Below are positions 1-64,000 of a stretch of DNA of 64,000 nucleotides, piece after piece. The stretch spans positions 2,170,001 through 2,234,000 of the forward strand of contig VICG01000012.1 in assembly GCA_008692225.1 (NCBI GenBank), in the 5' to 3' direction. A model generated the notes under the pieces. It made no database searches. It was not told where the DNA came from and saw nothing but the letters and a program-made list of their open reading frames with translations. The translations under genes and the position numbers were made by a program. The stretch is from Monilinia fructicola. Lineage: Eukaryota > Ascomycota > Leotiomycetes > Helotiales > Sclerotiniaceae. Each line of letters opens with the position of its first letter. Within the stretch, counting starts at the first letter, position 1.

Positions 1-2114
1 GCAAAGAGTCAAGTTTTTTTAATGAAAATAAAAATTCAAGTGAAGTCGTCCGGCGACAAGAAAATCGTAAGTATATTTGAGTAGCGATAGACAGAGAATG
101 AGATGAAAACAATCATAAAATATATTCCACAACTTGGAGACGGAAATTATTTGTCTTTATATCTTCTCCCATCCACAGATATCCCACAATCCCACCAAGT
201 AAAGGATCCAGCCTCAAACCGACGCCTCCTACATCCCCAAACCACCACCATCATAAAATTCATCCCGTATCAAGCAGCTGTCAAAAAACCACCAGCCAAA
301 ATGCCAACACCATCCCTACTCAAACCCAAAGCCTGGTTTGAGCCACCGAACCGAGAGTTGGAGAGGAACTGGGTTCAGTTCGCTGCTTGGGTCGAATGAT
401 CAAATCATATTGATACATGGAATGTATGAACCCAAAGCTTCTTTAGCATAAAGTTTTCCTTGAGCTCGTGGATCTTTTGTGTACTGTACCTAGTCCTTGG
501 GTGCTTCGGGATGTAAGGATCAGAAGATGGGGTTCTGATCTTTCAGGGGTACGAAACGTAGATGAAGTGAAGCGAGATGCAGCTGTCGTGATCATCTTAA
601 TATTATCAGACGCTGTAGTAAAAACCTCATGTTCTGGTTGATTGGAGAATCTTCATGCATAGAAGGTTTGAGGACGACGGGAATGTGAAGATCCGAACGG
701 GATGAACTTCTTGAAATTTGTATTCATGGAAGCAAGCCTATGGGTTGGATGGTTGATGATCTGGTTAAGAATTGAAAGTCTTGTTTGGGGCTTGGTGATT
801 TGGGAGATCAGCGAACGGAAAGCTTGTTGGATGGATACTTGATGATATTACTTGACTTACTCGAGTATTACTGTAATATACAAATGGATATGTGATGATC
901 AAAGGGGAAGATGATAATCGAGTATCAATAAAGACATTGATATTGTAATTTATATTTCCTTAGTAATAAAAACGTGGTGTTTGTACTAGTATCAGGCCGG
1001 GGATTTTGTCCACCTGGTGGTCTTTGTTAGAACTACTTGAAGTGATGACATCAACAGACACCGACATCCGACATCCGACATCCATGGATACGGACATACA
1101 GACATACAGACATACAGAGCTCAAAACAGCCGTAGCTACTTGTATAGTTTGGGAGCTCTTTCAATCATGAAGGCAAGAGAGTATTAGCGTCAGGTGCCCT
1201 TTCATATAAAAGAAGAACATTTATGATATTCATAAGCTTATTCGTCATCATTGCCATTCCCGTCGCATTTACATATTATGATCAATTTAAACCACTGCAA
1301 CTTCATTTTTTATGGAATTGAATGGAAATTAAATTGTGAGGAGTGTTTTTCGGTGAAGTTCCTATCTCAAACCACAAATCGGCAGAAAATCTTACCGACT
1401 GAGCGACCGATTGGGCGACCGAATGAGCCGAATGAGCCGAGTCAAATGCATGAATGAATGAATGAATGAATGAATGCATGAGTCAAGAAGCCCGAGGTTT
1501 GTGTAATTCCGAAGATGCACAAATGATTCATGACAGCATCTTTATGCAAGTTATACATATTTATACATATTTATACATACTCGAGTATTATACTTTTATT
1601 ATTCATACCCGACTTATCTATCATATCCATGGATGGATCTAGTCAATTCCGTCATCATAATAAACCCAAAACGGCTTATCAACCCCAGTTCCAGATAGAT
1701 AACCCCGCCATGAAGTTCCACAACACCAGAGGAGTTCACTTACAACAACAACAACAACAACGCCAATCTCATCATCATCATCATCAACGTCAACGTCAAA
1801 CGTCAACGTCAACGTCAACGTCAACATCAACATCAACATCACATCAACATCAACCTCAAACTCCTCCTCCTTCTCCTCCTTCACCTTCACACACCTTCAC
1901 TTCTTCCATTACTTCCATTCAAACGATTCATCTCAATAACTTCAACTTTAATAAATCATCTAACTCTTACTACTAAATTCTTTAGTTATTACGATTACGA
2001 TAGAATTAAAGCAATACATGAATACCAATACCAATACAAATCCACATATTCATATCCATATCTAACTGCTTCACAACTACATCCAAATCCATCAATACCA
2101 AAACAATAGAAATC
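1..2114. other. Intergenic, low-complexity rich, no supported gene
   Basis: I see no convincing gene. The stretch holds short tandem repeats: ACATCCG and ACATACAG units around 1058-1118, a (TGAA)n tetranucleotide run around 1449-1480, and a compound CAA / CAT / ACGTCA repeat around 1743-1860. Short open frames here encode only low-complexity Gln/His/Ser/Thr runs. The end of the stretch is probably the promoter and leader of the AMMECR1 gene. Confidence 0.6.
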
Positions 2115-3074
2115 ATGGCAACACCAGATCATTGTCTTTATTGCTTCGAAGTTCTGACTGCTTATCATGAAGAAAAGACCTTCATTATCCTTGGAAGTTG
2201 TACAAAGATTATGGAAATTATATCCCAAAGGTCTCGAACTTCCAACTTCCCTAGAAGTGGAGGAAGAAGATCTTCAAACACCCGAGTCTCCCCTCAAATC
2301 CACCATCAACACAAATCCAAATGCAAACACAAATACAACACAAACACCAGTACATCTCGTCACCCCATCATCCAACGCATCACACGGTCCACCTCTGGAA
2401 CCAGCACACCATCCTCAAGTTCCTCATCCGATCGAACATCCACCTCGACCTCAACCAACGACACAACCCCTCCAGCTCCACCACATCCTTCACCCCCATC
2501 GGCATCTCCCCGTCCGCAAGAAACACCACCAACTCCCCACAACTCGCAACCTAGCCGAATGGTCCTCCCCCCTCTTCGTAACCTGGAACACCATATCCAG
2601 CAGCAACCACCCACATCAAAACTCCCAACCCTCCGCGGCTGCATCGGAACCTTTTCTTCCGAACCCATAGTCACCTCCCTCAAAGAATACGCCCTAACAT
2701 CCGCTCTCACACGACACGCGCTTCTCATCCATCACCCTCGCGGAACTCCCCACGCTCGAAGTAGCCGTCACTCTCCTCACGGACTTCGAAACGTGCAGCC
2801 ACCCCCTTGATTGGGAAATCGGAGTCCATGGAATCCGCATCACCTTCTACTATAAGAATAAACGGTATGGAGCATGTTACCTACCGGACGTAGCGGTAGA
2901 ACAGGAATGGAATCGCGAGGAGACAGTTGTGAGTGCCATGCGGAAGGCGGGTTGGAGCGGACGCAGAGAAAAGTGGAGGGAGGTGGGTCAGTTGACGGTG
3001 GTGAGGTACCAGGGAGGAAGGAAAGCGTGTCGTGGAAGGAATATAATGAGTGGAGACTTTGGTTCAGAGGGTGA
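2115..3074 (+). CDS. AMMECR1-domain protein, frame broken by four indels
   Basis: The conceptual protein follows the fungal AMMECR1 layout. It opens with MATPDHCLYCFEVL, then has a Ser/Thr/Pro-rich insert, then PLFVTW, LRGCIGTFSSEP, EYALTSAL, RFSSITLAELP, VAVTLLTDFE, DWEIGVHGIRI, YLPDVAVEQEW and MRKAGW, and ends with VRYQGG and EYNEWRLW. LRGCIGTF is the family signature. The molecular role is unclear; the human homologue is linked to AMME syndrome. No single frame covers the gene: the frame changes near 2170, 2630, 2705 and 3020, each by one base. No substitution-type stop codons are seen, so sequence error is more likely than decay. No intron is needed. The end is taken from the frame ending in the conserved C-terminus. 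Confidence 0.8.
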
Positions 3075-4415
3075 TCGCTGAGAAGGAGGGTAAGGAAGCT
3101 TCTGCTTTGCTCGGGATATGATGGCGAAATTGCAGGAAATATCACTTCCACACAACGCCTGTGAGAAGGATAAGTAGGGAGGGATGGAAACAGGAACAGG
3201 AACAGGAAACCAAGATCCAGCATCATCACGATACGATCATCCATCGCACAACTCCAAGCTCTAATGACAAACACACGATGCCAAAGACCCTCAACTACCG
3301 ACCAAGGTATTTATTTCAGCACGCTTTTCGACACCTGGATCCCTTCATGATTTTCTTGCACATACATAATTATAGATTCTAAACCATATCAAATCAAAGA
3401 ACTGCACTCGAGATATGCACACATGACTTGGTTTTTGTCATACGGACAAATCTACTTATCGTCTTGACGAAAATCAGATATAGAAAGAGAGCTTGCTAGG
3501 ATATCTCATTGGGTATCCCATGGCTATGATGAGAACTTTCATGCAAGAAGATGTTGTCTGTAGCCTATGCTCGCTCCGTTCATTCTCTTGTACGATCTCA
3601 TTTTCTTGTAAATTTCATTTCATTTCTAGTTGCATTGCATTGCATTGCATACGGTAGCTAACGATATAAAAATTGGTATAATAATGCTATGTGCGAGACT
3701 CCGTTACCCAAATAAAGTAAGCAACGCGCTGTAAATGGTATCATGTATCCATCCCTCCATCCGTTCTCTCATTCCCATATCCATATCCGTGTCTAGCCTG
3801 CAGTATGGTATTATTTCTTTCGTTCGCCCATTCCCATCCCTTGCCTTCCATTTCTTTCTTTTTTTCCTTGCTCAAAATGTCAAAGTGCAGTGGCCAATAT
3901 ACGCGCTTGCAAACCCGTGCTTTCATGTCTAATCCCATTCCAGGCTTCGACTTCCTTTCTCTTCCCGCTCGAAAGTTAGATGTAGATGGAGATCTGTCGC
4001 TTCGACTGGGAGGGTGACAGATAAATATATGGAGGACGTAAGCAAGTAAATATATCATGGCCCGTAAACAGGTACCTAGCAATGTCATGAAATGTATCGT
4101 GAATTGTCCCGTCAATCTCGTCGCTTCGCATCTCGGTGTCTCGACCATCACTCAGTCTTCTTACGTGGATGCTCTCCTCTCGTTCCATCCATCAAAGAGC
4201 AACCTGGAATCGGAAAATCTCATTTCCAACAAATCAACTTTCGTCTCATCTCCTTCCATTTCCTCCTCACCCCGCACTGCCCATCCCCGCCCTTTTCATT
4301 CTCCCCATTCAAACTCTCCGGCGGCAACGGTGTCAACGGTTTCGTCATCGCCCTCCTCGTCCCCAGTTTCTGCCTCTCCCCATCCAGATCCGCCCGACCC
4401 CAGCCCCCACACCAC
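3075..4415. other. Intergenic between convergent AMMECR1 and Ras genes
   Basis: No supported gene. Pyrimidine-rich and CT/CAT-rich sequence dominates, and the frames seen are Ser/Pro/Leu-rich without family resemblance. The two flanking genes converge here, so it should hold both 3' ends. Confidence 0.5.
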
Positions 4416-5088
4416 TCACCACCCACCCCCAAACTCGCTCTCCCCCGTCCACATCTCCGCCTTCCTCCTCCCCTCCACAACCCGTCTCACAATCAACGCA
4501 AACGTCTCCTCGATATTAACAATACTCCTCGCACTCGTCTCCATAAACCCGCAATTCCTCGCCCTCGCCCACTCCAACCCCTGCGACGCCGTCACCTCCC
4601 GCGACTGCTGAAGATCGCACTTGTTCCCCGCGACAATCTTGATCGGGGGCGCATACCCAGCCCGAGTCCGGCCGCACTCCCGCCTTTCTCCCCCGCGATC
4701 GCGCGCTTTCCACCTGCGCGCGCATCCATTCTTCGCTGCGCGGCTTCCCCCTCCATGCTCACTAGGTCGTCGAACCAGTCCAGGGCTTCCAGACTCTCGC
4801 GGCGCGTGATGTCGTAGACGAAGAGGAAGGCGTCGCTGCGCATGCTGCTGTTGGCGCTCTGCCACATGCCGCGGTATTCTTCTTGTCCCGCGGTGTCGGT
4901 TATGCTGAGGTGGTAAGGTTTTGGCCGTCGATGCGCCGCGTCAGCGTGTAGGAATCTTCGATGGTGGGATCGTAGTCGGATGTCCATTGGGATTTTACGA
5001 GGCGGAGGGTGAGGGCGGATTTGCCGACGCCGCCGTCGCCGAGGATCGTTATGGTTATGCGGTTGGGTGTGGGTGGGGGGCTGGTCAT
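4416..5088 (-). CDS. Ras-family small GTPase, frame broken by two indels
   Basis: All five GTPase boxes are visible in order: P-loop GDGGVGKS, effector region YDPTIEDSY with the switch I threonine, switch [18 protein letters not shown] and ETSAR. It should be a membrane-associated signalling GTPase of the fungal Ras group. The start is the ATG immediately before the [11 protein letters not shown] stretch. The frame shifts once around 4912-4916, where a run of four A would need a fifth to give the expected Gly-Gln-Lys-Pro-Tyr-His continuation, and again around 4670-4740 in an Ala/Gly/Arg-rich insert between [10 protein letters not shown] and [14 protein letters not shown]. The C-terminus reads EFGGGW and has no CAAX prenylation box, so either a further indel or an unseen last exon is possible. 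The gene is unusually GC-rich for the window. Confidence 0.8.
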
Positions 5089-5708
5089 TGTAGATGGTGT
5101 GTTGTGGGATGGGATGGAACGGTATGGTTTGCAGAAATGGGAGGATTTGGATGTGGGAGATTAATGGGGTGAGTGGGTTGGGATGGTCAAGATAGATATG
5201 GGTGAGGTGGATGTTTGAGATGGTGTTTGAAGTATGGTATGGTATGGTATGATTGAGATTGACTTTTCGCTCGGGGTCAATTGTCGCAGAAATTCGACTC
5301 TCGATATTCATTTGACGTCCGTTCGTTGAATGCTCGTTCGATGGCATATGTCTGTGTATACGTGTGGAAGTGGAAGTGGAAATGGAAGTGAAACTGTATG
5401 TATATGTGTATATGTATGTATCCATGGATGTGTAGAGTATACATACATGATATTCATCGATCCAACCTTCCCTGACCTACTCCGTCCTTTCCTCCCACCT
5501 TATACCCTTATGAATCCATCTCCTTATTGTGTGAAACCTCCCAAGTCCAATTGGATTGAATGGACCCAGATGGCAAGTAAGTATATCCTTCCTAAGGAAA
5601 AAATCAAATTACTTTATAATCAAAAAAAGAAACTCCGCACGGACATGTAATATAGAATAATGAGATGATGATATAATATATATATGTATGTATGTAAGAC
5701 TTATATAT

Positions 5709-5748
<40 letters not shown>

Positions 5749-6362
5749 CGGCGTCTATGTAATTCGAATTCTATCTATATTCATAGATAGATCCTTGAGG
5801 TATAGGATTAGTAGAAGTTGATTTAGATTTATATTCAGATTTCCAAGGTTATGTTTACTCTGTATATTATTGTATCAAATTCAAATTCAAATTCAAATCA
5901 TTCATCATTTTACATCTCTTGTAGATCTTCAGGACTTCAATATTGTGTGTAACATGAGCAAAAAGATGTGCCAGTTTAAGAATCCCTTGGTGCAACCATC
6001 CACCGGTGATCCCTCCCTTTGTTGACCCCTTTCAACTCCCGAGACAATATCAAACAGGCAAGATCCATTCTGTTGTACGATTACTTCTGTTAATGTTACT
6101 TATAGCTTCCTTATATTATTGTATATTGCATTGCCAATACATTCAAATAATCAATATAGTCAAATCAATAAACACATCATTCAATGAGTAGCGGTAATAA
6201 TATAATGTGATAATTCTAATATAATTGATGAATATAATAAAATAAAATGAATACGTAGACACTTCGCCTTGGTGTTAAAGCGAAGCGAGACCCCCTTGTG
6301 GATAACTAACAACTAGATCATGGATATCTCAACTATCTATTCATGGATCTTATAGGTATGTA
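5089..6362. other. Intergenic, upstream of Ras gene, AT-dinucleotide repeat
   Basis: Contains the Ras promoter side, with GGTATGGTAT-type repeats around 5230-5250, and an imperfect (AT)n / (TATG)n microsatellite about 5671-5744. No protein-coding frame is convincing. Confidence 0.6.
6345..6353 (+). repeat. Left copy of candidate 9-bp target-site duplication
   Basis: GGATCTTAT lies 9 bp outside the left inverted terminus and is repeated in direct orientation at 7262-7270, 9 bp outside the right terminus. The symmetric spacing suggests the true element ends may extend to these copies. Confidence 0.4.
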
Positions 6363-7252
6363 GGTCGGATGGACGTCCATTTGAGCTCATATGGACCTGT
6401 AGGAGCGTCTCTTAAAAAAAAAAGGTCAACTGCAAAACGTTACACATAGGTCCATCCGAACGTTTTGCCGAATGCATAATTTTATGAAAATTCATAAAAA
6501 TTCATAAAATTTATGCATAAATTATTTAGAATATTCTTAATCAGATTCTAAACGTTTTCTAAAACGTTTAGAAAACGTTTAGAATCTAATTAAGAATATA
6601 AACATTTTGAAAACGTTTTGAAAACGTTTTAAAAACGTTTAGAATCTAATTAAGAATATTTATAAAATTTTTTTAATAATAATAATATATAATAATATTT
6701 AGTATTTATTATTTATTTAATATTTAATATTTAAATATTGAAATATTAATAATAAATAATAAATAATTAAAAATAAATTTAAATATATATTAATTAATAT
6801 AGTTTTATTAAAAGATAAATTATATTATTATATAATATAATTTAATAGTATTAAATAGATAGATTATATATTTATATATATATATATTATTATTTAAATA
6901 TAGTTATAATATTTTAAGTATTATATATATATATATATTTAATCTAATCTAATTTAAAATAAAATTAATATAAATTTATATAAGAGAATTATATTATTTT
7001 TTTAATAATAAGCTTTAAATTAAATTCTAAACGTTTTCTAAACGTTTTTGAAAACATTTTAAAAACGTTTTGAAAACGTTTCGAAAACATTTAGAATTTA
7101 ATCTTAAAAATTTATAATTTATTAATAATCAATTTTTGCATAATTTTTTATAAATTTTTATGAAATTTTATGCAAATTTATGATTTTTGCCCCACTAGTC
7201 CACCCGACGTTTTTCCGAGTCCACGGGAGCTCAGATGGACGTCCATCCGACC
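6363..7252. mobile_element. Non-coding AT-rich element with 26-bp terminal inverted repeats
   Basis: The left terminus (6363-6388) and right terminus (7227-7252) are inverted copies of each other with one difference in 26 bases. Each contains the 12-bp palindrome ATGGACGTCCAT (6369-6380 and 7235-7246). Inside each end sits an array of AACGTT-centred units (about 6430-6645 and 7025-7085), with A+T-only core sequence of about 350 bp between them. The 9-mer GGATCTTAT occurs at 6345-6353 and again at 7262-7270, flanking the element and resembling a target-site duplication. No open frame of useful length exists. The structure suggests a non-autonomous DNA transposon (MITE-like). A 9-bp duplication with inverted termini would fit a Mutator-type element, but that assignment is inference. 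Confidence 0.65.
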
Positions 7253-7261
7253 TGTCGACTC

Positions 7262-7270
7262 GGATCTTAT
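7262..7270 (+). repeat. Right copy of candidate 9-bp target-site duplication
   Basis: Identical to 6345-6353. With the interior it would define an element of 908 bp (6354-7261). Confidence 0.4.
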
Positions 7271-10200
7271 CTATTCTCTCTACTTGTATTCTACTCGTTC
7301 TACTCGTTCTACTCATTTTACCTATTTCACCTATTCTACATATTCTACCTAAACATCATATACTATCCCATCCTATCCTTTCTATTCCTATTCTCGAACT
7401 ACAAGTACAACCATATCATATCATATTCCATAACAACCCATCTCAAACCCTTACCCCAGCTAACATCAAGTTATACCTCTATCAATAAAACAAGAAACAA
7501 AACCCTAATCCAAATCAAATCAAGTCAAATGAGATCAAATCAAACCCAATCCAAGCCCAGACCAGACCCAATCTCAGACCCAGACCCAGACCAATCCCAG
7601 ACCTATACCTCCCCCGGCTAGCTCAACGGGGAATCTCAAGTCTCAATCCAAATCTCAATCTGGAGGGTGAGTGGATTGAGATGATCAAAGGTGCCGTACT
7701 ACTGTACTGTTAAATTATGCGGAGATACCAACCTAGTGACCAGACCCATGGACCCTGGAACCAATGAAGGAATGCAAAGCAGGGATTTGGATGGGGTGTG
7801 TATTTGTTTCGTTTGGGGGATAAGATAGAGAGGAAGGTCTGTGAGATGATGAGATGCATACAGTAGATGGATGGATTTATTTATATCTTTAGAAGAAGTA
7901 GGTTGGCTATATGATGGGTAAAGTTGTACTGGTGAGTCGTGACGCGGTTGCCGCAATAGAGCTGGAGGAATCGATTTGATTGTCATCTTAGAATCCGAAA
8001 CCGAGGTTCTAAGAACCTGAAGCCAGAAGAGACTGCTTATATACCCTGCACGGTGTCGATCGGTTAGATTGTGATAGTAATGATTATTGTAGGTAAGTTT
8101 TGAGGGTTTGGCCTTTGAGCTTTGAATTTCGAAGTGTCTTTTTGCTTGTCTTTGCTTTCTTATTGATTGAATATATGTTTATAATTAATGTAAAGTTATA
8201 GGATCGCAAAGTCACAGTCAAGATTTCTTGTTGTTCTTGTTGTCGTTCTTGTTAATTGTAATTAATCTTATTATTCTATTCGAGTATTGAAAGCCAAATA
8301 GAGTATTAAAGGTCTGGTGTAAAAGACTATACTCGAGTACAATATATTAATATATAAATATATATATAGTATGAAAATTGATAAATCAATCAAGTTAAGT
8401 CTTAATATATTGAGATATATGAATACTTCTTATTGGAACTTATTTATTTCTAAAACTTCCATCGTAACGAAAAACTTATCGGTCCATCTCATCTCAATTC
8501 AAGTATACCTAGGTAGGTATCGCAATACAACTAACTTTCTAGGACTATCGTATCTCTAATGAAGAGTACAAATCAAATATTATTCAAAACCTAATTACAA
8601 TAAACAATATACACTAGACATATAAACACCCAACACTATCTTCACATCTACAGATCCTTAAATCCCTTCAATACGTATCTGAATCATATTGTCTTATAAT
8701 CGTGCATAGTAATCGCATCGCAAAGTTCCGCTTAGCGAAGATTTGTGGGAAACAAGGGTGAATCTTAAATCTTGAGCTTTGGTATGAAGGTCTATCTTAG
8801 TTATATCGTGAAGTATAGGATAATGAGTTTTAGAGGGAGGATAGGTAGGGACAGTGGTGTTGTTGAGGTAATGATTGAAGGTATTGTTGGAGATGGAGTT
8901 GGAGATACGAAAAGAGACAGATTAATGATGACGTTATAAGTTATTTTTTTACAGTAAGTAGGGTTAGTTGGGATAGGGTTCCGGGATATATGAAGGATGA
9001 AGGGGGGGTATGGATGGGGAAATGCTTGAACGGAGGATAGAAACTTGGGGATATGGGATGAGAAGAGTCTAGGTGTATGGGTTGAGCCTTGAAGGGAAGG
9101 TATGAATAGGGTGGCGATGTGGTATCGCATGGTATATTATAGCGATAACGCGAAAATTTGATGCAGAGGGGACTTTATGGGCCATGATGTTGCATTAGAG
9201 GGGAGATTTCCGCGATGGAATTTAATGACGTCATGGCATTGAATCAAAGAACGGAAAACTTTCAACAACTTCAAGTGTTAAATCAGACTAAACAAGCGAG
9301 AGGTTAAAGGGGGACTGTACCGACATTATATTCGATCAAGCAGAACAGGGCGGTACTGAAATGACAACAAAGTGATTTCAATAAATGGGATATGATTGAT
9401 TAAATCGGTTTCATCCAGAGCTCTGTTATTCTCCGGGGAGACGAAAGTTAATGTTATTACGAGATGAAGTATCTGATGAGATGGTAAGAATTACGCATCA
9501 ACAAATTCACTTCAAATATGTGAAAACTATTCCCTCATCTCCTCGCTTTCTCCTTTCTATCCTTTCCCCTTATCTTCCAATAAACTCAAACAAAATCAAC
9601 CTCTCGCACCCCAGCCTCACATTCAGAAAGTTCCTCATAAACCAGTTCACCAAAAACTGCATTCCAAACCCAAAACCTCACAGCAAACCTTTCAGACCCC
9701 TTCCCTTCATCCCCTATCCCCTTTCATATCAACCTTTCTCAAATACAACAACTCCTCCTGCTAAAAGCCATTACCAGAAGCACAAAAACCCATTTTCCCT
9801 ATTCTCTTGCTTGTTGGGAGAACATACTCCTATAGTAATTGAGTGAGGATGATTTGTGGAGTATTGTGATTATAACATCTATATCTATATATATACATAT
9901 ATATGTATATAGATGTGTTTGTGTGTGTGTGTGTGTGTGTGTGCGCGCGCCATCTCCTATCCGAAGCAAACTTCTGATATGATTTTATATCAAGAAGTCA
10001 AGAACTTCGTGGTGCATATGTCTAGATAGCGAGTTTTACAAACAGAGAATAGTGAGTTGATATTACATCATACTAGGTGTAATAGCAGTGATCATATAGT
10101 CTCTCGTTCGTGTTCAACTAGCTAATAGCAGGCAAAACTTAGCAAACTTCCATTCGTGGTAGGTGATGAGGAATTTGAAAGGAATGAGGATTAAACACCT

Positions 10201-11476
10201 AGGTATCCATAAATGAAGATACCTTATCGCAAAGAGACGAAAACAATGAAAGAGGGGAGTGAAATATAATATGTAAAATCAAAGGCGAACCAAAGGCAAG
10301 ATACAAAACAATTAAACGATGAGCCATTTTGAAAAGTAATGATAGGAACTCGGCGAAGCCTCAAGCCCTACGTACCATTCTCAGAGCATGCAAATTTCAA
10401 CTTATCGACGTGCAATTGACTCACATCATAGATCCCAATGAAACACATCCTCTACATCACATATCCTACCCCCATTCCCCCCTCATTTTCTCCCTCTCTC
10501 CCTCACCACCCCTTCACCTTCCACTCCATGAAACCAACACCTCTAATAACCAACCACATCCAACACCCCACATCTTTCTCTCTCCCCTCCACTCCCATCC
10601 CTCTATACAAATCCAAAGAATGACAGTCTCAAAAGAATACAAGTGCAAAAGATAGATTCAGCATTGTTTGTCGCTTTCTCCGCTGCTGGGGAGTAAGTTA
10701 AATCCCAACGTCGTGTATTTATTATTTGGTTCGAAGTTTCGTTTAGGGTATATTTTCTGGGTAGGCCTGTCTACTATACCCCGTTGATCTCATGAGTTAT
10801 ATGCGATGACGGTACTCTTAAAATCATGATGGGTAACCCCAGATTTTGCTCGATATTGCAATACCTCCAAATGAAAGAGAATATAGAGACCAGTCATTCC
10901 ACTGACCCCTGGCATCATAACCATGAGTCATATCACAATCATCACCAAGAGATCAAATTTAAAATGCAATTGCACTTGTTATTCTTGTTTAAAGTCTATC
11001 TCAGCACCACCGCAAGGTCCTTAATTCTCGCATTCGTACCTCAGTAAGAAGATCACTCAATCGAGAATATCAACCACAAGCCATATTGAAATGAGAAGAA
11101 AACCATCCTGCCTGTATCGGACCACCAGATCGAGTAAAGAGTTAGATTTCTCAATAATTTTTATCCATCACCAAGTCCATAACGACTTCCAGATACCCTT
11201 ATGCACAAATAAAAGGAGGAAATTCTTGAGCTCAATCCCTGAAACGAATCCGAGATGAGGTCAGAATCCTAAGAAGTGAAAGTACAAGTCCTATCCCAAA
11301 TCCCTCATAAACCAATTGCGATTGCAACTAGCTGGCAGAGAAAGATTGAGAAATCGTGGGATCAGGGATCCGAGAATCAAAAAAATATGTAATAAAACAA
11401 GGTAGAGAAATAAAAAAATCTTGAAATCAAAGACAAGGGTCAAAGATCATGATGTTTGCAGAAGAGAAATATGCGC
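7271..11476. other. Gene-free intergenic region
   Basis: No frame shows a recognisable domain or convincing exon structure. Several frames of 60-130 codons (for example around 7699-7986, 8801-9130 and 9451-9846) are Ser/Pro/His/Leu-rich translations of pyrimidine-rich DNA. A (GT)n/(GC)n dinucleotide repeat lies at about 9914-9951. The right end contains the 3' flank of the Argonaute gene. Confidence 0.55.
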
Positions 11477-14400
11477 CTAGATGTACCACATACCCGTGCG
11501 AATCTTGATAAGAACATCCATGCTAACATGATCGTTAGGAGAGAGTGTTCCCAAAGGAAGAAGTGGCACATCTTGAACCATGTTGCTTGAGCTGGTTTGA
11601 CTGGTTGCTACAGCACTCTGGCCTGTGGCGACTTTCTTAACAGCTGCCTCATAGACTTTCTCGAGGAACTTTTCGCCACCACGTGGTCCTTCACTATAAC
11701 CGGAAGCTTCATGTGCACGAGCACGATTAGAAGCAAGATGTGCATAGTAGACAGCAGGATCTGAAATATGTCAATAAAGCAAGGAATGGTAAGAGGTAGT
11801 GCGAAACTTACACAAGGAAACAGGAGTTGTAGAACGCATGTACTGATAGCAATGCTGGTAGACCATGCGTTGGAAATCATTGACTGGGACCTTTTGCTTC
11901 ATCCATGATGACTTGGTAATGAACTGGTCGAGCCGTACCCTGGATAGCAGAGTGAGAGCTAAGGTAGAAATCATACTCAAATGGGTGAGTGATATCACGT
12001 TCAACCAAAGTACCTGGAAGAGCGTTTCCATTCTTGTCACCGGCCGCCATATCATTGTCCTTTGGGAAGAATCTAAGGTGATGGCGCTTGGTACAAACAG
12101 TGACAGTCCAAAGGATCTAAGAGTGATTAGTAAGAGTATCCTGAGAGTCGAAGAATGAAAAAACTTACAGAAGCACCACTGGGACCAAAAGCTTCGTTGA
12201 GAGCATCTTTCATGTCCTTAACTTCCTGGTTGATGACATGTTCAAATTGACCTTCAGAAACACCATCTCTGAAATAGTAGATGTGTCGAGGACCCGAACC
12301 GTTGCCGACCTTCGCAACCCACTGCCTAAACAATGGAATCATCATGGTCTTGATGTTATCCTTGGATATCATCTCAACACGGTGGCCATTGGTTTGAACT
12401 GCAGCAGCATATCGGCAAGCAGTTGAGTCCATCGACATAGTCAAACAAGCCATTGACGATTGTGGAGATCCTGGTGTAGCGTGTGAAACATCAGCACCGA
12501 TGATCATTGTTGGTCGTGTGAAGAATGGCCTAAGCGGCTTAGTATCAGCAACCTTGCAAGTGGTTCCACCTAGCTTGGCGTTGACCTTCATGCACACGTT
12601 GGAGCAATATTGGGGTTGTGCCTTCATGACATGAGCAACATTCATCACTATATCTTTGTTAGTTGAGTGTCTGACAAAAGATAGTTAACACTTACTTTGG
12701 GAGACCATTCCGAAGCGGCATTCATTGTTCTTCTTGAAACGCTCGTATTGGAAGGAATCACGGCCAGGTAAGATGAAAAACATGATCTGTGGTGTCTTGT
12801 TACTTTGCATTCCAGCCTGTTGTCGAGCGGCATGAACACCAGCAGCAATTTCTGCCACATGGCCAGAAACTTTAACGATAGGAGGATTCTTGTTCGTAAC
12901 TTTACCACCATGACCCATGTAAGTTTGGATGAACACCTGAAGGAAATTCTTAACAGCAGGGACTTGAATACAATCGGCGACAATGCAAACGGCCCAAGAG
13001 TTCAAATGGTTCAGGATTGGCGTATAAGAACTTCTTGCCACGCAAATCCCAACGACCGGAGGTTCTAGGATCAATAGTAGCCTTGTCAAATTGAACAACT
13101 GGATTCTGGAGAAGGCGAGCTTGAGTCTACAATGTGTAAGTATTATATATCAAAGAGAAAAGTGTGGAAGGATAACTCACCATGGTCATAGTTTCTTCAA
13201 TCTTGCAGCCATAGTGTGCGAGGTAAGGATCCTTCGACCAGTTCAACATGCCAAGGCCATGTTGGATGGAGTCCAGGCGAACCTTTGGCCGAGTAACTGC
13301 AAACTTGATCATGGAAGCTGTCTGGTTAGGATCAAGCTTAAACTGATACTTTTGATTAGGAAGCAAAGTACAAACTTCCATAGGGAAGAAGCCTGCTCTC
13401 TCGGTCTCAATCAATGGGGCCCACCAATATTGAAGGTTGATGTTGTACTTGTACTTGAAGTAGTCATACACAGAGGTCTCCTTGCCAGTCTCCTTTGGTG
13501 TGAAGAAGTGATTCTTGGCATTGAGGCCTGTCTTGCAATACTTCTCGTCATTAGAGAAAGTAAAGCGCTTGATGGTATAAAACCTTCTTATCTACGTTGA
13601 AAGTTAGGCACGATATCGTGTGATTGATAAGATATAACATACCTTCCTGCTTGCCATGATGCTTAAGATGGAACTTCAATTTCTTCATCTTTTCCAGAGT
13701 CTTGAACTCAGCAGACTTCTCATATTTACCAGCGGCGTTTCTGAATGGCATAAGGTGAGTGCGGAAGACATCATAGTTGAGAGCTCTATTTCGAGCACTG
13801 CATACATTGCGAGCGGCCTGCATAACATCTTGAGAAGTCCAAAATGTGCCATTGGCAACATCAACGTTAATTGCAAGACCACGGATGGCATTGCCATCAG
13901 GACGTGGTTGCAAAGACGAATTGAAGAATAAACACCCTTCATAGCCTCGATAGTGTGGTCCAAAGGAGAGCGTTGGGGTCCCCGAGCAAAGAAACTGCGC
14001 TTTTGAACAGTGTATTTCTCACTGGGCCATTGACGAAGCATGTGGTCAAGGAAATCTGATATAAGAGTTAGTCAATTTAACAAAAAATATATTTGACAAA
14101 CTTACTGATAGCACAGAGAACACTGTTGTCAAAATCAATCTGCTTATTGAGATATGCATGTAAAAGCAGCCATTCTGATGACGGTGGTCTGCTTGATGAC
14201 GCAGTAGACAACGCGACCCGGATTGGGATCACGACCATTTTCGAGATCCAAATCAACGGGAATTCGGACCTCGCCACGAGCAAGAGGGTTTGCGCACCTA
14301 AAGGAAATGAGTATCATATGAAAGTGAAGGTAAATGGAAGTTGCTTACCAAGCGATCTTGTTGCCATCCCAAAGCCACATCTTACCATGCTTTGCTAGCT

Positions 14401-15755
14401 CTGCCTTGACAGTTCGAGACTCCCAGACCTTCTTGATGAGGCCCATCGTCGAAGTTTTATCGCCGATGCAGATCTGAACTTTTTGTTAGTGCTTGAAGGT
14501 GAGGTGAGGGGTATATTCCATACTGACATCATACTGGTAAACATCGTTTCTAGGAGCGTCAAGAACCTTGTACTGGTTCACGCGAATGCTAACAGTCTTG
14601 CCCTGGGTGTTGTATCCTGGACGAGCAGGAAGAATGGTGGAAGCCGGAATGTCATACTGCATTCTATCGTCAGCGTCACGTATACCATAGTTGCGATATT
14701 CCATATTGACGGTTGATTCGGGTCACGACAAAGGCGAAAGAAATGGGGTATGTGGGCGAGGAGGATAAAGATTTTAAGTGATAAGAAAAGGTCAAAAGTG
14801 CTGGGTAAAGAATCAGCCTGCAAGTGAAGGCTTTGAATATTTGGTAATTTTGACTGTTATTGCAGTAAATAGTGATATGTGTAAACGTCAAAGATGATTT
14901 AAGGAATAGTAAGAGGTAGAGGAGTTGAGTGTTTGGTTGTAAGAAAGATGGGGATAGAGTGGAGAGGGAGAGCTCTTTTGTAGAGGAATATATTGACCTA
15001 GTAGAGAAACTAGTGCGAGATAGAGTTGAGGAGAAGGGGAGGAGAATGCAAAGCACGCAGGTGATTTTAAGGGAGAGGGGAGGAGTGAATGATGGACTAC
15101 TACTGAAGATTGCCCAGAGCGGGGTATGAGTGCGTAGTGGGTCATCGCTTTCAAGCTTTCTCTCGCTTCATCGGCAGTCATTCAAACAAACAAGCAACTA
15201 GCTTGCTGTTGTTGAGGGGTATCTCAAGAAATACTTAAGTAAGGAGAGATAGGGTGAGATAGGGTAGGCAAGGTAAGGTAAGACTGCTTGAAGTATAGCA
15301 ACTTTGTTAACCATAGCGGGGTTAAGAGCAACTCAGTCCAGACCTGGTAGTTATGCACAACATTATCACCGAGGCCAGTATAACATCATAATGCAGCCTG
15401 GCATACGTCCTTGAAGCACTAATAACTACCTCACGGATAGCGAAAATGCCATGGCAAACATGAAATCACATATCAACAAACAGAATATATCACTCACGTT
15501 ATCGCGATAGCATGGAAGCTCAACGCGAGTGTTGAACTTTCTTCCCTCATCTCTCTTGGTATCTTTGGCAGGATCAAATCCAACACCTGGACCAAATGGA
15601 TTGGGCATGCGTGGTTCACCGGGTCCATCAAAGCCACCTGAGGGTGGGCGACCTGATGAAGAGGCTGGTGGTGCTGAAGGACGTGGTGGTTGATCAGAGT
15701 TTCCCGGCGATGAAGGTGGGCCGTGATTGGCACGACGCTGTTGACCAAGACCCAT
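11477..15755 (-). CDS. Argonaute (QDE-2-like), 10 exons, five indels
   Basis: Small-RNA-guided effector of RNA silencing. Exons by splice site: 15498-15755, 14528-14656, 14349-14473, 14106-14297, 13643-14055, 13181-13591, 12696-13126, 12169-12647, 11812-12116, 11477-11760; about 1,000 residues. The first exon is Gly/Pro-rich. Landmarks in order: N-domain VYQYD, linker AINFLDHMLRQWP, LAINVDVANGTFW before PAZ, MID GMVSQ and MKVNAKLGG, PIWI GADVSHATPGS, HRVEMI, FRDGVSEGQF and ARPVHY. The catalytic DEDH set (Asp of GADVSH, Glu of HRVEMI, Asp of FRDG, His of ARPVHY) is intact, so slicer activity is plausible. Single-base frame breaks lie near 14162-14165, 13914, 13579-13582, about 13030 and 11892-11895; several are AAAA/TTTT runs one base too long. 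Introns are 48-54 nt except the first (841 nt). Confidence 0.92.
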
Positions 15756-17855
15756 GATGCTGGTTTTGGTGGTGTCTGCATATTGAAAGGAACGATGTTA
15801 GCCAGTGTCATGCATGCTAAAAGATCAAATCATAAGTGCTTGATGATTTGATCAAAGGTGACAATGGAGAATAGATCGTGGCAGTATCATGATACTGATA
15901 GACCGTGGTGGTATTGAGGATCAAAGTGAGATAGAGAGACACGAAATACGAATGAAGTGCCAATCATGGCAATGAGACAAGAGTTTGTTCAACTTACCAA
16001 AAGTTGATCACCGCTGGGAAGTTTTGGTTATCGCTGTGCTGTCCTTGAAAGTACAAAACCACAAAAGATTGTGGCTGTTGGGTAGCAAAGCTGTAAGGAG
16101 ACCAATGAGTTAGCCGAAGAATCAACAATCTGGATCAACAGCTGTATGATTTGAAGTTCGTCCATTGATTTGACTTTAGATGGGATGCAAGAGAGAACTT
16201 GTTGTAGGGGTTGAGTCTGACATTGAAGCTTGAAGAATGTTGGTTGCTACCTAAGCAAGCAAACAAGCAAGCAAACATCCGACCGACCAAACATAGCAAC
16301 AAAGAGCAAACAAGCGCGACATCAATGGAAATCAATTGTTTTGAATCAAATTCAGACGTAGAAAGATAACCATTGCACTCTAGGTGGAAAGGAGTTACTC
16401 ACTTATACTATTCTGTCTAGATCGATGATAAAATATTGTTGGCAATAAAATGTTGTAGGAGGAAAGAGGTTCAGGAAGAGAGACCTAGCGACAACAATGT
16501 TTTTGGTCTTTTGATTTCATGTGTTGCGCTAGTCTCTGAGTTTTAAAATAAGCGGGATTTCTTTCTATTTCCTGATTGGGTACATGCAGCTTCCGAAATG
16601 AGTTCCAAGGTTGACTTTTAAAAGACCGAGGCAGGAAAGATGAGATGATGATGCTCTTTCCATTTTTGGGTAAGGCAGGATGATATACATGTGGATTCAA
16701 CTTGTTGCTTCAATACTCCAAAGTTCTATAATATTCATTTTCTACAGCCTGCCAACCCAGCAATAGTTGCACTTTCTCTAAATTGCATTAATACTCCACG
16801 GTTACTTGCGTATATGACTGGCTACCTTTATCAAGGTATCATTGGCCAGGTTGCCCTTTTGAAAACTGGAGTTAGCACCGGCGGTCTGTGGCTATCCGGG
16901 ATGAAAGTTGACGGCGGCAGTTTTTTGCATTCCACCTAGCTACATACATGGATGCACAAGCTAAGAAAAACCATAAATCACAATATCAAAGTAACACTGT
17001 GAGACGCTTGGAATGCATCAAGAGAAGGAAGCAGGAGGACTCAAGATTGAACATCAATATCCAAGTGCAATACTGATGTCCAAGAGGATGCTTAGGAAGA
17101 GCAGGACTTGGAGACCTGTGGGAGAGTGGAATGGAGGAAATAGAGAAGGAATAACATGAATTGGGAGAGGAGAGGAGAAGCAAGAGAGGGCAATTTTAGT
17201 ATATTCGATCCTTTATCTAGATCTCAACCTTCGAGTCATCTGAAATGAATGATTGAATACATGGTTTTGAAATTCTGCTCTCTCATTGGGATATCACAGA
17301 TTGTTCAAAGGTCATAGCATGCAGTGTAACTGCTCCCAACGCAAGCCAAGGAATCAAACAAACAAACAAGCGGGTGCAGGAATCAACTTAGGTCTGATAA
17401 ATCATTATTTGAGTTTTTTAATTACGCCATCGGCTTCTTTAATCTACATTTAAAGCTGACTGGCCGCTTGCGACAGGGCTTTCAGCCTCCCTTAAACGCC
17501 AAAGGATGAAGAAAGAAGCTTGCAGATACCCTTGTGCATAATTCAACTTCCCTTATGACCTACCCCTACCGCCCCAACTAAGAGCAAAACACATTGTGTG
17601 AACTCTTGATTATGCAGAACTAGAAAGGCCTGCGACGTCCCATCGATCAACAATGAATGATGGCCTTGATCTTGGAGAAAACTGAAGATATGTAGAGCAC
17701 GTTGAAGAAGAAAGGTTGTTTACAAGTACATCGTGAGTTTTGATTTGTTTTATGAAGGAAAGAAATTTCATGTGCAAGGTTCGTAATGAAATCACCGTCG
17801 CTAAAAAGGGCTCATCATCGATAAGAGTATCCTGTGAAAGATTCAAAAGTTAGCT
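15756..17855. other. Intergenic between Rna14 and Argonaute genes (both minus strand)
   Basis: Presumed Argonaute promoter and long leader on the left, and the Rna14 3' flank on the right. Short frames around 16135-16335 and 16485-16700 have no family resemblance and lack good start contexts. Nothing else is supported. Confidence 0.5.
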
Positions 17856-20800
17856 TCAATGATAATATCCACCATTGGCATTTCCATTTCCAGGATATTG
17901 AGTTAGCGGATATGGTCCAGGCTGTTGCTGCTGCCCTTGCCATCCTCTATTTTCGAAACTAGCATTTCGTGAGTGAGAAGGCGCCTGGCTATACCCGCTT
18001 GCCCATTGATTATCCTTGGGGGTTACAGGAGACCTGGTGTATTCATGACCCTGAATTACGCTTGAAACTCGATCATCAATAGGAAGATAACCAGGCTGCG
18101 GTAGGCGACGCGAATCCCCAGAATATCCATTGTTTCCAGTATTTTGTGCACCGTAACCATAAGATTCATGTTTATTAGGAGCTTGGTAACTGGGTATCAT
18201 ACCGTCATAGCGTTGTGGTTGTTGTGATTGTTGAGGCTGTTCGCGTGCATTCTTCCATTGCACGAAATCAGGTACCTCAGTTCGGGCAAGAAGTTGAACC
18301 ATTTCATTTGGAATGAATTTCACACCTTTCAGCTGTGGATCGCGAAGGTATATATCTGAACGAGGGATGATGCTAAGGAGAAACGTGATGTCTCGCGGGA
18401 TTACGTAAGGTGCTGCATTTGATTGCCATGTGGGTGTGCCTTGTGTTTGCTGTATTCCCTTTTGTTGCGCCAATCGGCGTCCCGCAGCTCCTTTCAATGG
18501 AGACTGACCACGCGCTAGCTTTCGTGGAGGGTTGAGGTCGTTCTCAAAGTCTTCCGCTGGGAAGGGTCGCTTTGGTGAATTTGTATTCTGATTCGACACA
18601 AATTGTGGTGGTTGCTGTGGTCGTGGGCTGGGTTCTTGCACGTATTGAGGTCGCGGACTGTCTGGAATTGAGGGGGCTTGTTCAATTGATTGCATAACCA
18701 ACTTGGGTTTCATCTGTGAACCAGGCGAGACAATGGGTCGTACAGCAGTAGGGTCAAATCCATCTACACTGTAACGTGATGAAAACCTCAGAAGTCTTGG
18801 GTCATCTGGGAAGAGTTCCGCCATGCGCTTCTCTAGCTTTTTAATCTGATCCAAGGTTCCAAATTGAGATTCGTAGCTGTGGAAGTAAACATAGAGGGGC
18901 TTTGTCTTGTGCACCGGTTTCGGGTTTCTGTGCCAGGCGGCTGACTGCTGTTTCGAATGCAACTCGAGCATCTGCTTCATGATTAGCGCTGTGAATAACA
19001 AAGGATCTGAGGGAAATCATACTGGTGATGTCCGAAATGGAAATCAAGTGCTTCAAGTACTCCAGAAGATAGGTTTCATCGGTTGGGAAAAGTTTAGCCC
19101 CTCTTTCAAAAATTTTGGTGCCAGATTTATCCTTGTACACCATGTGTTCAATCAGGGCACTGGCAACATAAACTTCACTTGTGATCATGCCACGTTGACG
19201 AGCCTCGGCAAAAAATGAATCTTGATCCGGTCTTGGCTTCGATTGAACCGTTTCCTTGAATGCGCCGCATGGCTCTCATTAGTGCAATCCAGGAGAAGGA
19301 GACGGTCCGCTGCAAAAGTTTCCTCTGCATTTCATAACCCTGGGTGATGGCGCTCAGTTGATTAGCTTTAGCCATTTCTCTAGCAGCCTTTTCGGCATCA
19401 CTGTCATCATCATCCTCTGCCTTTCGCACGATTGCGCTGATAGAGGCATCGATGGCGGAATTCTCCTCCAATTTCGCCTTTTCTTTCGTCTCCCTGACTT
19501 TTAACTCCGCGATAAGTTCATAGAGAGAGTCCAGAAGTTTAGCGTATGGAGCCCGAACAATTGCCCCTTTCTCAAGATCGCTCTTTCCAGCTTCTTCAGT
19601 GGAGAGTGTAGATTCAAGTCGGTCAGCTTTTTTTGAAAGCTAGTAGACAGCTCTCAGGGTTTGCGACGATTCCGTCAGCAAGGAAATTATCTCCTTCCTT
19701 CTCTAAATTGTTGTTGAAGCACCACTCAGCAGCATCGACCCAGATCTCCGGCCAGAAGCGTAATGCCATGACAGCCTGCTTATAGACGTATAAAATTCGC
19801 TGTTTGTAAGCATCCAACTCATCAGCTTTCAGAACCAAAGGGTCTTCCTGTTCCCAAGATATCCACTTCTTCCATAAGTCCAGTTGATGTAAATATTCCT
19901 GGTCTCCCTCGAACCCAAAAGCAGGTGGAAGTCTAGGTAAGGTTGTACGCTGAAGCCCGCGTGTCAAGTTGTCTAGTGCCGTGTTGGCACTTCTTGCAGT
20001 CATGTAATTTGGAGATCTTTCTTGAAGAAATTTGCGGCCCTAGCATGACCTGTCAGCCATAGACCAAAGATATCGGAGGGCCGAACTCACCGTCATCTTA
20101 TTCAAGCCCATCTCAAATTGGTCATACTGTTTCCATAATTCATTCACGTTTGACATAGGAACACATATGGCACGTTGATAGACTTTTCGCAATTGATCCA
20201 TCTTTTGTTGATCCTGCCAACTACTGCCACCAATGGAACCAGGTGCACTACGGATGAACTGAATGTAATCTTGCCAAATCTTACCAGAATCCCTATCAAT
20301 TCCAATGTTTGCCAAGACAAAATCGTATGCTTGGGACACGGTTGCACGGGCAGAACACTAGGGTCGACATTGAGATCGTTCATTCGACGTATGTAGTTTA
20401 AGTAGACCGACCAAAGCTGAATATTGGGAACTGTCAACAATGATTTGCCAAAGATTTGTTCTGCTGCACTAAAGTTTTCATATTCGAGTTCCATCTCAGT
20501 ATAGGCTACCCAAATCTCTGCCTGGATCATCATTAGAAGAAGGAGCATGGTGAAAGATTGCATATGACTTACAGCGTGTGGGAAAACTTTCAAAAATCTT
20601 TCATATACGGCTCTCGCATCATCCAACTTGTTGCGCTTGCGATGTTCACCGATCAAAGAGAGCCAAGCTTCCATATCACCTCGCGGGTCCTCCTTGACCC
20701 GATCTTCAAGCATACCAATCTTGTCATGCGGAAGACGAGCTCGGGGAACAGATATATTTTGTTCTGTACCAACAGGGATGGGCACTTGCACCGGATTTTG

Positions 20801-21355
20801 TTCTATAGGTGTTCCCACGTTACTGGATTGATAGAATTGGGAATAGAGGAGAGTGCTTCAGCCTTGGGGTCAACTTGATTCTCCGTCTTGATAGGTACTT
20901 CTGGTTGAACGATAGAGTTTTGCAATGGGGAAGGAGATCGTTTGGGGTTATCAGAAACTGGAAGTTGCAAATGACCAGGATTAAGTGGTGTAGATTCGTC
21001 ATTTTCCTCATCAGAATCATCTGCTATAAATCCCCCCACGGTTTTTTGGTTTGCGCACAGAAGTTTGAGAGCTAGGTCTTGAGCGATCTTGTTCAGTTAC
21101 CACGGCTGGAAGGGATGTAACAGAGGAAGGGTCATAATCGCCGCCAGCGGCTAACGCAGCTGGGCCTGAAGGAGATAAAGCACGAGAAACTTGAGCATCT
21201 TTAACGGAATCTTGCTTGACATGTTCGTTGTTATCTTCTGTATTGGAAGGTAAATCACCCTCTGCGATTCCATTATCTCCATCTTCCCAAGCCGTCGCAT
21301 CTTGTCCCGCCTGTAACTGATGCAAAAGAGCTATATCTGCATCTTCCTCCGCCAT
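17856..21355 (-). CDS. Rna14-type mRNA 3'-end processing factor (HAT repeats), six indels
   Basis: Orthologue of yeast Rna14 / human CstF-77, a subunit of the nuclear cleavage and polyadenylation machinery built on HAT repeats. The start is MAEEDADIALLHQLQAG, followed by an acidic segment and HAT-type motifs: EDPRGDMEAWLSLI, AEQIFGKSLL, LWSVYLNYIRR, GKIWQDYIQFI, QRAICVPM, ALRFWPEIWVDAAEW, FSWIALMRAMRRIQG, KIFERGAKLFP and YFHSYESQFG. A Gln/Pro-rich tail ends the protein. Introns, all 51 nt: 20522-20572, 20040-20090 and 18972-19022. Frame breaks lie near 21032-21037 (six C), 20815, 20353, 19628-19634 (seven T), 19208-19213 (six A) and 18912. Rna14 is essential in yeast, so six breaks argue for sequence error rather than a dead gene. 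Confidence 0.9.
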
Positions 21356-22443
21356 TTTGAAGACTGCTATGATATATTATGTAGATGCGCAAGTGGCTTG
21401 TCGTCGATATCCCTGTAGGATTAATGATGGTACACAGTGGCTAGAGGATTGTTAGCAAGGTGTGAATGGATGGATGCATCGGAAGAGATGAAGGCAGGTA
21501 AGGCAAGGTAAGGTAAGGGTAAGTATAATAATTGTGAGTGTGAGTGTGAGTGTGAGTGTGAGTGTGAGTGTCAGTGTGAGTGTGAGGCTTTATTACCTCT
21601 TTGCACAATGAAACAAACTTGCGCAGATTCAGATGAAATGAAGTGCAATGAAGTGAAATGAAATGATGGTTGCGCAACAAAGAAAGTTAAATAACGCAGT
21701 TGGTTTTAGATGAGATCATTCAATTGCAGGTTATTTTTGGTTGATGGTCTATTATTATGGTTGATGAAGGAATCCAGCAAAAAACAAAAACAATGAGATT
21801 TTCTTCCTTGTGGTCTGTCCACCAGGTCTGTTGCGTTGGTTCTTTAATAATAATAAGGTTGGCAAAAGCTGATGATGGATGGATAGAGCTGGGTGGGAGG
21901 AGCTTAGGTAAGGGTAAGGGTAAGAGAGGGTAACAACGGTGGCCTCAGGCTCATCAGGCATGAAAGATGGAGATCGATAAGCTAACTCTAACATGGTTAG
22001 CGTGCATCTCTTTGCTGGTAGAGTGACATTATTCGCGGTCTTGATATTGTCTACGCGACTTTCCATCTTCCACGCGTCTGTCGTTTATATTGACAGGATA
22101 CTACTGACATACTGCCATAATCCCACTTCTCACCGCCTTTCATCTAATGCTGCCCCATCAACCAAATTATCGACGTGATTCTCCTCGGCCGTGCTTTCTT
22201 CCTCCTCTTCAATACAAATACAGATACAAATACAAATACAACTACAACTACAACTGCATTTACACCCACAATCACAGATACACTTACATATACACTTGCA
22301 ACTAGACACAGCTTCAATAACCTTTAGCACACAAGAGTCTGCTACCGCTTGGTTAACAAAAGAGAGATTACATATTTTGAATCACAACTTTTTGCAAACC
22401 TTTTAAAATCTTAACCAAATCTTCACAACCGATCACTTTCAAG
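21356..22443. promoter_or_regulatory. Divergent Rna14/Asf1 intergenic region
   Basis: About 1.09 kb between two start codons on opposite strands, so it must contain both promoters. A hexanucleotide (GTGAGT)n repeat occupies about 21534-21586 on the Rna14 side. The Asf1 leader (about 22210-22300) is a run of CAAATA/CAACTA-type repeats, typical of unstructured fungal 5' UTRs. Confidence 0.55.
21534..21586 (+). repeat. (GTGAGT)n hexanucleotide repeat
   Basis: Eight to nine near-perfect GTGAGT units with one GTCAGT variant, upstream of the Rna14 start. Confidence 0.85.
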
Positions 22444-23468
22444 ATGTCGGTCGTCTCACTTCTTGGTGTTAATGTATTGAACAATCCAGCAAAATTTGGT
22501 GATTCTTATGAGTTTGAGATCACTTTCGAGTGTCTTGAGGCCTTGCAAAAGGGTGATTCTCTCTCCTTTCTGCTTTTGGCTTATCTATTCCTGCGTTCTT
22601 TCAGTCACTAATCTATCTTGGGGCTACAGATCTTGAATGGAAATTGACCTATGTTGGTTCCGCCACGTCGTGAGTCTCCACCTTCCTCAGTTTCTACCTT
22701 CCTAGATCTAGAATCTAACAGACAAAGCGATGAACATGATCAAGAACTTGATTCTCTCCTCGTCGGTCCCATTCCTGTCGGCGTAAACAAATTCCTCTTT
22801 CAGGCAGATGCCCCAGACACAAAGAGAATTCCAGATGCAGAGATCCTCGGTGTTACGGTCATCCTCCTTACCTGTGCCTACGATGGTAGAGAATTCGTCA
22901 GAGTTGGTTACTATGTCAACAATGAATATGATTCTGAGGAATTGAATGCCGACCCTCCAGCCAAGCCACTTCTTGACAGAGTCAAGAGAAATGTTCTTGC
23001 TGAGAAGCCCCGTGTCACTAGATTTGCCATCAAGTGGTAAGTCATTATGTATCTGTGAGGCAAAACATTATACTAACGTTGGACTGCAGGGACTCCGATG
23101 CATCTGCTCCAGCTGAATTTCCACCTGAGCAACCTGAGGCCGACTTGGTAGCCGATGGTGAAGAATACGGTGCTGAAGAAGCTGGCGAGGAAGAGGACGA
23201 AGATGTAGAGGAAGGCGGTGCAGTTGACCCAGACGCGATGGAGCAAGATTCAGAGATGGCTGGTGTAGAGATTGAGGGAGTTGCGGCTGACGAAACGGGA
23301 GATGAGAGTGAGGATCTTGAGGCCGAGAGCAGTGGCGAATCTGACGAGGAAGTTGAGGAAGATGAGGGCGCTGGAGACGATGACATGGAAATGGATGGAG
23401 TTGAGAAGACTGGTTCCGAGAAGGTTGGCGGCCTTGCACATCAAGCTGATGCGGTTATGGCCCACTGA
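22444..23468 (+). CDS. ASF1: Histone chaperone Asf1
   Basis: Binds histone H3-H4 and delivers it for nucleosome assembly and disassembly in the nucleus. Exons: 22444-22552, 22630-22669, 22722-23036, 23090-23468, all in frame, about 280 residues. The immunoglobulin-like core is highly conserved: it begins [18 protein letters not shown], continues [57 protein letters not shown] and [12 protein letters not shown], and ends [14 protein letters not shown]. It is followed by a long Glu/Asp-rich acidic tail, as in fungal Asf1. The first donor is GTGATT, weaker than the others. Unlike its neighbours this gene shows no frame break. It is divergent from the Rna14 gene. Confidence 0.95.
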
Positions 23469-25778
23469 TTCAATACCCTTGCATACTTTTGATTTTAGAA
23501 TTCATTAAGCGCGTTACGATAGGTTATGACTGGGAGGAAAGCAAATATTAAGGTAGTTATATGATAATTACAGGAGGTCGATAATGATATTTTAAATAGG
23601 AATATCAAATAGGCTACGAATGCTTATAGTATGGCATAACAATTATGATATTTTTCAACAGGACTTATGAATTTTGCTCTTCACTCATACACTATGCGCG
23701 ATCATCCCTTTGTCCTATCCCGTTTCTGTCTATTAAATGCAATTATTCATCTCTACCCAAGTATATAAAGGATAACTGAACTGAAATTAGTATCTGAGAA
23801 TCTCCACCGAACATAAATCTTCCTCCACCTAAACAGATCATCAATTTTTCTCACCAATTAAAATAACAAACTATAGGTATCTCGACTTAAAACATATATT
23901 CAGGATAAAAAAACCCAGACATCGCGAATAATAGTTCAGAGCCTCAGATAATTTCCTCGTGTATACACCGATCAACAGCTATGTCATAGTACATACTAGG
24001 TACCTAGGTAGGTACTTGGTGATGGGAAATGGTGTATTCATGTAAGATCTTATTATAGTTATCCAACGCACGGGTTTGTAGACAAGCTATCAATTATCTT
24101 TACCGACGCGAGGTTAAGGAGGAAGGACAGAGAAGCGAGAAATGGTTGTAATGTTGTGATTCGTTTCTTTGGGAGGTATACCAATGGAGATAATTCAACG
24201 GCAGAGGGAATTCTCCGCTGTCTTCTGTCTGGTATCTAGTGTATCTATCCACTGTATCCCATCCTAAATCCCATACGAACTCTAAACAAACCCCAACCTA
24301 CCTCACCACTCACCCCTCACACCCTATCTTTTTCTCATCCCATACTCACACCCCTTTCCCTCCCCCCTCTTTCAAGACTCCCAGCTATACTCTTCCTTCC
24401 TCCTTCCTTGGCCCTTTCATCATCAAAGGTATTTACATGTTTTGTTGCTGGTGGTGCGAAGTCGATGGTATTGGAAATCCAATCTCTTTGTTCGATTTAG
24501 ATTTCGGTTTCGATTTATTGGGATCGTTTTGCGCGGAGGCTTGATGGAGGGGGAGGGGGAGGGGGAGGGGGAGAGGGGGAAATGCTAGGTTCATGATGTG
24601 GATCCGGTGAGTTGAGGTAAAATGAGATGCTAGATATTGTGTGTTTTGGTATAAAATCACGATACGGGCATGCGCGGGTCGGGGTATACATGGTCTTGAA
24701 TCTGTCCAGGCACCATCATATACCATGAGCTTCAAAATCACGAGGCCGGACAGACCATATTTGATGGCAGTACCTATGGATCGATAGAGCGTCACACTAT
24801 TAATGGAGCTGCTATTTACCTATCTTGGTATGGGAACGAAAGACCGATCGTGTCTTCCTGATACACAACCCGCTCATGTGGTATTCTGATCCTCCAACCC
24901 CTCGACAAAACCCAAAAGTGTCCATTGAAGTTCCTGTTCCTCGATACCCCTTTCCGTCCTGCGCGCCCTACTCCATCTCAACGCAGTGAAAAATCTCTAC
25001 TGAAGAGTCTCCAAAAATTCACAAACCCACTGATCAGCCCAAACCCAGCCAAACCCTCCCTCCCACCACGAACCAAGAAACCGCCCCCGAACCCCCAATA
25101 TTGCAAGCAAAACAAACCCCACCATGAAACCCCGATCTCCGAGCGATCCACCTTCTCACCTAACTCCAATATCAACCGCCTCTCTTCCCATCTCTGGCCT
25201 GCAGATCTGTGTGGCTTTGCACTTGCTAATTCATCCAGAGTATAGAAAGGTCAACTATTGAATCTCGCTGGATTCGCATGATTCAATACAAATATCCACT
25301 TCTTTATACCCAAACCACATTTTAGAATATGTGGAATTCACTTGGGATATTTCCTGGGTTTGTTGTTGCCTTCAGGTTGAAAATGAAGTTGATTGTCGCC
25401 CCATGATGTTGGTATTGAAGTACATGAGCGGTCCTGGCCTAGCCTTGGATTTGTCTGGCCTAGAGGGGTGTCTGTTCACTAATAGTATTTCGACTTTAGT
25501 TGTGGTGTTATTCTATCACTTGTTTCGTCGGGATGAATGCTGCGTATTAAGATGACTGGGGACAACACAATTTTCCAGATCATGCATCGAAAATGTCACA
25601 TAATTTTGAAAATATGAAGCCAAAACCACTAGACCCAACGCCCATCCAATTGCACTCATAACTTGGGAGTTTGATACCTTAAGCATTCTTCAAGCAAATT
25701 TCCCATACCAGGTATCCATCAAATCCCAAAAACGCCCATCAACCATTCATTTGTCCTTAAATTTCCTTCCCTTTATTT
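23469..25778. other. Intergenic between convergent Asf1 and Sro7/tomosyn genes
   Basis: No supported gene. A G-rich run of GGGGGA units lies at about 24547-24580. Frames around 24239-24544, 24433-24795 and 24925-25245 are Pro/Ser/Lys-rich without recognisable domains. The tail should contain the 3' UTR of the minus-strand gene. Confidence 0.5.
24547..24580 (+). repeat. (GGGGGA)n G-rich minisatellite
   Basis: At least five G-runs of four or more separated by single A, which could form a G-quadruplex on the plus strand. Confidence 0.75.
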
Positions 25779-28700
25779 CTAAAACCACTTTCCAGTAATT
25801 CCACTCAACAACATGCCTCTCTTCTGTTTATTAACATACTTACTAACATCATCCGCCCATCCCGCACTATTCTCCTGGACCTTATCCATATTATCCCCCA
25901 TGATGTTAAGCTTTTCTGTCCTCTCATTCAACTGCCTTGTCATATAATCGCCCCAACCTTCCTGACTTCCACTAGGTCCCGCTCCACCACCAGTACTACG
26001 AGCGAGACGTTCTTCCTCGGCCGAGGCAGCGAGCATTCGTTTACTAGGGGGACGATCGGACCACCGATGAGAAGATCAAGATCGGTTGGTGAAACATATT
26101 GAGTTCCAGATATCCATTGGAGATTTGATATGGTGGGACGTGAAGGGATCAAAGCTTCCGGGTTGAATAGCTTGTCTTGGCTCTTACCCAGTGGTAGCCC
26201 CGTTCCCCAGACGTTGACCATTGCGACCTCACTTGGGCCGGTCCAACCTAAGATATCGCCAGAGGGTGTGACGACACTATTTGAGGACCGGGTTTTGTCC
26301 AGCATGTCGAGCTTTGACATCCCAATTTCTTTGAGTGCTGGGAGTGAGTAAGCGCGAGCTGTTCCATCACCGAAAACTCCGACGAGGGCAAAAACCATGA
26401 AGTTCGAATTCGGTGACGGCAGCGGAGTCACAAAAAGACATCGTCAAAGGTTTTATGAGCACCTTTGGCGCTCGAAGGTTTGAAAATGCGGGCTTCAGTT
26501 TGAGTTACTATATGATTGTTAGTGACATTGTCATGCTATAAGTAAGGAAATTTTCTGAATCAAAGAAGAAACGTGGGCATCGCGACTACTAACCTCCCTC
26601 CATATATCAGGAGGTCAGTAGTTCCAATGCTTACGGTTAACTCACCAACTACCAGAGCACCATGAGTCTGCTGTCCATTGCGAAGTGCAGCTACAGTAGG
26701 TCCAGTTTGCCGATGCAGGCTTACCCGTTTCAGCCACAATAGGTGTGATTGAGATTACTTTGTCAGCACAGGCAGTTATACCAACAAATTGAGCTGTATA
26801 TCCGCCATTTTGCTGTGGTAATATCTTGAATGTGGCGACTTTGCCATTGCTTGTTCCTACGAAACAAGCAATGCTAGAATACTTATCATCATCTAGGGTC
26901 ATAACACCAAATTCAATACACACAGGCCATTCTGGTTTAGCAGAAGTTTGGCTACTTCCCTTCCTCATGAAACTACTTCTCTTATCTTGTTTGATAAAGT
27001 CAGTCATTAAGGCGGTGAAAATGACGGTTGGCCCTCGGAGATCAATGATTGAGAAGGCTCCGCCTTCAGATCCAACTGCGACGAATCCAACATCTGACAT
27101 TCGAATCGCGCTTATGGGTCCTTGTGCCATGTCATATAGAATGAATGGTTGTAGACCCTCTTTTAAAGATGGTTCTGCACGAACGGAGATATCCGTAATG
27201 CCTCCTTGTAGAGTTTCGTTAGCTGGCTGTTCGCTACCATAAGCTCTGTTGCCACCCCATCTATAAATCACCGCTTCACCAGCTGTCGTGCCAACACAAA
27301 GCTCTCCGGTGCTTGAGGCCATGCTGATTGCAGAGATATTAACATCTTCAAAACGTGCAACGGCTCTAGCGATATCAACTTGTAGTGCGCTAGAGTTCTC
27401 AAGTTCGTCTCCATGTCCGACATCCCAAATTCTGACTGTACCATCACCGTGAGCGGTTTGAATGATATTACGTGCTTCGTATCTTCGTAAATGTTTGACT
27501 CCCTCGCACCCCCCTTCAGAAGCAGGGGACCAATAGAACGAGTTTCGGTCATACCAAGCCATCGTCCTCTATCCACAGCAGATACTGTCATGAAATTGAC
27601 GAATGGGTGAACAAATGAGAGGGAAGGATGAAGTTGATTGGTGGGCGAGATAGGATGGCCAGTAGGGAAGGTTAATGTAACCAGCTCACCGGATGTAAGA
27701 AGTGCGATGATGGCAATGGGGTCTTGGGCACCAGCAAAATGAGGTGAAGCACGGGGGATAAGACAAAAATCCGCGATATCTGCACCAGTGGGAGTCCGGA
27801 ATGAAATGCTGACGTTTTGCGTTGAAGTGATCAGTCAAGGCTGGCCAAGTTTGAAGTTGCATAAACTGGGGTTACTCCTAACTCCATAAATGTCATGCCT
27901 TTCGTAGGCATCGTTGTAGGTACACCACCAGCCACAAGGAGACCAGTATCATCAGGGTTTTCCTTGCAACACCAAGCTATTTGGCGAAATCCTCCTTGAG
28001 AGAGAAAGTACCAGTGGGACTGCTAGGGCTTTGAGGTTGAGAGCCGGAGACATTTACATGTGTATCTTGTAAAGTTCGTGCCATCACAATCCGTCCATCC
28101 TTGGGATCCCAGAATACAATACTTGCATCATCATGCGCGGTAGCAATGAATGTTCCTGTTGGATGCCAAAGAGCTTGAGTAAGACGTGGTTGCCTCGGAG
28201 CATTCTGTCCCATAGGATCTCCATTACCCCCGGGAGCCCCGGCTGGAACTTCATATTGAAAGTATTTGATAGGTTTGTTTTGCTTTGAATGAGTATATCA
28301 CGGCCCCCTCCGTATATCCTATCAACAACTGTCCAATATCTCTCGGATGCAATTGTAGAGACACACAACTCAATAACCTTGATCGTGGCCTCTTTTCGCG
28401 CCAGAAATTTGGAAGTCGTAAAGGCGCAAGCTTCTCTCTATCTAAGTCGTAGCATATGATATCTCCATTTTGTAATCCGATCAAACACCAATCTAGCATA
28501 GGATCAGTTACAATTGTCGTCACTACACCTGGTGGAGAGTAAGCCGCCAGCTTCTTTGCCGTCGCCAAATCCCATATTATCACTTCATTTTTCGAATCAA
28601 CGCTGATAAGTCTGTCGGCGCAAAATTGTAGAGTTTTGACGGATGCTCGGCGGGGTAAAATCAGCTTAGCTTGAACTCTCTTTTGGCCAAAGATGTAGAT

Positions 28701-28971
28701 TTGACCGCTTCCGAATGTTGTCTCGTTCGTTCCAATTGCAAGTAAAGACTGTACTGGATCATATGCGAGAGAACTAAAAGGGTTGCAAGTTAGTTGAGGG
28801 TTACTTGATAGTTATATGATATGATTGATGTCTCCGGCTATTCCAAACATACCCTATTTGAGAATTGATGCCGAAACGATCCAGATCATCCGGCGCAAAT
28901 AAGCCTGGCAGGATACCTGCCGACAGATCATTTTGTATACCTGCTTGTTTTCCACGTAGAAATCCTGCCAT
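25779..28971 (-). CDS. Sro7/tomosyn (lethal giant larvae family) WD-repeat protein, about nine indels
   Basis: Regulator of SNARE-mediated exocytosis that binds the t-SNARE and controls polarised secretion. First exon 28853-28971 begins MAGFLRGKQAGIQNDLSAG; the intron 28774-28852 precedes SLAYDPVQSLLAIGTN. WD/beta-propeller landmarks follow: LQNGDIICYDLDRE, HPRDIGQLLIGYTEGAV, LTQALWHPTGTF, FWDPKDGRIVMARTLQDT, TAHGDGTVRIWD, GFVAVGSEGG, DLRGP and LFNPEALIPSRPTISNLQW. The C-terminus has a short coiled-coil tail (NERTEKLNIMGDNMD, ENSAGWADDV) like the R-SNARE-like tail of tomosyn. A second intron lies at about 26498-26645. Frame breaks near 28278, 27975, 27860, 27795, 27510, 26710, 26437, 26397 and 26055 prevent a continuous reading frame. 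Splice sites and domain order are intact, which favours sequence error. Confidence 0.88.
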
Positions 28972-29511
28972 TTTTATTCTGGCAGACGTGGAACTGTGAA
29001 AGATGCAGATGTTGTTGGTATTGTTTGGTGTTGGTTAACCAGGAGGAATGAATAGTCTTGGTGGGATGGATGGATACTTCGAACCTTGAAATGGATTTAT
29101 TTGCGTCATCTAAATGAATCTACGTGGTATGTCTTGGCTATCAAAATAGATATTCAGGGGGTGTCACATTGTGAAAAAAGGAATCATATAATCACCATGA
29201 AAAGTTATATCTTCAAATTTGTTTTGACTTGCATGATATATTGTTACAGTATTATGGAGAATTCTTTTGATTATCTCTTATCCAAATGTGGATGCATGCG
29301 CTATGAAGTACCTAGCTTTGACGCAAGGTCATGATACTATACAAAATGTTGACTTTGTCGAACCGGACCAAGCTACCAACTATTTGAACGAAGCAAACGG
29401 GCAATACATAGTCTTCACTAATATATATGATATATACCCTCCTTTGAATCAAATTCGTAAGCCTCGGTATGCTTCCTATTTTCACCTTGTTTCCCAAGGC
29501 ACGATGGATAT
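28972..29511. other. Intergenic, promoter side of Sro7/tomosyn gene
   Basis: No gene is supported. The first 100 bp upstream of the minus-strand start are GT/GGT-rich. The remainder is AT-rich and abuts the 3' end of the next minus-strand gene. Confidence 0.45.
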
Positions 29512-29907
29512 TCACGGCGAAGGTTGCCCTTCCTCCCATCCCCAGATCTCCCAATATCCATGCCATGCGCTCCGTATATTTGCGTCTCTTTTCTGTAATC
29601 TTATAACGCCTTCTCTCATCAAAGAAGGAAGCTCCAGCTCAAGTTCTTCTCGACGTACCCCAGCTTTAATCAATTCTTGCGTCAAGTCGATTTGTTTTTT
29701 TATCTGAGCAACAGAATTTATGTAGTATGGGGGTGGAAGTATTGCATCGGCGGCTCTTTTCTCTGCTGCAGCTTGATCGCAATCTTTGCATCGAGGTAGT
29801 GTGCGATCACAATCTAGGGAAGCTCTGATGCGAGGGAATTTAAGCGCGATATATGCGAACGCAGGAGGCAGTATGAGAGGACGGTCACAGGCTGGACATG
29901 CGGACAT
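29512..29907 (-). CDS. Small cysteine-containing protein of unknown function (131 aa)
   Basis: A single-exon frame starting at an ATG in a plain context. The N-terminus has a CPAC pair at residues 4-7 and a second cluster around residues 33-43 (C-DRTLPR-CKDC), a zinc-ribbon-like spacing. The middle is rich in Ala/Lys/Glu and probably helical (IKKQIDLTQELIKAG, REELELELPSLMREGV). It ends with an aromatic motif, HGYWEIWGWEEGQ. I do not recognise the family. It is divergent from the PDAP1-like gene, with about 1 kb between starts. Coding status rests on length, composition and the cysteine pattern only; extra exons are possible. Confidence 0.5.
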   Translation of the reverse strand: MSACPACDRPLILPPAFAYIALKFPRIRASLDCDRTLPRCKDCDQAAAEKRAADAILPPPYYINSVAQIKKQIDLTQELIKAGVRREELELELPSLMREGVIRLQKRDANIRSAWHGYWEIWGWEEGQPSP

Positions 29908-30900
29908 ATTGGTGTGTGGATGAGTCTGAAAATAAGGTAGGCTCGACGGTGACTATAGGTGAGTGATTCAAGGAGAATGAAAGATGTATAGCAAATAAGG
30001 GAGTCAGGATTGTGAGATTGATTTGAATCTTCTTGACGGTTCAACTGTGACCTCCTTTACCTTGTTTGAACAAAGGGCTTTTCGTCTTGATAGGACTAGA
30101 TCTGACACCAAGGTCAAAAGGTTGACAAGTCTGCCGCAAACATCCTTTGTTTGAATTGATGTGGCTGAAAGCAAATTGAGTTGCAACGACTAAGCTTCCA
30201 ACGCCCGCAGATTGCACCAGCACTATCACCAGACCAATACAATGCCATTGGCTATGAATTGAAAACAATCGAGGAAGGAATAAAGAAATAACGATTTATG
30301 TTATTGAAATGTCCCGTTTTTTATATTTCTCCATGACCCAACGCATTCTCATGCCATAGGATGGAGGGTAAGTAAACGAATGAAATTCTCTTCTATCCTG
30401 CAATTTCCCCTCCAAGATCCCGCCACTGAAAGACAAAAGACCAGAGTGAATATTGAGGAATCAGTTTTAGTTTTATGAAGAGAAAAGAAGAAAGAGGAAC
30501 TCATGATTGCGTCGAACATTACTTGTATTCAAAATTTCACAGTCATGTGATCTAAGCGACACTAGCTCGAAGCTAATCCGATATAGAGATAGTCTGTATA
30601 TCAGGTGATGTGGAGTGTGTTATTCCTCGCGAATACTATGGCTTGTTTAATTCTCACATTCTGATTGGCTAAGGCTTATATTGAAATGCTACAAGCCAAA
30701 CTACGGCGGGGCTTTATGCCCCGCACTAAAATCAAATCGCCATCTTCTGAATGGATTAAAAGTGCAATCAAGCACCATCCTTCGACTGACATCACAAAAT
30801 TAAAAAAAGTCATTTCGTCTCAAATATCATACGCATTCTAAACACAAACAAGTTCCCATAATCAATCATCTTTTTCTGACGTCGATAATATCTTAACAAG
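29908..30900. promoter_or_regulatory. Divergent intergenic region with CCAAT box and GC-rich hairpin
   Basis: About 1 kb between opposite starts. On the side of the PDAP1-like gene there is a GATTGGCT element (CCAAT box in reverse, about 30663-30670) followed by a perfect 7-bp inverted repeat GCGGGGC-TTTAT-GCCCCGC at 30706-30724. GCGGGG fits the SYGGRG consensus of CreA/Mig1 repressors, in both arms. Function is inferred from consensus only. Confidence 0.4.
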
Positions 30901-31759
30901 ATGGCACCAGGAGGACCCGCAGCCGGTCGTGGCAGAGGTGGAAAGTTTAAGAAGTTCACTCGTGGAGGTAAGAAAGTCATATTTCCAGTGGTAACATTAT
31001 ACCGGAAATGAACCTGACTGATACGTACTTCTGACTAGGCGGTAAACATTTTTCTCGTGATCTCCGACCGCTCGATGCCAATGGAAATGAAATCCGCGAG
31101 AAGAATGCCGATGATTCATCTTCCGAGGAGGAGGAAGAATCCGAAGAGGAATCCTCTGAGGAGGAGGAAGAGAAGCCAGAGATGACTCGTGAACAACGTC
31201 GCGCCGCCGCCAAGGCCAAGAAGGAGGCTGCCATCAAGAAGAAGAACCAGAAGGTCGCACAAGTTGGAGATCTTCCCACTGATAGTGAAGAGGAAAGCGA
31301 GGATGACGACATGCCTGCCAACCCAAATCACAGCAAGGCTGCCAGAAACCAGGCAAAAGCTCCGCCGAAATCTGTTGATGAAGTTGCCGGAGATGTCGCC
31401 AAGATGAGCATCAGCAAGAAGCCCCAAGAGTTGAGTCGCAAGGAGAGAGAAGCAATTGAGGCGCAAAAGAAGAGAGAAGCCTATCAGAGGTTACATTTAG
31501 CCGGAAAGACTGATGAGGCTCAGGCTGATCTTGCAAGATTGGCAAAGGTCAGAGAAGAGAGACGTTTGGCAGCAGAACGCAAGGCGGTAGGTTCCATCCA
31601 TGTACATTTCCGGGTCGGAATCACACTAACTTTATGTAGGCTGAAGAAGAAGAGCGCAAGGAACAGGAGCAAGCAAAGTCTGAACAGTTGGCAAGAGAAG
31701 CGAGAAGAAGAGAAGCTGCTATGGGACCTGCAGCTAGGGGAAAGAAAGGAAAGAAATAA
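30901..31759 (+). CDS. PDAP1 / HASPP28-like casein-kinase-substrate phosphoprotein
   Basis: Three exons, all in frame: 30901-30967, 31039-31586, 31640-31759; 244 residues. The N-terminus is Gly/Arg/Lys-rich ([20 protein letters not shown]), as in the PDAP1 family. Then comes a long acidic Ser/Glu block typical of casein kinase II substrates, Lys/Ala-rich helices ([16 protein letters not shown]), the conserved segment [13 protein letters not shown] and a C-terminal [24 protein letters not shown] helical region. The end is GKKGKK. The mammalian homologue binds PDGF, which is unlikely to apply in a fungus, where the protein is conserved but poorly characterised. No frame break is present. Confidence 0.85.
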
Positions 31760-32285
31760 GGCATTCTCTATTGGAATCAGATTTAGTCTTCTGTTTTGTG
31801 ATCAAGACTTCTAGAATAAATATCAAGGCATATACATAATGCTCGGCGTGGCGTTTTATTTTCTCATATTTGTATTGCCCACTAGTTAGTATAAATCCAT
31901 ATCGCATTGCAAATTCTCACATAGCTGTGTCCGTTCAATCTCTTATCCTGTGTTGTTTTGCGTCTGGATGTTGATCATGTCATGCTTACATACCATGCCC
32001 AGGTGCCATCTGATATAGAGGAAGCTCATTATCAGCTCCAATCTGTTATAGCCAATTGATGTAACTCCTTCGAGGAAAAGTTCCCTGTCACAACTCCGCG
32101 AAAGTATACTAAAATCAATAGCCAATATGGTGCAATAAAAAGTGATAGGTAAAAACAAAGCGGTAGTCATGCTATTGCCAAATCCCAAGCAAGTCTTTCC
32201 ACCCTAGACACATCCTGCCCTCACTTCTCACAAGTATAGATACAAACAGGATCGACATCAATAATAATATCAAAAGATCATCAAA
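31760..32285. other. Intergenic, 3' flank and tRNA upstream region
   Basis: Nothing beyond the 3' UTR of the PDAP1-like gene and the 5' flank of the tRNA is visible. Confidence 0.5.
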
Positions 32286-32374
32286 GAGGATATGGCGCAG
32301 TGGTAGCGCTTCTGATTCCAGTGCATAGAACTAGGAACTCCAGAAGGTCCTGGGTTCAAATCCCAGTATCCTCC
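32286..32374 (+). tRNA. Intron-containing tRNA, probably tRNA-Trp(CCA)
   Basis: Acceptor stem GAGGATA (32286-32292) pairs perfectly with TATCCTC (32367-32373). The D-stem is GCGC/GCGC around AGTGGTA, and the T-arm is CTGGG-TTCAAAT-CCCAG. A-box TGGCGCAGTGG and B-box GGTTCAAATCC are present, and T-runs follow at 32378. Reading the anticodon stem as TCTGA places CCA at 32318-32320 with an intron of about 17 nt (32322-32338). The D-arm and anticodon region resemble eukaryotic tRNA-Trp. That fold leaves one A-C mismatch at the loop-proximal pair. An alternative stem TTCTG/CAGAA would give TCC (Gly) but loses position 26. TTCC/GGAA can pair between anticodon loop and intron, as in nuclear tRNA introns. 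The discriminator base is C, unusual for Trp. Confidence 0.75.
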
Positions 32375-34827
32375 TTCTTTTTGACTTTTTTGATCTTTCT
32401 CACTCTATCTTGTTATGCGAATTGATTTCCCTTCCTGATTTGGGAATCAGCATGGATCTCCGTAGGAGAAGAGATGAGAGAGTGTGAAGTTTATCATTTG
32501 TTTGTTTGTTCGTTTGTTTTGAGTAATGGGAGAAGGTGAAGTCGCACGAGAGTTTGTTTGCCGTTGTTGGGTGGTACGAGAGACAGAGAGGTGGGAGTAT
32601 AATGATTTATGATCCTCTTTTATGATATGGCTGATATAGTAATAGCGCGCCATACATTCAGATCTAGACTAAAGACATTTTTTCTGCAATGAGTGTCAGT
32701 TATGAGCCTTATACCATAAAATCGTCTGTCTCTGGTACAAACTTGTTAAAATTTGTAGCAACTCTTCTTTCATTTTGATTCCCAGCCGCGTTCCATACAG
32801 CCAGATGAATCAAATGGTGTTCACTCAGAGATTATCACATAGTATTGCTACTGGTGATAGGACATACATTTTTCATCAGGTACAAACTCAAACCTCCGCT
32901 TATATCTTTGTTGCAGTTCGGATGACCTGTTGAATGGCATCTTATCCGTTTCTGTTACTCGGTCATTCAGAGTAGTTCCTCAGGTTGGCGGCGCGAAGAT
33001 TGATATCATTCATGCCAGATCATCCTAGACATACATCTTTGGTAAGCATTCGTTCTCTCTTACAGCGAATGTATACAGGTCAGGTTAGAAGATTTCTTTC
33101 ATAGTGGGTTCAAAACAGTGCTTGCCCCTCAACATCAAACTGGGCATCCCAGTATTGTGGGCTCACTTTCACAAGTACTCGGAGTTTCAGAATGATGTCT
33201 TTTTCCTTACGTGCTTCTTCGTCTTACCGGAACTGTCTGTAGCATTTGAACAACACACTAAAGCAGATGCATGGGGCTTCAGAACAATGAGTTGATAATT
33301 GGTGATAGATGAGATAAGCTTGGCGGGAAAAGAAGTCCGATTACTGTCGCTTTGAAACTTGCGGTGTCTTCAGAGATGACTTGCAGCTCGACCTTATGGG
33401 GACCTTATGGTGTGACTTTCTAGTGGCATTCCTGACGCATCATCCTTCTTCGTATGGGTATCTTTCTATGAGCAAAGCTTCAGAAAACATTACAATAGTG
33501 TACGGTTTGAAGCCAAGCCACCATCTGGTAGAGTATCGGGTTAGGGAAGCTGAGGTAGGCATTGGTCAATGTAATGTCTACAACTGGTTGTGACATTTAG
33601 TAGCTATCTAAATTGTTGCCCAAAGAATGAAAACATACACGGCAAGATATGATGGTTGTCGGTATTGCACCGCCTTGCAGCGATACAACGACTAAATGAA
33701 CTTAACTCAACAAACAAGTTTGAGACCTTGAATTTCAAAAATTCCCCAATCTTACAAAAGACAAACAAAAATAACATTCGTTGAATGCGAGAAGAAGCGA
33801 CAACTTTACTGTGGATTCTGCACAAGTTTCATCCTCCAAGAAATCTTCTTCACTTCACTTCTCATGTGATACCCTCCAGCACCAGCCGCCGGCATGAATC
33901 CTCGAAAACTCTACCAAACAAGCTTCTACCTATATCGAATATCAACAAAGAAGTCCCCCGCTATCAGTCTCAGGTGATCTCTAGTATCATCACAACTTGG
34001 TCTTCTCCACAACGATCCACATCTTGCACACTTTCATAAGAATCTTGTCCAAGTGACGTTGTTTGTATCTTTATATATAATCTTGGAGAAGAGGCTGAGA
34101 GGGAGAGTATATAGCTATAAAAGCAGGAAGCTTGTTTCATATAAAGATTATGCCCATCGTTGCAGCAGCTCTTACTTCTAATATGGAAGTGTAAGCGTCA
34201 TTATGCTGATGGCAAAAGGGCTATTGAAAGAGTCTCTTAACCTATAATGCACTCTCCGTTCCACAGATTTTTCATGCTGACGGTCATGACTAAGATGATA
34301 TCTGTCTCGAGATGGCTGTCGAGGAAGGGTAGTCATGAAAAGGAGAGGCCGACCCGAGTTGGAAAAACAACCGAGCAGAGCTGCGCGCAGCCGAAGTAAT
34401 ACCGAATGATGGCATCTTGGTCACGTGCTTGGGCCCCATCAAATCTTGGCAGAGACTGTTTCTGCGTTGTCAAACTAGGTGATTCTTTCACAACCCTTGT
34501 CATATCGATAGGAAATTCACCGCCACTCTTGAAGGTTTGGTCTATCTTAGTAACCTCACACTGCGATTGCTCAACGGGCGAGAGGATGTATCCAGATATG
34601 CATACGGACAAATTCCAACTCATTGTCCCGATCCAATGAGGGTATCAGGATTCACTGAGCGCCATGAAACAGTCCTTCTGAAGATAAGCTTTGCGGCTCT
34701 ACTGGGGCGCAGGTAAACACCCATTAATGCTGAATGGCAAAAGCCAAGTCTTGAAATTTGTCGGTCCAGCCATTTTCTTTCCTTTCTTCATATTCTGTTT
34801 CAGTTATCTAAAACTGTCATCGAAAGA
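32375..34827. other. Intergenic region, no supported gene
   Basis: No frame is convincing. A 96-codon minus-strand frame at 34333-34623 starts at an ATG and has a fairly protein-like composition (segment GGEFPIDMTRVVKES), but it has no recognised relative and no visible exon structure. The right end holds the promoter of the CorA-like gene. Confidence 0.4.
32378..32391 (+). terminator. RNA polymerase III terminator
   Basis: Two T-runs (five and six T) begin within 4 bp of the tRNA 3' end. Confidence 0.7.
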
Positions 34828-37406
34828 ATGTCAAGTCTTGGTACTGAAGAATTGTTGAAGCGACTTGACGATCAACATCAAGCTTACCTCGAGACGTTCA
34901 AGCTGGTCCATGAGGCTTTAAACAATAGTGTTACAAATACGAACACTGTTAGTACCCCACAAAGCACTGGCTCAATTCGAACGTTCACAAAACGGCGAAG
35001 GAGATCCACGAAAGACGACCGTGATATCCCGGAGATACGACCCTCGACACTTCACAGCTCTGTCTTGTCGGGAGACAGTGATGATAGTGATGATGATGAC
35101 GATTTGTATGTTCAAACACCGCTGGCCTCATTCACACATGGAGAAGAACAGCTACGACAGCATTTAAGAAGTTATAATTTCACGGATGCTGGCCATACAA
35201 TACTGGAAAGCGTGATCACGAAGAATGGTCGACTTTTGGAGCCTGTTCTTTTTCCAGAGTATCACAGAGCTGATCGATCTCACAATTCCCACTATTCTGT
35301 GTTTGATGTTGGAAAGGATGGAGCTCCTCTGTCAAGACGAGATATCGTTGAACCAGGCACCACCAAGATTGATTCTGCCATATGGCAAGCAATTAAGGTG
35401 AGCGAAGCAATCTATCACAGTACGTTCATCACAACTAAGATATCGAGCGAAGGATCTGAACAGTGATCCTGAATCACTCCGACCTGCTGTTGGCAGGATA
35501 ACGTAAGTCTCAGCACCTCCTATCCCGGGAAGTTCTCCAACTGAAAAGCATGAAAGGATCGTTAGAGAGCCATCTCCTGTTATTTTAGGGGCTCTACATC
35601 TGACGCTAAACAACACTTTTGACATGGATGAGCTATTCAATTATCTAGTCTCCGATGAGATCACATCAGTATGTGTTAAAACTTAACCTGAATTCTTCTA
35701 TTACTTACATTCTAGGCCAATATAACGCGACGCCCATTTTCGGCTGATAGCCGGCAACAAAAGTCTTTTATTTTCAATTTTGAATACTGGACATTAGTTG
35801 GGGAGGAATGCCAACCAATGCCTTGGCAACTGGCTGACAAAACGCCGAGTACATCAAAAGACCATATTCCAATATCAAGATGTAATTCCGTGGTAGCTCT
35901 CTCGTTGTCTGGCGACCCGATTCGGAAACTGAGAAATCCTGCTAGGCGTGCTAGAACTGACTATGGTTATGTCTATGATCCGTGGGCAGCATGGCATGTC
36001 CTCAATGTACAATGCTATCCCGACCATCGCCATACTATGGATGTCCATGATTCAACAAAGCATTACGTCAATGGACCGGAGGCGTTTCTTCATACTCTTC
36101 TCTCAGAATTTAAGGATGCAGAAAAGAGATTCGAGGCAATCTATTTGAAAATCAGCAAGCTCGTGTCACCGCCAGTATGTTCAATCCCTGTTCTCTGAGA
36201 TTTCCGTATTATACTAATCAGATTCGAAGGCCGATTTCATGTTTGACGGCGAAATTAGAGATAAACTACTTTTCGAAGACGAAGAATTTACCTACTCCCG
36301 CCGCTACTTTTGGGCCTATCAAACACTCGGCCTTATGAAGAGCGGATTAAAGGCTATCATGGACAGCTACGAAGACACGTTTACAGAAGACGTTTGGGAG
36401 GGAAAACATAAAACAATATGGCCCATGCTAGATCCGGATTCTCACCGAAACAAATACTGGCAAAAGCGAATGCAAAAACTTAAATTAGATTTTGATAAGC
36501 AGATGGCCAATCTGTTCAAGCTTTATGAAGAAACCGACGAGAAGATGAAAGAGATCAGAACGTTGAGGGACCAGCTTTTCTCGGGTACGAGTGTTTTGGA
36601 AAGTAGAAAGAGCGTGGAGATGGCCGCAGTGACGATATTACAGGGCCATAATATCAAACTTCTCACAATGGTCTCAATATTCTTTCTTCCTCTCACCTTT
36701 GTAACCTCTATATATGGTATGACGAACATGTCGACCGAACAAGATTTTACTCCTTTCGGAATAACAATGGTGACTATCTGCGTTCCATTCTTCATTTTGG
36801 TTGGTGCGTTAAACACGACGAGCGGAATGCAGTTCTGGAGAGTGAAGTGGTATAAATTCTTGGGATGGTTCGGGCAACAAGGGATTCACTCTGCGTCTAC
36901 ACCTTCATCGACCAAAAAGAAGTTGACATTGATGGGAGGTATGTATATTCTTAAGGAGAATCTAAAAAGAATAGATTGCTAACGTTCTTTAAGACTCCGT
37001 ATTCCCTGATCCTAGTACAAGCGCAAGCGCAATAAGATTTACTAACGATAAGCCGAAACATCTACCACACTCATATTCAATTTCTACTGCTCAATCTCTT
37101 GCAGCCCGCAAAGAACTCACCGATAACCCTGGCCAATCATCCACACCAAATCCCCCCTTCTCACCGTCAGCCACGCCTTTATCGCCGTCTATGAACTCAA
37201 TCCCAGAGCATCCGATCACAATGCCAATTTCATCACACAGCCCAGTATCCAGGTCAAAATATACGTCGATCTCTTCAGTTGATACAATTGCCTCCAAGAC
37301 GGGACCAAGACCTAGCTTGACTAGGAGCGCGAGTTGGTGGGACATGGTCTTGAACAAGGGGAAAAGAAATGTTAGTGAAAAAGGAGATGGTTTTGGGCGA
37401 GTATGA
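34828..37406 (+). CDS. CorA-like Mg2+ transporter-family membrane protein
   Basis: Six exons, fully in frame: 34828-35397, 35453-35502, 35557-35668, 35716-36174, 36230-36938, 36994-37406; about 770 residues. The long N-terminal cytosolic part has a basic patch (KRRRRS), an acidic Asp run and conserved fungal segments. The C-terminal third carries a long helix (KLDFDKQMANLFKLYEET), then two predicted TM helices (LLTMVSIFFLPLTFVTSIYGM; ITMVTICVPFFILVGAL). The TM1 end reads YGMTNM, so the canonical GMN selectivity motif is GMT here. A Ser/Pro-rich tail ends the protein. Members of this large fungal family are commonly annotated as CorA-like; actual Mg2+ transport is not established. Confidence 0.85.
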
Positions 37407-38919
37407 CATGGACTACGGAGACTGGCTGCATAAAAGTATCTTTTACGGTTGCCTATGTTGAGGTGGATATGAAAGTTTGCTGCTGAACATAATACTCTCG
37501 CGAGCTAATGTCGATAGAATATGCCAAAGAGAGCTCTATTACTATCATTCTTAATCATTACGACAATGAGAAGTCGAAGGGATCGATTCAAATATCAATA
37601 AATTACAACCCTGGAGATCAAAACAACGTGGGGTCGAAAAGGCTATTTTGCATTGATCTTTATGTTTCCGGCTTTCAAAACTCTCGTAATAAATTAGGAC
37701 ATTGAGAGTTTGCTTTTGAAGAAATATCCGAGATTGATGATTTATTCCATAGCTTGAATAAACTCATTGATATAGATATTCGCAGATAGCATTTTCAATC
37801 TGCCTGAGACACCTTTGAGTAGAAGTGTCTCGATATTCTACTGAGAATTTTCCGATGGCAAAGTATCCATCCATTTTTATTGTCACCAGCAACCCAAATT
37901 TCTCTTGGGGAAGTACTGTGTAACTATCGCCACCGGACATGGCAGACACTGCTGCAAAACAACCAACACCAATACTGAAATCAATTTATAGATCTTAAGT
38001 AAACTCCAGGCAACTTTATTGTTGACCGGCAAGTTGCATTTATTTACACACATTATTGATCTGCTGGTATTGGAAAGAATGCAATGTTCAAATGCGGCTT
38101 AAACATTTCATCATTTTTGTTTTAGCTGTGATTCGTGCAACAAGCTTCCATTTTTTGGCTGCAGAATTCGTGATACATCTTGATTTTTATGATCTCAATT
38201 AATCTCCCAGGGCTCAGTTTTAAGCAATGCTGAAAAAACTCTTCATAAACATATACTTATGCCTATTTATTCTTGCCAGTGGCTATCTTTACTGGATACA
38301 ATAGGGAGTCGAGGAGGTATACTGAGATTCACGGGAGCGATGCTGGTGTGGCGGAGAAGGTGGCAGATGGTCGTTGAGGGGGTAGTTTTGGGAGAATCCG
38401 CGTGAAGAGGAGGTCAATAAGTAAGAGCAAGAGCAGGATTGCACCGCCCAAGAAAAGCGGATGAGAACGTAAGGCTGTTTCAGTGAGTAGACCTGATAGC
38501 TATCACAGATAATACCTAATACTTCACGTGAGAGAAATACATTTTTACGTTAGGCCTTTCATCAAGAAAACATAGAGTCTTTGTTTCAGACATTATCTCT
38601 CTACTAGGCAAATTCATTGATATGCAGTCTCATCAGTGATCAATCTAAATTGCATATGTAGAAAACCCTGAGATTGTGGAACTATCGAAATCGCACCCAA
38701 CCATATCTCATCCAGTCCCATCACCCTTCTGTCCATCCTCGTCATCCCAATGTGCTGCCCCCCAATAACCATCATCATTTCCCGCAGCTTAAACTGGTAA
38801 GACGAAGCCAGAAAGTCATGAAGTCCCGAACTAAAGCGATCCTACAAGTTCCAAGACGATTGACCAGTACTTCACTTGGCATTTCCCTTTCCGTTACAGA
38901 TGGAAACTCCATCTTGGGC
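37407..38919. other. Intergenic, start of gene-poor island
   Basis: No supported gene. Short frames (around 37508-37705 and 37764-37949) are AT-rich and lack a domain or good start context. Confidence 0.45.
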
Positions 38920-39120
38920 TTATTGCTTGGCAATTTTGGATATGGCACGGGCATAATGGCATGGTGATTTTTCGGAAATGATAGCGTTAAGCTTTTGGCG
39001 GACTGGTTCATCAGAGAGTCTCATGATATAGCTGCAATACTTGCAGGCTCGAACAGCGGATACGGATCCGTATTGAAAGGATTTGCACGAACGGCAGTAC
39101 CAGGTGTTGGTAGCGCCCAT
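38920..39120 (-). CDS. Small zinc-ribbon-like protein (66 aa), unknown function
   Basis: A single-exon frame starting MGATNTWYCRSCKSF, with CxxC pairs at residues 9/12 and 26/29 (CRSC, CKYC), the spacing of a small zinc ribbon. The leader is A/C-rich (ending AAAACAAAACA before the ATG), like the leaders of the well-supported genes here, and a TTTAA-type AT element lies about 140 bp upstream of the ATG. Gly-2 followed by Thr-6 also fits an N-myristoylation site, though weakly. I recognise no named family; fungal genomes contain many short proteins with this WYC-x2-C ... C-x2-C layout. It is isolated in a gene-poor stretch. Confidence 0.5.
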   Translation of the reverse strand: MGATNTWYCRSCKSFQYGSVSAVRACKYCSYIMRLSDEPVRQKLNAIISEKSPCHYARAISKIAKQ

Positions 39121-41416
39121 TGTTTTGTTTTTCTTGAGGTTTGGATTTGATATTGTGGATGTCGAGATGCTGTCCTTTGATATTTTGATCGGTGCTATCT
39201 TTGTATTGCTTGTATTGTTTGTGTTGAGATATGAAAGGGGCTTGAGGAGATCGAAGACGGTTTCTTAAATAGATGCTTCGGAGCTGAGATTGCTAATTTC
39301 TCGAGAACATTCAGAATGTACTCTCTGGTGTGAAGCACCTTGTTGGACTATCAAATGTACTCGGAAGTTACATGCACAGTCTCGAACGTCCTTTCTGATA
39401 TTCAAAAATATGAAAAGCAATCAGTTTGATTTTCTTATTTTAGGATTACCTTTACCCCTGTGATTGATATGGAAGCGTGATATTTTCATGATTCACAACG
39501 TAAAGCCATGAAAATTGGGCTCACATATCCCGAGTTGAGTCCTCTTCCTCGATTCACTAAAGTCTTCTCTTGCTAATTAATCAGTGTGTTTCTGGTGGGA
39601 TATATTCAGGAAAGCCATGGTTATACATAGTCCTACGAGTCTGAGTTCTGGAGAAGCTCACAGAAAATCCAATGAAAAATAGCTTCCTACCCTTTTTCTT
39701 AAGCTAATGTTTCTCGTCCGTCTCTTGATGATTTCAGATACTGATGATAGTTTCAGCAACTGCGTGAACAATGAAGATATAATAAATGCTGGTTAGTCTT
39801 GCACAAAGACAAGGGATTTTTCTAATTAAAATCATGGAAAATTTAATTGTAGGTGATCTATGGAGCTCTCCGCGTTCTTAACGTGTCATGAAAACTGTGC
39901 TCCATTCACTTCCATTGACTTCGAGATTTCCTCGCACGACTTTGATTTCCATCATAGCCAGCATGTGACGCATGCTATATTCAGCACTGTAGTTTCTTGA
40001 AAGTCAAATCTTCTGCTTCTCCAAGCTTCTAAGATACGTTCAAATGAGTTTCGGAACTTCCTTAACAACAATTACCCCATGCAAGTCCTGCCAATAAGCC
40101 ACGAATCTATGCTTTAAAGTGGCTGTCGCAAAGAAGGGTGCCCATAGTGAGCTACGATCAGACATGCCATGAGTATGGCTAAGATAGTTTCTCTAATACG
40201 TTCATCTAGCTTTAGTTATCACGCCATGATTCGATCTTATTTTGGCATTCGATCCAAAATTTGCCCTAAGCCTGTTGGTCAAGCCAGTGTACCTTATTTT
40301 TCTATCAGCCCAGGTCATGTACCATCTGAAACGGCCACCAAGATCGAAGCTATTGATCTATATGACCTCAGGCCTTGGTTAAAGAATCTAACAGTTGGTC
40401 AGATTTGACTGCTGCACGGCTGTCTATATCCCTTTTTCCTGTGCAGCATTATCAAACAGGCATTCTAGATGGAAACAATCGCAATATCCTCAATCACCAA
40501 AAGTCCAAGCACAGCCTTAAGACCACTAGCCCAGATGCACATAGCAAGCCGCCAGGAATGAGCAACCAGAGCAGAGAGAAGTTGCCTGAAATATCCGCTG
40601 AAGAATTTGGAATCCAAGTCATCAAAACAAAAACTAGCTTCCATGGTTAGTCTGTGGACTGAACAATGAAACCTTCCAGATATACCAATGAGATAACACA
40701 AAAGATGCTGAACTACATGGATAAATAGAGAATAACGATGAAAGGAAGCTTGAGAGACGTAGTTTGGGCGCAGCCTTGTATCACGGAAAGCGCCACGGAG
40801 GATTCACTGGGTATCAGGGGCATAAAGTTAAATTTCGCCGCTCGAGGAAACTTCAGGAATTCTAACAGCAATTTGTAGATAATTATGGAAATTGCCGGAA
40901 ACTCTTAAAATTTCAGAGCAGCTTCAGCCATGGGTTGTCCATGGCAATCTGTCGGACAATTGTATGGCTTTAATTCACTGGAAATGGGAGATACTTTGTC
41001 AGAATCAGTAACGTTGATACATCCATATTGTGAACTTGCACATGTGACAAGCTCTGCCACCTGAACATACAATTCACCTTCTGGGTCCGTGTAAGATCAT
41101 GCACTCAGCCTACCTGAGGTATTCTAGGTCCATCAGCCCATGTGTTATCCAGAATCGGGAACAGGAATGAGGCATTCATATTCCTTCTATATAAACACCT
41201 AGATCCATATCATTCAAAGTGCAGAGTCTTTGAAAGTCCTTTCCCATTCACACGCGCGTAAGTTGAAAGTTCGAAGCTTACATCAAAATAGTCTGATCAA
41301 ATCTTTCCACAGTTCCCCCATTATATTTCTTGACTCCACATAGCAGCTACATACATCAACAACGCACGACCAATAATCTCTCGCTCGGCATGAAAAGAGC
41401 CCAAAAGATTCTCAGC
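39121..41416. other. Intergenic, gene-poor
   Basis: Nothing but the two flanking promoters is supported. Frames around 40169-40408 and 40375-40650 are interrupted and do not join into a gene. Confidence 0.45.
41188..41195 (+). promoter_or_regulatory. TATA box of the small MGSSKS gene
   Basis: A clean TATATAAA lies about 220 bp upstream of the ATG at 41417, followed by a pyrimidine/CA-rich leader. This is the best-formed TATA box I noticed in the island. Confidence 0.45.
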
Positions 41417-41650
41417 ATGGGTTCCTCAAAGAGCAAACCATCATACAATCCCATCGAAATAGTCTCTTGGCTCTGTTCATGTAAAGCCTACAACAGATGC
41501 CATGCTGGTACAGCTACGAGAAAATGCAAGGACGAAAAGTGCGGAAAGTACTGGGTATACGATGACAAGAAAGGCGAATGGAAGGATGACTATTATGGAG
41601 GGAAGAGTTCGTACTACGAGCCTTGGCAAAATGATCCTGATATGGATTAG
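41417..41650 (+). CDS. Small cysteine-rich protein with predicted N-myristoylation signal (77 aa)
   Basis: The chosen start gives MGSSKSKPSYNP, an almost ideal N-myristoylation signal (Gly-2, Ser-6, Lys-7) that by chance or convergence matches the first eight residues of Src-type kinases. The body has a cysteine cluster CSCKAYNRC and then CKDEKCGKYW, possibly a metal-binding module, and an acidic Tyr-rich end (DDYYGG, YYEPWQNDPDMD). An in-frame ATG 27 bp upstream (41390) would add MKRAQKILS and abolish the lipid signal, so the start matters. There is no signal peptide or TM segment. It would be predicted to sit on the cytosolic face of a membrane. No family is recognised. Confidence 0.5.
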   Translation: MGSSKSKPSYNPIEIVSWLCSCKAYNRCHAGTATRKCKDEKCGKYWVYDDKKGEWKDDYYGGKSSYYEPWQNDPDMD

Positions 41651-44600
41651 CAGAGGTTGATGGGTTGCGCTTGAGATTTCGGGACTGGACTGAGTATCAA
41701 GTCTCTAATATTTAGGGCTGGGCCTCAGATGAAATAGGCATATGGTGGGGATGGAGTTAGGGCTGTAATTGATCGAACATTTGAGGTTGGGCTGGTTCTT
41801 CTTTGATGATAGGATGGTTTTTTGGTTTGGATGGTCGGAAACTCAGATTGATATCACGGCGCAGATTGTGTTAACGATCTATTTGGGTATGACTCTATTC
41901 AATGAAGAATAGGAGCAGATTCTGGGTTTTCTCGTAGGAACAAAAAGCTTTATGAGAGAAAACTTTGGCTTATGTGGTGTCATATGGCGGAAAGAATGAA
42001 TAGTATGGGTGGTTTATCTACGGCAGTACCATCCCAATTACTCTAATTAGATTTTATGGGTAGATGAATCATAACATCAAGCTCTTCCTATTCTCAATTC
42101 ATTATATGTACCAGCATTGAACTATGGGTCCATATTTTCTCAATATTGAGCAATGATAGGATAATTCTGAAGTGATTCTTGACATCAATGTATACAACCT
42201 AACTGATATATAGACTGTCTATGAACTTCCAACCCTGCTCGCTCTACACATCGGCTTGAGGTTCTTGAATCCAAGTTCTTCACAAAACTGACGAGGAAGA
42301 AGTAGAACGTACGTATGCAATGGTTAATCTTCTTTCGCCGTTGCAGTATATCTCGATCGAGTTCCGAACTTAAAGTAATTTCAACTTCTGAACCCAAATG
42401 TGACATTGCGATTATCTCCACGATAAAGCTCTTATTACCCGGTAACTCCTCTTTCAATTCGATGATAATAGCAGGGTGCAGCCTCATGCTGTACTTCAGA
42501 ACTTCTAGTAATCGAACCTATCATCATTCTAAAACTACCCGAGAATCAAAGCTCTGGGACATGAGACTTTCGTCTGTATTGTATAAATATAGATACAAGA
42601 TAAAGTGTACTTGTTAGGAATGATCCAGGCCGAATCTCCACACCGAGGAAAGAAGTAAGACTATTCGTGCATATAACAGTAAGTTTCTTTTTATCTAATT
42701 GTTTCTTCACGTCTTATTTTCTGTTCTTCATAGAGCTCCTTTATTGAATTATGTTGCGCATACCCGCGATGAAAACCAGAAAACTACCACAAAAGACAAG
42801 AATACAGAGTATAAATGTAGCAAATAGATGATTTCCCTCTTCTCCGCCATTTGAATATTCAAAGTTTTTGGGTGTGCGGATACTGGCAGTTGCATGTACG
42901 GGTGGGATTTCCGCAACGAGGCGGTGCTAACTGATATAATTCAGAGACTATTTTGGTTGTGATTGAAACCAAAAGTTTTGAGTAAAGGGTTGCTGGCTAG
43001 GGTCATCATGACTGAGCATCATAACTGAAAATGATGAGAATGACCTCGGGATGCTATTGTTGTGCTTGAAATAGACGCCATGAATGTCAATGCCAACGGA
43101 TATTTGATTGATATGGTAGGAGAGGTCTCTGAAAAACTGCCTTGGGTGATTTTCATGACATGGGTGGATTTTACTACTCAAATGAATTCTGTACATGGAA
43201 ATAAAGTGAGGTCATAGGTCCACATCAATACAACCACGAACTGCAATTAGGTCTCTAACCTTGGGTCCCACTTTTATCTTTACCGAGACCAAAGAAAAGT
43301 GTATCAAAGTATCTCTTCAAAAGGTGTCACAATATTCTTGCCCGTTGCGGCGAGAATGATAGGGGTATACGTTAAGCCAACAGCCAAGCAGATGAAGATC
43401 GTATGATGGGAGGGCAACGACTATTTTAGTAAAAGACTATGAAAACTCATTTGTGAATATAAAGATTTGAAGATTGCCGTGAATCAAAGATAGTCTAAAA
43501 CTTATGATACATCTGTGTGACCGGAGTGATAAAAGGCGCTTTTGATCTGTCTGGAAGAGTGAAAAGACTTGGAATATCGAATTATGTCAAGGACTGATCT
43601 TATGCGGCGTGCAGTTGTGAAATATTGTCTATGATAGAAATACATGTATTCACCAAGCCTCTTAATATGATTAACGCTCCCCAACAATTTGCTCTCACAT
43701 CCCTTGTCCTAATGGGCTGCGTGTATGAAGGAGTCGAACTAAATATACGAGAATTAGTATATTGCGCTGTGACTTCTCATTATGGGAACTGACTTTAGGT
43801 GGGCTACTAACCGCAAGCCCACCAGGCTCCATCGATGTAGGCTAATAGACATCAAGCACCGCTGCAGCTCAATTTTTGGCCGACTTATCATTGGTTGTGG
43901 GAAGAGATTGAAATGATTTTGTGAATGAATCGAGTTTACGTTGCATTATTTCTTCTGCAATTGTAACAATAGCAGTAGGGTTATTGTTTCTTGTGCTTTC
44001 GGTGCGATGTAATGAATAGGAGTGTTCAGTGTCGATCATATAAGCATGTTGTCGCTGAGAACTAAGGATATGGTCGTTTCTGCTCCGATGAGGAACTCCG
44101 TCACTGCTTTAAGCATATTTGGTTAGCATTTGTTTCCAGGAACAGCAATACAACTGACACATAAATATGAAATTAGTACCTGAAGCTTGAGCCGTGAACC
44201 GATCTGGTAGATAGATTTGTACTTTGGGGCATGCTTGGATAATTCTCTAGTAGTAGATTGGTCAAGCGAAAGAGCTTCGTTTTGAGTGCAGCCAACCTTG
44301 TTACAGAACCCGTGGTGATCAGAAACATAACACTTTGATTTTGCATCGATGATATACTAATAGTACTTTCGAGGGATTATGGAGAGGTCTGTAGTTTTAT
44401 ACTCCTTTTGACCCATGGGCAATGGAAACATCTCATCTCGGAGAGCAGTAAGATGCCCCAAGGATGATACATAATGACTAGGAATGAAAGTTTGCTTCCA
44501 CTGGTAGGTGATAGGAAGAGTAAGATATTCTAGAACCTCATCCCTGATCAAGTGTAAGGCACTGAAATTTCAATCGTTCAACAAGATGGATGAATATCTA

Positions 44601-46313
44601 GGGTGAAGGTTATGATTTCTTCATAATCTACGTAGAGGAGTGTCCAAAAGTATAAGAAAGCTTCAATAGATGTTGAGAGAATAGAAAATCATGTTCGATA
44701 CTTGCTGATCCTGTAGATAATCCCCATGATTTACGGGTGGTGGCATGAATAAGAGCTTTACATCTACGAGCTATACATCTACCTACCTCGCTTGGGTTCA
44801 ATTTTGACGGTCAAAGCCGACAGATCACTCTGCAATACATTGTGGCTGCAAAATATTTTGAATTACAGAGTCTTCCAGAATATTTCAGAGAGTGTAGCTA
44901 CAATACGTCCGTTGTTGGGCCGTCAAGATCGATAGATGGGCACTCAACGGCCTATCTAATAGCAAATAAAGTGCTCAGAATTCGACGACGCCGTATTTGG
45001 ATGAATAAGATGTGCGAAAGGTTTCTTGACTATCTAGGATACCATGATGTTCTCAGACAGTCGAATCAGCCTCATCTCCCTGTCATTAAACGGTCGTGGG
45101 TGATTGGGGCCAAAACTTCTCGCTTGGCCTATATGCTCGGGTTCCATGCACGACACCCAGTCGTAGAAGCATGGTTCTTTTTGATCATAGTTTCCACTTC
45201 CTCCAAGTTCTCTCCCTATTGGTCCCAGTTGTGGTCCATCCTAAAAAACGGTGTGATCAGACTGCATGAAGTTACTCAATTATATTGCACTTTCGCATCT
45301 GGATATGGCTTGATGTCTCTTTCCATATAGGATCTACATGCACAGCCACAGCTGAGGCTGTTCGACAAATGGCAAGTGCCAACAAATTCTCCATCTCAAA
45401 TCTTCCAGAACGAGAGCTGATTCTCGCGAAAATAGCCAACTGGTAACGATATCCCGATATTGGGTTTCTGGGAACAGATGGGAGGATTGCCATGTGCTGA
45501 GCATTCACCCCCCTTACATTGGATCCTGTAGGTGGGATCTGTTCTGTGGCAAATACATTGAAGCAATCAAATGGCCAATTGACAGCCACATGATAAAGAA
45601 TAAGTAAGAAGTCGAAGCAGGCTCTAGTTCTATAAGTTGAGTCTGGAAGATCACGAGCGAATAATTGTATACAGTGAGCGAGGCGGGTAAGAGTTGAGAC
45701 AAAATATCACGGCGGCAAAGTGTCTCCCAGTGCTCGGATAATACATAGTCCGGCTTAAGGTTATTATCGAGATTTTTCAACCTCCACTGCGGCATCTTTG
45801 CATCTTCAGCTGTACACATTGCTGCCAGATTTCGCCACGATAGAACTTCAATCAACTCATTCTTGGTATAATGCCACATCTAAGCAAAAGTGCTTCTCTT
45901 CATCCGTGGAAGACTCGGTCGCTGATGAGGTACCCCGTATATATACCCAATCCATTTACAACTTTGTTAATAATATTGCCACATACCTCATAACCTCGAA
46001 CTCGCAGCCTCAGCAAACGGGAGGTTTGATGAAAGAGCTTGTTATCTATGTGCATTCTTACTCTGCAGCTTCAGAACTCTTTGACTGACTGAAGTGATGT
46101 ACTAGTTGGTCGTATATTTCTTGATCCACAGAAAGACAATGGCCCTAGAAATCGATTGCAAGAGGTTATGACATTCTAGAGCTCTCTTATACAGCTCATC
46201 ATAGCCAGCAGTATTCACTTGTAAGTGCTGTTACAATACTTGCTTATTAGGGGCCACTTTCAGACGAATCACATAGACGTTCTGAAGTCAGCAGTAGTTC
46301 TGGCTCAGATCAA
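41651..46313. other. Gene-poor island, possible degraded coding relics
   Basis: Contains only short interrupted frames on both strands. The longest (44842-45330 plus, 45272-45589 minus, 45514-45879 minus) have protein-like composition but no recognisable domain and overlap one another in different frames, as expected of decayed genes. I cannot name an ancestor. Confidence 0.4.
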
Positions 46314-46646
46314 TTCTTTCTCCAACTAAAAACATGGTGCAATGATTGTATCAATACAAATTCTTGATGTTCGATTGCGAAATCTTTCACTTCCTGTCTA
46401 GCCAGCTGTGTCATTGATTTCGGCCCACTGCCCGGACCGATCACACCTGAGCTTTTGGATCCGCTTGGTAACATTGGCCAATATGTCATTCTCGCATATC
46501 GTTGGACAAGCCTCACGAGTAATTCATCTATCATGATATTTAACTTGGAAACTCGCAAGCCACACATTGATCTAGACTTACCCGCTCAGAAATCTGAGAT
46601 TTCCTTGGGAGCAAACGACAAGTTGGGTGTCCCCTATTTGATCTAA
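46314..46646 (+). pseudogene. HET-domain (heterokaryon incompatibility) gene fragment
   Basis: One frame reads FFLQLKTWCNDCINTNS, an in-frame TGA, then CSIAKSF, VIDFGPLPGP, GQYVILAYRW, IDLDLPAQ and KLGVPYLI before a stop. This follows the order of the HET domain: a Cys/His segment, the xVIDxG motif, the YVALSYxWG motif and the LGxxYLWID motif. The canonical WG has become WT, the WID continuation is lost and one TGA interrupts the frame, so it is a relic. HET genes control nonself recognition in filamentous ascomycetes and are often degenerate. No intact remainder is visible nearby. Confidence 0.55.
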
Positions 46647-48873
46647 AAGTGCCCGCGAGCTATGGTCTCCCCCAGGTTATGAACTACATAAGTCAGGAAC
46701 TACCTATAGCATATTTATCGAGTCATTTAAATCCGGACTGCAGCTTACAGATCAGCAAGTCTACTTTGGCATTCAAAAAATCCTTCTCAACCTTGTCAAG
46801 GTCCAATGGGAGCTGTCCCCTTGTTTTTTTGAGCGAAATCTAACATCAGTTCAATCTTTGTCAGCAATTCTGTCACAAACTTATGGGGAGCGAGATTACC
46901 ATAATTTCTGTATCAACTCGGAATCATTAGCAGTTCAAACAGCTACTGTAAAGAAAATGTGAAATATATCAGGGAAATGCACACTGATAGTCAATGTTTA
47001 ACTGAAGTTGAATAACATTTGTCACTCGGCTCTTTGTTTATCCTTACCAATAGGTGGGTTTATCCGCAATTTACTCTACACGAAGCCTATCTCAAACATC
47101 AGAGCCAGGATCAGATGACATAAGTTTGAAAAGTTTGCAAGCTTAAAAGGAGAAACTTCCTTTCCTTCAAGAGCTTCGTGATAGCGTAACTCGATTAGAA
47201 CTTCAAGATTATCCTCTGACGGTCAGCTTTTCAGTTGACAGCAATTCTCGCATATATTCTGGTGCCTTGCTTGTCAAATATCCTGATGACGGGTTAAGTA
47301 ATTGACTACAGGCTTCTGACAATATGATACGGGCCCTACGCCTGTAATCTTTACATCAAAGCAATGAACGTGAAACATCATGGACAGATACAACTAGTGA
47401 TACCAAGCGATCGCCTTCTGCTTGGCGTTGATTTGAGTTACTCTTGATCTCAAGCAACGCAAATATATTAAGTATTAGGTTTATCAGTTGCTTGATTACT
47501 AGAAGTGTTGAACATTCTTGTTCGTCTCAACCAGAGAGATGAGTGGTTTCATCAAGCGAGTCCGTCATCTGCTCCGCGTGCACCACCTGGTTATGATCAG
47601 CTTAATTGTGAGATGAGATAGTAAACTCTGCGGTCTGCATCCCAAAATCATCTATACCAAAGTTTATCTGATCAAATGGAAGCTCGAATCTGGGATAAAG
47701 ATTGCCTGACTCCAGGCGTCATTATAGTGGGAGAAGACTGCAGGCCTACCCACCTGACTGTTTGACTCCGAAAGTGCGTCCCACATAAGATCTCTTCAAC
47801 ACATGGAACGCGATGATGTTTCCTTCCACATTTCCGTGTCAAGAATGTTTCCATATGTCGCTAACCAATCATTTTTGTACAACTGCCAATAATGCTCCCC
47901 CGACTGAGTATGCTTCATATTTACCACCCTTCTTCCTTGTCTATCCTCGGCAGACTTCTCATAAGAAAATCTTTACTCAGCCATCGATTAAAAGCTACAA
48001 ACCCTTCACCCACGATTTTAATCATAGATTTAAGGCTGGAGCTTTGGTAAATTTCCGGATCAGTAACTTTGTGGTGAATAAGTCTTGTGCACCAATTACA
48101 ACGCCTATACCTCCAAACAAATCGCCAAGGAGAAGGAAAAGATAAAATAATCAGTGAGGCATAGAGTAAGAATGGACTTGAGATAAGGATGCAACTAGAA
48201 TATCCCAATACTCCCGAAGATACAGCAGCTATCAATATATACCGAGCATATAATCTGTCACCAGTCCAACCTTCAGAAATCAGGTAACATGACAGAACAT
48301 ACCACGCCATCAGAAATTACCCGGGCGTTATACATAAATCCTGTAATCCAACGTTCCAAAACGGCACGCCTCTTGCATAAATAGACAGTCTTCCATAAGT
48401 TAGTCCGAATACTCTTCAGCATTTCAACCATCCGAGACTTAGAGTGCTGTAGCAATGAGTATTTGGATGGTTAATGATTAATTTGAGTTTGCTAAATTCC
48501 ATGCAGGGAGAGATTTAAATTAATGAAGACGGTGCGGATCTTTTTGAAGAGAGGCAGGTATGCTTATGTGATTTTAAGCTCGGTTACATGAAATGGCTCG
48601 AGCTTTAATTTCAGGGGGGATTGGTCAGGCAGCCGAGGGCACGAATGACAGGAGGGTCTTCATACACAAAACAGCATTGTGTAATGCAAAAGGAGAGTCG
48701 AGAAATGAGGGACTGCAAAATGTTACATGATTCTCATCTTTGGAATGACATCTTTGATCTATCTATAACCGTAACGCCCCTTGGCTGTTTCAAACACCAA
48801 TGCTGCCTGCAGATAACCTAACCCAATGATCATATTCTCGTCCCATCATCAAAATCATCATCACCACTTTTCA
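46647..48873. other. Gene-poor, probably degraded sequence
   Basis: No intact gene. A minus-strand stretch at 47921-48455 has frames with hydrophobic, membrane-like composition (for example YARYILIAAVSSGVLGY, and in another frame GDLFGGIGVVIGAQDLF) that could be remnants of a membrane protein broken by frameshifts. This is weak. The right end is the 3' flank of the AMSH gene. Confidence 0.4.
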
Positions 48874-50581
48874 TCATCGGTTGGGCCTTTGATCGATGAT
48901 TTGAAATTCTAGACCTTCTGCTTCGAATACATGGCCAGGTCGTAGCGCATCTGTGTAGATATTCCTTTCATCGTGAGGATGGAAAAGTCCAGTCTGTTTA
49001 CAATTCAGAACAGCCGGCATACCTGGAGGGTCAGTTAAACGGAAGACTCCCCATCTATTGCGTAGTTAGTACATGCCCAGCGAATAGCGAATACAAAAGG
49101 TACTAACGAAGGATTTTTGCTAGGTGCGCAAACGATTGCGATACTTTCAGGCATCATGATTTGATATCCACAATGAGTATGTAAATCTCGACTACTCATG
49201 AAACAGCTTTGTGTGGGATGTGTATGTATCCATCCTAAGACCATCAAATCTTCAGATGCGCAGTAATCGAAAAAAGCACTCTCATTTGTGGTTTCACACG
49301 TATCGCTGGTACTTTTCTGTTCTGGTATAACGAGTCGCGAGATGAAGAGGGCATTGGATATCAAGGTTCCGCATAACATTCCACAAGTTTCGAGATTTGC
49401 GCGTGTATTCGAGGCTGCACAAGCTAGAAATTTTTGTCGCAATGTGGGCGGGAGAAAGACTGTCCGAAGAGGTTTACCATTTTCAAGATACGCTGAAGGT
49501 CGGAAAGTGAACTTCGTATCTTTGACAGCCATATCTGATGACAAAGTCTCTCGCGTATCTGAAGCTTGATTTTCAGGTATTACCGGAGGGCTTTTGTAAG
49601 ATGGTGGTTCAAAAGCTTCTTTAGGTGGCTTGGGAGGTAGTCGACTAGGCGGTAAGGACGCTTTTGAGTCATCAATGATAAGAGGTTGAGACTTGGAAAT
49701 CGAGGGGTATCGGTAATCACTACTGCGATTCCTGGCCGTTGCTTGCACATGTCGTCCAGGCCGAGAAGAAGTCCCCGAAGATCTCTTCTTCACTCCATCT
49801 GGCGCAATATCATGTGAACCATCCAGCCGTCTCCTTGAGGCTTCCATATGTCGGCGCATATCATCATCCTCATTATTACCATCAGACTTGGAAAGTGCTG
49901 CTTCCCAGTCATCCCATAACCCAGCGGTCCGTCTCTCTTGCTCCTCTTCCTCGCTAACTCCGGCTTGTCGTGTAGCACGTCGTGCGGCATCTCGTCTTCG
50001 AATCTCTTGATGCGCCAACTTCACGGCCAATTCACCATTATCCGCAGCGGTTAGTGTAGTTGTGTTTCCCGCAATCGCTGGATCGGAAGCCGCCAGATCT
50101 GCTTGAGATGATGGTCGCGATATATCGCTTTCTCGCGCTGCATGGATTTCTTTCCGTTTCTCCAGGGCCTTCTGCCAGTTGTTGTATCGCGCAGTGATTC
50201 TAGGCTTTAATGCCTCTAATCCATCCAATACACCTGGAAGGGTTTTCTGGGCAGCTCTCAAACTACTTCTAGTTTCCGGATCCTTTGAAGATGGGTGCCC
50301 AGGTAGCTTTTCTGCAACCAAAGCAGCGTAACGCATGAATAAAAGGTAGGCTTGCTGATCATTATCTTCTGCTCTGTAAATATGAGCCTAACCGGGTTAG
50401 AATTTCAAAACACAACCATTTCAAAATTGCTGGGCGTTCTACTAACCTCCCGCAGAAGTGTATCGGCGGTTCTTAACCAATATTTGAGTGCAATAGTAGG
50501 ATTGAATTCAAAGTCGGAGGCTTTGGCGGAGATTTCTTTGATGCTCATCGGCTTCGAGATCTGTGGTGATGACCCCGCCAT
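48874..50581 (-). CDS. AMSH/Sst2-type JAMM deubiquitinase
   Basis: Zinc-dependent deubiquitinase expected to act at endosomes and prefer K63-linked chains. Three exons in frame: 50447-50581, 49108-50387, 48874-49054; 531 residues. The N-terminus (MAGSSPQISKPMSIKEISAK, then LKYWLRTADTLLREA) is the USP8-dimerisation/MIT-like domain of the AMSH family. A charged, Pro-rich linker follows. The C-terminal MPN+ domain has Glu-378 (LETCGML) and the JAMM metal motif HTHPTQSCFMSSRD with His-433, His-435 and Asp-446. Conserved end motifs WGVFRLTDPPGM, CKQTGLFHPH and ALRPGHVFE come from the last exon. All catalytic residues are present, so it should be active. Divergent from the mitochondrial transcription factor gene. 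Confidence 0.93.
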
Positions 50582-51346
50582 GATTTATTTGTATATTGAA
50601 TGGGAAAGTCTTGAGCGCGGTACGATTGACAGACAGACAATTGAATGGGGAGATTGTTAGGTACAAGGGGATTTATTCAGCGATATCATAGGTATTCGTT
50701 GTTAAGAGGTGGAAGAGACAGAAAGGACATGGTATGTTTTCATTGATCTTGGTTGTCTTCTCAGCTGTTATTTTTTGGTGGTCCTTGTTGTGTTTGTCTG
50801 TCTGTCTGTCTGTCTTATGATGATAGTTTTCCGCGTTACCCTTTGTCAAAAGGTTCGAAGTACAGTACTAGGTAGCCCTGAGAGAACTACCTAGGTAGAT
50901 CCCAAGGTGCCCAATGTGAAGAGATCAAGGCGGTGAAAGGGTATTTGAGGCTTAAGGCTACGGCAGAATATATTTGTTATTCCAGTTTCGTTTCATGACA
51001 AATGCATGTATGGGCGGTTTCATTGATAGCCTTGCAGTCAGCCACATGTTGCGCCACATGGACCCCACCAAAACCACCAGGTAGGCAGGCTTACCTAACT
51101 TTCTCTTATACTCACCAACCAGCTACTTAGTACACAAAAATTCTTTCAGCCTTGTTCGTTAAGCCTTGTCCAACCCTTCGATTCGAAAAGGTCATAAATT
51201 TATTTTCATGCAATGATCGACACCGCAACAATTCTTCTGTATATTTTGTAAGAATTCGAAAAATTCAACATAATTGTTCATCTTATACGATTATTAGGCA
51301 TCATCATCCTCACTTATTCACACTCTCGATTCAATCAGACATATTG
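50582..51346. promoter_or_regulatory. Divergent AMSH / mtTFB intergenic region
   Basis: 765 bp between opposite starts, so both promoters lie here. A (TGTC)n run sits near 50795-50815 and the ACCTAGGTAG palindromic stretch near 50889-50898. No specific factor site can be assigned with confidence. Confidence 0.45.
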
Positions 51347-53746
51347 ATGTTTCGCATTTACTTGCGTTCGAGTAGAACCAATCTACTTAGATATCCGGTG
51401 GCTTTACAACATTCACGTCTTCAACGAATACATTGCTCGTCAAGTTTTAATCTACCTAAAACAGCCAACTCATCAGATTCATTGAATATAAACAATGAAG
51501 AACCTCCAGTCAAGCGAACGCGCCGTAAGAGTGTCAGCTCCAAAGCCGCTGAAGGATCAGACGAATCGCCAGTGAAAGTAAAGAGATCTAGGGCTAAGAA
51601 GTCTGTGGACTTGGAAGGCTCTGAAAAACACGATGCTTTGGCAGGGGAGCCGGTAAAGCGTAGAAGTAGAAAATCTGCGAGTACTGAAAGCGTTGTAGAC
51701 AACCAAGCCGAATTGGTAACACAAACACAAACCTCCCTGAATACTTCGGAATCACTACCTCCCCCAGTAGAATCTGTGAAGAAAATAAGAGCTCGATCTA
51801 AAAAGGTGATTTCAGAGGATGAGAGTTTGGAAACAGAACCTGCGAAGCGAAAGAGAGGTCGACCTGCAAAACCGATATTAGATGATGAGGATCTGGAATT
51901 TTATCAAGCAAACATGCCGAATGCTGAACCAAATGAAGAGGCTGATGAAAAAGATCAAGCGGGTTTCATTAAAATCCCATTCGCACTGAGGAGATACTTC
52001 TCAGCGGCTCACAAAGTGGGTTCAGCAATGGGTGATAGAACACGTATAAATATAGTCAATGAAGCGCTCTGTGGTAAGGACCTTCCCCTTCTTTCTCTTG
52101 ATTGCCAATAGTAATTCAAGCTAGATGATATAATCGATCGTATGAAGCCATCCCTCTTAAAACACGTCGGATGCGATATTATCGACATAAATCCTGGTAT
52201 AGGTCTTTGGTCATCGAAGATACATGATTTGCTTAAACCTCGAACACATATCCTGATGGACCCCGATTCTAAGAAATACCTCCCCTACCTTCAACCCCTT
52301 CTTGATGCAGAAAACTCTACTTATCAGTACATACCAAAGGCTGGAACAGTCTGGGAACATCTTGGTCAAGTTACAACTCCAGAATTTCTACCTCACCAGA
52401 AAAAACTTTCACGAGACGATCCCAAGATAAATGAACCAAATGATACGCTCCTTGTGATTGCGAATCTTGGCCATTTCCCTAGAAAGAAATATCGCGGATT
52501 TGATTCCGTATCGCAACTAGTCACGTATCAGCTTCTCGCTGCAGCGAGATCACATGCCTTATTCCATCAATATGGCCTCATACGGATGCTGATATGGATA
52601 CCGGATGAGGAGAAAACAACATGGCTGGTACGTCACATTGCTCAAATGCGCAAAAATGCCGTGGAAGCTCAGATAACTACGAAATATATTCGAGAAGTTG
52701 CAAGTTCAACTACGGATAACCACCGGTTTGTGAGAGACTCTGAGGCTGCGTTACAAAATTCGATAGATGTTGTTAGTGCCATGGACAGAATGGGCATATC
52801 AACCCCCAAGCATCGGCAAGGGGAAATGGAGATCAACGCCAGAAAGTCACTTGCCGCAGGTGGGCATGAAGTGAAAGTTAAAGATTTTGATCGCTTCCAA
52901 AGAAATTGGGTAGCAGAATGGAAAAAGCTCCAAAAGAAAAAACTCGACGGAACTTTGAAGAAATATGAGGATGAAGGAGAGCAGGATTCGGTCAATGGGG
53001 AGACTAAAAAGAAAGTTTACAGTTACGAATTCAAACGTCTGACCTTTCTGAATGCAAAGGTCAAAACAGTCAACGAAGATGGACTACTTACGGATGATCT
53101 TATCAATCATTACAATAAAATCAACAAATTTCAAGCCGAAATCAAGAAAGGGGACCCTGATTCGGTAGACATACAGAATTCCAGAGATGAATTAAAAGCA
53201 ATGATCGAGGAGTATGATCGTAAAGTTGAAAAGCTTCCTACATCTGCCTCCCGCATTTATGGGATCCGACTCGATGGTGCGCGCATCACTACAGAATTCG
53301 AGAAGAGAGAGGTTGAGCCTCTCAAAGTATATGCAAAAGAATTCATACCTTCATCGGAGATGTGCCTTCTGGATATTCAGCCACAAGCCCTCTGGCCCAT
53401 CCTCCGTCAAAGTTACCCGGAGAGCTATGATGTTTTCGAATACATAATTGGGACTATGTACGCACATCCAATTGACACGGTTTATGAATCATTGGAAGGA
53501 TTATGGCCTGGCGCGATCGAATACATAATTAACGACTGTCCTTCGTTGACAGACCCTTCTAAAGGAGGGGGATTTGACCTGAAGCATATGTCGGTGAGAT
53601 CACTGACCACGGAAATGTTGAGGGAGATTGTAGAGGCATGGATGAAGTGGCCCTTCCGCCCGAGCAGGTATGAACTGATGACCAAGAGTGGAAGTATAGT
53701 TCATGATCCAGACAGCGTAGAGGAAGATATCATGGAAGGCCCGTAA
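51347..53746 (+). CDS. Mitochondrial transcription factor 1 (mtTFB, rRNA dimethylase-like) with basic extension
   Basis: Partner of mitochondrial RNA polymerase, derived from KsgA-type rRNA methyltransferases. Exons 51347-52073 and 52125-53746. I chose the ATG at 51347, not one 195 bp upstream, because it begins an Arg-rich, acid-free mitochondrial presequence (MFRIYLRSSRTNLLRYP). Residues about 45-190 are a basic extension with repeated VKRxxRKS-type units and an AT-hook-like KRKRGRPAK. The Rossmann-like domain follows: IIDINPGIGLWSSKIHDLL (SAM-site region), HILMDPD and LLVIANLGHFP in the position of the catalytic NxPY motif. A long C-terminal half with a Lys-rich linker is typical of filamentous-fungal homologues. 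No frame break. The last codons may be followed by another exon, since GTAAGT overlaps the stop. Confidence 0.82.
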
Positions 53747-55309
53747 GTGTAGTGCTATTTTCAATTGAATCCAAAGACCGATATTACAGTGTTATTAATC
53801 AAATGTTTCTTTCGTGCCAAATTCATATATATATTTCTAGGTAACAGTCTCACTCTGAATGCAGAGATGATGACGAATGCTATTACACAGTCACACATGC
53901 AACAAACTGATCGAATTCCCTTACAAGGACGTCAAGTTCATGAACTTGAAGCCATTCATCCACAGTTAACACAGCATAATGTCGTTTTTCAATATCTTAA
54001 CGGGATACTTTCATACGCCTTGTGACCAAGCTTAAAGTGATCCCCTGTACGGGTTGGTAGAAAGGGTGCACAGTATCTCTTCTTGATGTTGAGGTTATAT
54101 AGTATGGTGAACATATCAATTAATCAAAAAGTTACTATGATTTTCTTCCAGATTGACCTATGGATTGGTATTGGCATTGCATTCCGCGAGTTTACCTGCC
54201 TCAATTAATGTGGTTTGGCTTGAGATATGATGAGGATAAATTCTGCCTATGGCCTACCTTGAATCATTTGTTTTTTTGTTTCGTCTTTTTTTGTATTTCT
54301 GCTTCAGGCTCTTCTCTTTACCCTCTCTGACATTTTCTGGGACATTTGGAAGGACATGTGTCTAAACTCAACAAAAATTCTTCATGTGGCTATATATAGT
54401 TGTCCCTAAGAAAATCTCCCCTACTAGTTTTTCATCTCTGCTAACCATTGTCAAGTCAACTTTTTTCAAAGCCATAGGCGCGGTAATGCTGTGGAATATG
54501 ACTGCTTTGGATTTGGGGTGGATTAGATCGGGATGGCTGGAAATTGGTTAACCTCATTTTAACTAACTCTAACTCTGACTTTGACTCTGATTCTAAGCAT
54601 AACCCTAAGCCTAACCCTAAGCTTAATCCTAACTGCTACCCCAGCGCTAGTTTCTCGGACCAGAAGATAATATCTTATACCCAGACGGCCGAGACATCCA
54701 GTTTCCAGCCGCATTATTGGTGATGGTAGGAACGTGAGGTTTCATTTGCTATACCCTTGGCGATTTGCAAGAACTAGATGTTGAGGTAGTTGCGAATCGA
54801 TTGGGATCAGTGGGTAGATACGTGAGATACCAGACTTTGCCTATTTTCTGGCCGTGATTCTCTTTGATGCAATTCAGGTTTGATTTCTGGCTATATGTTA
54901 TCCTGGCACCTAGTTACTCGAAACTCGTTTGATACCGGGGGTCCAGTCCTCAAATGAACTATGGGGTCTAAATGCCTTAACAGACGATGAGGATGAGGGC
55001 GCGATAGAAACTTCGAAATTGATCATAAAACACGGGTAATATTGTCAATCCATGGATGGATGAATCATCCATTAACCATTCAATTCCAGTTCAGCATAGG
55101 AAAGCTGTCATTGCCAAGTGGTATTGTTCGGTTGCAATCACGCCACAAATCAGCTGGCATGTGGAACATTGAAAACAACAATAGGTCAACTAGAATCGAA
55201 AGATATGGATGGTATGACCAGGCGGGGTAAGGAATATAATAACTTCAACTTATGCTATCTTGAAATATCATATTAACATAATATTATATATATCATATCA
55301 ATAATTGAA
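53747..55309. other. Intergenic, contains telomere-like repeats
   Basis: No supported gene. A short degenerate stretch of CCCTAA-type units lies at 54593-54634. The rest is ordinary AT-rich intergenic DNA ending with the promoter of the hemerythrin-like gene. Confidence 0.5.
54593..54634 (+). repeat. Interstitial telomere-like (CCCTAA)n repeat
   Basis: Two AACCCTAAGC units and degenerate neighbours (TAATCCTAAC, CTAAGCAT), preceded by CTAACTCTGACT-type divergent units from about 54560. CCCTAA is the telomeric unit of most filamentous ascomycetes. Confidence 0.55.
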
Positions 55310-56191
55310 ATGGATTCTACAAACAAGTGGGCAGATGGCCCTTTCAAATTACTCTCAACTCCGAGAGCATCATTGGAAGTACTGTATACCTCAAAAAATA
55401 TGACTTATAAGGTTATCAGAGACATCAAATGCTTACTTGAAGACAGGGCAAAGCAGAATCTCTAGCTTCCCGCAATGCGTCGGAAATGGCTTTGGTTCAC
55501 AATATCTTACTGAGAGGTCTTAATTCCATCTACCTTCAGGCGCCCAATGTGAAAGAGAGCAATGATGTCGCAGATTTTGTGAAATTTTGCGATGCTTGGT
55601 CTTCCATCCTTCACTCTCACCACGCGGCCGAGGAAACCGTCTATTTCAAGTTGCTCGATGAACAAAGTTCCCAAGATGGTGTATTCATTGCCAATCATAC
55701 CGAGCATGAAAAGTTTCTTCCGGGATTGTTCGCTTTCGATCTATATGTATCTGGAGTAAAAGATGATGCAAAGCCATTTGATGGATATAAGTTGAGGGAA
55801 TTAATTGACGCCTTCGGAACCGATCTTGAGAGTCATTTGCACCACGAAATCAGCGTTCTGGAGGATCTTGGAAAGGATGAATCGATTGACTGGGAGCAAT
55901 GTGGTAAAGCGATGGCTCAGTTTTCGAAGAAAAATTCGGATAGAGTATGACTGCTAATTGATCATGAAAGTCTGGCATCAACTAATATATTGATAGGTGC
56001 GTGATGTCCCGTTCTTGATCACCAATTCCGATGTGACTTATGAATCTGGTATTCATGGCCCAAGATTCCCACCATTTCCTTGGTTTGTGGGTTTGATATT
56101 TCGGTGGATATATATTCCCAAGTTGAAGGGAGCATGGAGGTTCTCAAGTTGTGATGATTATGGAATTCCAAAAGAGCTTCCATTTGCGTGA
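55310..56191 (+). CDS. Hemerythrin-like (HHE) domain protein
   Basis: Exons 55310-55378, 55447-55944 and 55997-56191, 253 residues. The first donor (GTACTG) is weak, so exon 1 is tentative; exons 2 and 3 are firm. The helical core carries the metal-ligand type histidine motifs HSHHAAEE, HTEHEKF and HLHHEIS, with MALVHNILLRGLNSIYLQAP opening the domain. The C-terminal part is aromatic-rich (FPPFPWFVGLIFRWIYIP). Family members bind a di-iron centre and are proposed to sense or store oxygen, iron or NO; no specific role can be assigned here. There is no secretion signal. Confidence 0.85.
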
Positions 56192-57161
56192 TCAGCTAGC
56201 TAGCTATAGCTGGCTTGCTTGAATATGGCTTTTGAAGGGGCAGCCGGAGCTGTATATCTTGGTCGGAGAGGTGAGGCACGGAACCTGTAATACATGAGGG
56301 AATGGATTTTGTATCATCAGTCAGCTGACGTAGCTTTTGGGAGTTTTTGGATTTGCTTTTGAGTAGTAGTTGTTCGTAGGTTAACATGCATATGGGTGGC
56401 TAGCTAATAGGTTAATGTTCAGTTGAAATGGCAAATATTATGGCTGACTGAATAATAATTTGAATAACTTCACCACCGCCCACCAGTCACCCGTCACCCA
56501 TCACCAATTATCAATTTACTTCTTAACTATCAGCATCTATGAATCTCAACTTCACCCTCTTCCGTTGAATTGACGAGCACCTGGACACTTTGAGAATCCA
56601 GCAGATCTATGTTTTAGATTATTTATGTTCTTGGGAGCGGAAGATATCAATATTTCCTTGACACATCCTTCCAGACTGCAATGATGACGAAAGTTGACCT
56701 TGGAACTTGACAGATTCAACTGCTATCTTACGAATGCTAACAATTCATAATCAGGATGCAACTGGAATGATGTACGAATCAATCAAGTTCCTTGCCTGTT
56801 GACGGCGCTTCAAGCCCGAATATGCACATGATTGTCCTCGGTTCTGCGATATGGTCGCGAGCGCACACCACACAAGAGTGTTTGACCTCTTAAGCCCATC
56901 TTTTCCTTCAAATTGCTTGTCGACTGGAGACTTGTATTTGCTGAATCTCTCTGTATCACTGCAAGTATAATTTCATCGGGGCACGCCACCTTCATTGATC
57001 ATGAATTCTTGTTTGTCACCACCTGCACCACCCTCTTGATAAGGATACGATAAAAATACCCCACCACCCCCCTTCATGATAGAAATACTATGTGCAGCCT
57101 CATATCCTGTTGCTCAATATAAGAAGTCAAAGTATTAGCAGCAATTTCATCTTCAAAGATC
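56192..57161. other. Intergenic, promoter of the 2OG oxygenase
   Basis: No gene. The last 150 bp upstream of the next start hold GATAAG and GATAAAA motifs and C-runs; GATA-factor control is possible but not demonstrated. Confidence 0.4.
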
Positions 57162-58330
57162 ATGGCAGCACCATTCACAGCTCAATCATCAAATATCGTC
57201 ACTGAGAATTCACGAGTCGCTGCGCAGGAAGTGCAAAACTATTTACAATCTCGTCTCGTGGATACGTCGGGCCCCTCTTCATTCCGATCGCTTCCTATCA
57301 TCGATTTAACCCCTTCATTCTCGTCATCTTTATTCCACCGTCAAGAGGTTGCAAAGAAGATCAATGAAGCCTGTACGACAGTGGGTTTCTTTTATATCAC
57401 TGGGCATGGAATTCCAGAGAGTGTATGCGATGAAATATTCAAGCTTTGTGAGCGCTTTTTCAACGAATTGCCTCAATCGTCAAAGGATGCCATTCATATC
57501 GAGAATTCGGATCAATTTCGAGGATATGAACCGGCTAGTTACTCATCAGTAAATAACTTCACAACCAAAGAAACCAAGGAGGCTTTCAATTGGGGGTATG
57601 AATATGGTCTAGATCCCACTGGTGGAGATGGAAAATACGTGGAGCTTGACGGTACATCTGCTGGTGGTACAAACCAGTGGCCCAATGAATCTGAAATTCC
57701 CGGCTTCTACCAAGGCATTGCTGATTATTATGGCCGAGTAAGTTACTTCACGTCGAATTTAGCTCTCCAACTAATAATATGACACAGATCCTTCAATTGT
57801 GCAAACACTTATTTCGTCTTTTTGCCCTTTCTCTATCTCTCCCTGAGGATTACTTTGATTCTCTCGTTACACACCCTGGAGGGATTGCGCGACTAATCAA
57901 GTATCGTCCGAGCCTAAATCCAAAGCCCCTTTCAGCTCTAGACGAGGAAGAAGAAATTGGACTTGGCGCACACTCAGATTACGAGTGCTTTACTCTGCTC
58001 CTCCAAGATAAAACCCCAGGTTTAGAAGTCCTCAGCCCGGATGGGAAGTGGATAAGCGCGGAACCCATTGAGGGTGGGATTGTGGTCAATGTTGCCGACT
58101 TTCTAATGCGATGGACCAATGGCCTTTATAAAAGTACTGTTCATCGCGTCGTCAATAGGACTGCTGAAACTCGCTACTCGGTACCCCTATTTTTCTCCAT
58201 CAACTATGACGAGACGGTGGAAACGTTACCGTCATGTGTGACCGAGGATAACCCGTCAAAATACCCTCCGATCACTGCTGGAAGATATGTTTTGGATCGT
58301 CTTTCCATGACGGTTCCTGGAAAATATTGA
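57162..58330 (+). CDS. 2-oxoglutarate/Fe(II) oxygenase, isopenicillin-N-synthase-like
   Basis: Exons 57162-57737 and 57788-58330 with a 50-nt intron; 373 residues, the usual length. The N-terminal DIOX_N domain starts with LPIIDLTPSF and contains TVGFFYITGHGIP. The catalytic jelly roll has the iron ligands His-254 and Asp-256 (GAHSDYE) and His-311 (STVHRVVN), and the 2-oxoglutarate-binding Arg-321/Ser-323 (RYSVPLFF). All key residues are present, so an active oxygenase is expected. The substrate is unknown. No other biosynthetic genes are adjacent, which argues against membership of a secondary-metabolite cluster. Confidence 0.93.
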
Positions 58331-59596
58331 AGTTGGAGGGAAGTACGGCATTGTTCTTTCTTTGACATCACTTCAATCATTTTAATCATTATGACAAAAT
58401 CGTCCATACAATTTTGTCTCCCAGTCTTCGCGTAAGTAGGAAAAGGTGGCTCCGTTTTGGAATCTCGTGAATTGACATCACTATTTCACTTACTATCTCC
58501 ATACACCAACTATATCATGACACCATTTCCCACTCTCATCCTGACTCCTAGTAAAGAACCACCATTATGATGCACTCTCCTATCCGATTTTCCCCATACC
58601 TATAAATTGCTAGATATAAAACCTTGCCAGAGAATCTCACTCTCCTATCTTAACCCTCGATAAGAACCTTTCCATACCGCTATCCCTAGGATGAACATTT
58701 ACATACACGAGCTGTCATCCGAGCATCAATAAACAACACCCTCAACACCCTCCTCATCTGCCCACGCCATGGCAATAATCACACCACTTGCAATTCACCC
58801 CGAAACCGTAGCTACGAGAAACGAGAAATAAAAGAGTGTCCCCTTCCCCTCGAACGAAGAACGGCGATGAGAGTGAATTGCATGTTGTCGAACCCTTATT
58901 TCCGTCTACCGACTTGTTTGCGAGTCGTTTTACAGGGGCTGTGGCTTACATGTATTCAGTTTGAAGGTGTATGTATATGTAGCTATACTTGAAAGGGATG
59001 AATAGATGGAAGGGTAATGGTTTAAAGGGATTGTGTGAAATTTGAGAGGCGGGGCATTGAAGGTTGAGACTTAGGGTGTGGTGTAACACATCCAAGGAAA
59101 TTCAAAAGAACTGTGAGGTCGTTTATTACTATGAATGGGCGAGGGTATTCGCAATTGAGGGAGCTCTTATCTTGAATTTTGCACGTGAGAACTGCTTTGT
59201 ATGACTGGGGGTGGAGCATTTGGATCGATGCATCTAATAATATATGTAATTGTAAAGTAGAACCTTACAGCCTCTATGCACAGCTTGTACAGGACATTGA
59301 ATAATGAATACCGGATATTGAATATCGAAGTGTGAGATTTGATAATCATATATTTCCCTCTTTCCCATTTTCCCCTAAACGCCATGTAAATGTAAGACTA
59401 TCACTCGTGTCTCATCTGTCGTGAATTCGATCGTATCTCGTCTCGTGTCATAACCCCGATTCGTAGATCCATTCATATCCCAGACTCCACGTATCCGATT
59501 CTCACTCCTAAATCGCTATTCCCTTTCTAATATCATTCAGATACCATCCGCAGCATCGTATAATGCATTTTGAAAAACCAGTCCGTGAATCCCACC
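58331..59596. other. Intergenic between convergent genes
   Basis: No gene is supported; pyrimidine-rich sequence and the 3' ends of two convergent genes. Confidence 0.5.
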
Positions 59597-60175
59597 TCAA
59601 TCATCCATCCGATAAACCTGGTAACTCATAATCATCATCCAAAACAAGAAAATCACCCCAATCAACTGGAACGCCCACGCCGCAATCCAACTCTGACAAA
59701 TAGACTTCTGTTCCAACCAAGCCAACGTGCTCGTCGTCGCTCCACTCTGCGGATCCGCCGTAACATACAAGTTGCAATTGCCATTCACGGAACCGGTAGG
59801 TCCCCACAGCTGAATAGACCAAACGATCAATCCCACGAACCACAACACAAACAGGATGAAGGACCCTAATATCACAATCCCAGGCAGTAATTGTCGCTGC
59901 GAGATTAACCAAAGCATCATGACCAAGAAAGTGACGCCTAGCGTCGCGGATACGATCCAGTAGGGGAAATACCATGGTACCCCAAGGTGCAGCTGGTTCT
60001 GCACGGCGAGGAAGTACGCGGCTATTCCGAGGATGGTCGATGATGCGATTAGCATGATGAGTATCCAGATGTTGAGTTGCAAGGGTGGCCAGCGGTATTT
60101 GGTGCGCGTGCGCGTTAGGAGGACTGTGGATCGCTCGCGATAACCTCCCGAGGAGGAAGAGAGTGTTGAGACCAT
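59597..60175 (-). CDS. Four-TM (MARVEL-like) membrane protein
   Basis: Single exon, 192 residues, starting at the ATG in ACCATGG context. A short Ser-rich, basic cytosolic N-terminus is followed by four predicted TM helices: IWILIMLIASSTILGIAAYF, the WIVSATLGVTFLVMMLWLI region, the VILGSFILFVLWFVGLIVW region and the AFQLIGVIFLFWMMIMSY region. The loop between TM3 and TM4 has two cysteines (GNCNL and SICQSW), a pattern shared by MARVEL-type proteins. Such fungal proteins are linked to plasma-membrane domains or cell-cell fusion in some cases; the role here is not known. Confidence 0.75.
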   Translation of the reverse strand: MVSTLSSSSGGYRERSTVLLTRTRTKYRWPPLQLNIWILIMLIASSTILGIAAYFLAVQNQLHLGVPWYFPYWIVSATLGVTFLVMMLWLISQRQLLPGIVILGSFILFVLWFVGLIVWSIQLWGPTGSVNGNCNLYVTADPQSGATTSTLAWLEQKSICQSWIAAWAFQLIGVIFLFWMMIMSYQVYRMDD

Positions 60176-62160
60176 GGTTTTGGTTTGCGTGGTGGGTCTG
60201 TGTGCGAGTGGTAGAGCGTTCAAATGTGAATTGCGTGCCTGTGCGAACTCAATTCTAGGTTGATTCCCCTTCTATCTATCCCTCTGGGGTTTTCTTGTAT
60301 TGCCTGTGCGCCGTACTTCGATATCGTTCGGAGAATCGCAAAGATGTACGAGACCAGTATGCGAATCCGAATCTAACGACTTTAACCTCAATTGTATCTT
60401 CAAACAACCGTGATACAAATATTTTCCAATGCAATTCTAGAGGCGTCGAATGATAGTTCAACAACTTGAACAAGATTTCTCTCTCCCTTTCTCTCTCTCC
60501 CTCTCTCTTTCTCTCAGACCAACTTGCGACCGTGCAAATAAATATAATCTATCCCAAGTATTTCCCCTTCACAAAATCGCTTCACTGGATTCAATTTCAA
60601 CCTTAGATCACCCCGTACCGTACGATAACTCGCGCACGTTAATCCCCTCGTATGTTTGAATCGTGGTGAATTATAGTGTTGTCGCTCACTCAGCTGTTTA
60701 CCTAGGCCGCCCAGAGGTAGGTGGTATGTATGTATATGTTTCCTCCACTCGGACCTGAAGATTCGATAAGATTACAAGGTACCGAGGGAACGTGCAGCGG
60801 GAGATTCTTTGTACCTGTCTCACTTTTTGGATGGTGTGTATGTGAGTAGTAAGTAGGTAGGTGGGTGGGTATGTAGTGAGTGAGTGATTGATTGACTGAT
60901 TGATTGATGGCGGCGCAAGAGAACAATACAATACAATATGTACGTACGTATGTATGTATGTATGTATGTATGTATCGTCTCCAATAATCTACATGAGATG
61001 AGAAGAGAATATAAAAAAAGTAGATGTCCACCGGTGAAGGAACAATCTAAAGCTTGCACGAAGGAAAGACCAGACTAAATAAAACAAGAGGGACGGGACG
61101 GGACCAGAAATAGAAGAAATAGAAGAAGGAAAGAAAAGAGACTCCATCCAGTCACTCCATGCATCAATTTCTATCATCTCATACATTCTCGCGGTGTGAA
61201 TAATATGTGAATAATGCTGTATCATTGGGCCGGTGGGTGTTGGGTGTTGGGTACTGGTGGTATTGGAAGTTGGCGGGGGGTTGGGACTTGGGAGGAGCTG
61301 GGATGGAACTGCAATGGGAACACCGAAGAGCGCCGGCCAGGCATTGTAGTATGATTGTACTGTACAGTAACATCACAGCACATCACTCAAAGCCTAGAAT
61401 GCTGCATGGCGGGTGGTACTTGGGTACTCGGTATGGCAAAGATTCGGAAAATAAGACTCAGAAGATCGGAGACCGTGTTTATTTTTAGAAGGAAGTTCTT
61501 TGGGCGGTGATGATACTCATGAGTCATCATGTTGTTGCTGTAGAATGGCAGAGAGGACTGGGTTACGAGGTGCTGTACCTGTACCATGTTGTACTTGGCG
61601 GTGAGGTTATGGATATGATGATGGTTAACCTATCTAGGTGGGGAAAGGTTTGATGTGTTTTTGATTTCATTGGCTTTGATTCGATTCTCACTCGATTCTT
61701 CTTTCGTTTTTGACTTTCCCAATCTATCTATTACACCTGGTAAGGTACAGTAGGTGGTGGTATGGATGGATCAATGGACGGACGGATGAATGTATGACAT
61801 TGGATGTATGTACTATGTATGTATGTGGTAGGTACGTAAACTGTAACCTCTACAGTATCTACACAGCATCAACATTCACAGCATTGACTCGTACAATATC
61901 TTAAACACATGTGAAAGTTAGATGGATGTTCCACCAGCTCCTTTATAAAATTGCGAAGTATAACCGTAACCAAAAAGATTAACTTCTATCATCTCAGATC
62001 CACACATCCAACCAACCAATCAACCATCCATCCATCCATACATCCATCCAACCATAGAAATACATATCAAAAGTATGAATGACCTGCATCGATCTAAGGG
62101 TATATCTTTTCCATGTGCCATCAATGTCCATTCCCAATATCCCCCTCCCCGCCAAAAGGC
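60176..62160. other. Intergenic, microsatellite rich
   Basis: No gene is supported. It holds a (CT)n tract about 60478-60515, a (GTAT)n tract about 60938-60976 and CCATCCAT-type repeats around 62010-62052. Confidence 0.5.
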
Positions 62161-63271
62161 TCATAGTAAGCTCTCTCCCAAAGCACATCTAACCAATGAG
62201 CATCCAGCTCGGACAGTTTCATGTGCTCCAATATCATTGATACCGGGTTCGAGTGTAGGGTTGACTTCTACCAAATCCATAGCGATCAAGGATCCAGTCT
62301 CGTGAACGCACTCAGCAATATAATCTCCCTCTCTCAGGGTTAACCCCCCACGAACAGGTGTACCAGTAGATGGGGCATATGTAGGGTCAAGAGCATCGAC
62401 ATCGAAGGAGAGATGAATTGGGGTATCGTTACCAATGTGGCCGAGGGCCATTTCCATAACCCTGCCAATACCGTGTCTGTAGATGAAAGTTGGGTTAGTA
62501 GATGTACCAAATGAATTAGAATTAAGACAACGAGAACACCAACCTATCAATATCGTGCATGCTGAATGCCTTGATTCCATTCTCGCGGAGAATCTTCTTC
62601 TCTCCTCTATCCACATCTCTCAACCCAATGTAAACAATCTTCTTTACGCTGACCATATGCTCATCCTTCAACCATCCAAAAATATCAGGCTTATCTTCTT
62701 GAGCAAGGCGTGTTAAAAATGCGACTGGCATTCCGTGAACATTTCCAGAGTCGGAGGTTTCTGGTGTATTGATATCGGCATGTGCATCCACCCAGATCAA
62801 AGCCATCTCTCTTCCTAATCGCTCACGAATTGCTTTCGCAGTTCCGGATACGGTACCAATGGCAATAGAATGATCACCCCCAAGAGTCAAAACGCAACGA
62901 CCTTCCTTGGCGTGTTCGTATACTTGTTCAGAGAGCTTTTGTGTAACGGCAGAGACACTGCGTGGGTTCTTCATATTTCGGTGGCCTGGATCATCGGATG
63001 GGATCAATTCCTTATAGGAGTGAACAGTGTTGTCATGGTGAAGTTTGTATCCCAGTTCTTCCTCGAGTTGAGTGAGGAGTCCACTTTTGATGAGTGCTGA
63101 AGGTGCGGCATCAACTCCTGGCTTACACTGAGTTTGATGATGTTAGTTGGCGAGTTTAGAGGGTTAGGAAGGAGCATGCCTTACTTGACCACCAGAGAAA
63201 CCCACAGCGACAACGCCCAGTTGATCAGCTTTTGATAAGAATTTTGGTTGAATCATGGATGTAGTCGTCAT
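62161..63271 (-). CDS. Arginase
   Basis: Hydrolyses L-arginine to ornithine and urea. Three exons in frame: 63185-63271, 62544-63127, 62161-62476; 328 residues, typical of fungal arginases. The binuclear manganese ligands are in place: GGDHS (residues about 112-116), DAHADIN (about 143-149) and SFDVDALDP. Substrate-side motifs GNVHGMPVAFL and DLVEVNPTLE are also conserved. The start MTTTSMIQPKFL lies upstream of the conserved GVVAVGFSGGQ. It is convergent with nothing nearby; the four-TM gene lies downstream on the same strand. No frame break or missing residue. Confidence 0.96.
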
Positions 63272-64000
63272 TTTGAATGATGTTGTTGTAGGCAAACAAA
63301 CAGTAAAGAGAATGAACAATGTTAGTGTTGGATGGTCTGGTGGGTAGGTACACTGGTGGGAGTGCGCGGGCTTGGACTTTACAGATTTCGATGATAGATA
63401 GTGATTTGATAGCGGGGTGTTGGTGGGGTTGGGTTGTAATCAGAGATGTAAGATGTTTTGGGGTAACAACGTCAAGGAAGTTGGAGAGAGAGAGAGAGAC
63501 AGAGAGAGAGAGATGAGATATGGGGGATATAATATGATAATATGGTGGATGATGATGATGTGGTGAATGAAGAAAACAGAGAGCAATGGAAAGAAAGTCA
63601 AGATAGAATGGGAAAAAAGAGAATAAGAAAGAGGGAAGATGTCTGTGGTATTTGTAGACAAAAATGCCTAGGTAAAAAGATCCTTCCTTCTCTCTCTCTC
63701 TCTCAAACACACACACACCCTCTCTTCTTCTCTCCCATCCATCCCGCTATCGTCGTATCCAGTCTTCTTTACTCTTTCTTTTACCTTTTCATCAAGTAAT
63801 TGGTGGGCACTCCCAGGATTAGCTTACATCCTTTCCATTGCCTCTTCTCACCTAATTTTCATCTCTCGACCCCTAAGCGCAAGTATTCGCGACGCGTCTA
63901 AGAACTTAGAGGAAGCTCCTTTTCCACTATTCCGCTAAGTGATAATATAGACGAGATGGGAGATCCCATGATAAATCAAGTAGATTAGGAAGAACCAATG
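63272..64000. promoter_or_regulatory. Arginase promoter region
   Basis: Contains the promoter and leader of the minus-strand arginase gene, with long polypurine/polypyrimidine tracts (GA repeats at about 63484-63513 and CT/CA repeats at about 63690-63720), common in fungal core promoters. No other gene is visible to the window edge. Confidence 0.45.

What the first reader, a model, noticed from the sequence alone, without database searches (positions are those of the whole stretch)
2115..28400. Clustered single-base indels confined to the left 28 kb
Five conserved genes (AMMECR1, Ras, Argonaute, Rna14, Sro7/tomosyn) together show about 26 one-base frame breaks in roughly 11 kb of coding sequence, often one base too many or too few in A/T/G runs. 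Splice sites, domain order and catalytic residues remain intact and stop codons arise only from frame change. Nine genes right of 29.5 kb, with similar coding length, show none, and Asf1 inside the left block is also clean. The sharp boundary suggests a poorly polished or low-coverage contig segment rather than five neighbouring pseudogenes.
Basis: partly seen in the sequence, partly recalled or inferred. Interest (0 to 1): 0.75.

Follow-up and report, generated by a model that had tools for sequence, protein, structure and literature searches.

The report
Uncorrected indel patch in fungal assembly
A stretch of a published brown-rot fungus genome carries many one-letter insertion and deletion mistakes left by the sequencing and assembly process, so essential genes look broken on paper although the living fungus almost certainly has them intact.

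Summary
The frame breaks are in the sequence but almost certainly not in the organism. The window is Scaffold_012 of the Monilinia fructicola Mfrc123 assembly. Frame-tolerant alignment finds 5 one-base breaks in Argonaute, 6 in Rna14 and 9 in Sro7/tomosyn: 20 in 9.0 kb. AMMECR1 and a Ras GTPase add at least one each. Argonaute equals another strain's protein at 1001 of 1001 aligned residues, despite 5 breaks. Asf1 is unbroken and a coding HMM calls none right of 29.5 kb except at its loosest setting. Rna14, Sro7 and this Argonaute match only themselves in the assembly, so they are not decayed spare copies. Breaks favour homopolymer runs far beyond random indels. The patch runs left out of the window (IF2-like gene), and similar breaks occur on other contigs, including 5 of 10 TCP1-chaperonin loci. 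This fits incompletely corrected 24x PacBio consensus and may explain the assembly's low BUSCO score (88%). No reads were seen. Verdict: assembly artefact; low biological interest, useful as a warning.

The parts
2115..3012 (+). AMMECR1-domain gene, broken: at least one intron-free frame change inside the domain
   Evidence: Pfam AMMECR1 profile 43-70 and 70-164 lie in two frames with no room for an intron
4296..5347 (-). Ras-family GTPase gene, broken: at least one intron-free frame change inside the domain; a second frame change is compatible with an intron
   Evidence: Pfam Ras profile pieces 3-49, 45-102 and 107-160 in three frames
11481..15755 (-). Argonaute gene, 5 one-base breaks (4 extra base, 1 missing); otherwise identical to the CMPC6 strain protein
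   Evidence: 1001 of 1001 aligned residues identical to P0123 (MFRU_044g00410, 1007 aa); no in-frame stop in matched codons; only match in the assembly
17856..21355 (-). Rna14 (mRNA 3'-end processing) gene, 6 one-base breaks (4 extra, 2 missing); the only copy in the assembly
   Evidence: 983 of 1000 aligned residues identical to M. laxa P0002; single copy
22444..23468 (+). Asf1 histone chaperone gene, unbroken
   Evidence: both Pfam stretches in one frame; HMM model with 3 introns and no break
25785..28971 (-). Sro7/tomosyn (Lgl-like) gene, 9 one-base breaks (6 extra, 3 missing); its first ~200 codons are unbroken, which puts the right edge of the patch near 28.3 kb
   Evidence: 962 of 985 aligned residues identical to M. 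fructigena P0244; only match in the assembly
29512..63271 (.). Clean right side: 11 HMM gene models (matching PP28, CorA-like, AMSH-like JAB, hemerythrin, 2OG dioxygenase and arginase among others; some short-exon models are doubtful) without a called frame break at penalties -8 and -5.5
   Evidence: 0 breaks in 12.9 kb of predicted coding sequence; Pfam

Best explanation
The left ~28 kb is part of a stretch of the Mfrc123 hybrid assembly in which residual long-read errors, one base too many or too few and often at homopolymer runs, were not removed from the consensus. Shown: the breaks, their single-base nature, their homopolymer bias, uninterrupted orthologous proteins in relatives, the absence of second copies of three of the genes, the patchiness, and recurrence on other contigs. 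Inferred: that the cause lies in the DBG2OLC/Sparc consensus of 24x PacBio RSII reads where short-read contigs or long-read depth failed to correct the backbone. Also inferred: that the genes are intact in the living strain.
For: Identity of the assembly: C12 is 2,285,153 bp, and C1, C4, C8, C10 and C13 also equal the paper's scaffold table; 44.03 Mb in 20 contigs against 44.05 Mb in 20 scaffolds. 20 breaks in 3001 reference codons of three genes. Argonaute: 5 breaks but 0 amino-acid differences to strain CMPC6; true decay would bring substitutions too. Rna14, essential in yeast (recalled), is single copy and split. The submitters' own Rna14 protein (EYC84_009251, 858 aa; M. laxa 1004 aa) lacks stretches at or near the frame changes. 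8 of 20 breaks lie within 5 nt of a run of 4 or more, against a mean of 1.94 for random indels, reached in 0 of 2000 trials. 14 extra to 6 missing bases. Elsewhere: 5 of 10 TCP1-chaperonin loci, 6 of 94 kinase loci and 1 of 36 DEAD loci have an intron-free frame change. The paper reports BUSCO 88% complete, 10% fragmented; strain CMPC6 has 98.7%, and its authors say the Mfrc123 score is low for unknown reasons.
Against: No reads were seen, so local depth and consensus support are untested. The 14:6 insertion excess is not significant on its own (two-sided P 0.12), and 12 of 20 breaks are not within 5 nt of a run of 4 or more. CMPC6 is itself a PacBio assembly whose authors fixed more than 100 indels by hand, so its intact Argonaute is not fully independent; five full-length orthologues from other genera (P0124-P0128, 1012-1042 aa) stand beside it. 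If continuous, the patch is about 42 kb, longer than an average subread (9.8 kb), so a single bad read is not enough. Other families show few or no breaks: DEAD 1 of 36 loci, sugar transporters 0 of 9 (9 of 245 candidates scored), and AMP-binding 14 single matches with no junction to test (14 of 81 scored). At looser settings the HMM also calls breaks in the far-left 100 kb.
Confidence: 0.96

Rival explanations
1. A block of neighbouring genes has really decayed in strain Mfrc123 (pseudogenes), by relaxed selection or subtelomeric decay.
For: The window lies in the last ~115 kb of the scaffold (C12:2170001-2234000 of 2285153), and fungal chromosome ends can decay (recalled). The breaks are clustered.
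Against: Rna14 has no other copy. No in-frame stop in the matched codons of the three aligned genes. Argonaute has 5 indels and 0 amino-acid changes against another strain. Intact Asf1 lies between broken genes. TCP1-chaperonin genes on other contigs are broken too.
Confidence: 0.02
2. A mutator (mismatch-repair deficient) history in strain Mfrc123 produced real homopolymer indels.
For: The homopolymer bias.
Against: A mutator would spread indels evenly. Here the 34 kb right of the patch and 100 kb farther left are free at the strict HMM setting (0 in 12.9 kb and 0 in 39.8 kb of predicted coding; at -8 the far-left stretch has 6 calls in 40.3 kb). 12 of 20 breaks are not within 5 nt of a run of 4 or more, and single-copy genes that are essential in yeast (recalled) would be dead.
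Confidence: 0.005
3. The genes are expressed through programmed frameshifting or transcript editing, so genomic frame breaks are tolerated.
For: The three genes can be followed from end to end across the breaks.
Against: Proteins of relatives at 91-100% identity read straight through. Both extra and missing bases occur. Genes a few kb to the right show none. I did not look for a shared slippery motif.
Confidence: 0.005
4. Artefact, but of another kind: a second nucleus or haplotype, contaminant, or chimeric piece was assembled here.
For: Sharp right edge near 28.3 kb.
Against: Argonaute is identical to the M. fructicola CMPC6 protein over 1001 aligned residues. Rna14 and Sro7 are near neighbours in M. 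fructigena too, by their locus numbers DID88_000624 and DID88_000626. No marked base-composition step at the edge. The three tested genes have no second copy.
Confidence: 0.01

Closest known systems
Residual indel errors of long-read assemblies that fragment genes
   Same: Single-base insertions and deletions, homopolymer bias, truncated or intron-patched gene models, lowered BUSCO completeness. Tools for this exist (Kastor, PMC12007338; Polypolish, PMC8812927: only the starts of the abstracts seen, in the listing).
   Different: Here the errors are patchy, with dense stretches beside clean ones in one scaffold, although 250x Illumina data were also made.
Indels in the CMPC6 assembly of the same species (PMC8070815, passages seen)
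   Same: Its authors report that PacBio assembly introduced more than 100 indels.
   Different: They were checked and fixed by hand there; in Mfrc123 breaks remain in the sequence, and at least one deposited protein (Rna14) is shortened by them.

Membership tests
Uncorrected long-read consensus error | Frame breaks are single-base insertions or deletions | tested here: met
   20 of 20 breaks in three genes are +1 or -1, though the aligner also allowed +2 and -2
Uncorrected long-read consensus error | Excess at homopolymer runs | tested here: met
   run of 4 or more within 5 nt: 8 of 20, random mean 1.94, reached in 0 of 2000
Uncorrected long-read consensus error | Conserved protein sequence intact on both sides; orthologues unbroken | tested here: met
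   1001 of 1001, 983 of 1000 and 962 of 985 aligned residues identical
Uncorrected long-read consensus error | Hits apparently essential genes that are unlikely to be pseudogenes | tested here: met
   Rna14 single copy; 5 of 10 TCP1-chaperonin loci broken; essentiality is recalled from yeast, not tested
Uncorrected long-read consensus error | Reads disagree with the consensus at the breaks | not testable with these tools
   no reads available; accessions SRR8599895 and SRR8608008 named in the paper
Pseudogene block | Substitutions and in-frame stops accompany the indels | tested here: not met
   0 stops in matched codons of three genes; 0 of 1001 amino-acid differences in Argonaute
Pseudogene block | Splice sites lost | tested here: inconclusive
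   all 15 introns in the three alignments are GT-AG, but the aligner admits only GT/GC-AG introns
Pseudogene block | Function covered by an intact copy elsewhere, or dispensable | tested here: not met
   no second copy of Rna14, Sro7 or this Argonaute at DNA level; other Piwi-domain loci exist on C4, C13 and C15, so Argonaute may have paralogues; AMMECR1 and Ras not tested

The most novel reading that the evidence does not exclude
Among the many errors, one or a few breaks, for instance in Argonaute, are real, so that strain Mfrc123 has lost an RNA-interference gene that other strains keep, hidden in a patch of sequencing error.
Probability: 0.03. Interest if true: 0.45.

Novelty: not a real feature. 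Interest (0 to 1): 0.2.

Why it matters
The Mfrc123 assembly is the most contiguous of the four M. fructicola genomes tabulated in PMC8070815 and is used for comparisons across Monilinia (passages). Patches like this one cut conserved genes into pieces and can shorten deposited proteins (Rna14: 858 aa against 1004 in M. laxa), so apparent losses or fragments in it should not be read as biology without a check. It also offers a testable reason for the low BUSCO score that the CMPC6 authors called unexplained. Searching the held library for 'Mfrc123' listed 10 papers. I read parts or passages of four of them and saw no report of clustered indels there; one (PMC8228255) says its strain comparison was built so that frameshifts from sequencing or assembly errors do not count as missing genes. 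The other six were seen in the listing only.

Tried and rejected
1. DNA search of 19.9 kb seemed to show no second copy, but it did not even list the window itself, so I discarded it as evidence; three shorter searches replaced it, each listing the query itself at 100% and nothing else.

2. Kinase junctions: the script flagged 10 of 45 as breaks. Four of these have 47-52 nt in excess of the profile, the size of this genome's introns, so I count the 6 with an excess of 11 nt or less either way; this sorting was by eye on the script's output.

3. NOP9-like gene left of the window: its frame change leaves about 55 nt in excess, so it is compatible with an intron; not counted. The Mto1-like gene right of the window has HMM-called breaks, but its two domains are too far apart to exclude introns; not counted.

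4. The HMM is weak: it recovers 5 to 7 of the 11 breaks known in Argonaute and Rna14. At looser penalties it also calls some breaks in the far-left 100 kb (6 in 40.3 kb at -8, 18 in 41.8 kb at -4.5), so its counts rank stretches and are no census.

They score only the best candidates (kinases 129 of 174, DEAD 37 of 66, TCP1 22 of 22, AMP-binding 14 of 81, sugar transporters 9 of 245), which favours intact genes.

6. Programmed frameshifting, mutator history and pseudogene decay were considered and rejected as stated under the rivals.
Full report
What the window is. The search tool places the window at C12:2170001-2234000 of a 44,028,109-base genome in 20 contigs. C12 is 2,285,153 bases long, the length of Scaffold_012 of the Monilinia fructicola Mfrc123 assembly, and C1, C4, C8, C10 and C13 have exactly the lengths of Scaffold_001, 004, 008, 010 and 013. 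C15 differs by about 1.4 kb (1,967,500 against 1,968,927). The deposited protein EYC84_009251 [Monilinia fructicola], on a contig of 2,285,153 bp, matches the window's Rna14 gene. The assembly paper (PMC6795239, parts 1 and 2 of 3 read) describes 250x Illumina and 24x PacBio RSII reads, assembled by SparseAssembler and DBG2OLC with a Sparc consensus. BUSCO was 88% complete and single copy, 10% fragmented and 2% missing.

Are the breaks there? I wrote an aligner that places a reference protein on DNA allowing GT/GC-AG introns and one- or two-base frame changes. References came from protein searches with single-frame read-throughs, X at each stop. Argonaute against the CMPC6 strain protein MFRU_044g00410: residues 1-1007 reached, 1001 aligned, 1001 identical, 5 breaks (4 extra, 1 missing base). 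Rna14 against M. laxa: 1000 aligned, 983 identical, 6 breaks (4 and 2); again 6 against Botrytis and M. vaccinii-corymbosi. Sro7 against M. fructigena: 985 aligned, 962 identical, 9 breaks (6 and 3); again 9 against two more distant references. Together that is 20 breaks in 9.0 kb, 2.2 per kb. The counts hold over penalties from -14 to -40, except that Argonaute gives 4 at -30 and -40. In AMMECR1 the Pfam profile passes from position 70 in one frame to 70 in the next with no room for an intron. In Ras the same happens near profile position 47; a further frame change there could be an intron. No matched codon is a stop. All 15 introns in the three alignments are GT-AG, but the aligner admits only GT/GC-AG introns, so this is weak evidence.

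Is the right side clean? A self-trained coding HMM with frame-change states was run over C12:2,020,001-2,284,000, the window plus 150 kb left and 50 kb right. At the strict penalty (-11) it breaks in 39.8 kb of predicted coding sequence from -150 to -50 kb, 6 in 19.2 kb from -50 kb to the window start, 7 in 11.2 kb from 0 to 29.5 kb, 0 in 12.9 kb from 29.5 to 64 kb and 3 in 12.5 kb beyond the window. It recovers only 5 of the 11 known Argonaute and Rna14 breaks at this setting and 7 at looser ones. At looser settings the far-left stretch also gets calls (6 in 40.3 kb at -8), while the right side of the window stays at 0 down to -5.5 and gets 3 at -4.5. With an assumed sensitivity of one half and the left-side rate, 14 calls would be expected on the right side. 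The right side holds 11 gene models, among them ones matching an AMSH-like JAB protein, arginase, CorA and a 2OG dioxygenase. I had no close reference protein for these, so their cleanness rests on the HMM and on open frames. Asf1's lack of breaks is unremarkable: 1.9 were expected.

Where are the edges? The right edge lies inside Sro7: its first ~200 codons, down to about 28.3 kb, are unbroken. The left edge is not in the window. An IF2-like gene (IF2_N, GTP_EFTU and IF-2 domains; presumably mitochondrial) at about C12:2,156.6 kb, 13 kb left of the window, has its EF-G domain 2 split over two frames with one base in excess (profile 12-51 and 50-82; the two pieces score 21.2 and 23.9 bits, each below the 27-bit cut-off). 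The strict HMM run also has 2 calls in C12:2,150-2,160 kb. If continuous, the patch is about 42 kb long; it may have gaps.

Is it genome-wide? Where two neighbouring matches of one gene meet, the excess of DNA over profile is mostly either near 0 with a frame change (a break) or about 47 nt and more (an intron or insert). Breaks by this rule: 6 junctions in 5 of 10 TCP1-chaperonin loci (C1, C3, C12, C13, C16; the C16 case is a short match nested in a longer one of another frame), 6 of 94 kinase loci, 1 of 36 DEAD-helicase loci and 0 of 9 sugar-transporter loci; the 14 AMP-binding matches gave no junction to test (sugar transporters and AMP-binding read by eye). These are lower bounds, since only the best candidates were scored except for TCP1 (22 of 22). 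Eight CCT subunits and Hsp60 are expected once each, and CCT subunits are essential in yeast (both recalled); ten loci, one of them a partial domain on C7 in a 1,499-aa frame, leave no room for spare copies.

Error or decay? Five observations point to error. (1) Rna14, Sro7 and this Argonaute find only themselves at DNA level, and Rna14 is the only gene with strong Suf-profile matches. (2) Argonaute has five indels and no amino-acid difference from another strain. (3) Breaks gather at homopolymers: a run of 4 or more lies within 5 nt of 8 of 20 breaks, against a mean of 1.94 for random indels in the same genes, reached in 0 of 2000 trials; a run of 5 or more at 5 of 20 against 0.40. (4) The deposited gene model drops residues at or near the frame changes: EYC84_009251 has 858 residues and lacks stretches present in the 1004-residue M. 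laxa protein. (5) Breaks are patchy on a scale of tens of kb, which suits local consensus failure better than selection or mutation. Extra bases prevail 14 to 6, as in raw PacBio reads of that generation (recalled), but this excess alone is not significant (P 0.12).

What remains open. No reads were seen. Whether the patch had low long-read depth, no short-read contigs, or a failed consensus step cannot be told. CMPC6, the same-species yardstick, was itself corrected by hand for more than 100 indels, but Rna14 and Sro7 proteins of several other species read straight through as well. The paper on CMPC6 (PMC8070815, passages) notes that Mfrc123's BUSCO score is low 'for unknown reasons'; patches of this kind are a plain candidate, not a tested cause. 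I found no statement of clustered indels in the passages read of PMC8070815, PMC8959702 and PMC8228255 or in parts 1 and 2 of PMC6795239; the other six of ten papers naming the strain were seen only in a listing.

Noticed in passing
window 6354-7262: AT-rich palindromic element of about 0.9 kb with inverted ends (I7) and many copies: at least 19 other near-full-length copies at 72-86% identity on 11 contigs, looking like a MITE or foldback element (list truncated).
   Followed up: partly
C4:1700772, C13:2061523, C15:118466 (loci L001, L003, L005, L006): Three further Piwi-domain loci in the genome; the one on C4 sits in an open frame of 959 aa, the one on C15 has stops inside its matches and an intron-sized gap.
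   Followed up: partly
C12:2236 kb and 2248-2264 kb (L040-L043): A second stretch of HMM-called frame breaks right of the window, across an Mto1-like gene with Cnn_1N and Mto2-binding domains; introns not excluded.
   Followed up: partly
window 32286-32374: tRNA-Trp (CCA) gene, 89 nt, in the clean part.
   Followed up: no
window about 22210-22310: Low-complexity tract matched at 77-88% identity by short repeats elsewhere in the genome, among them matches spaced 48 bp apart on C8.
   Followed up: no
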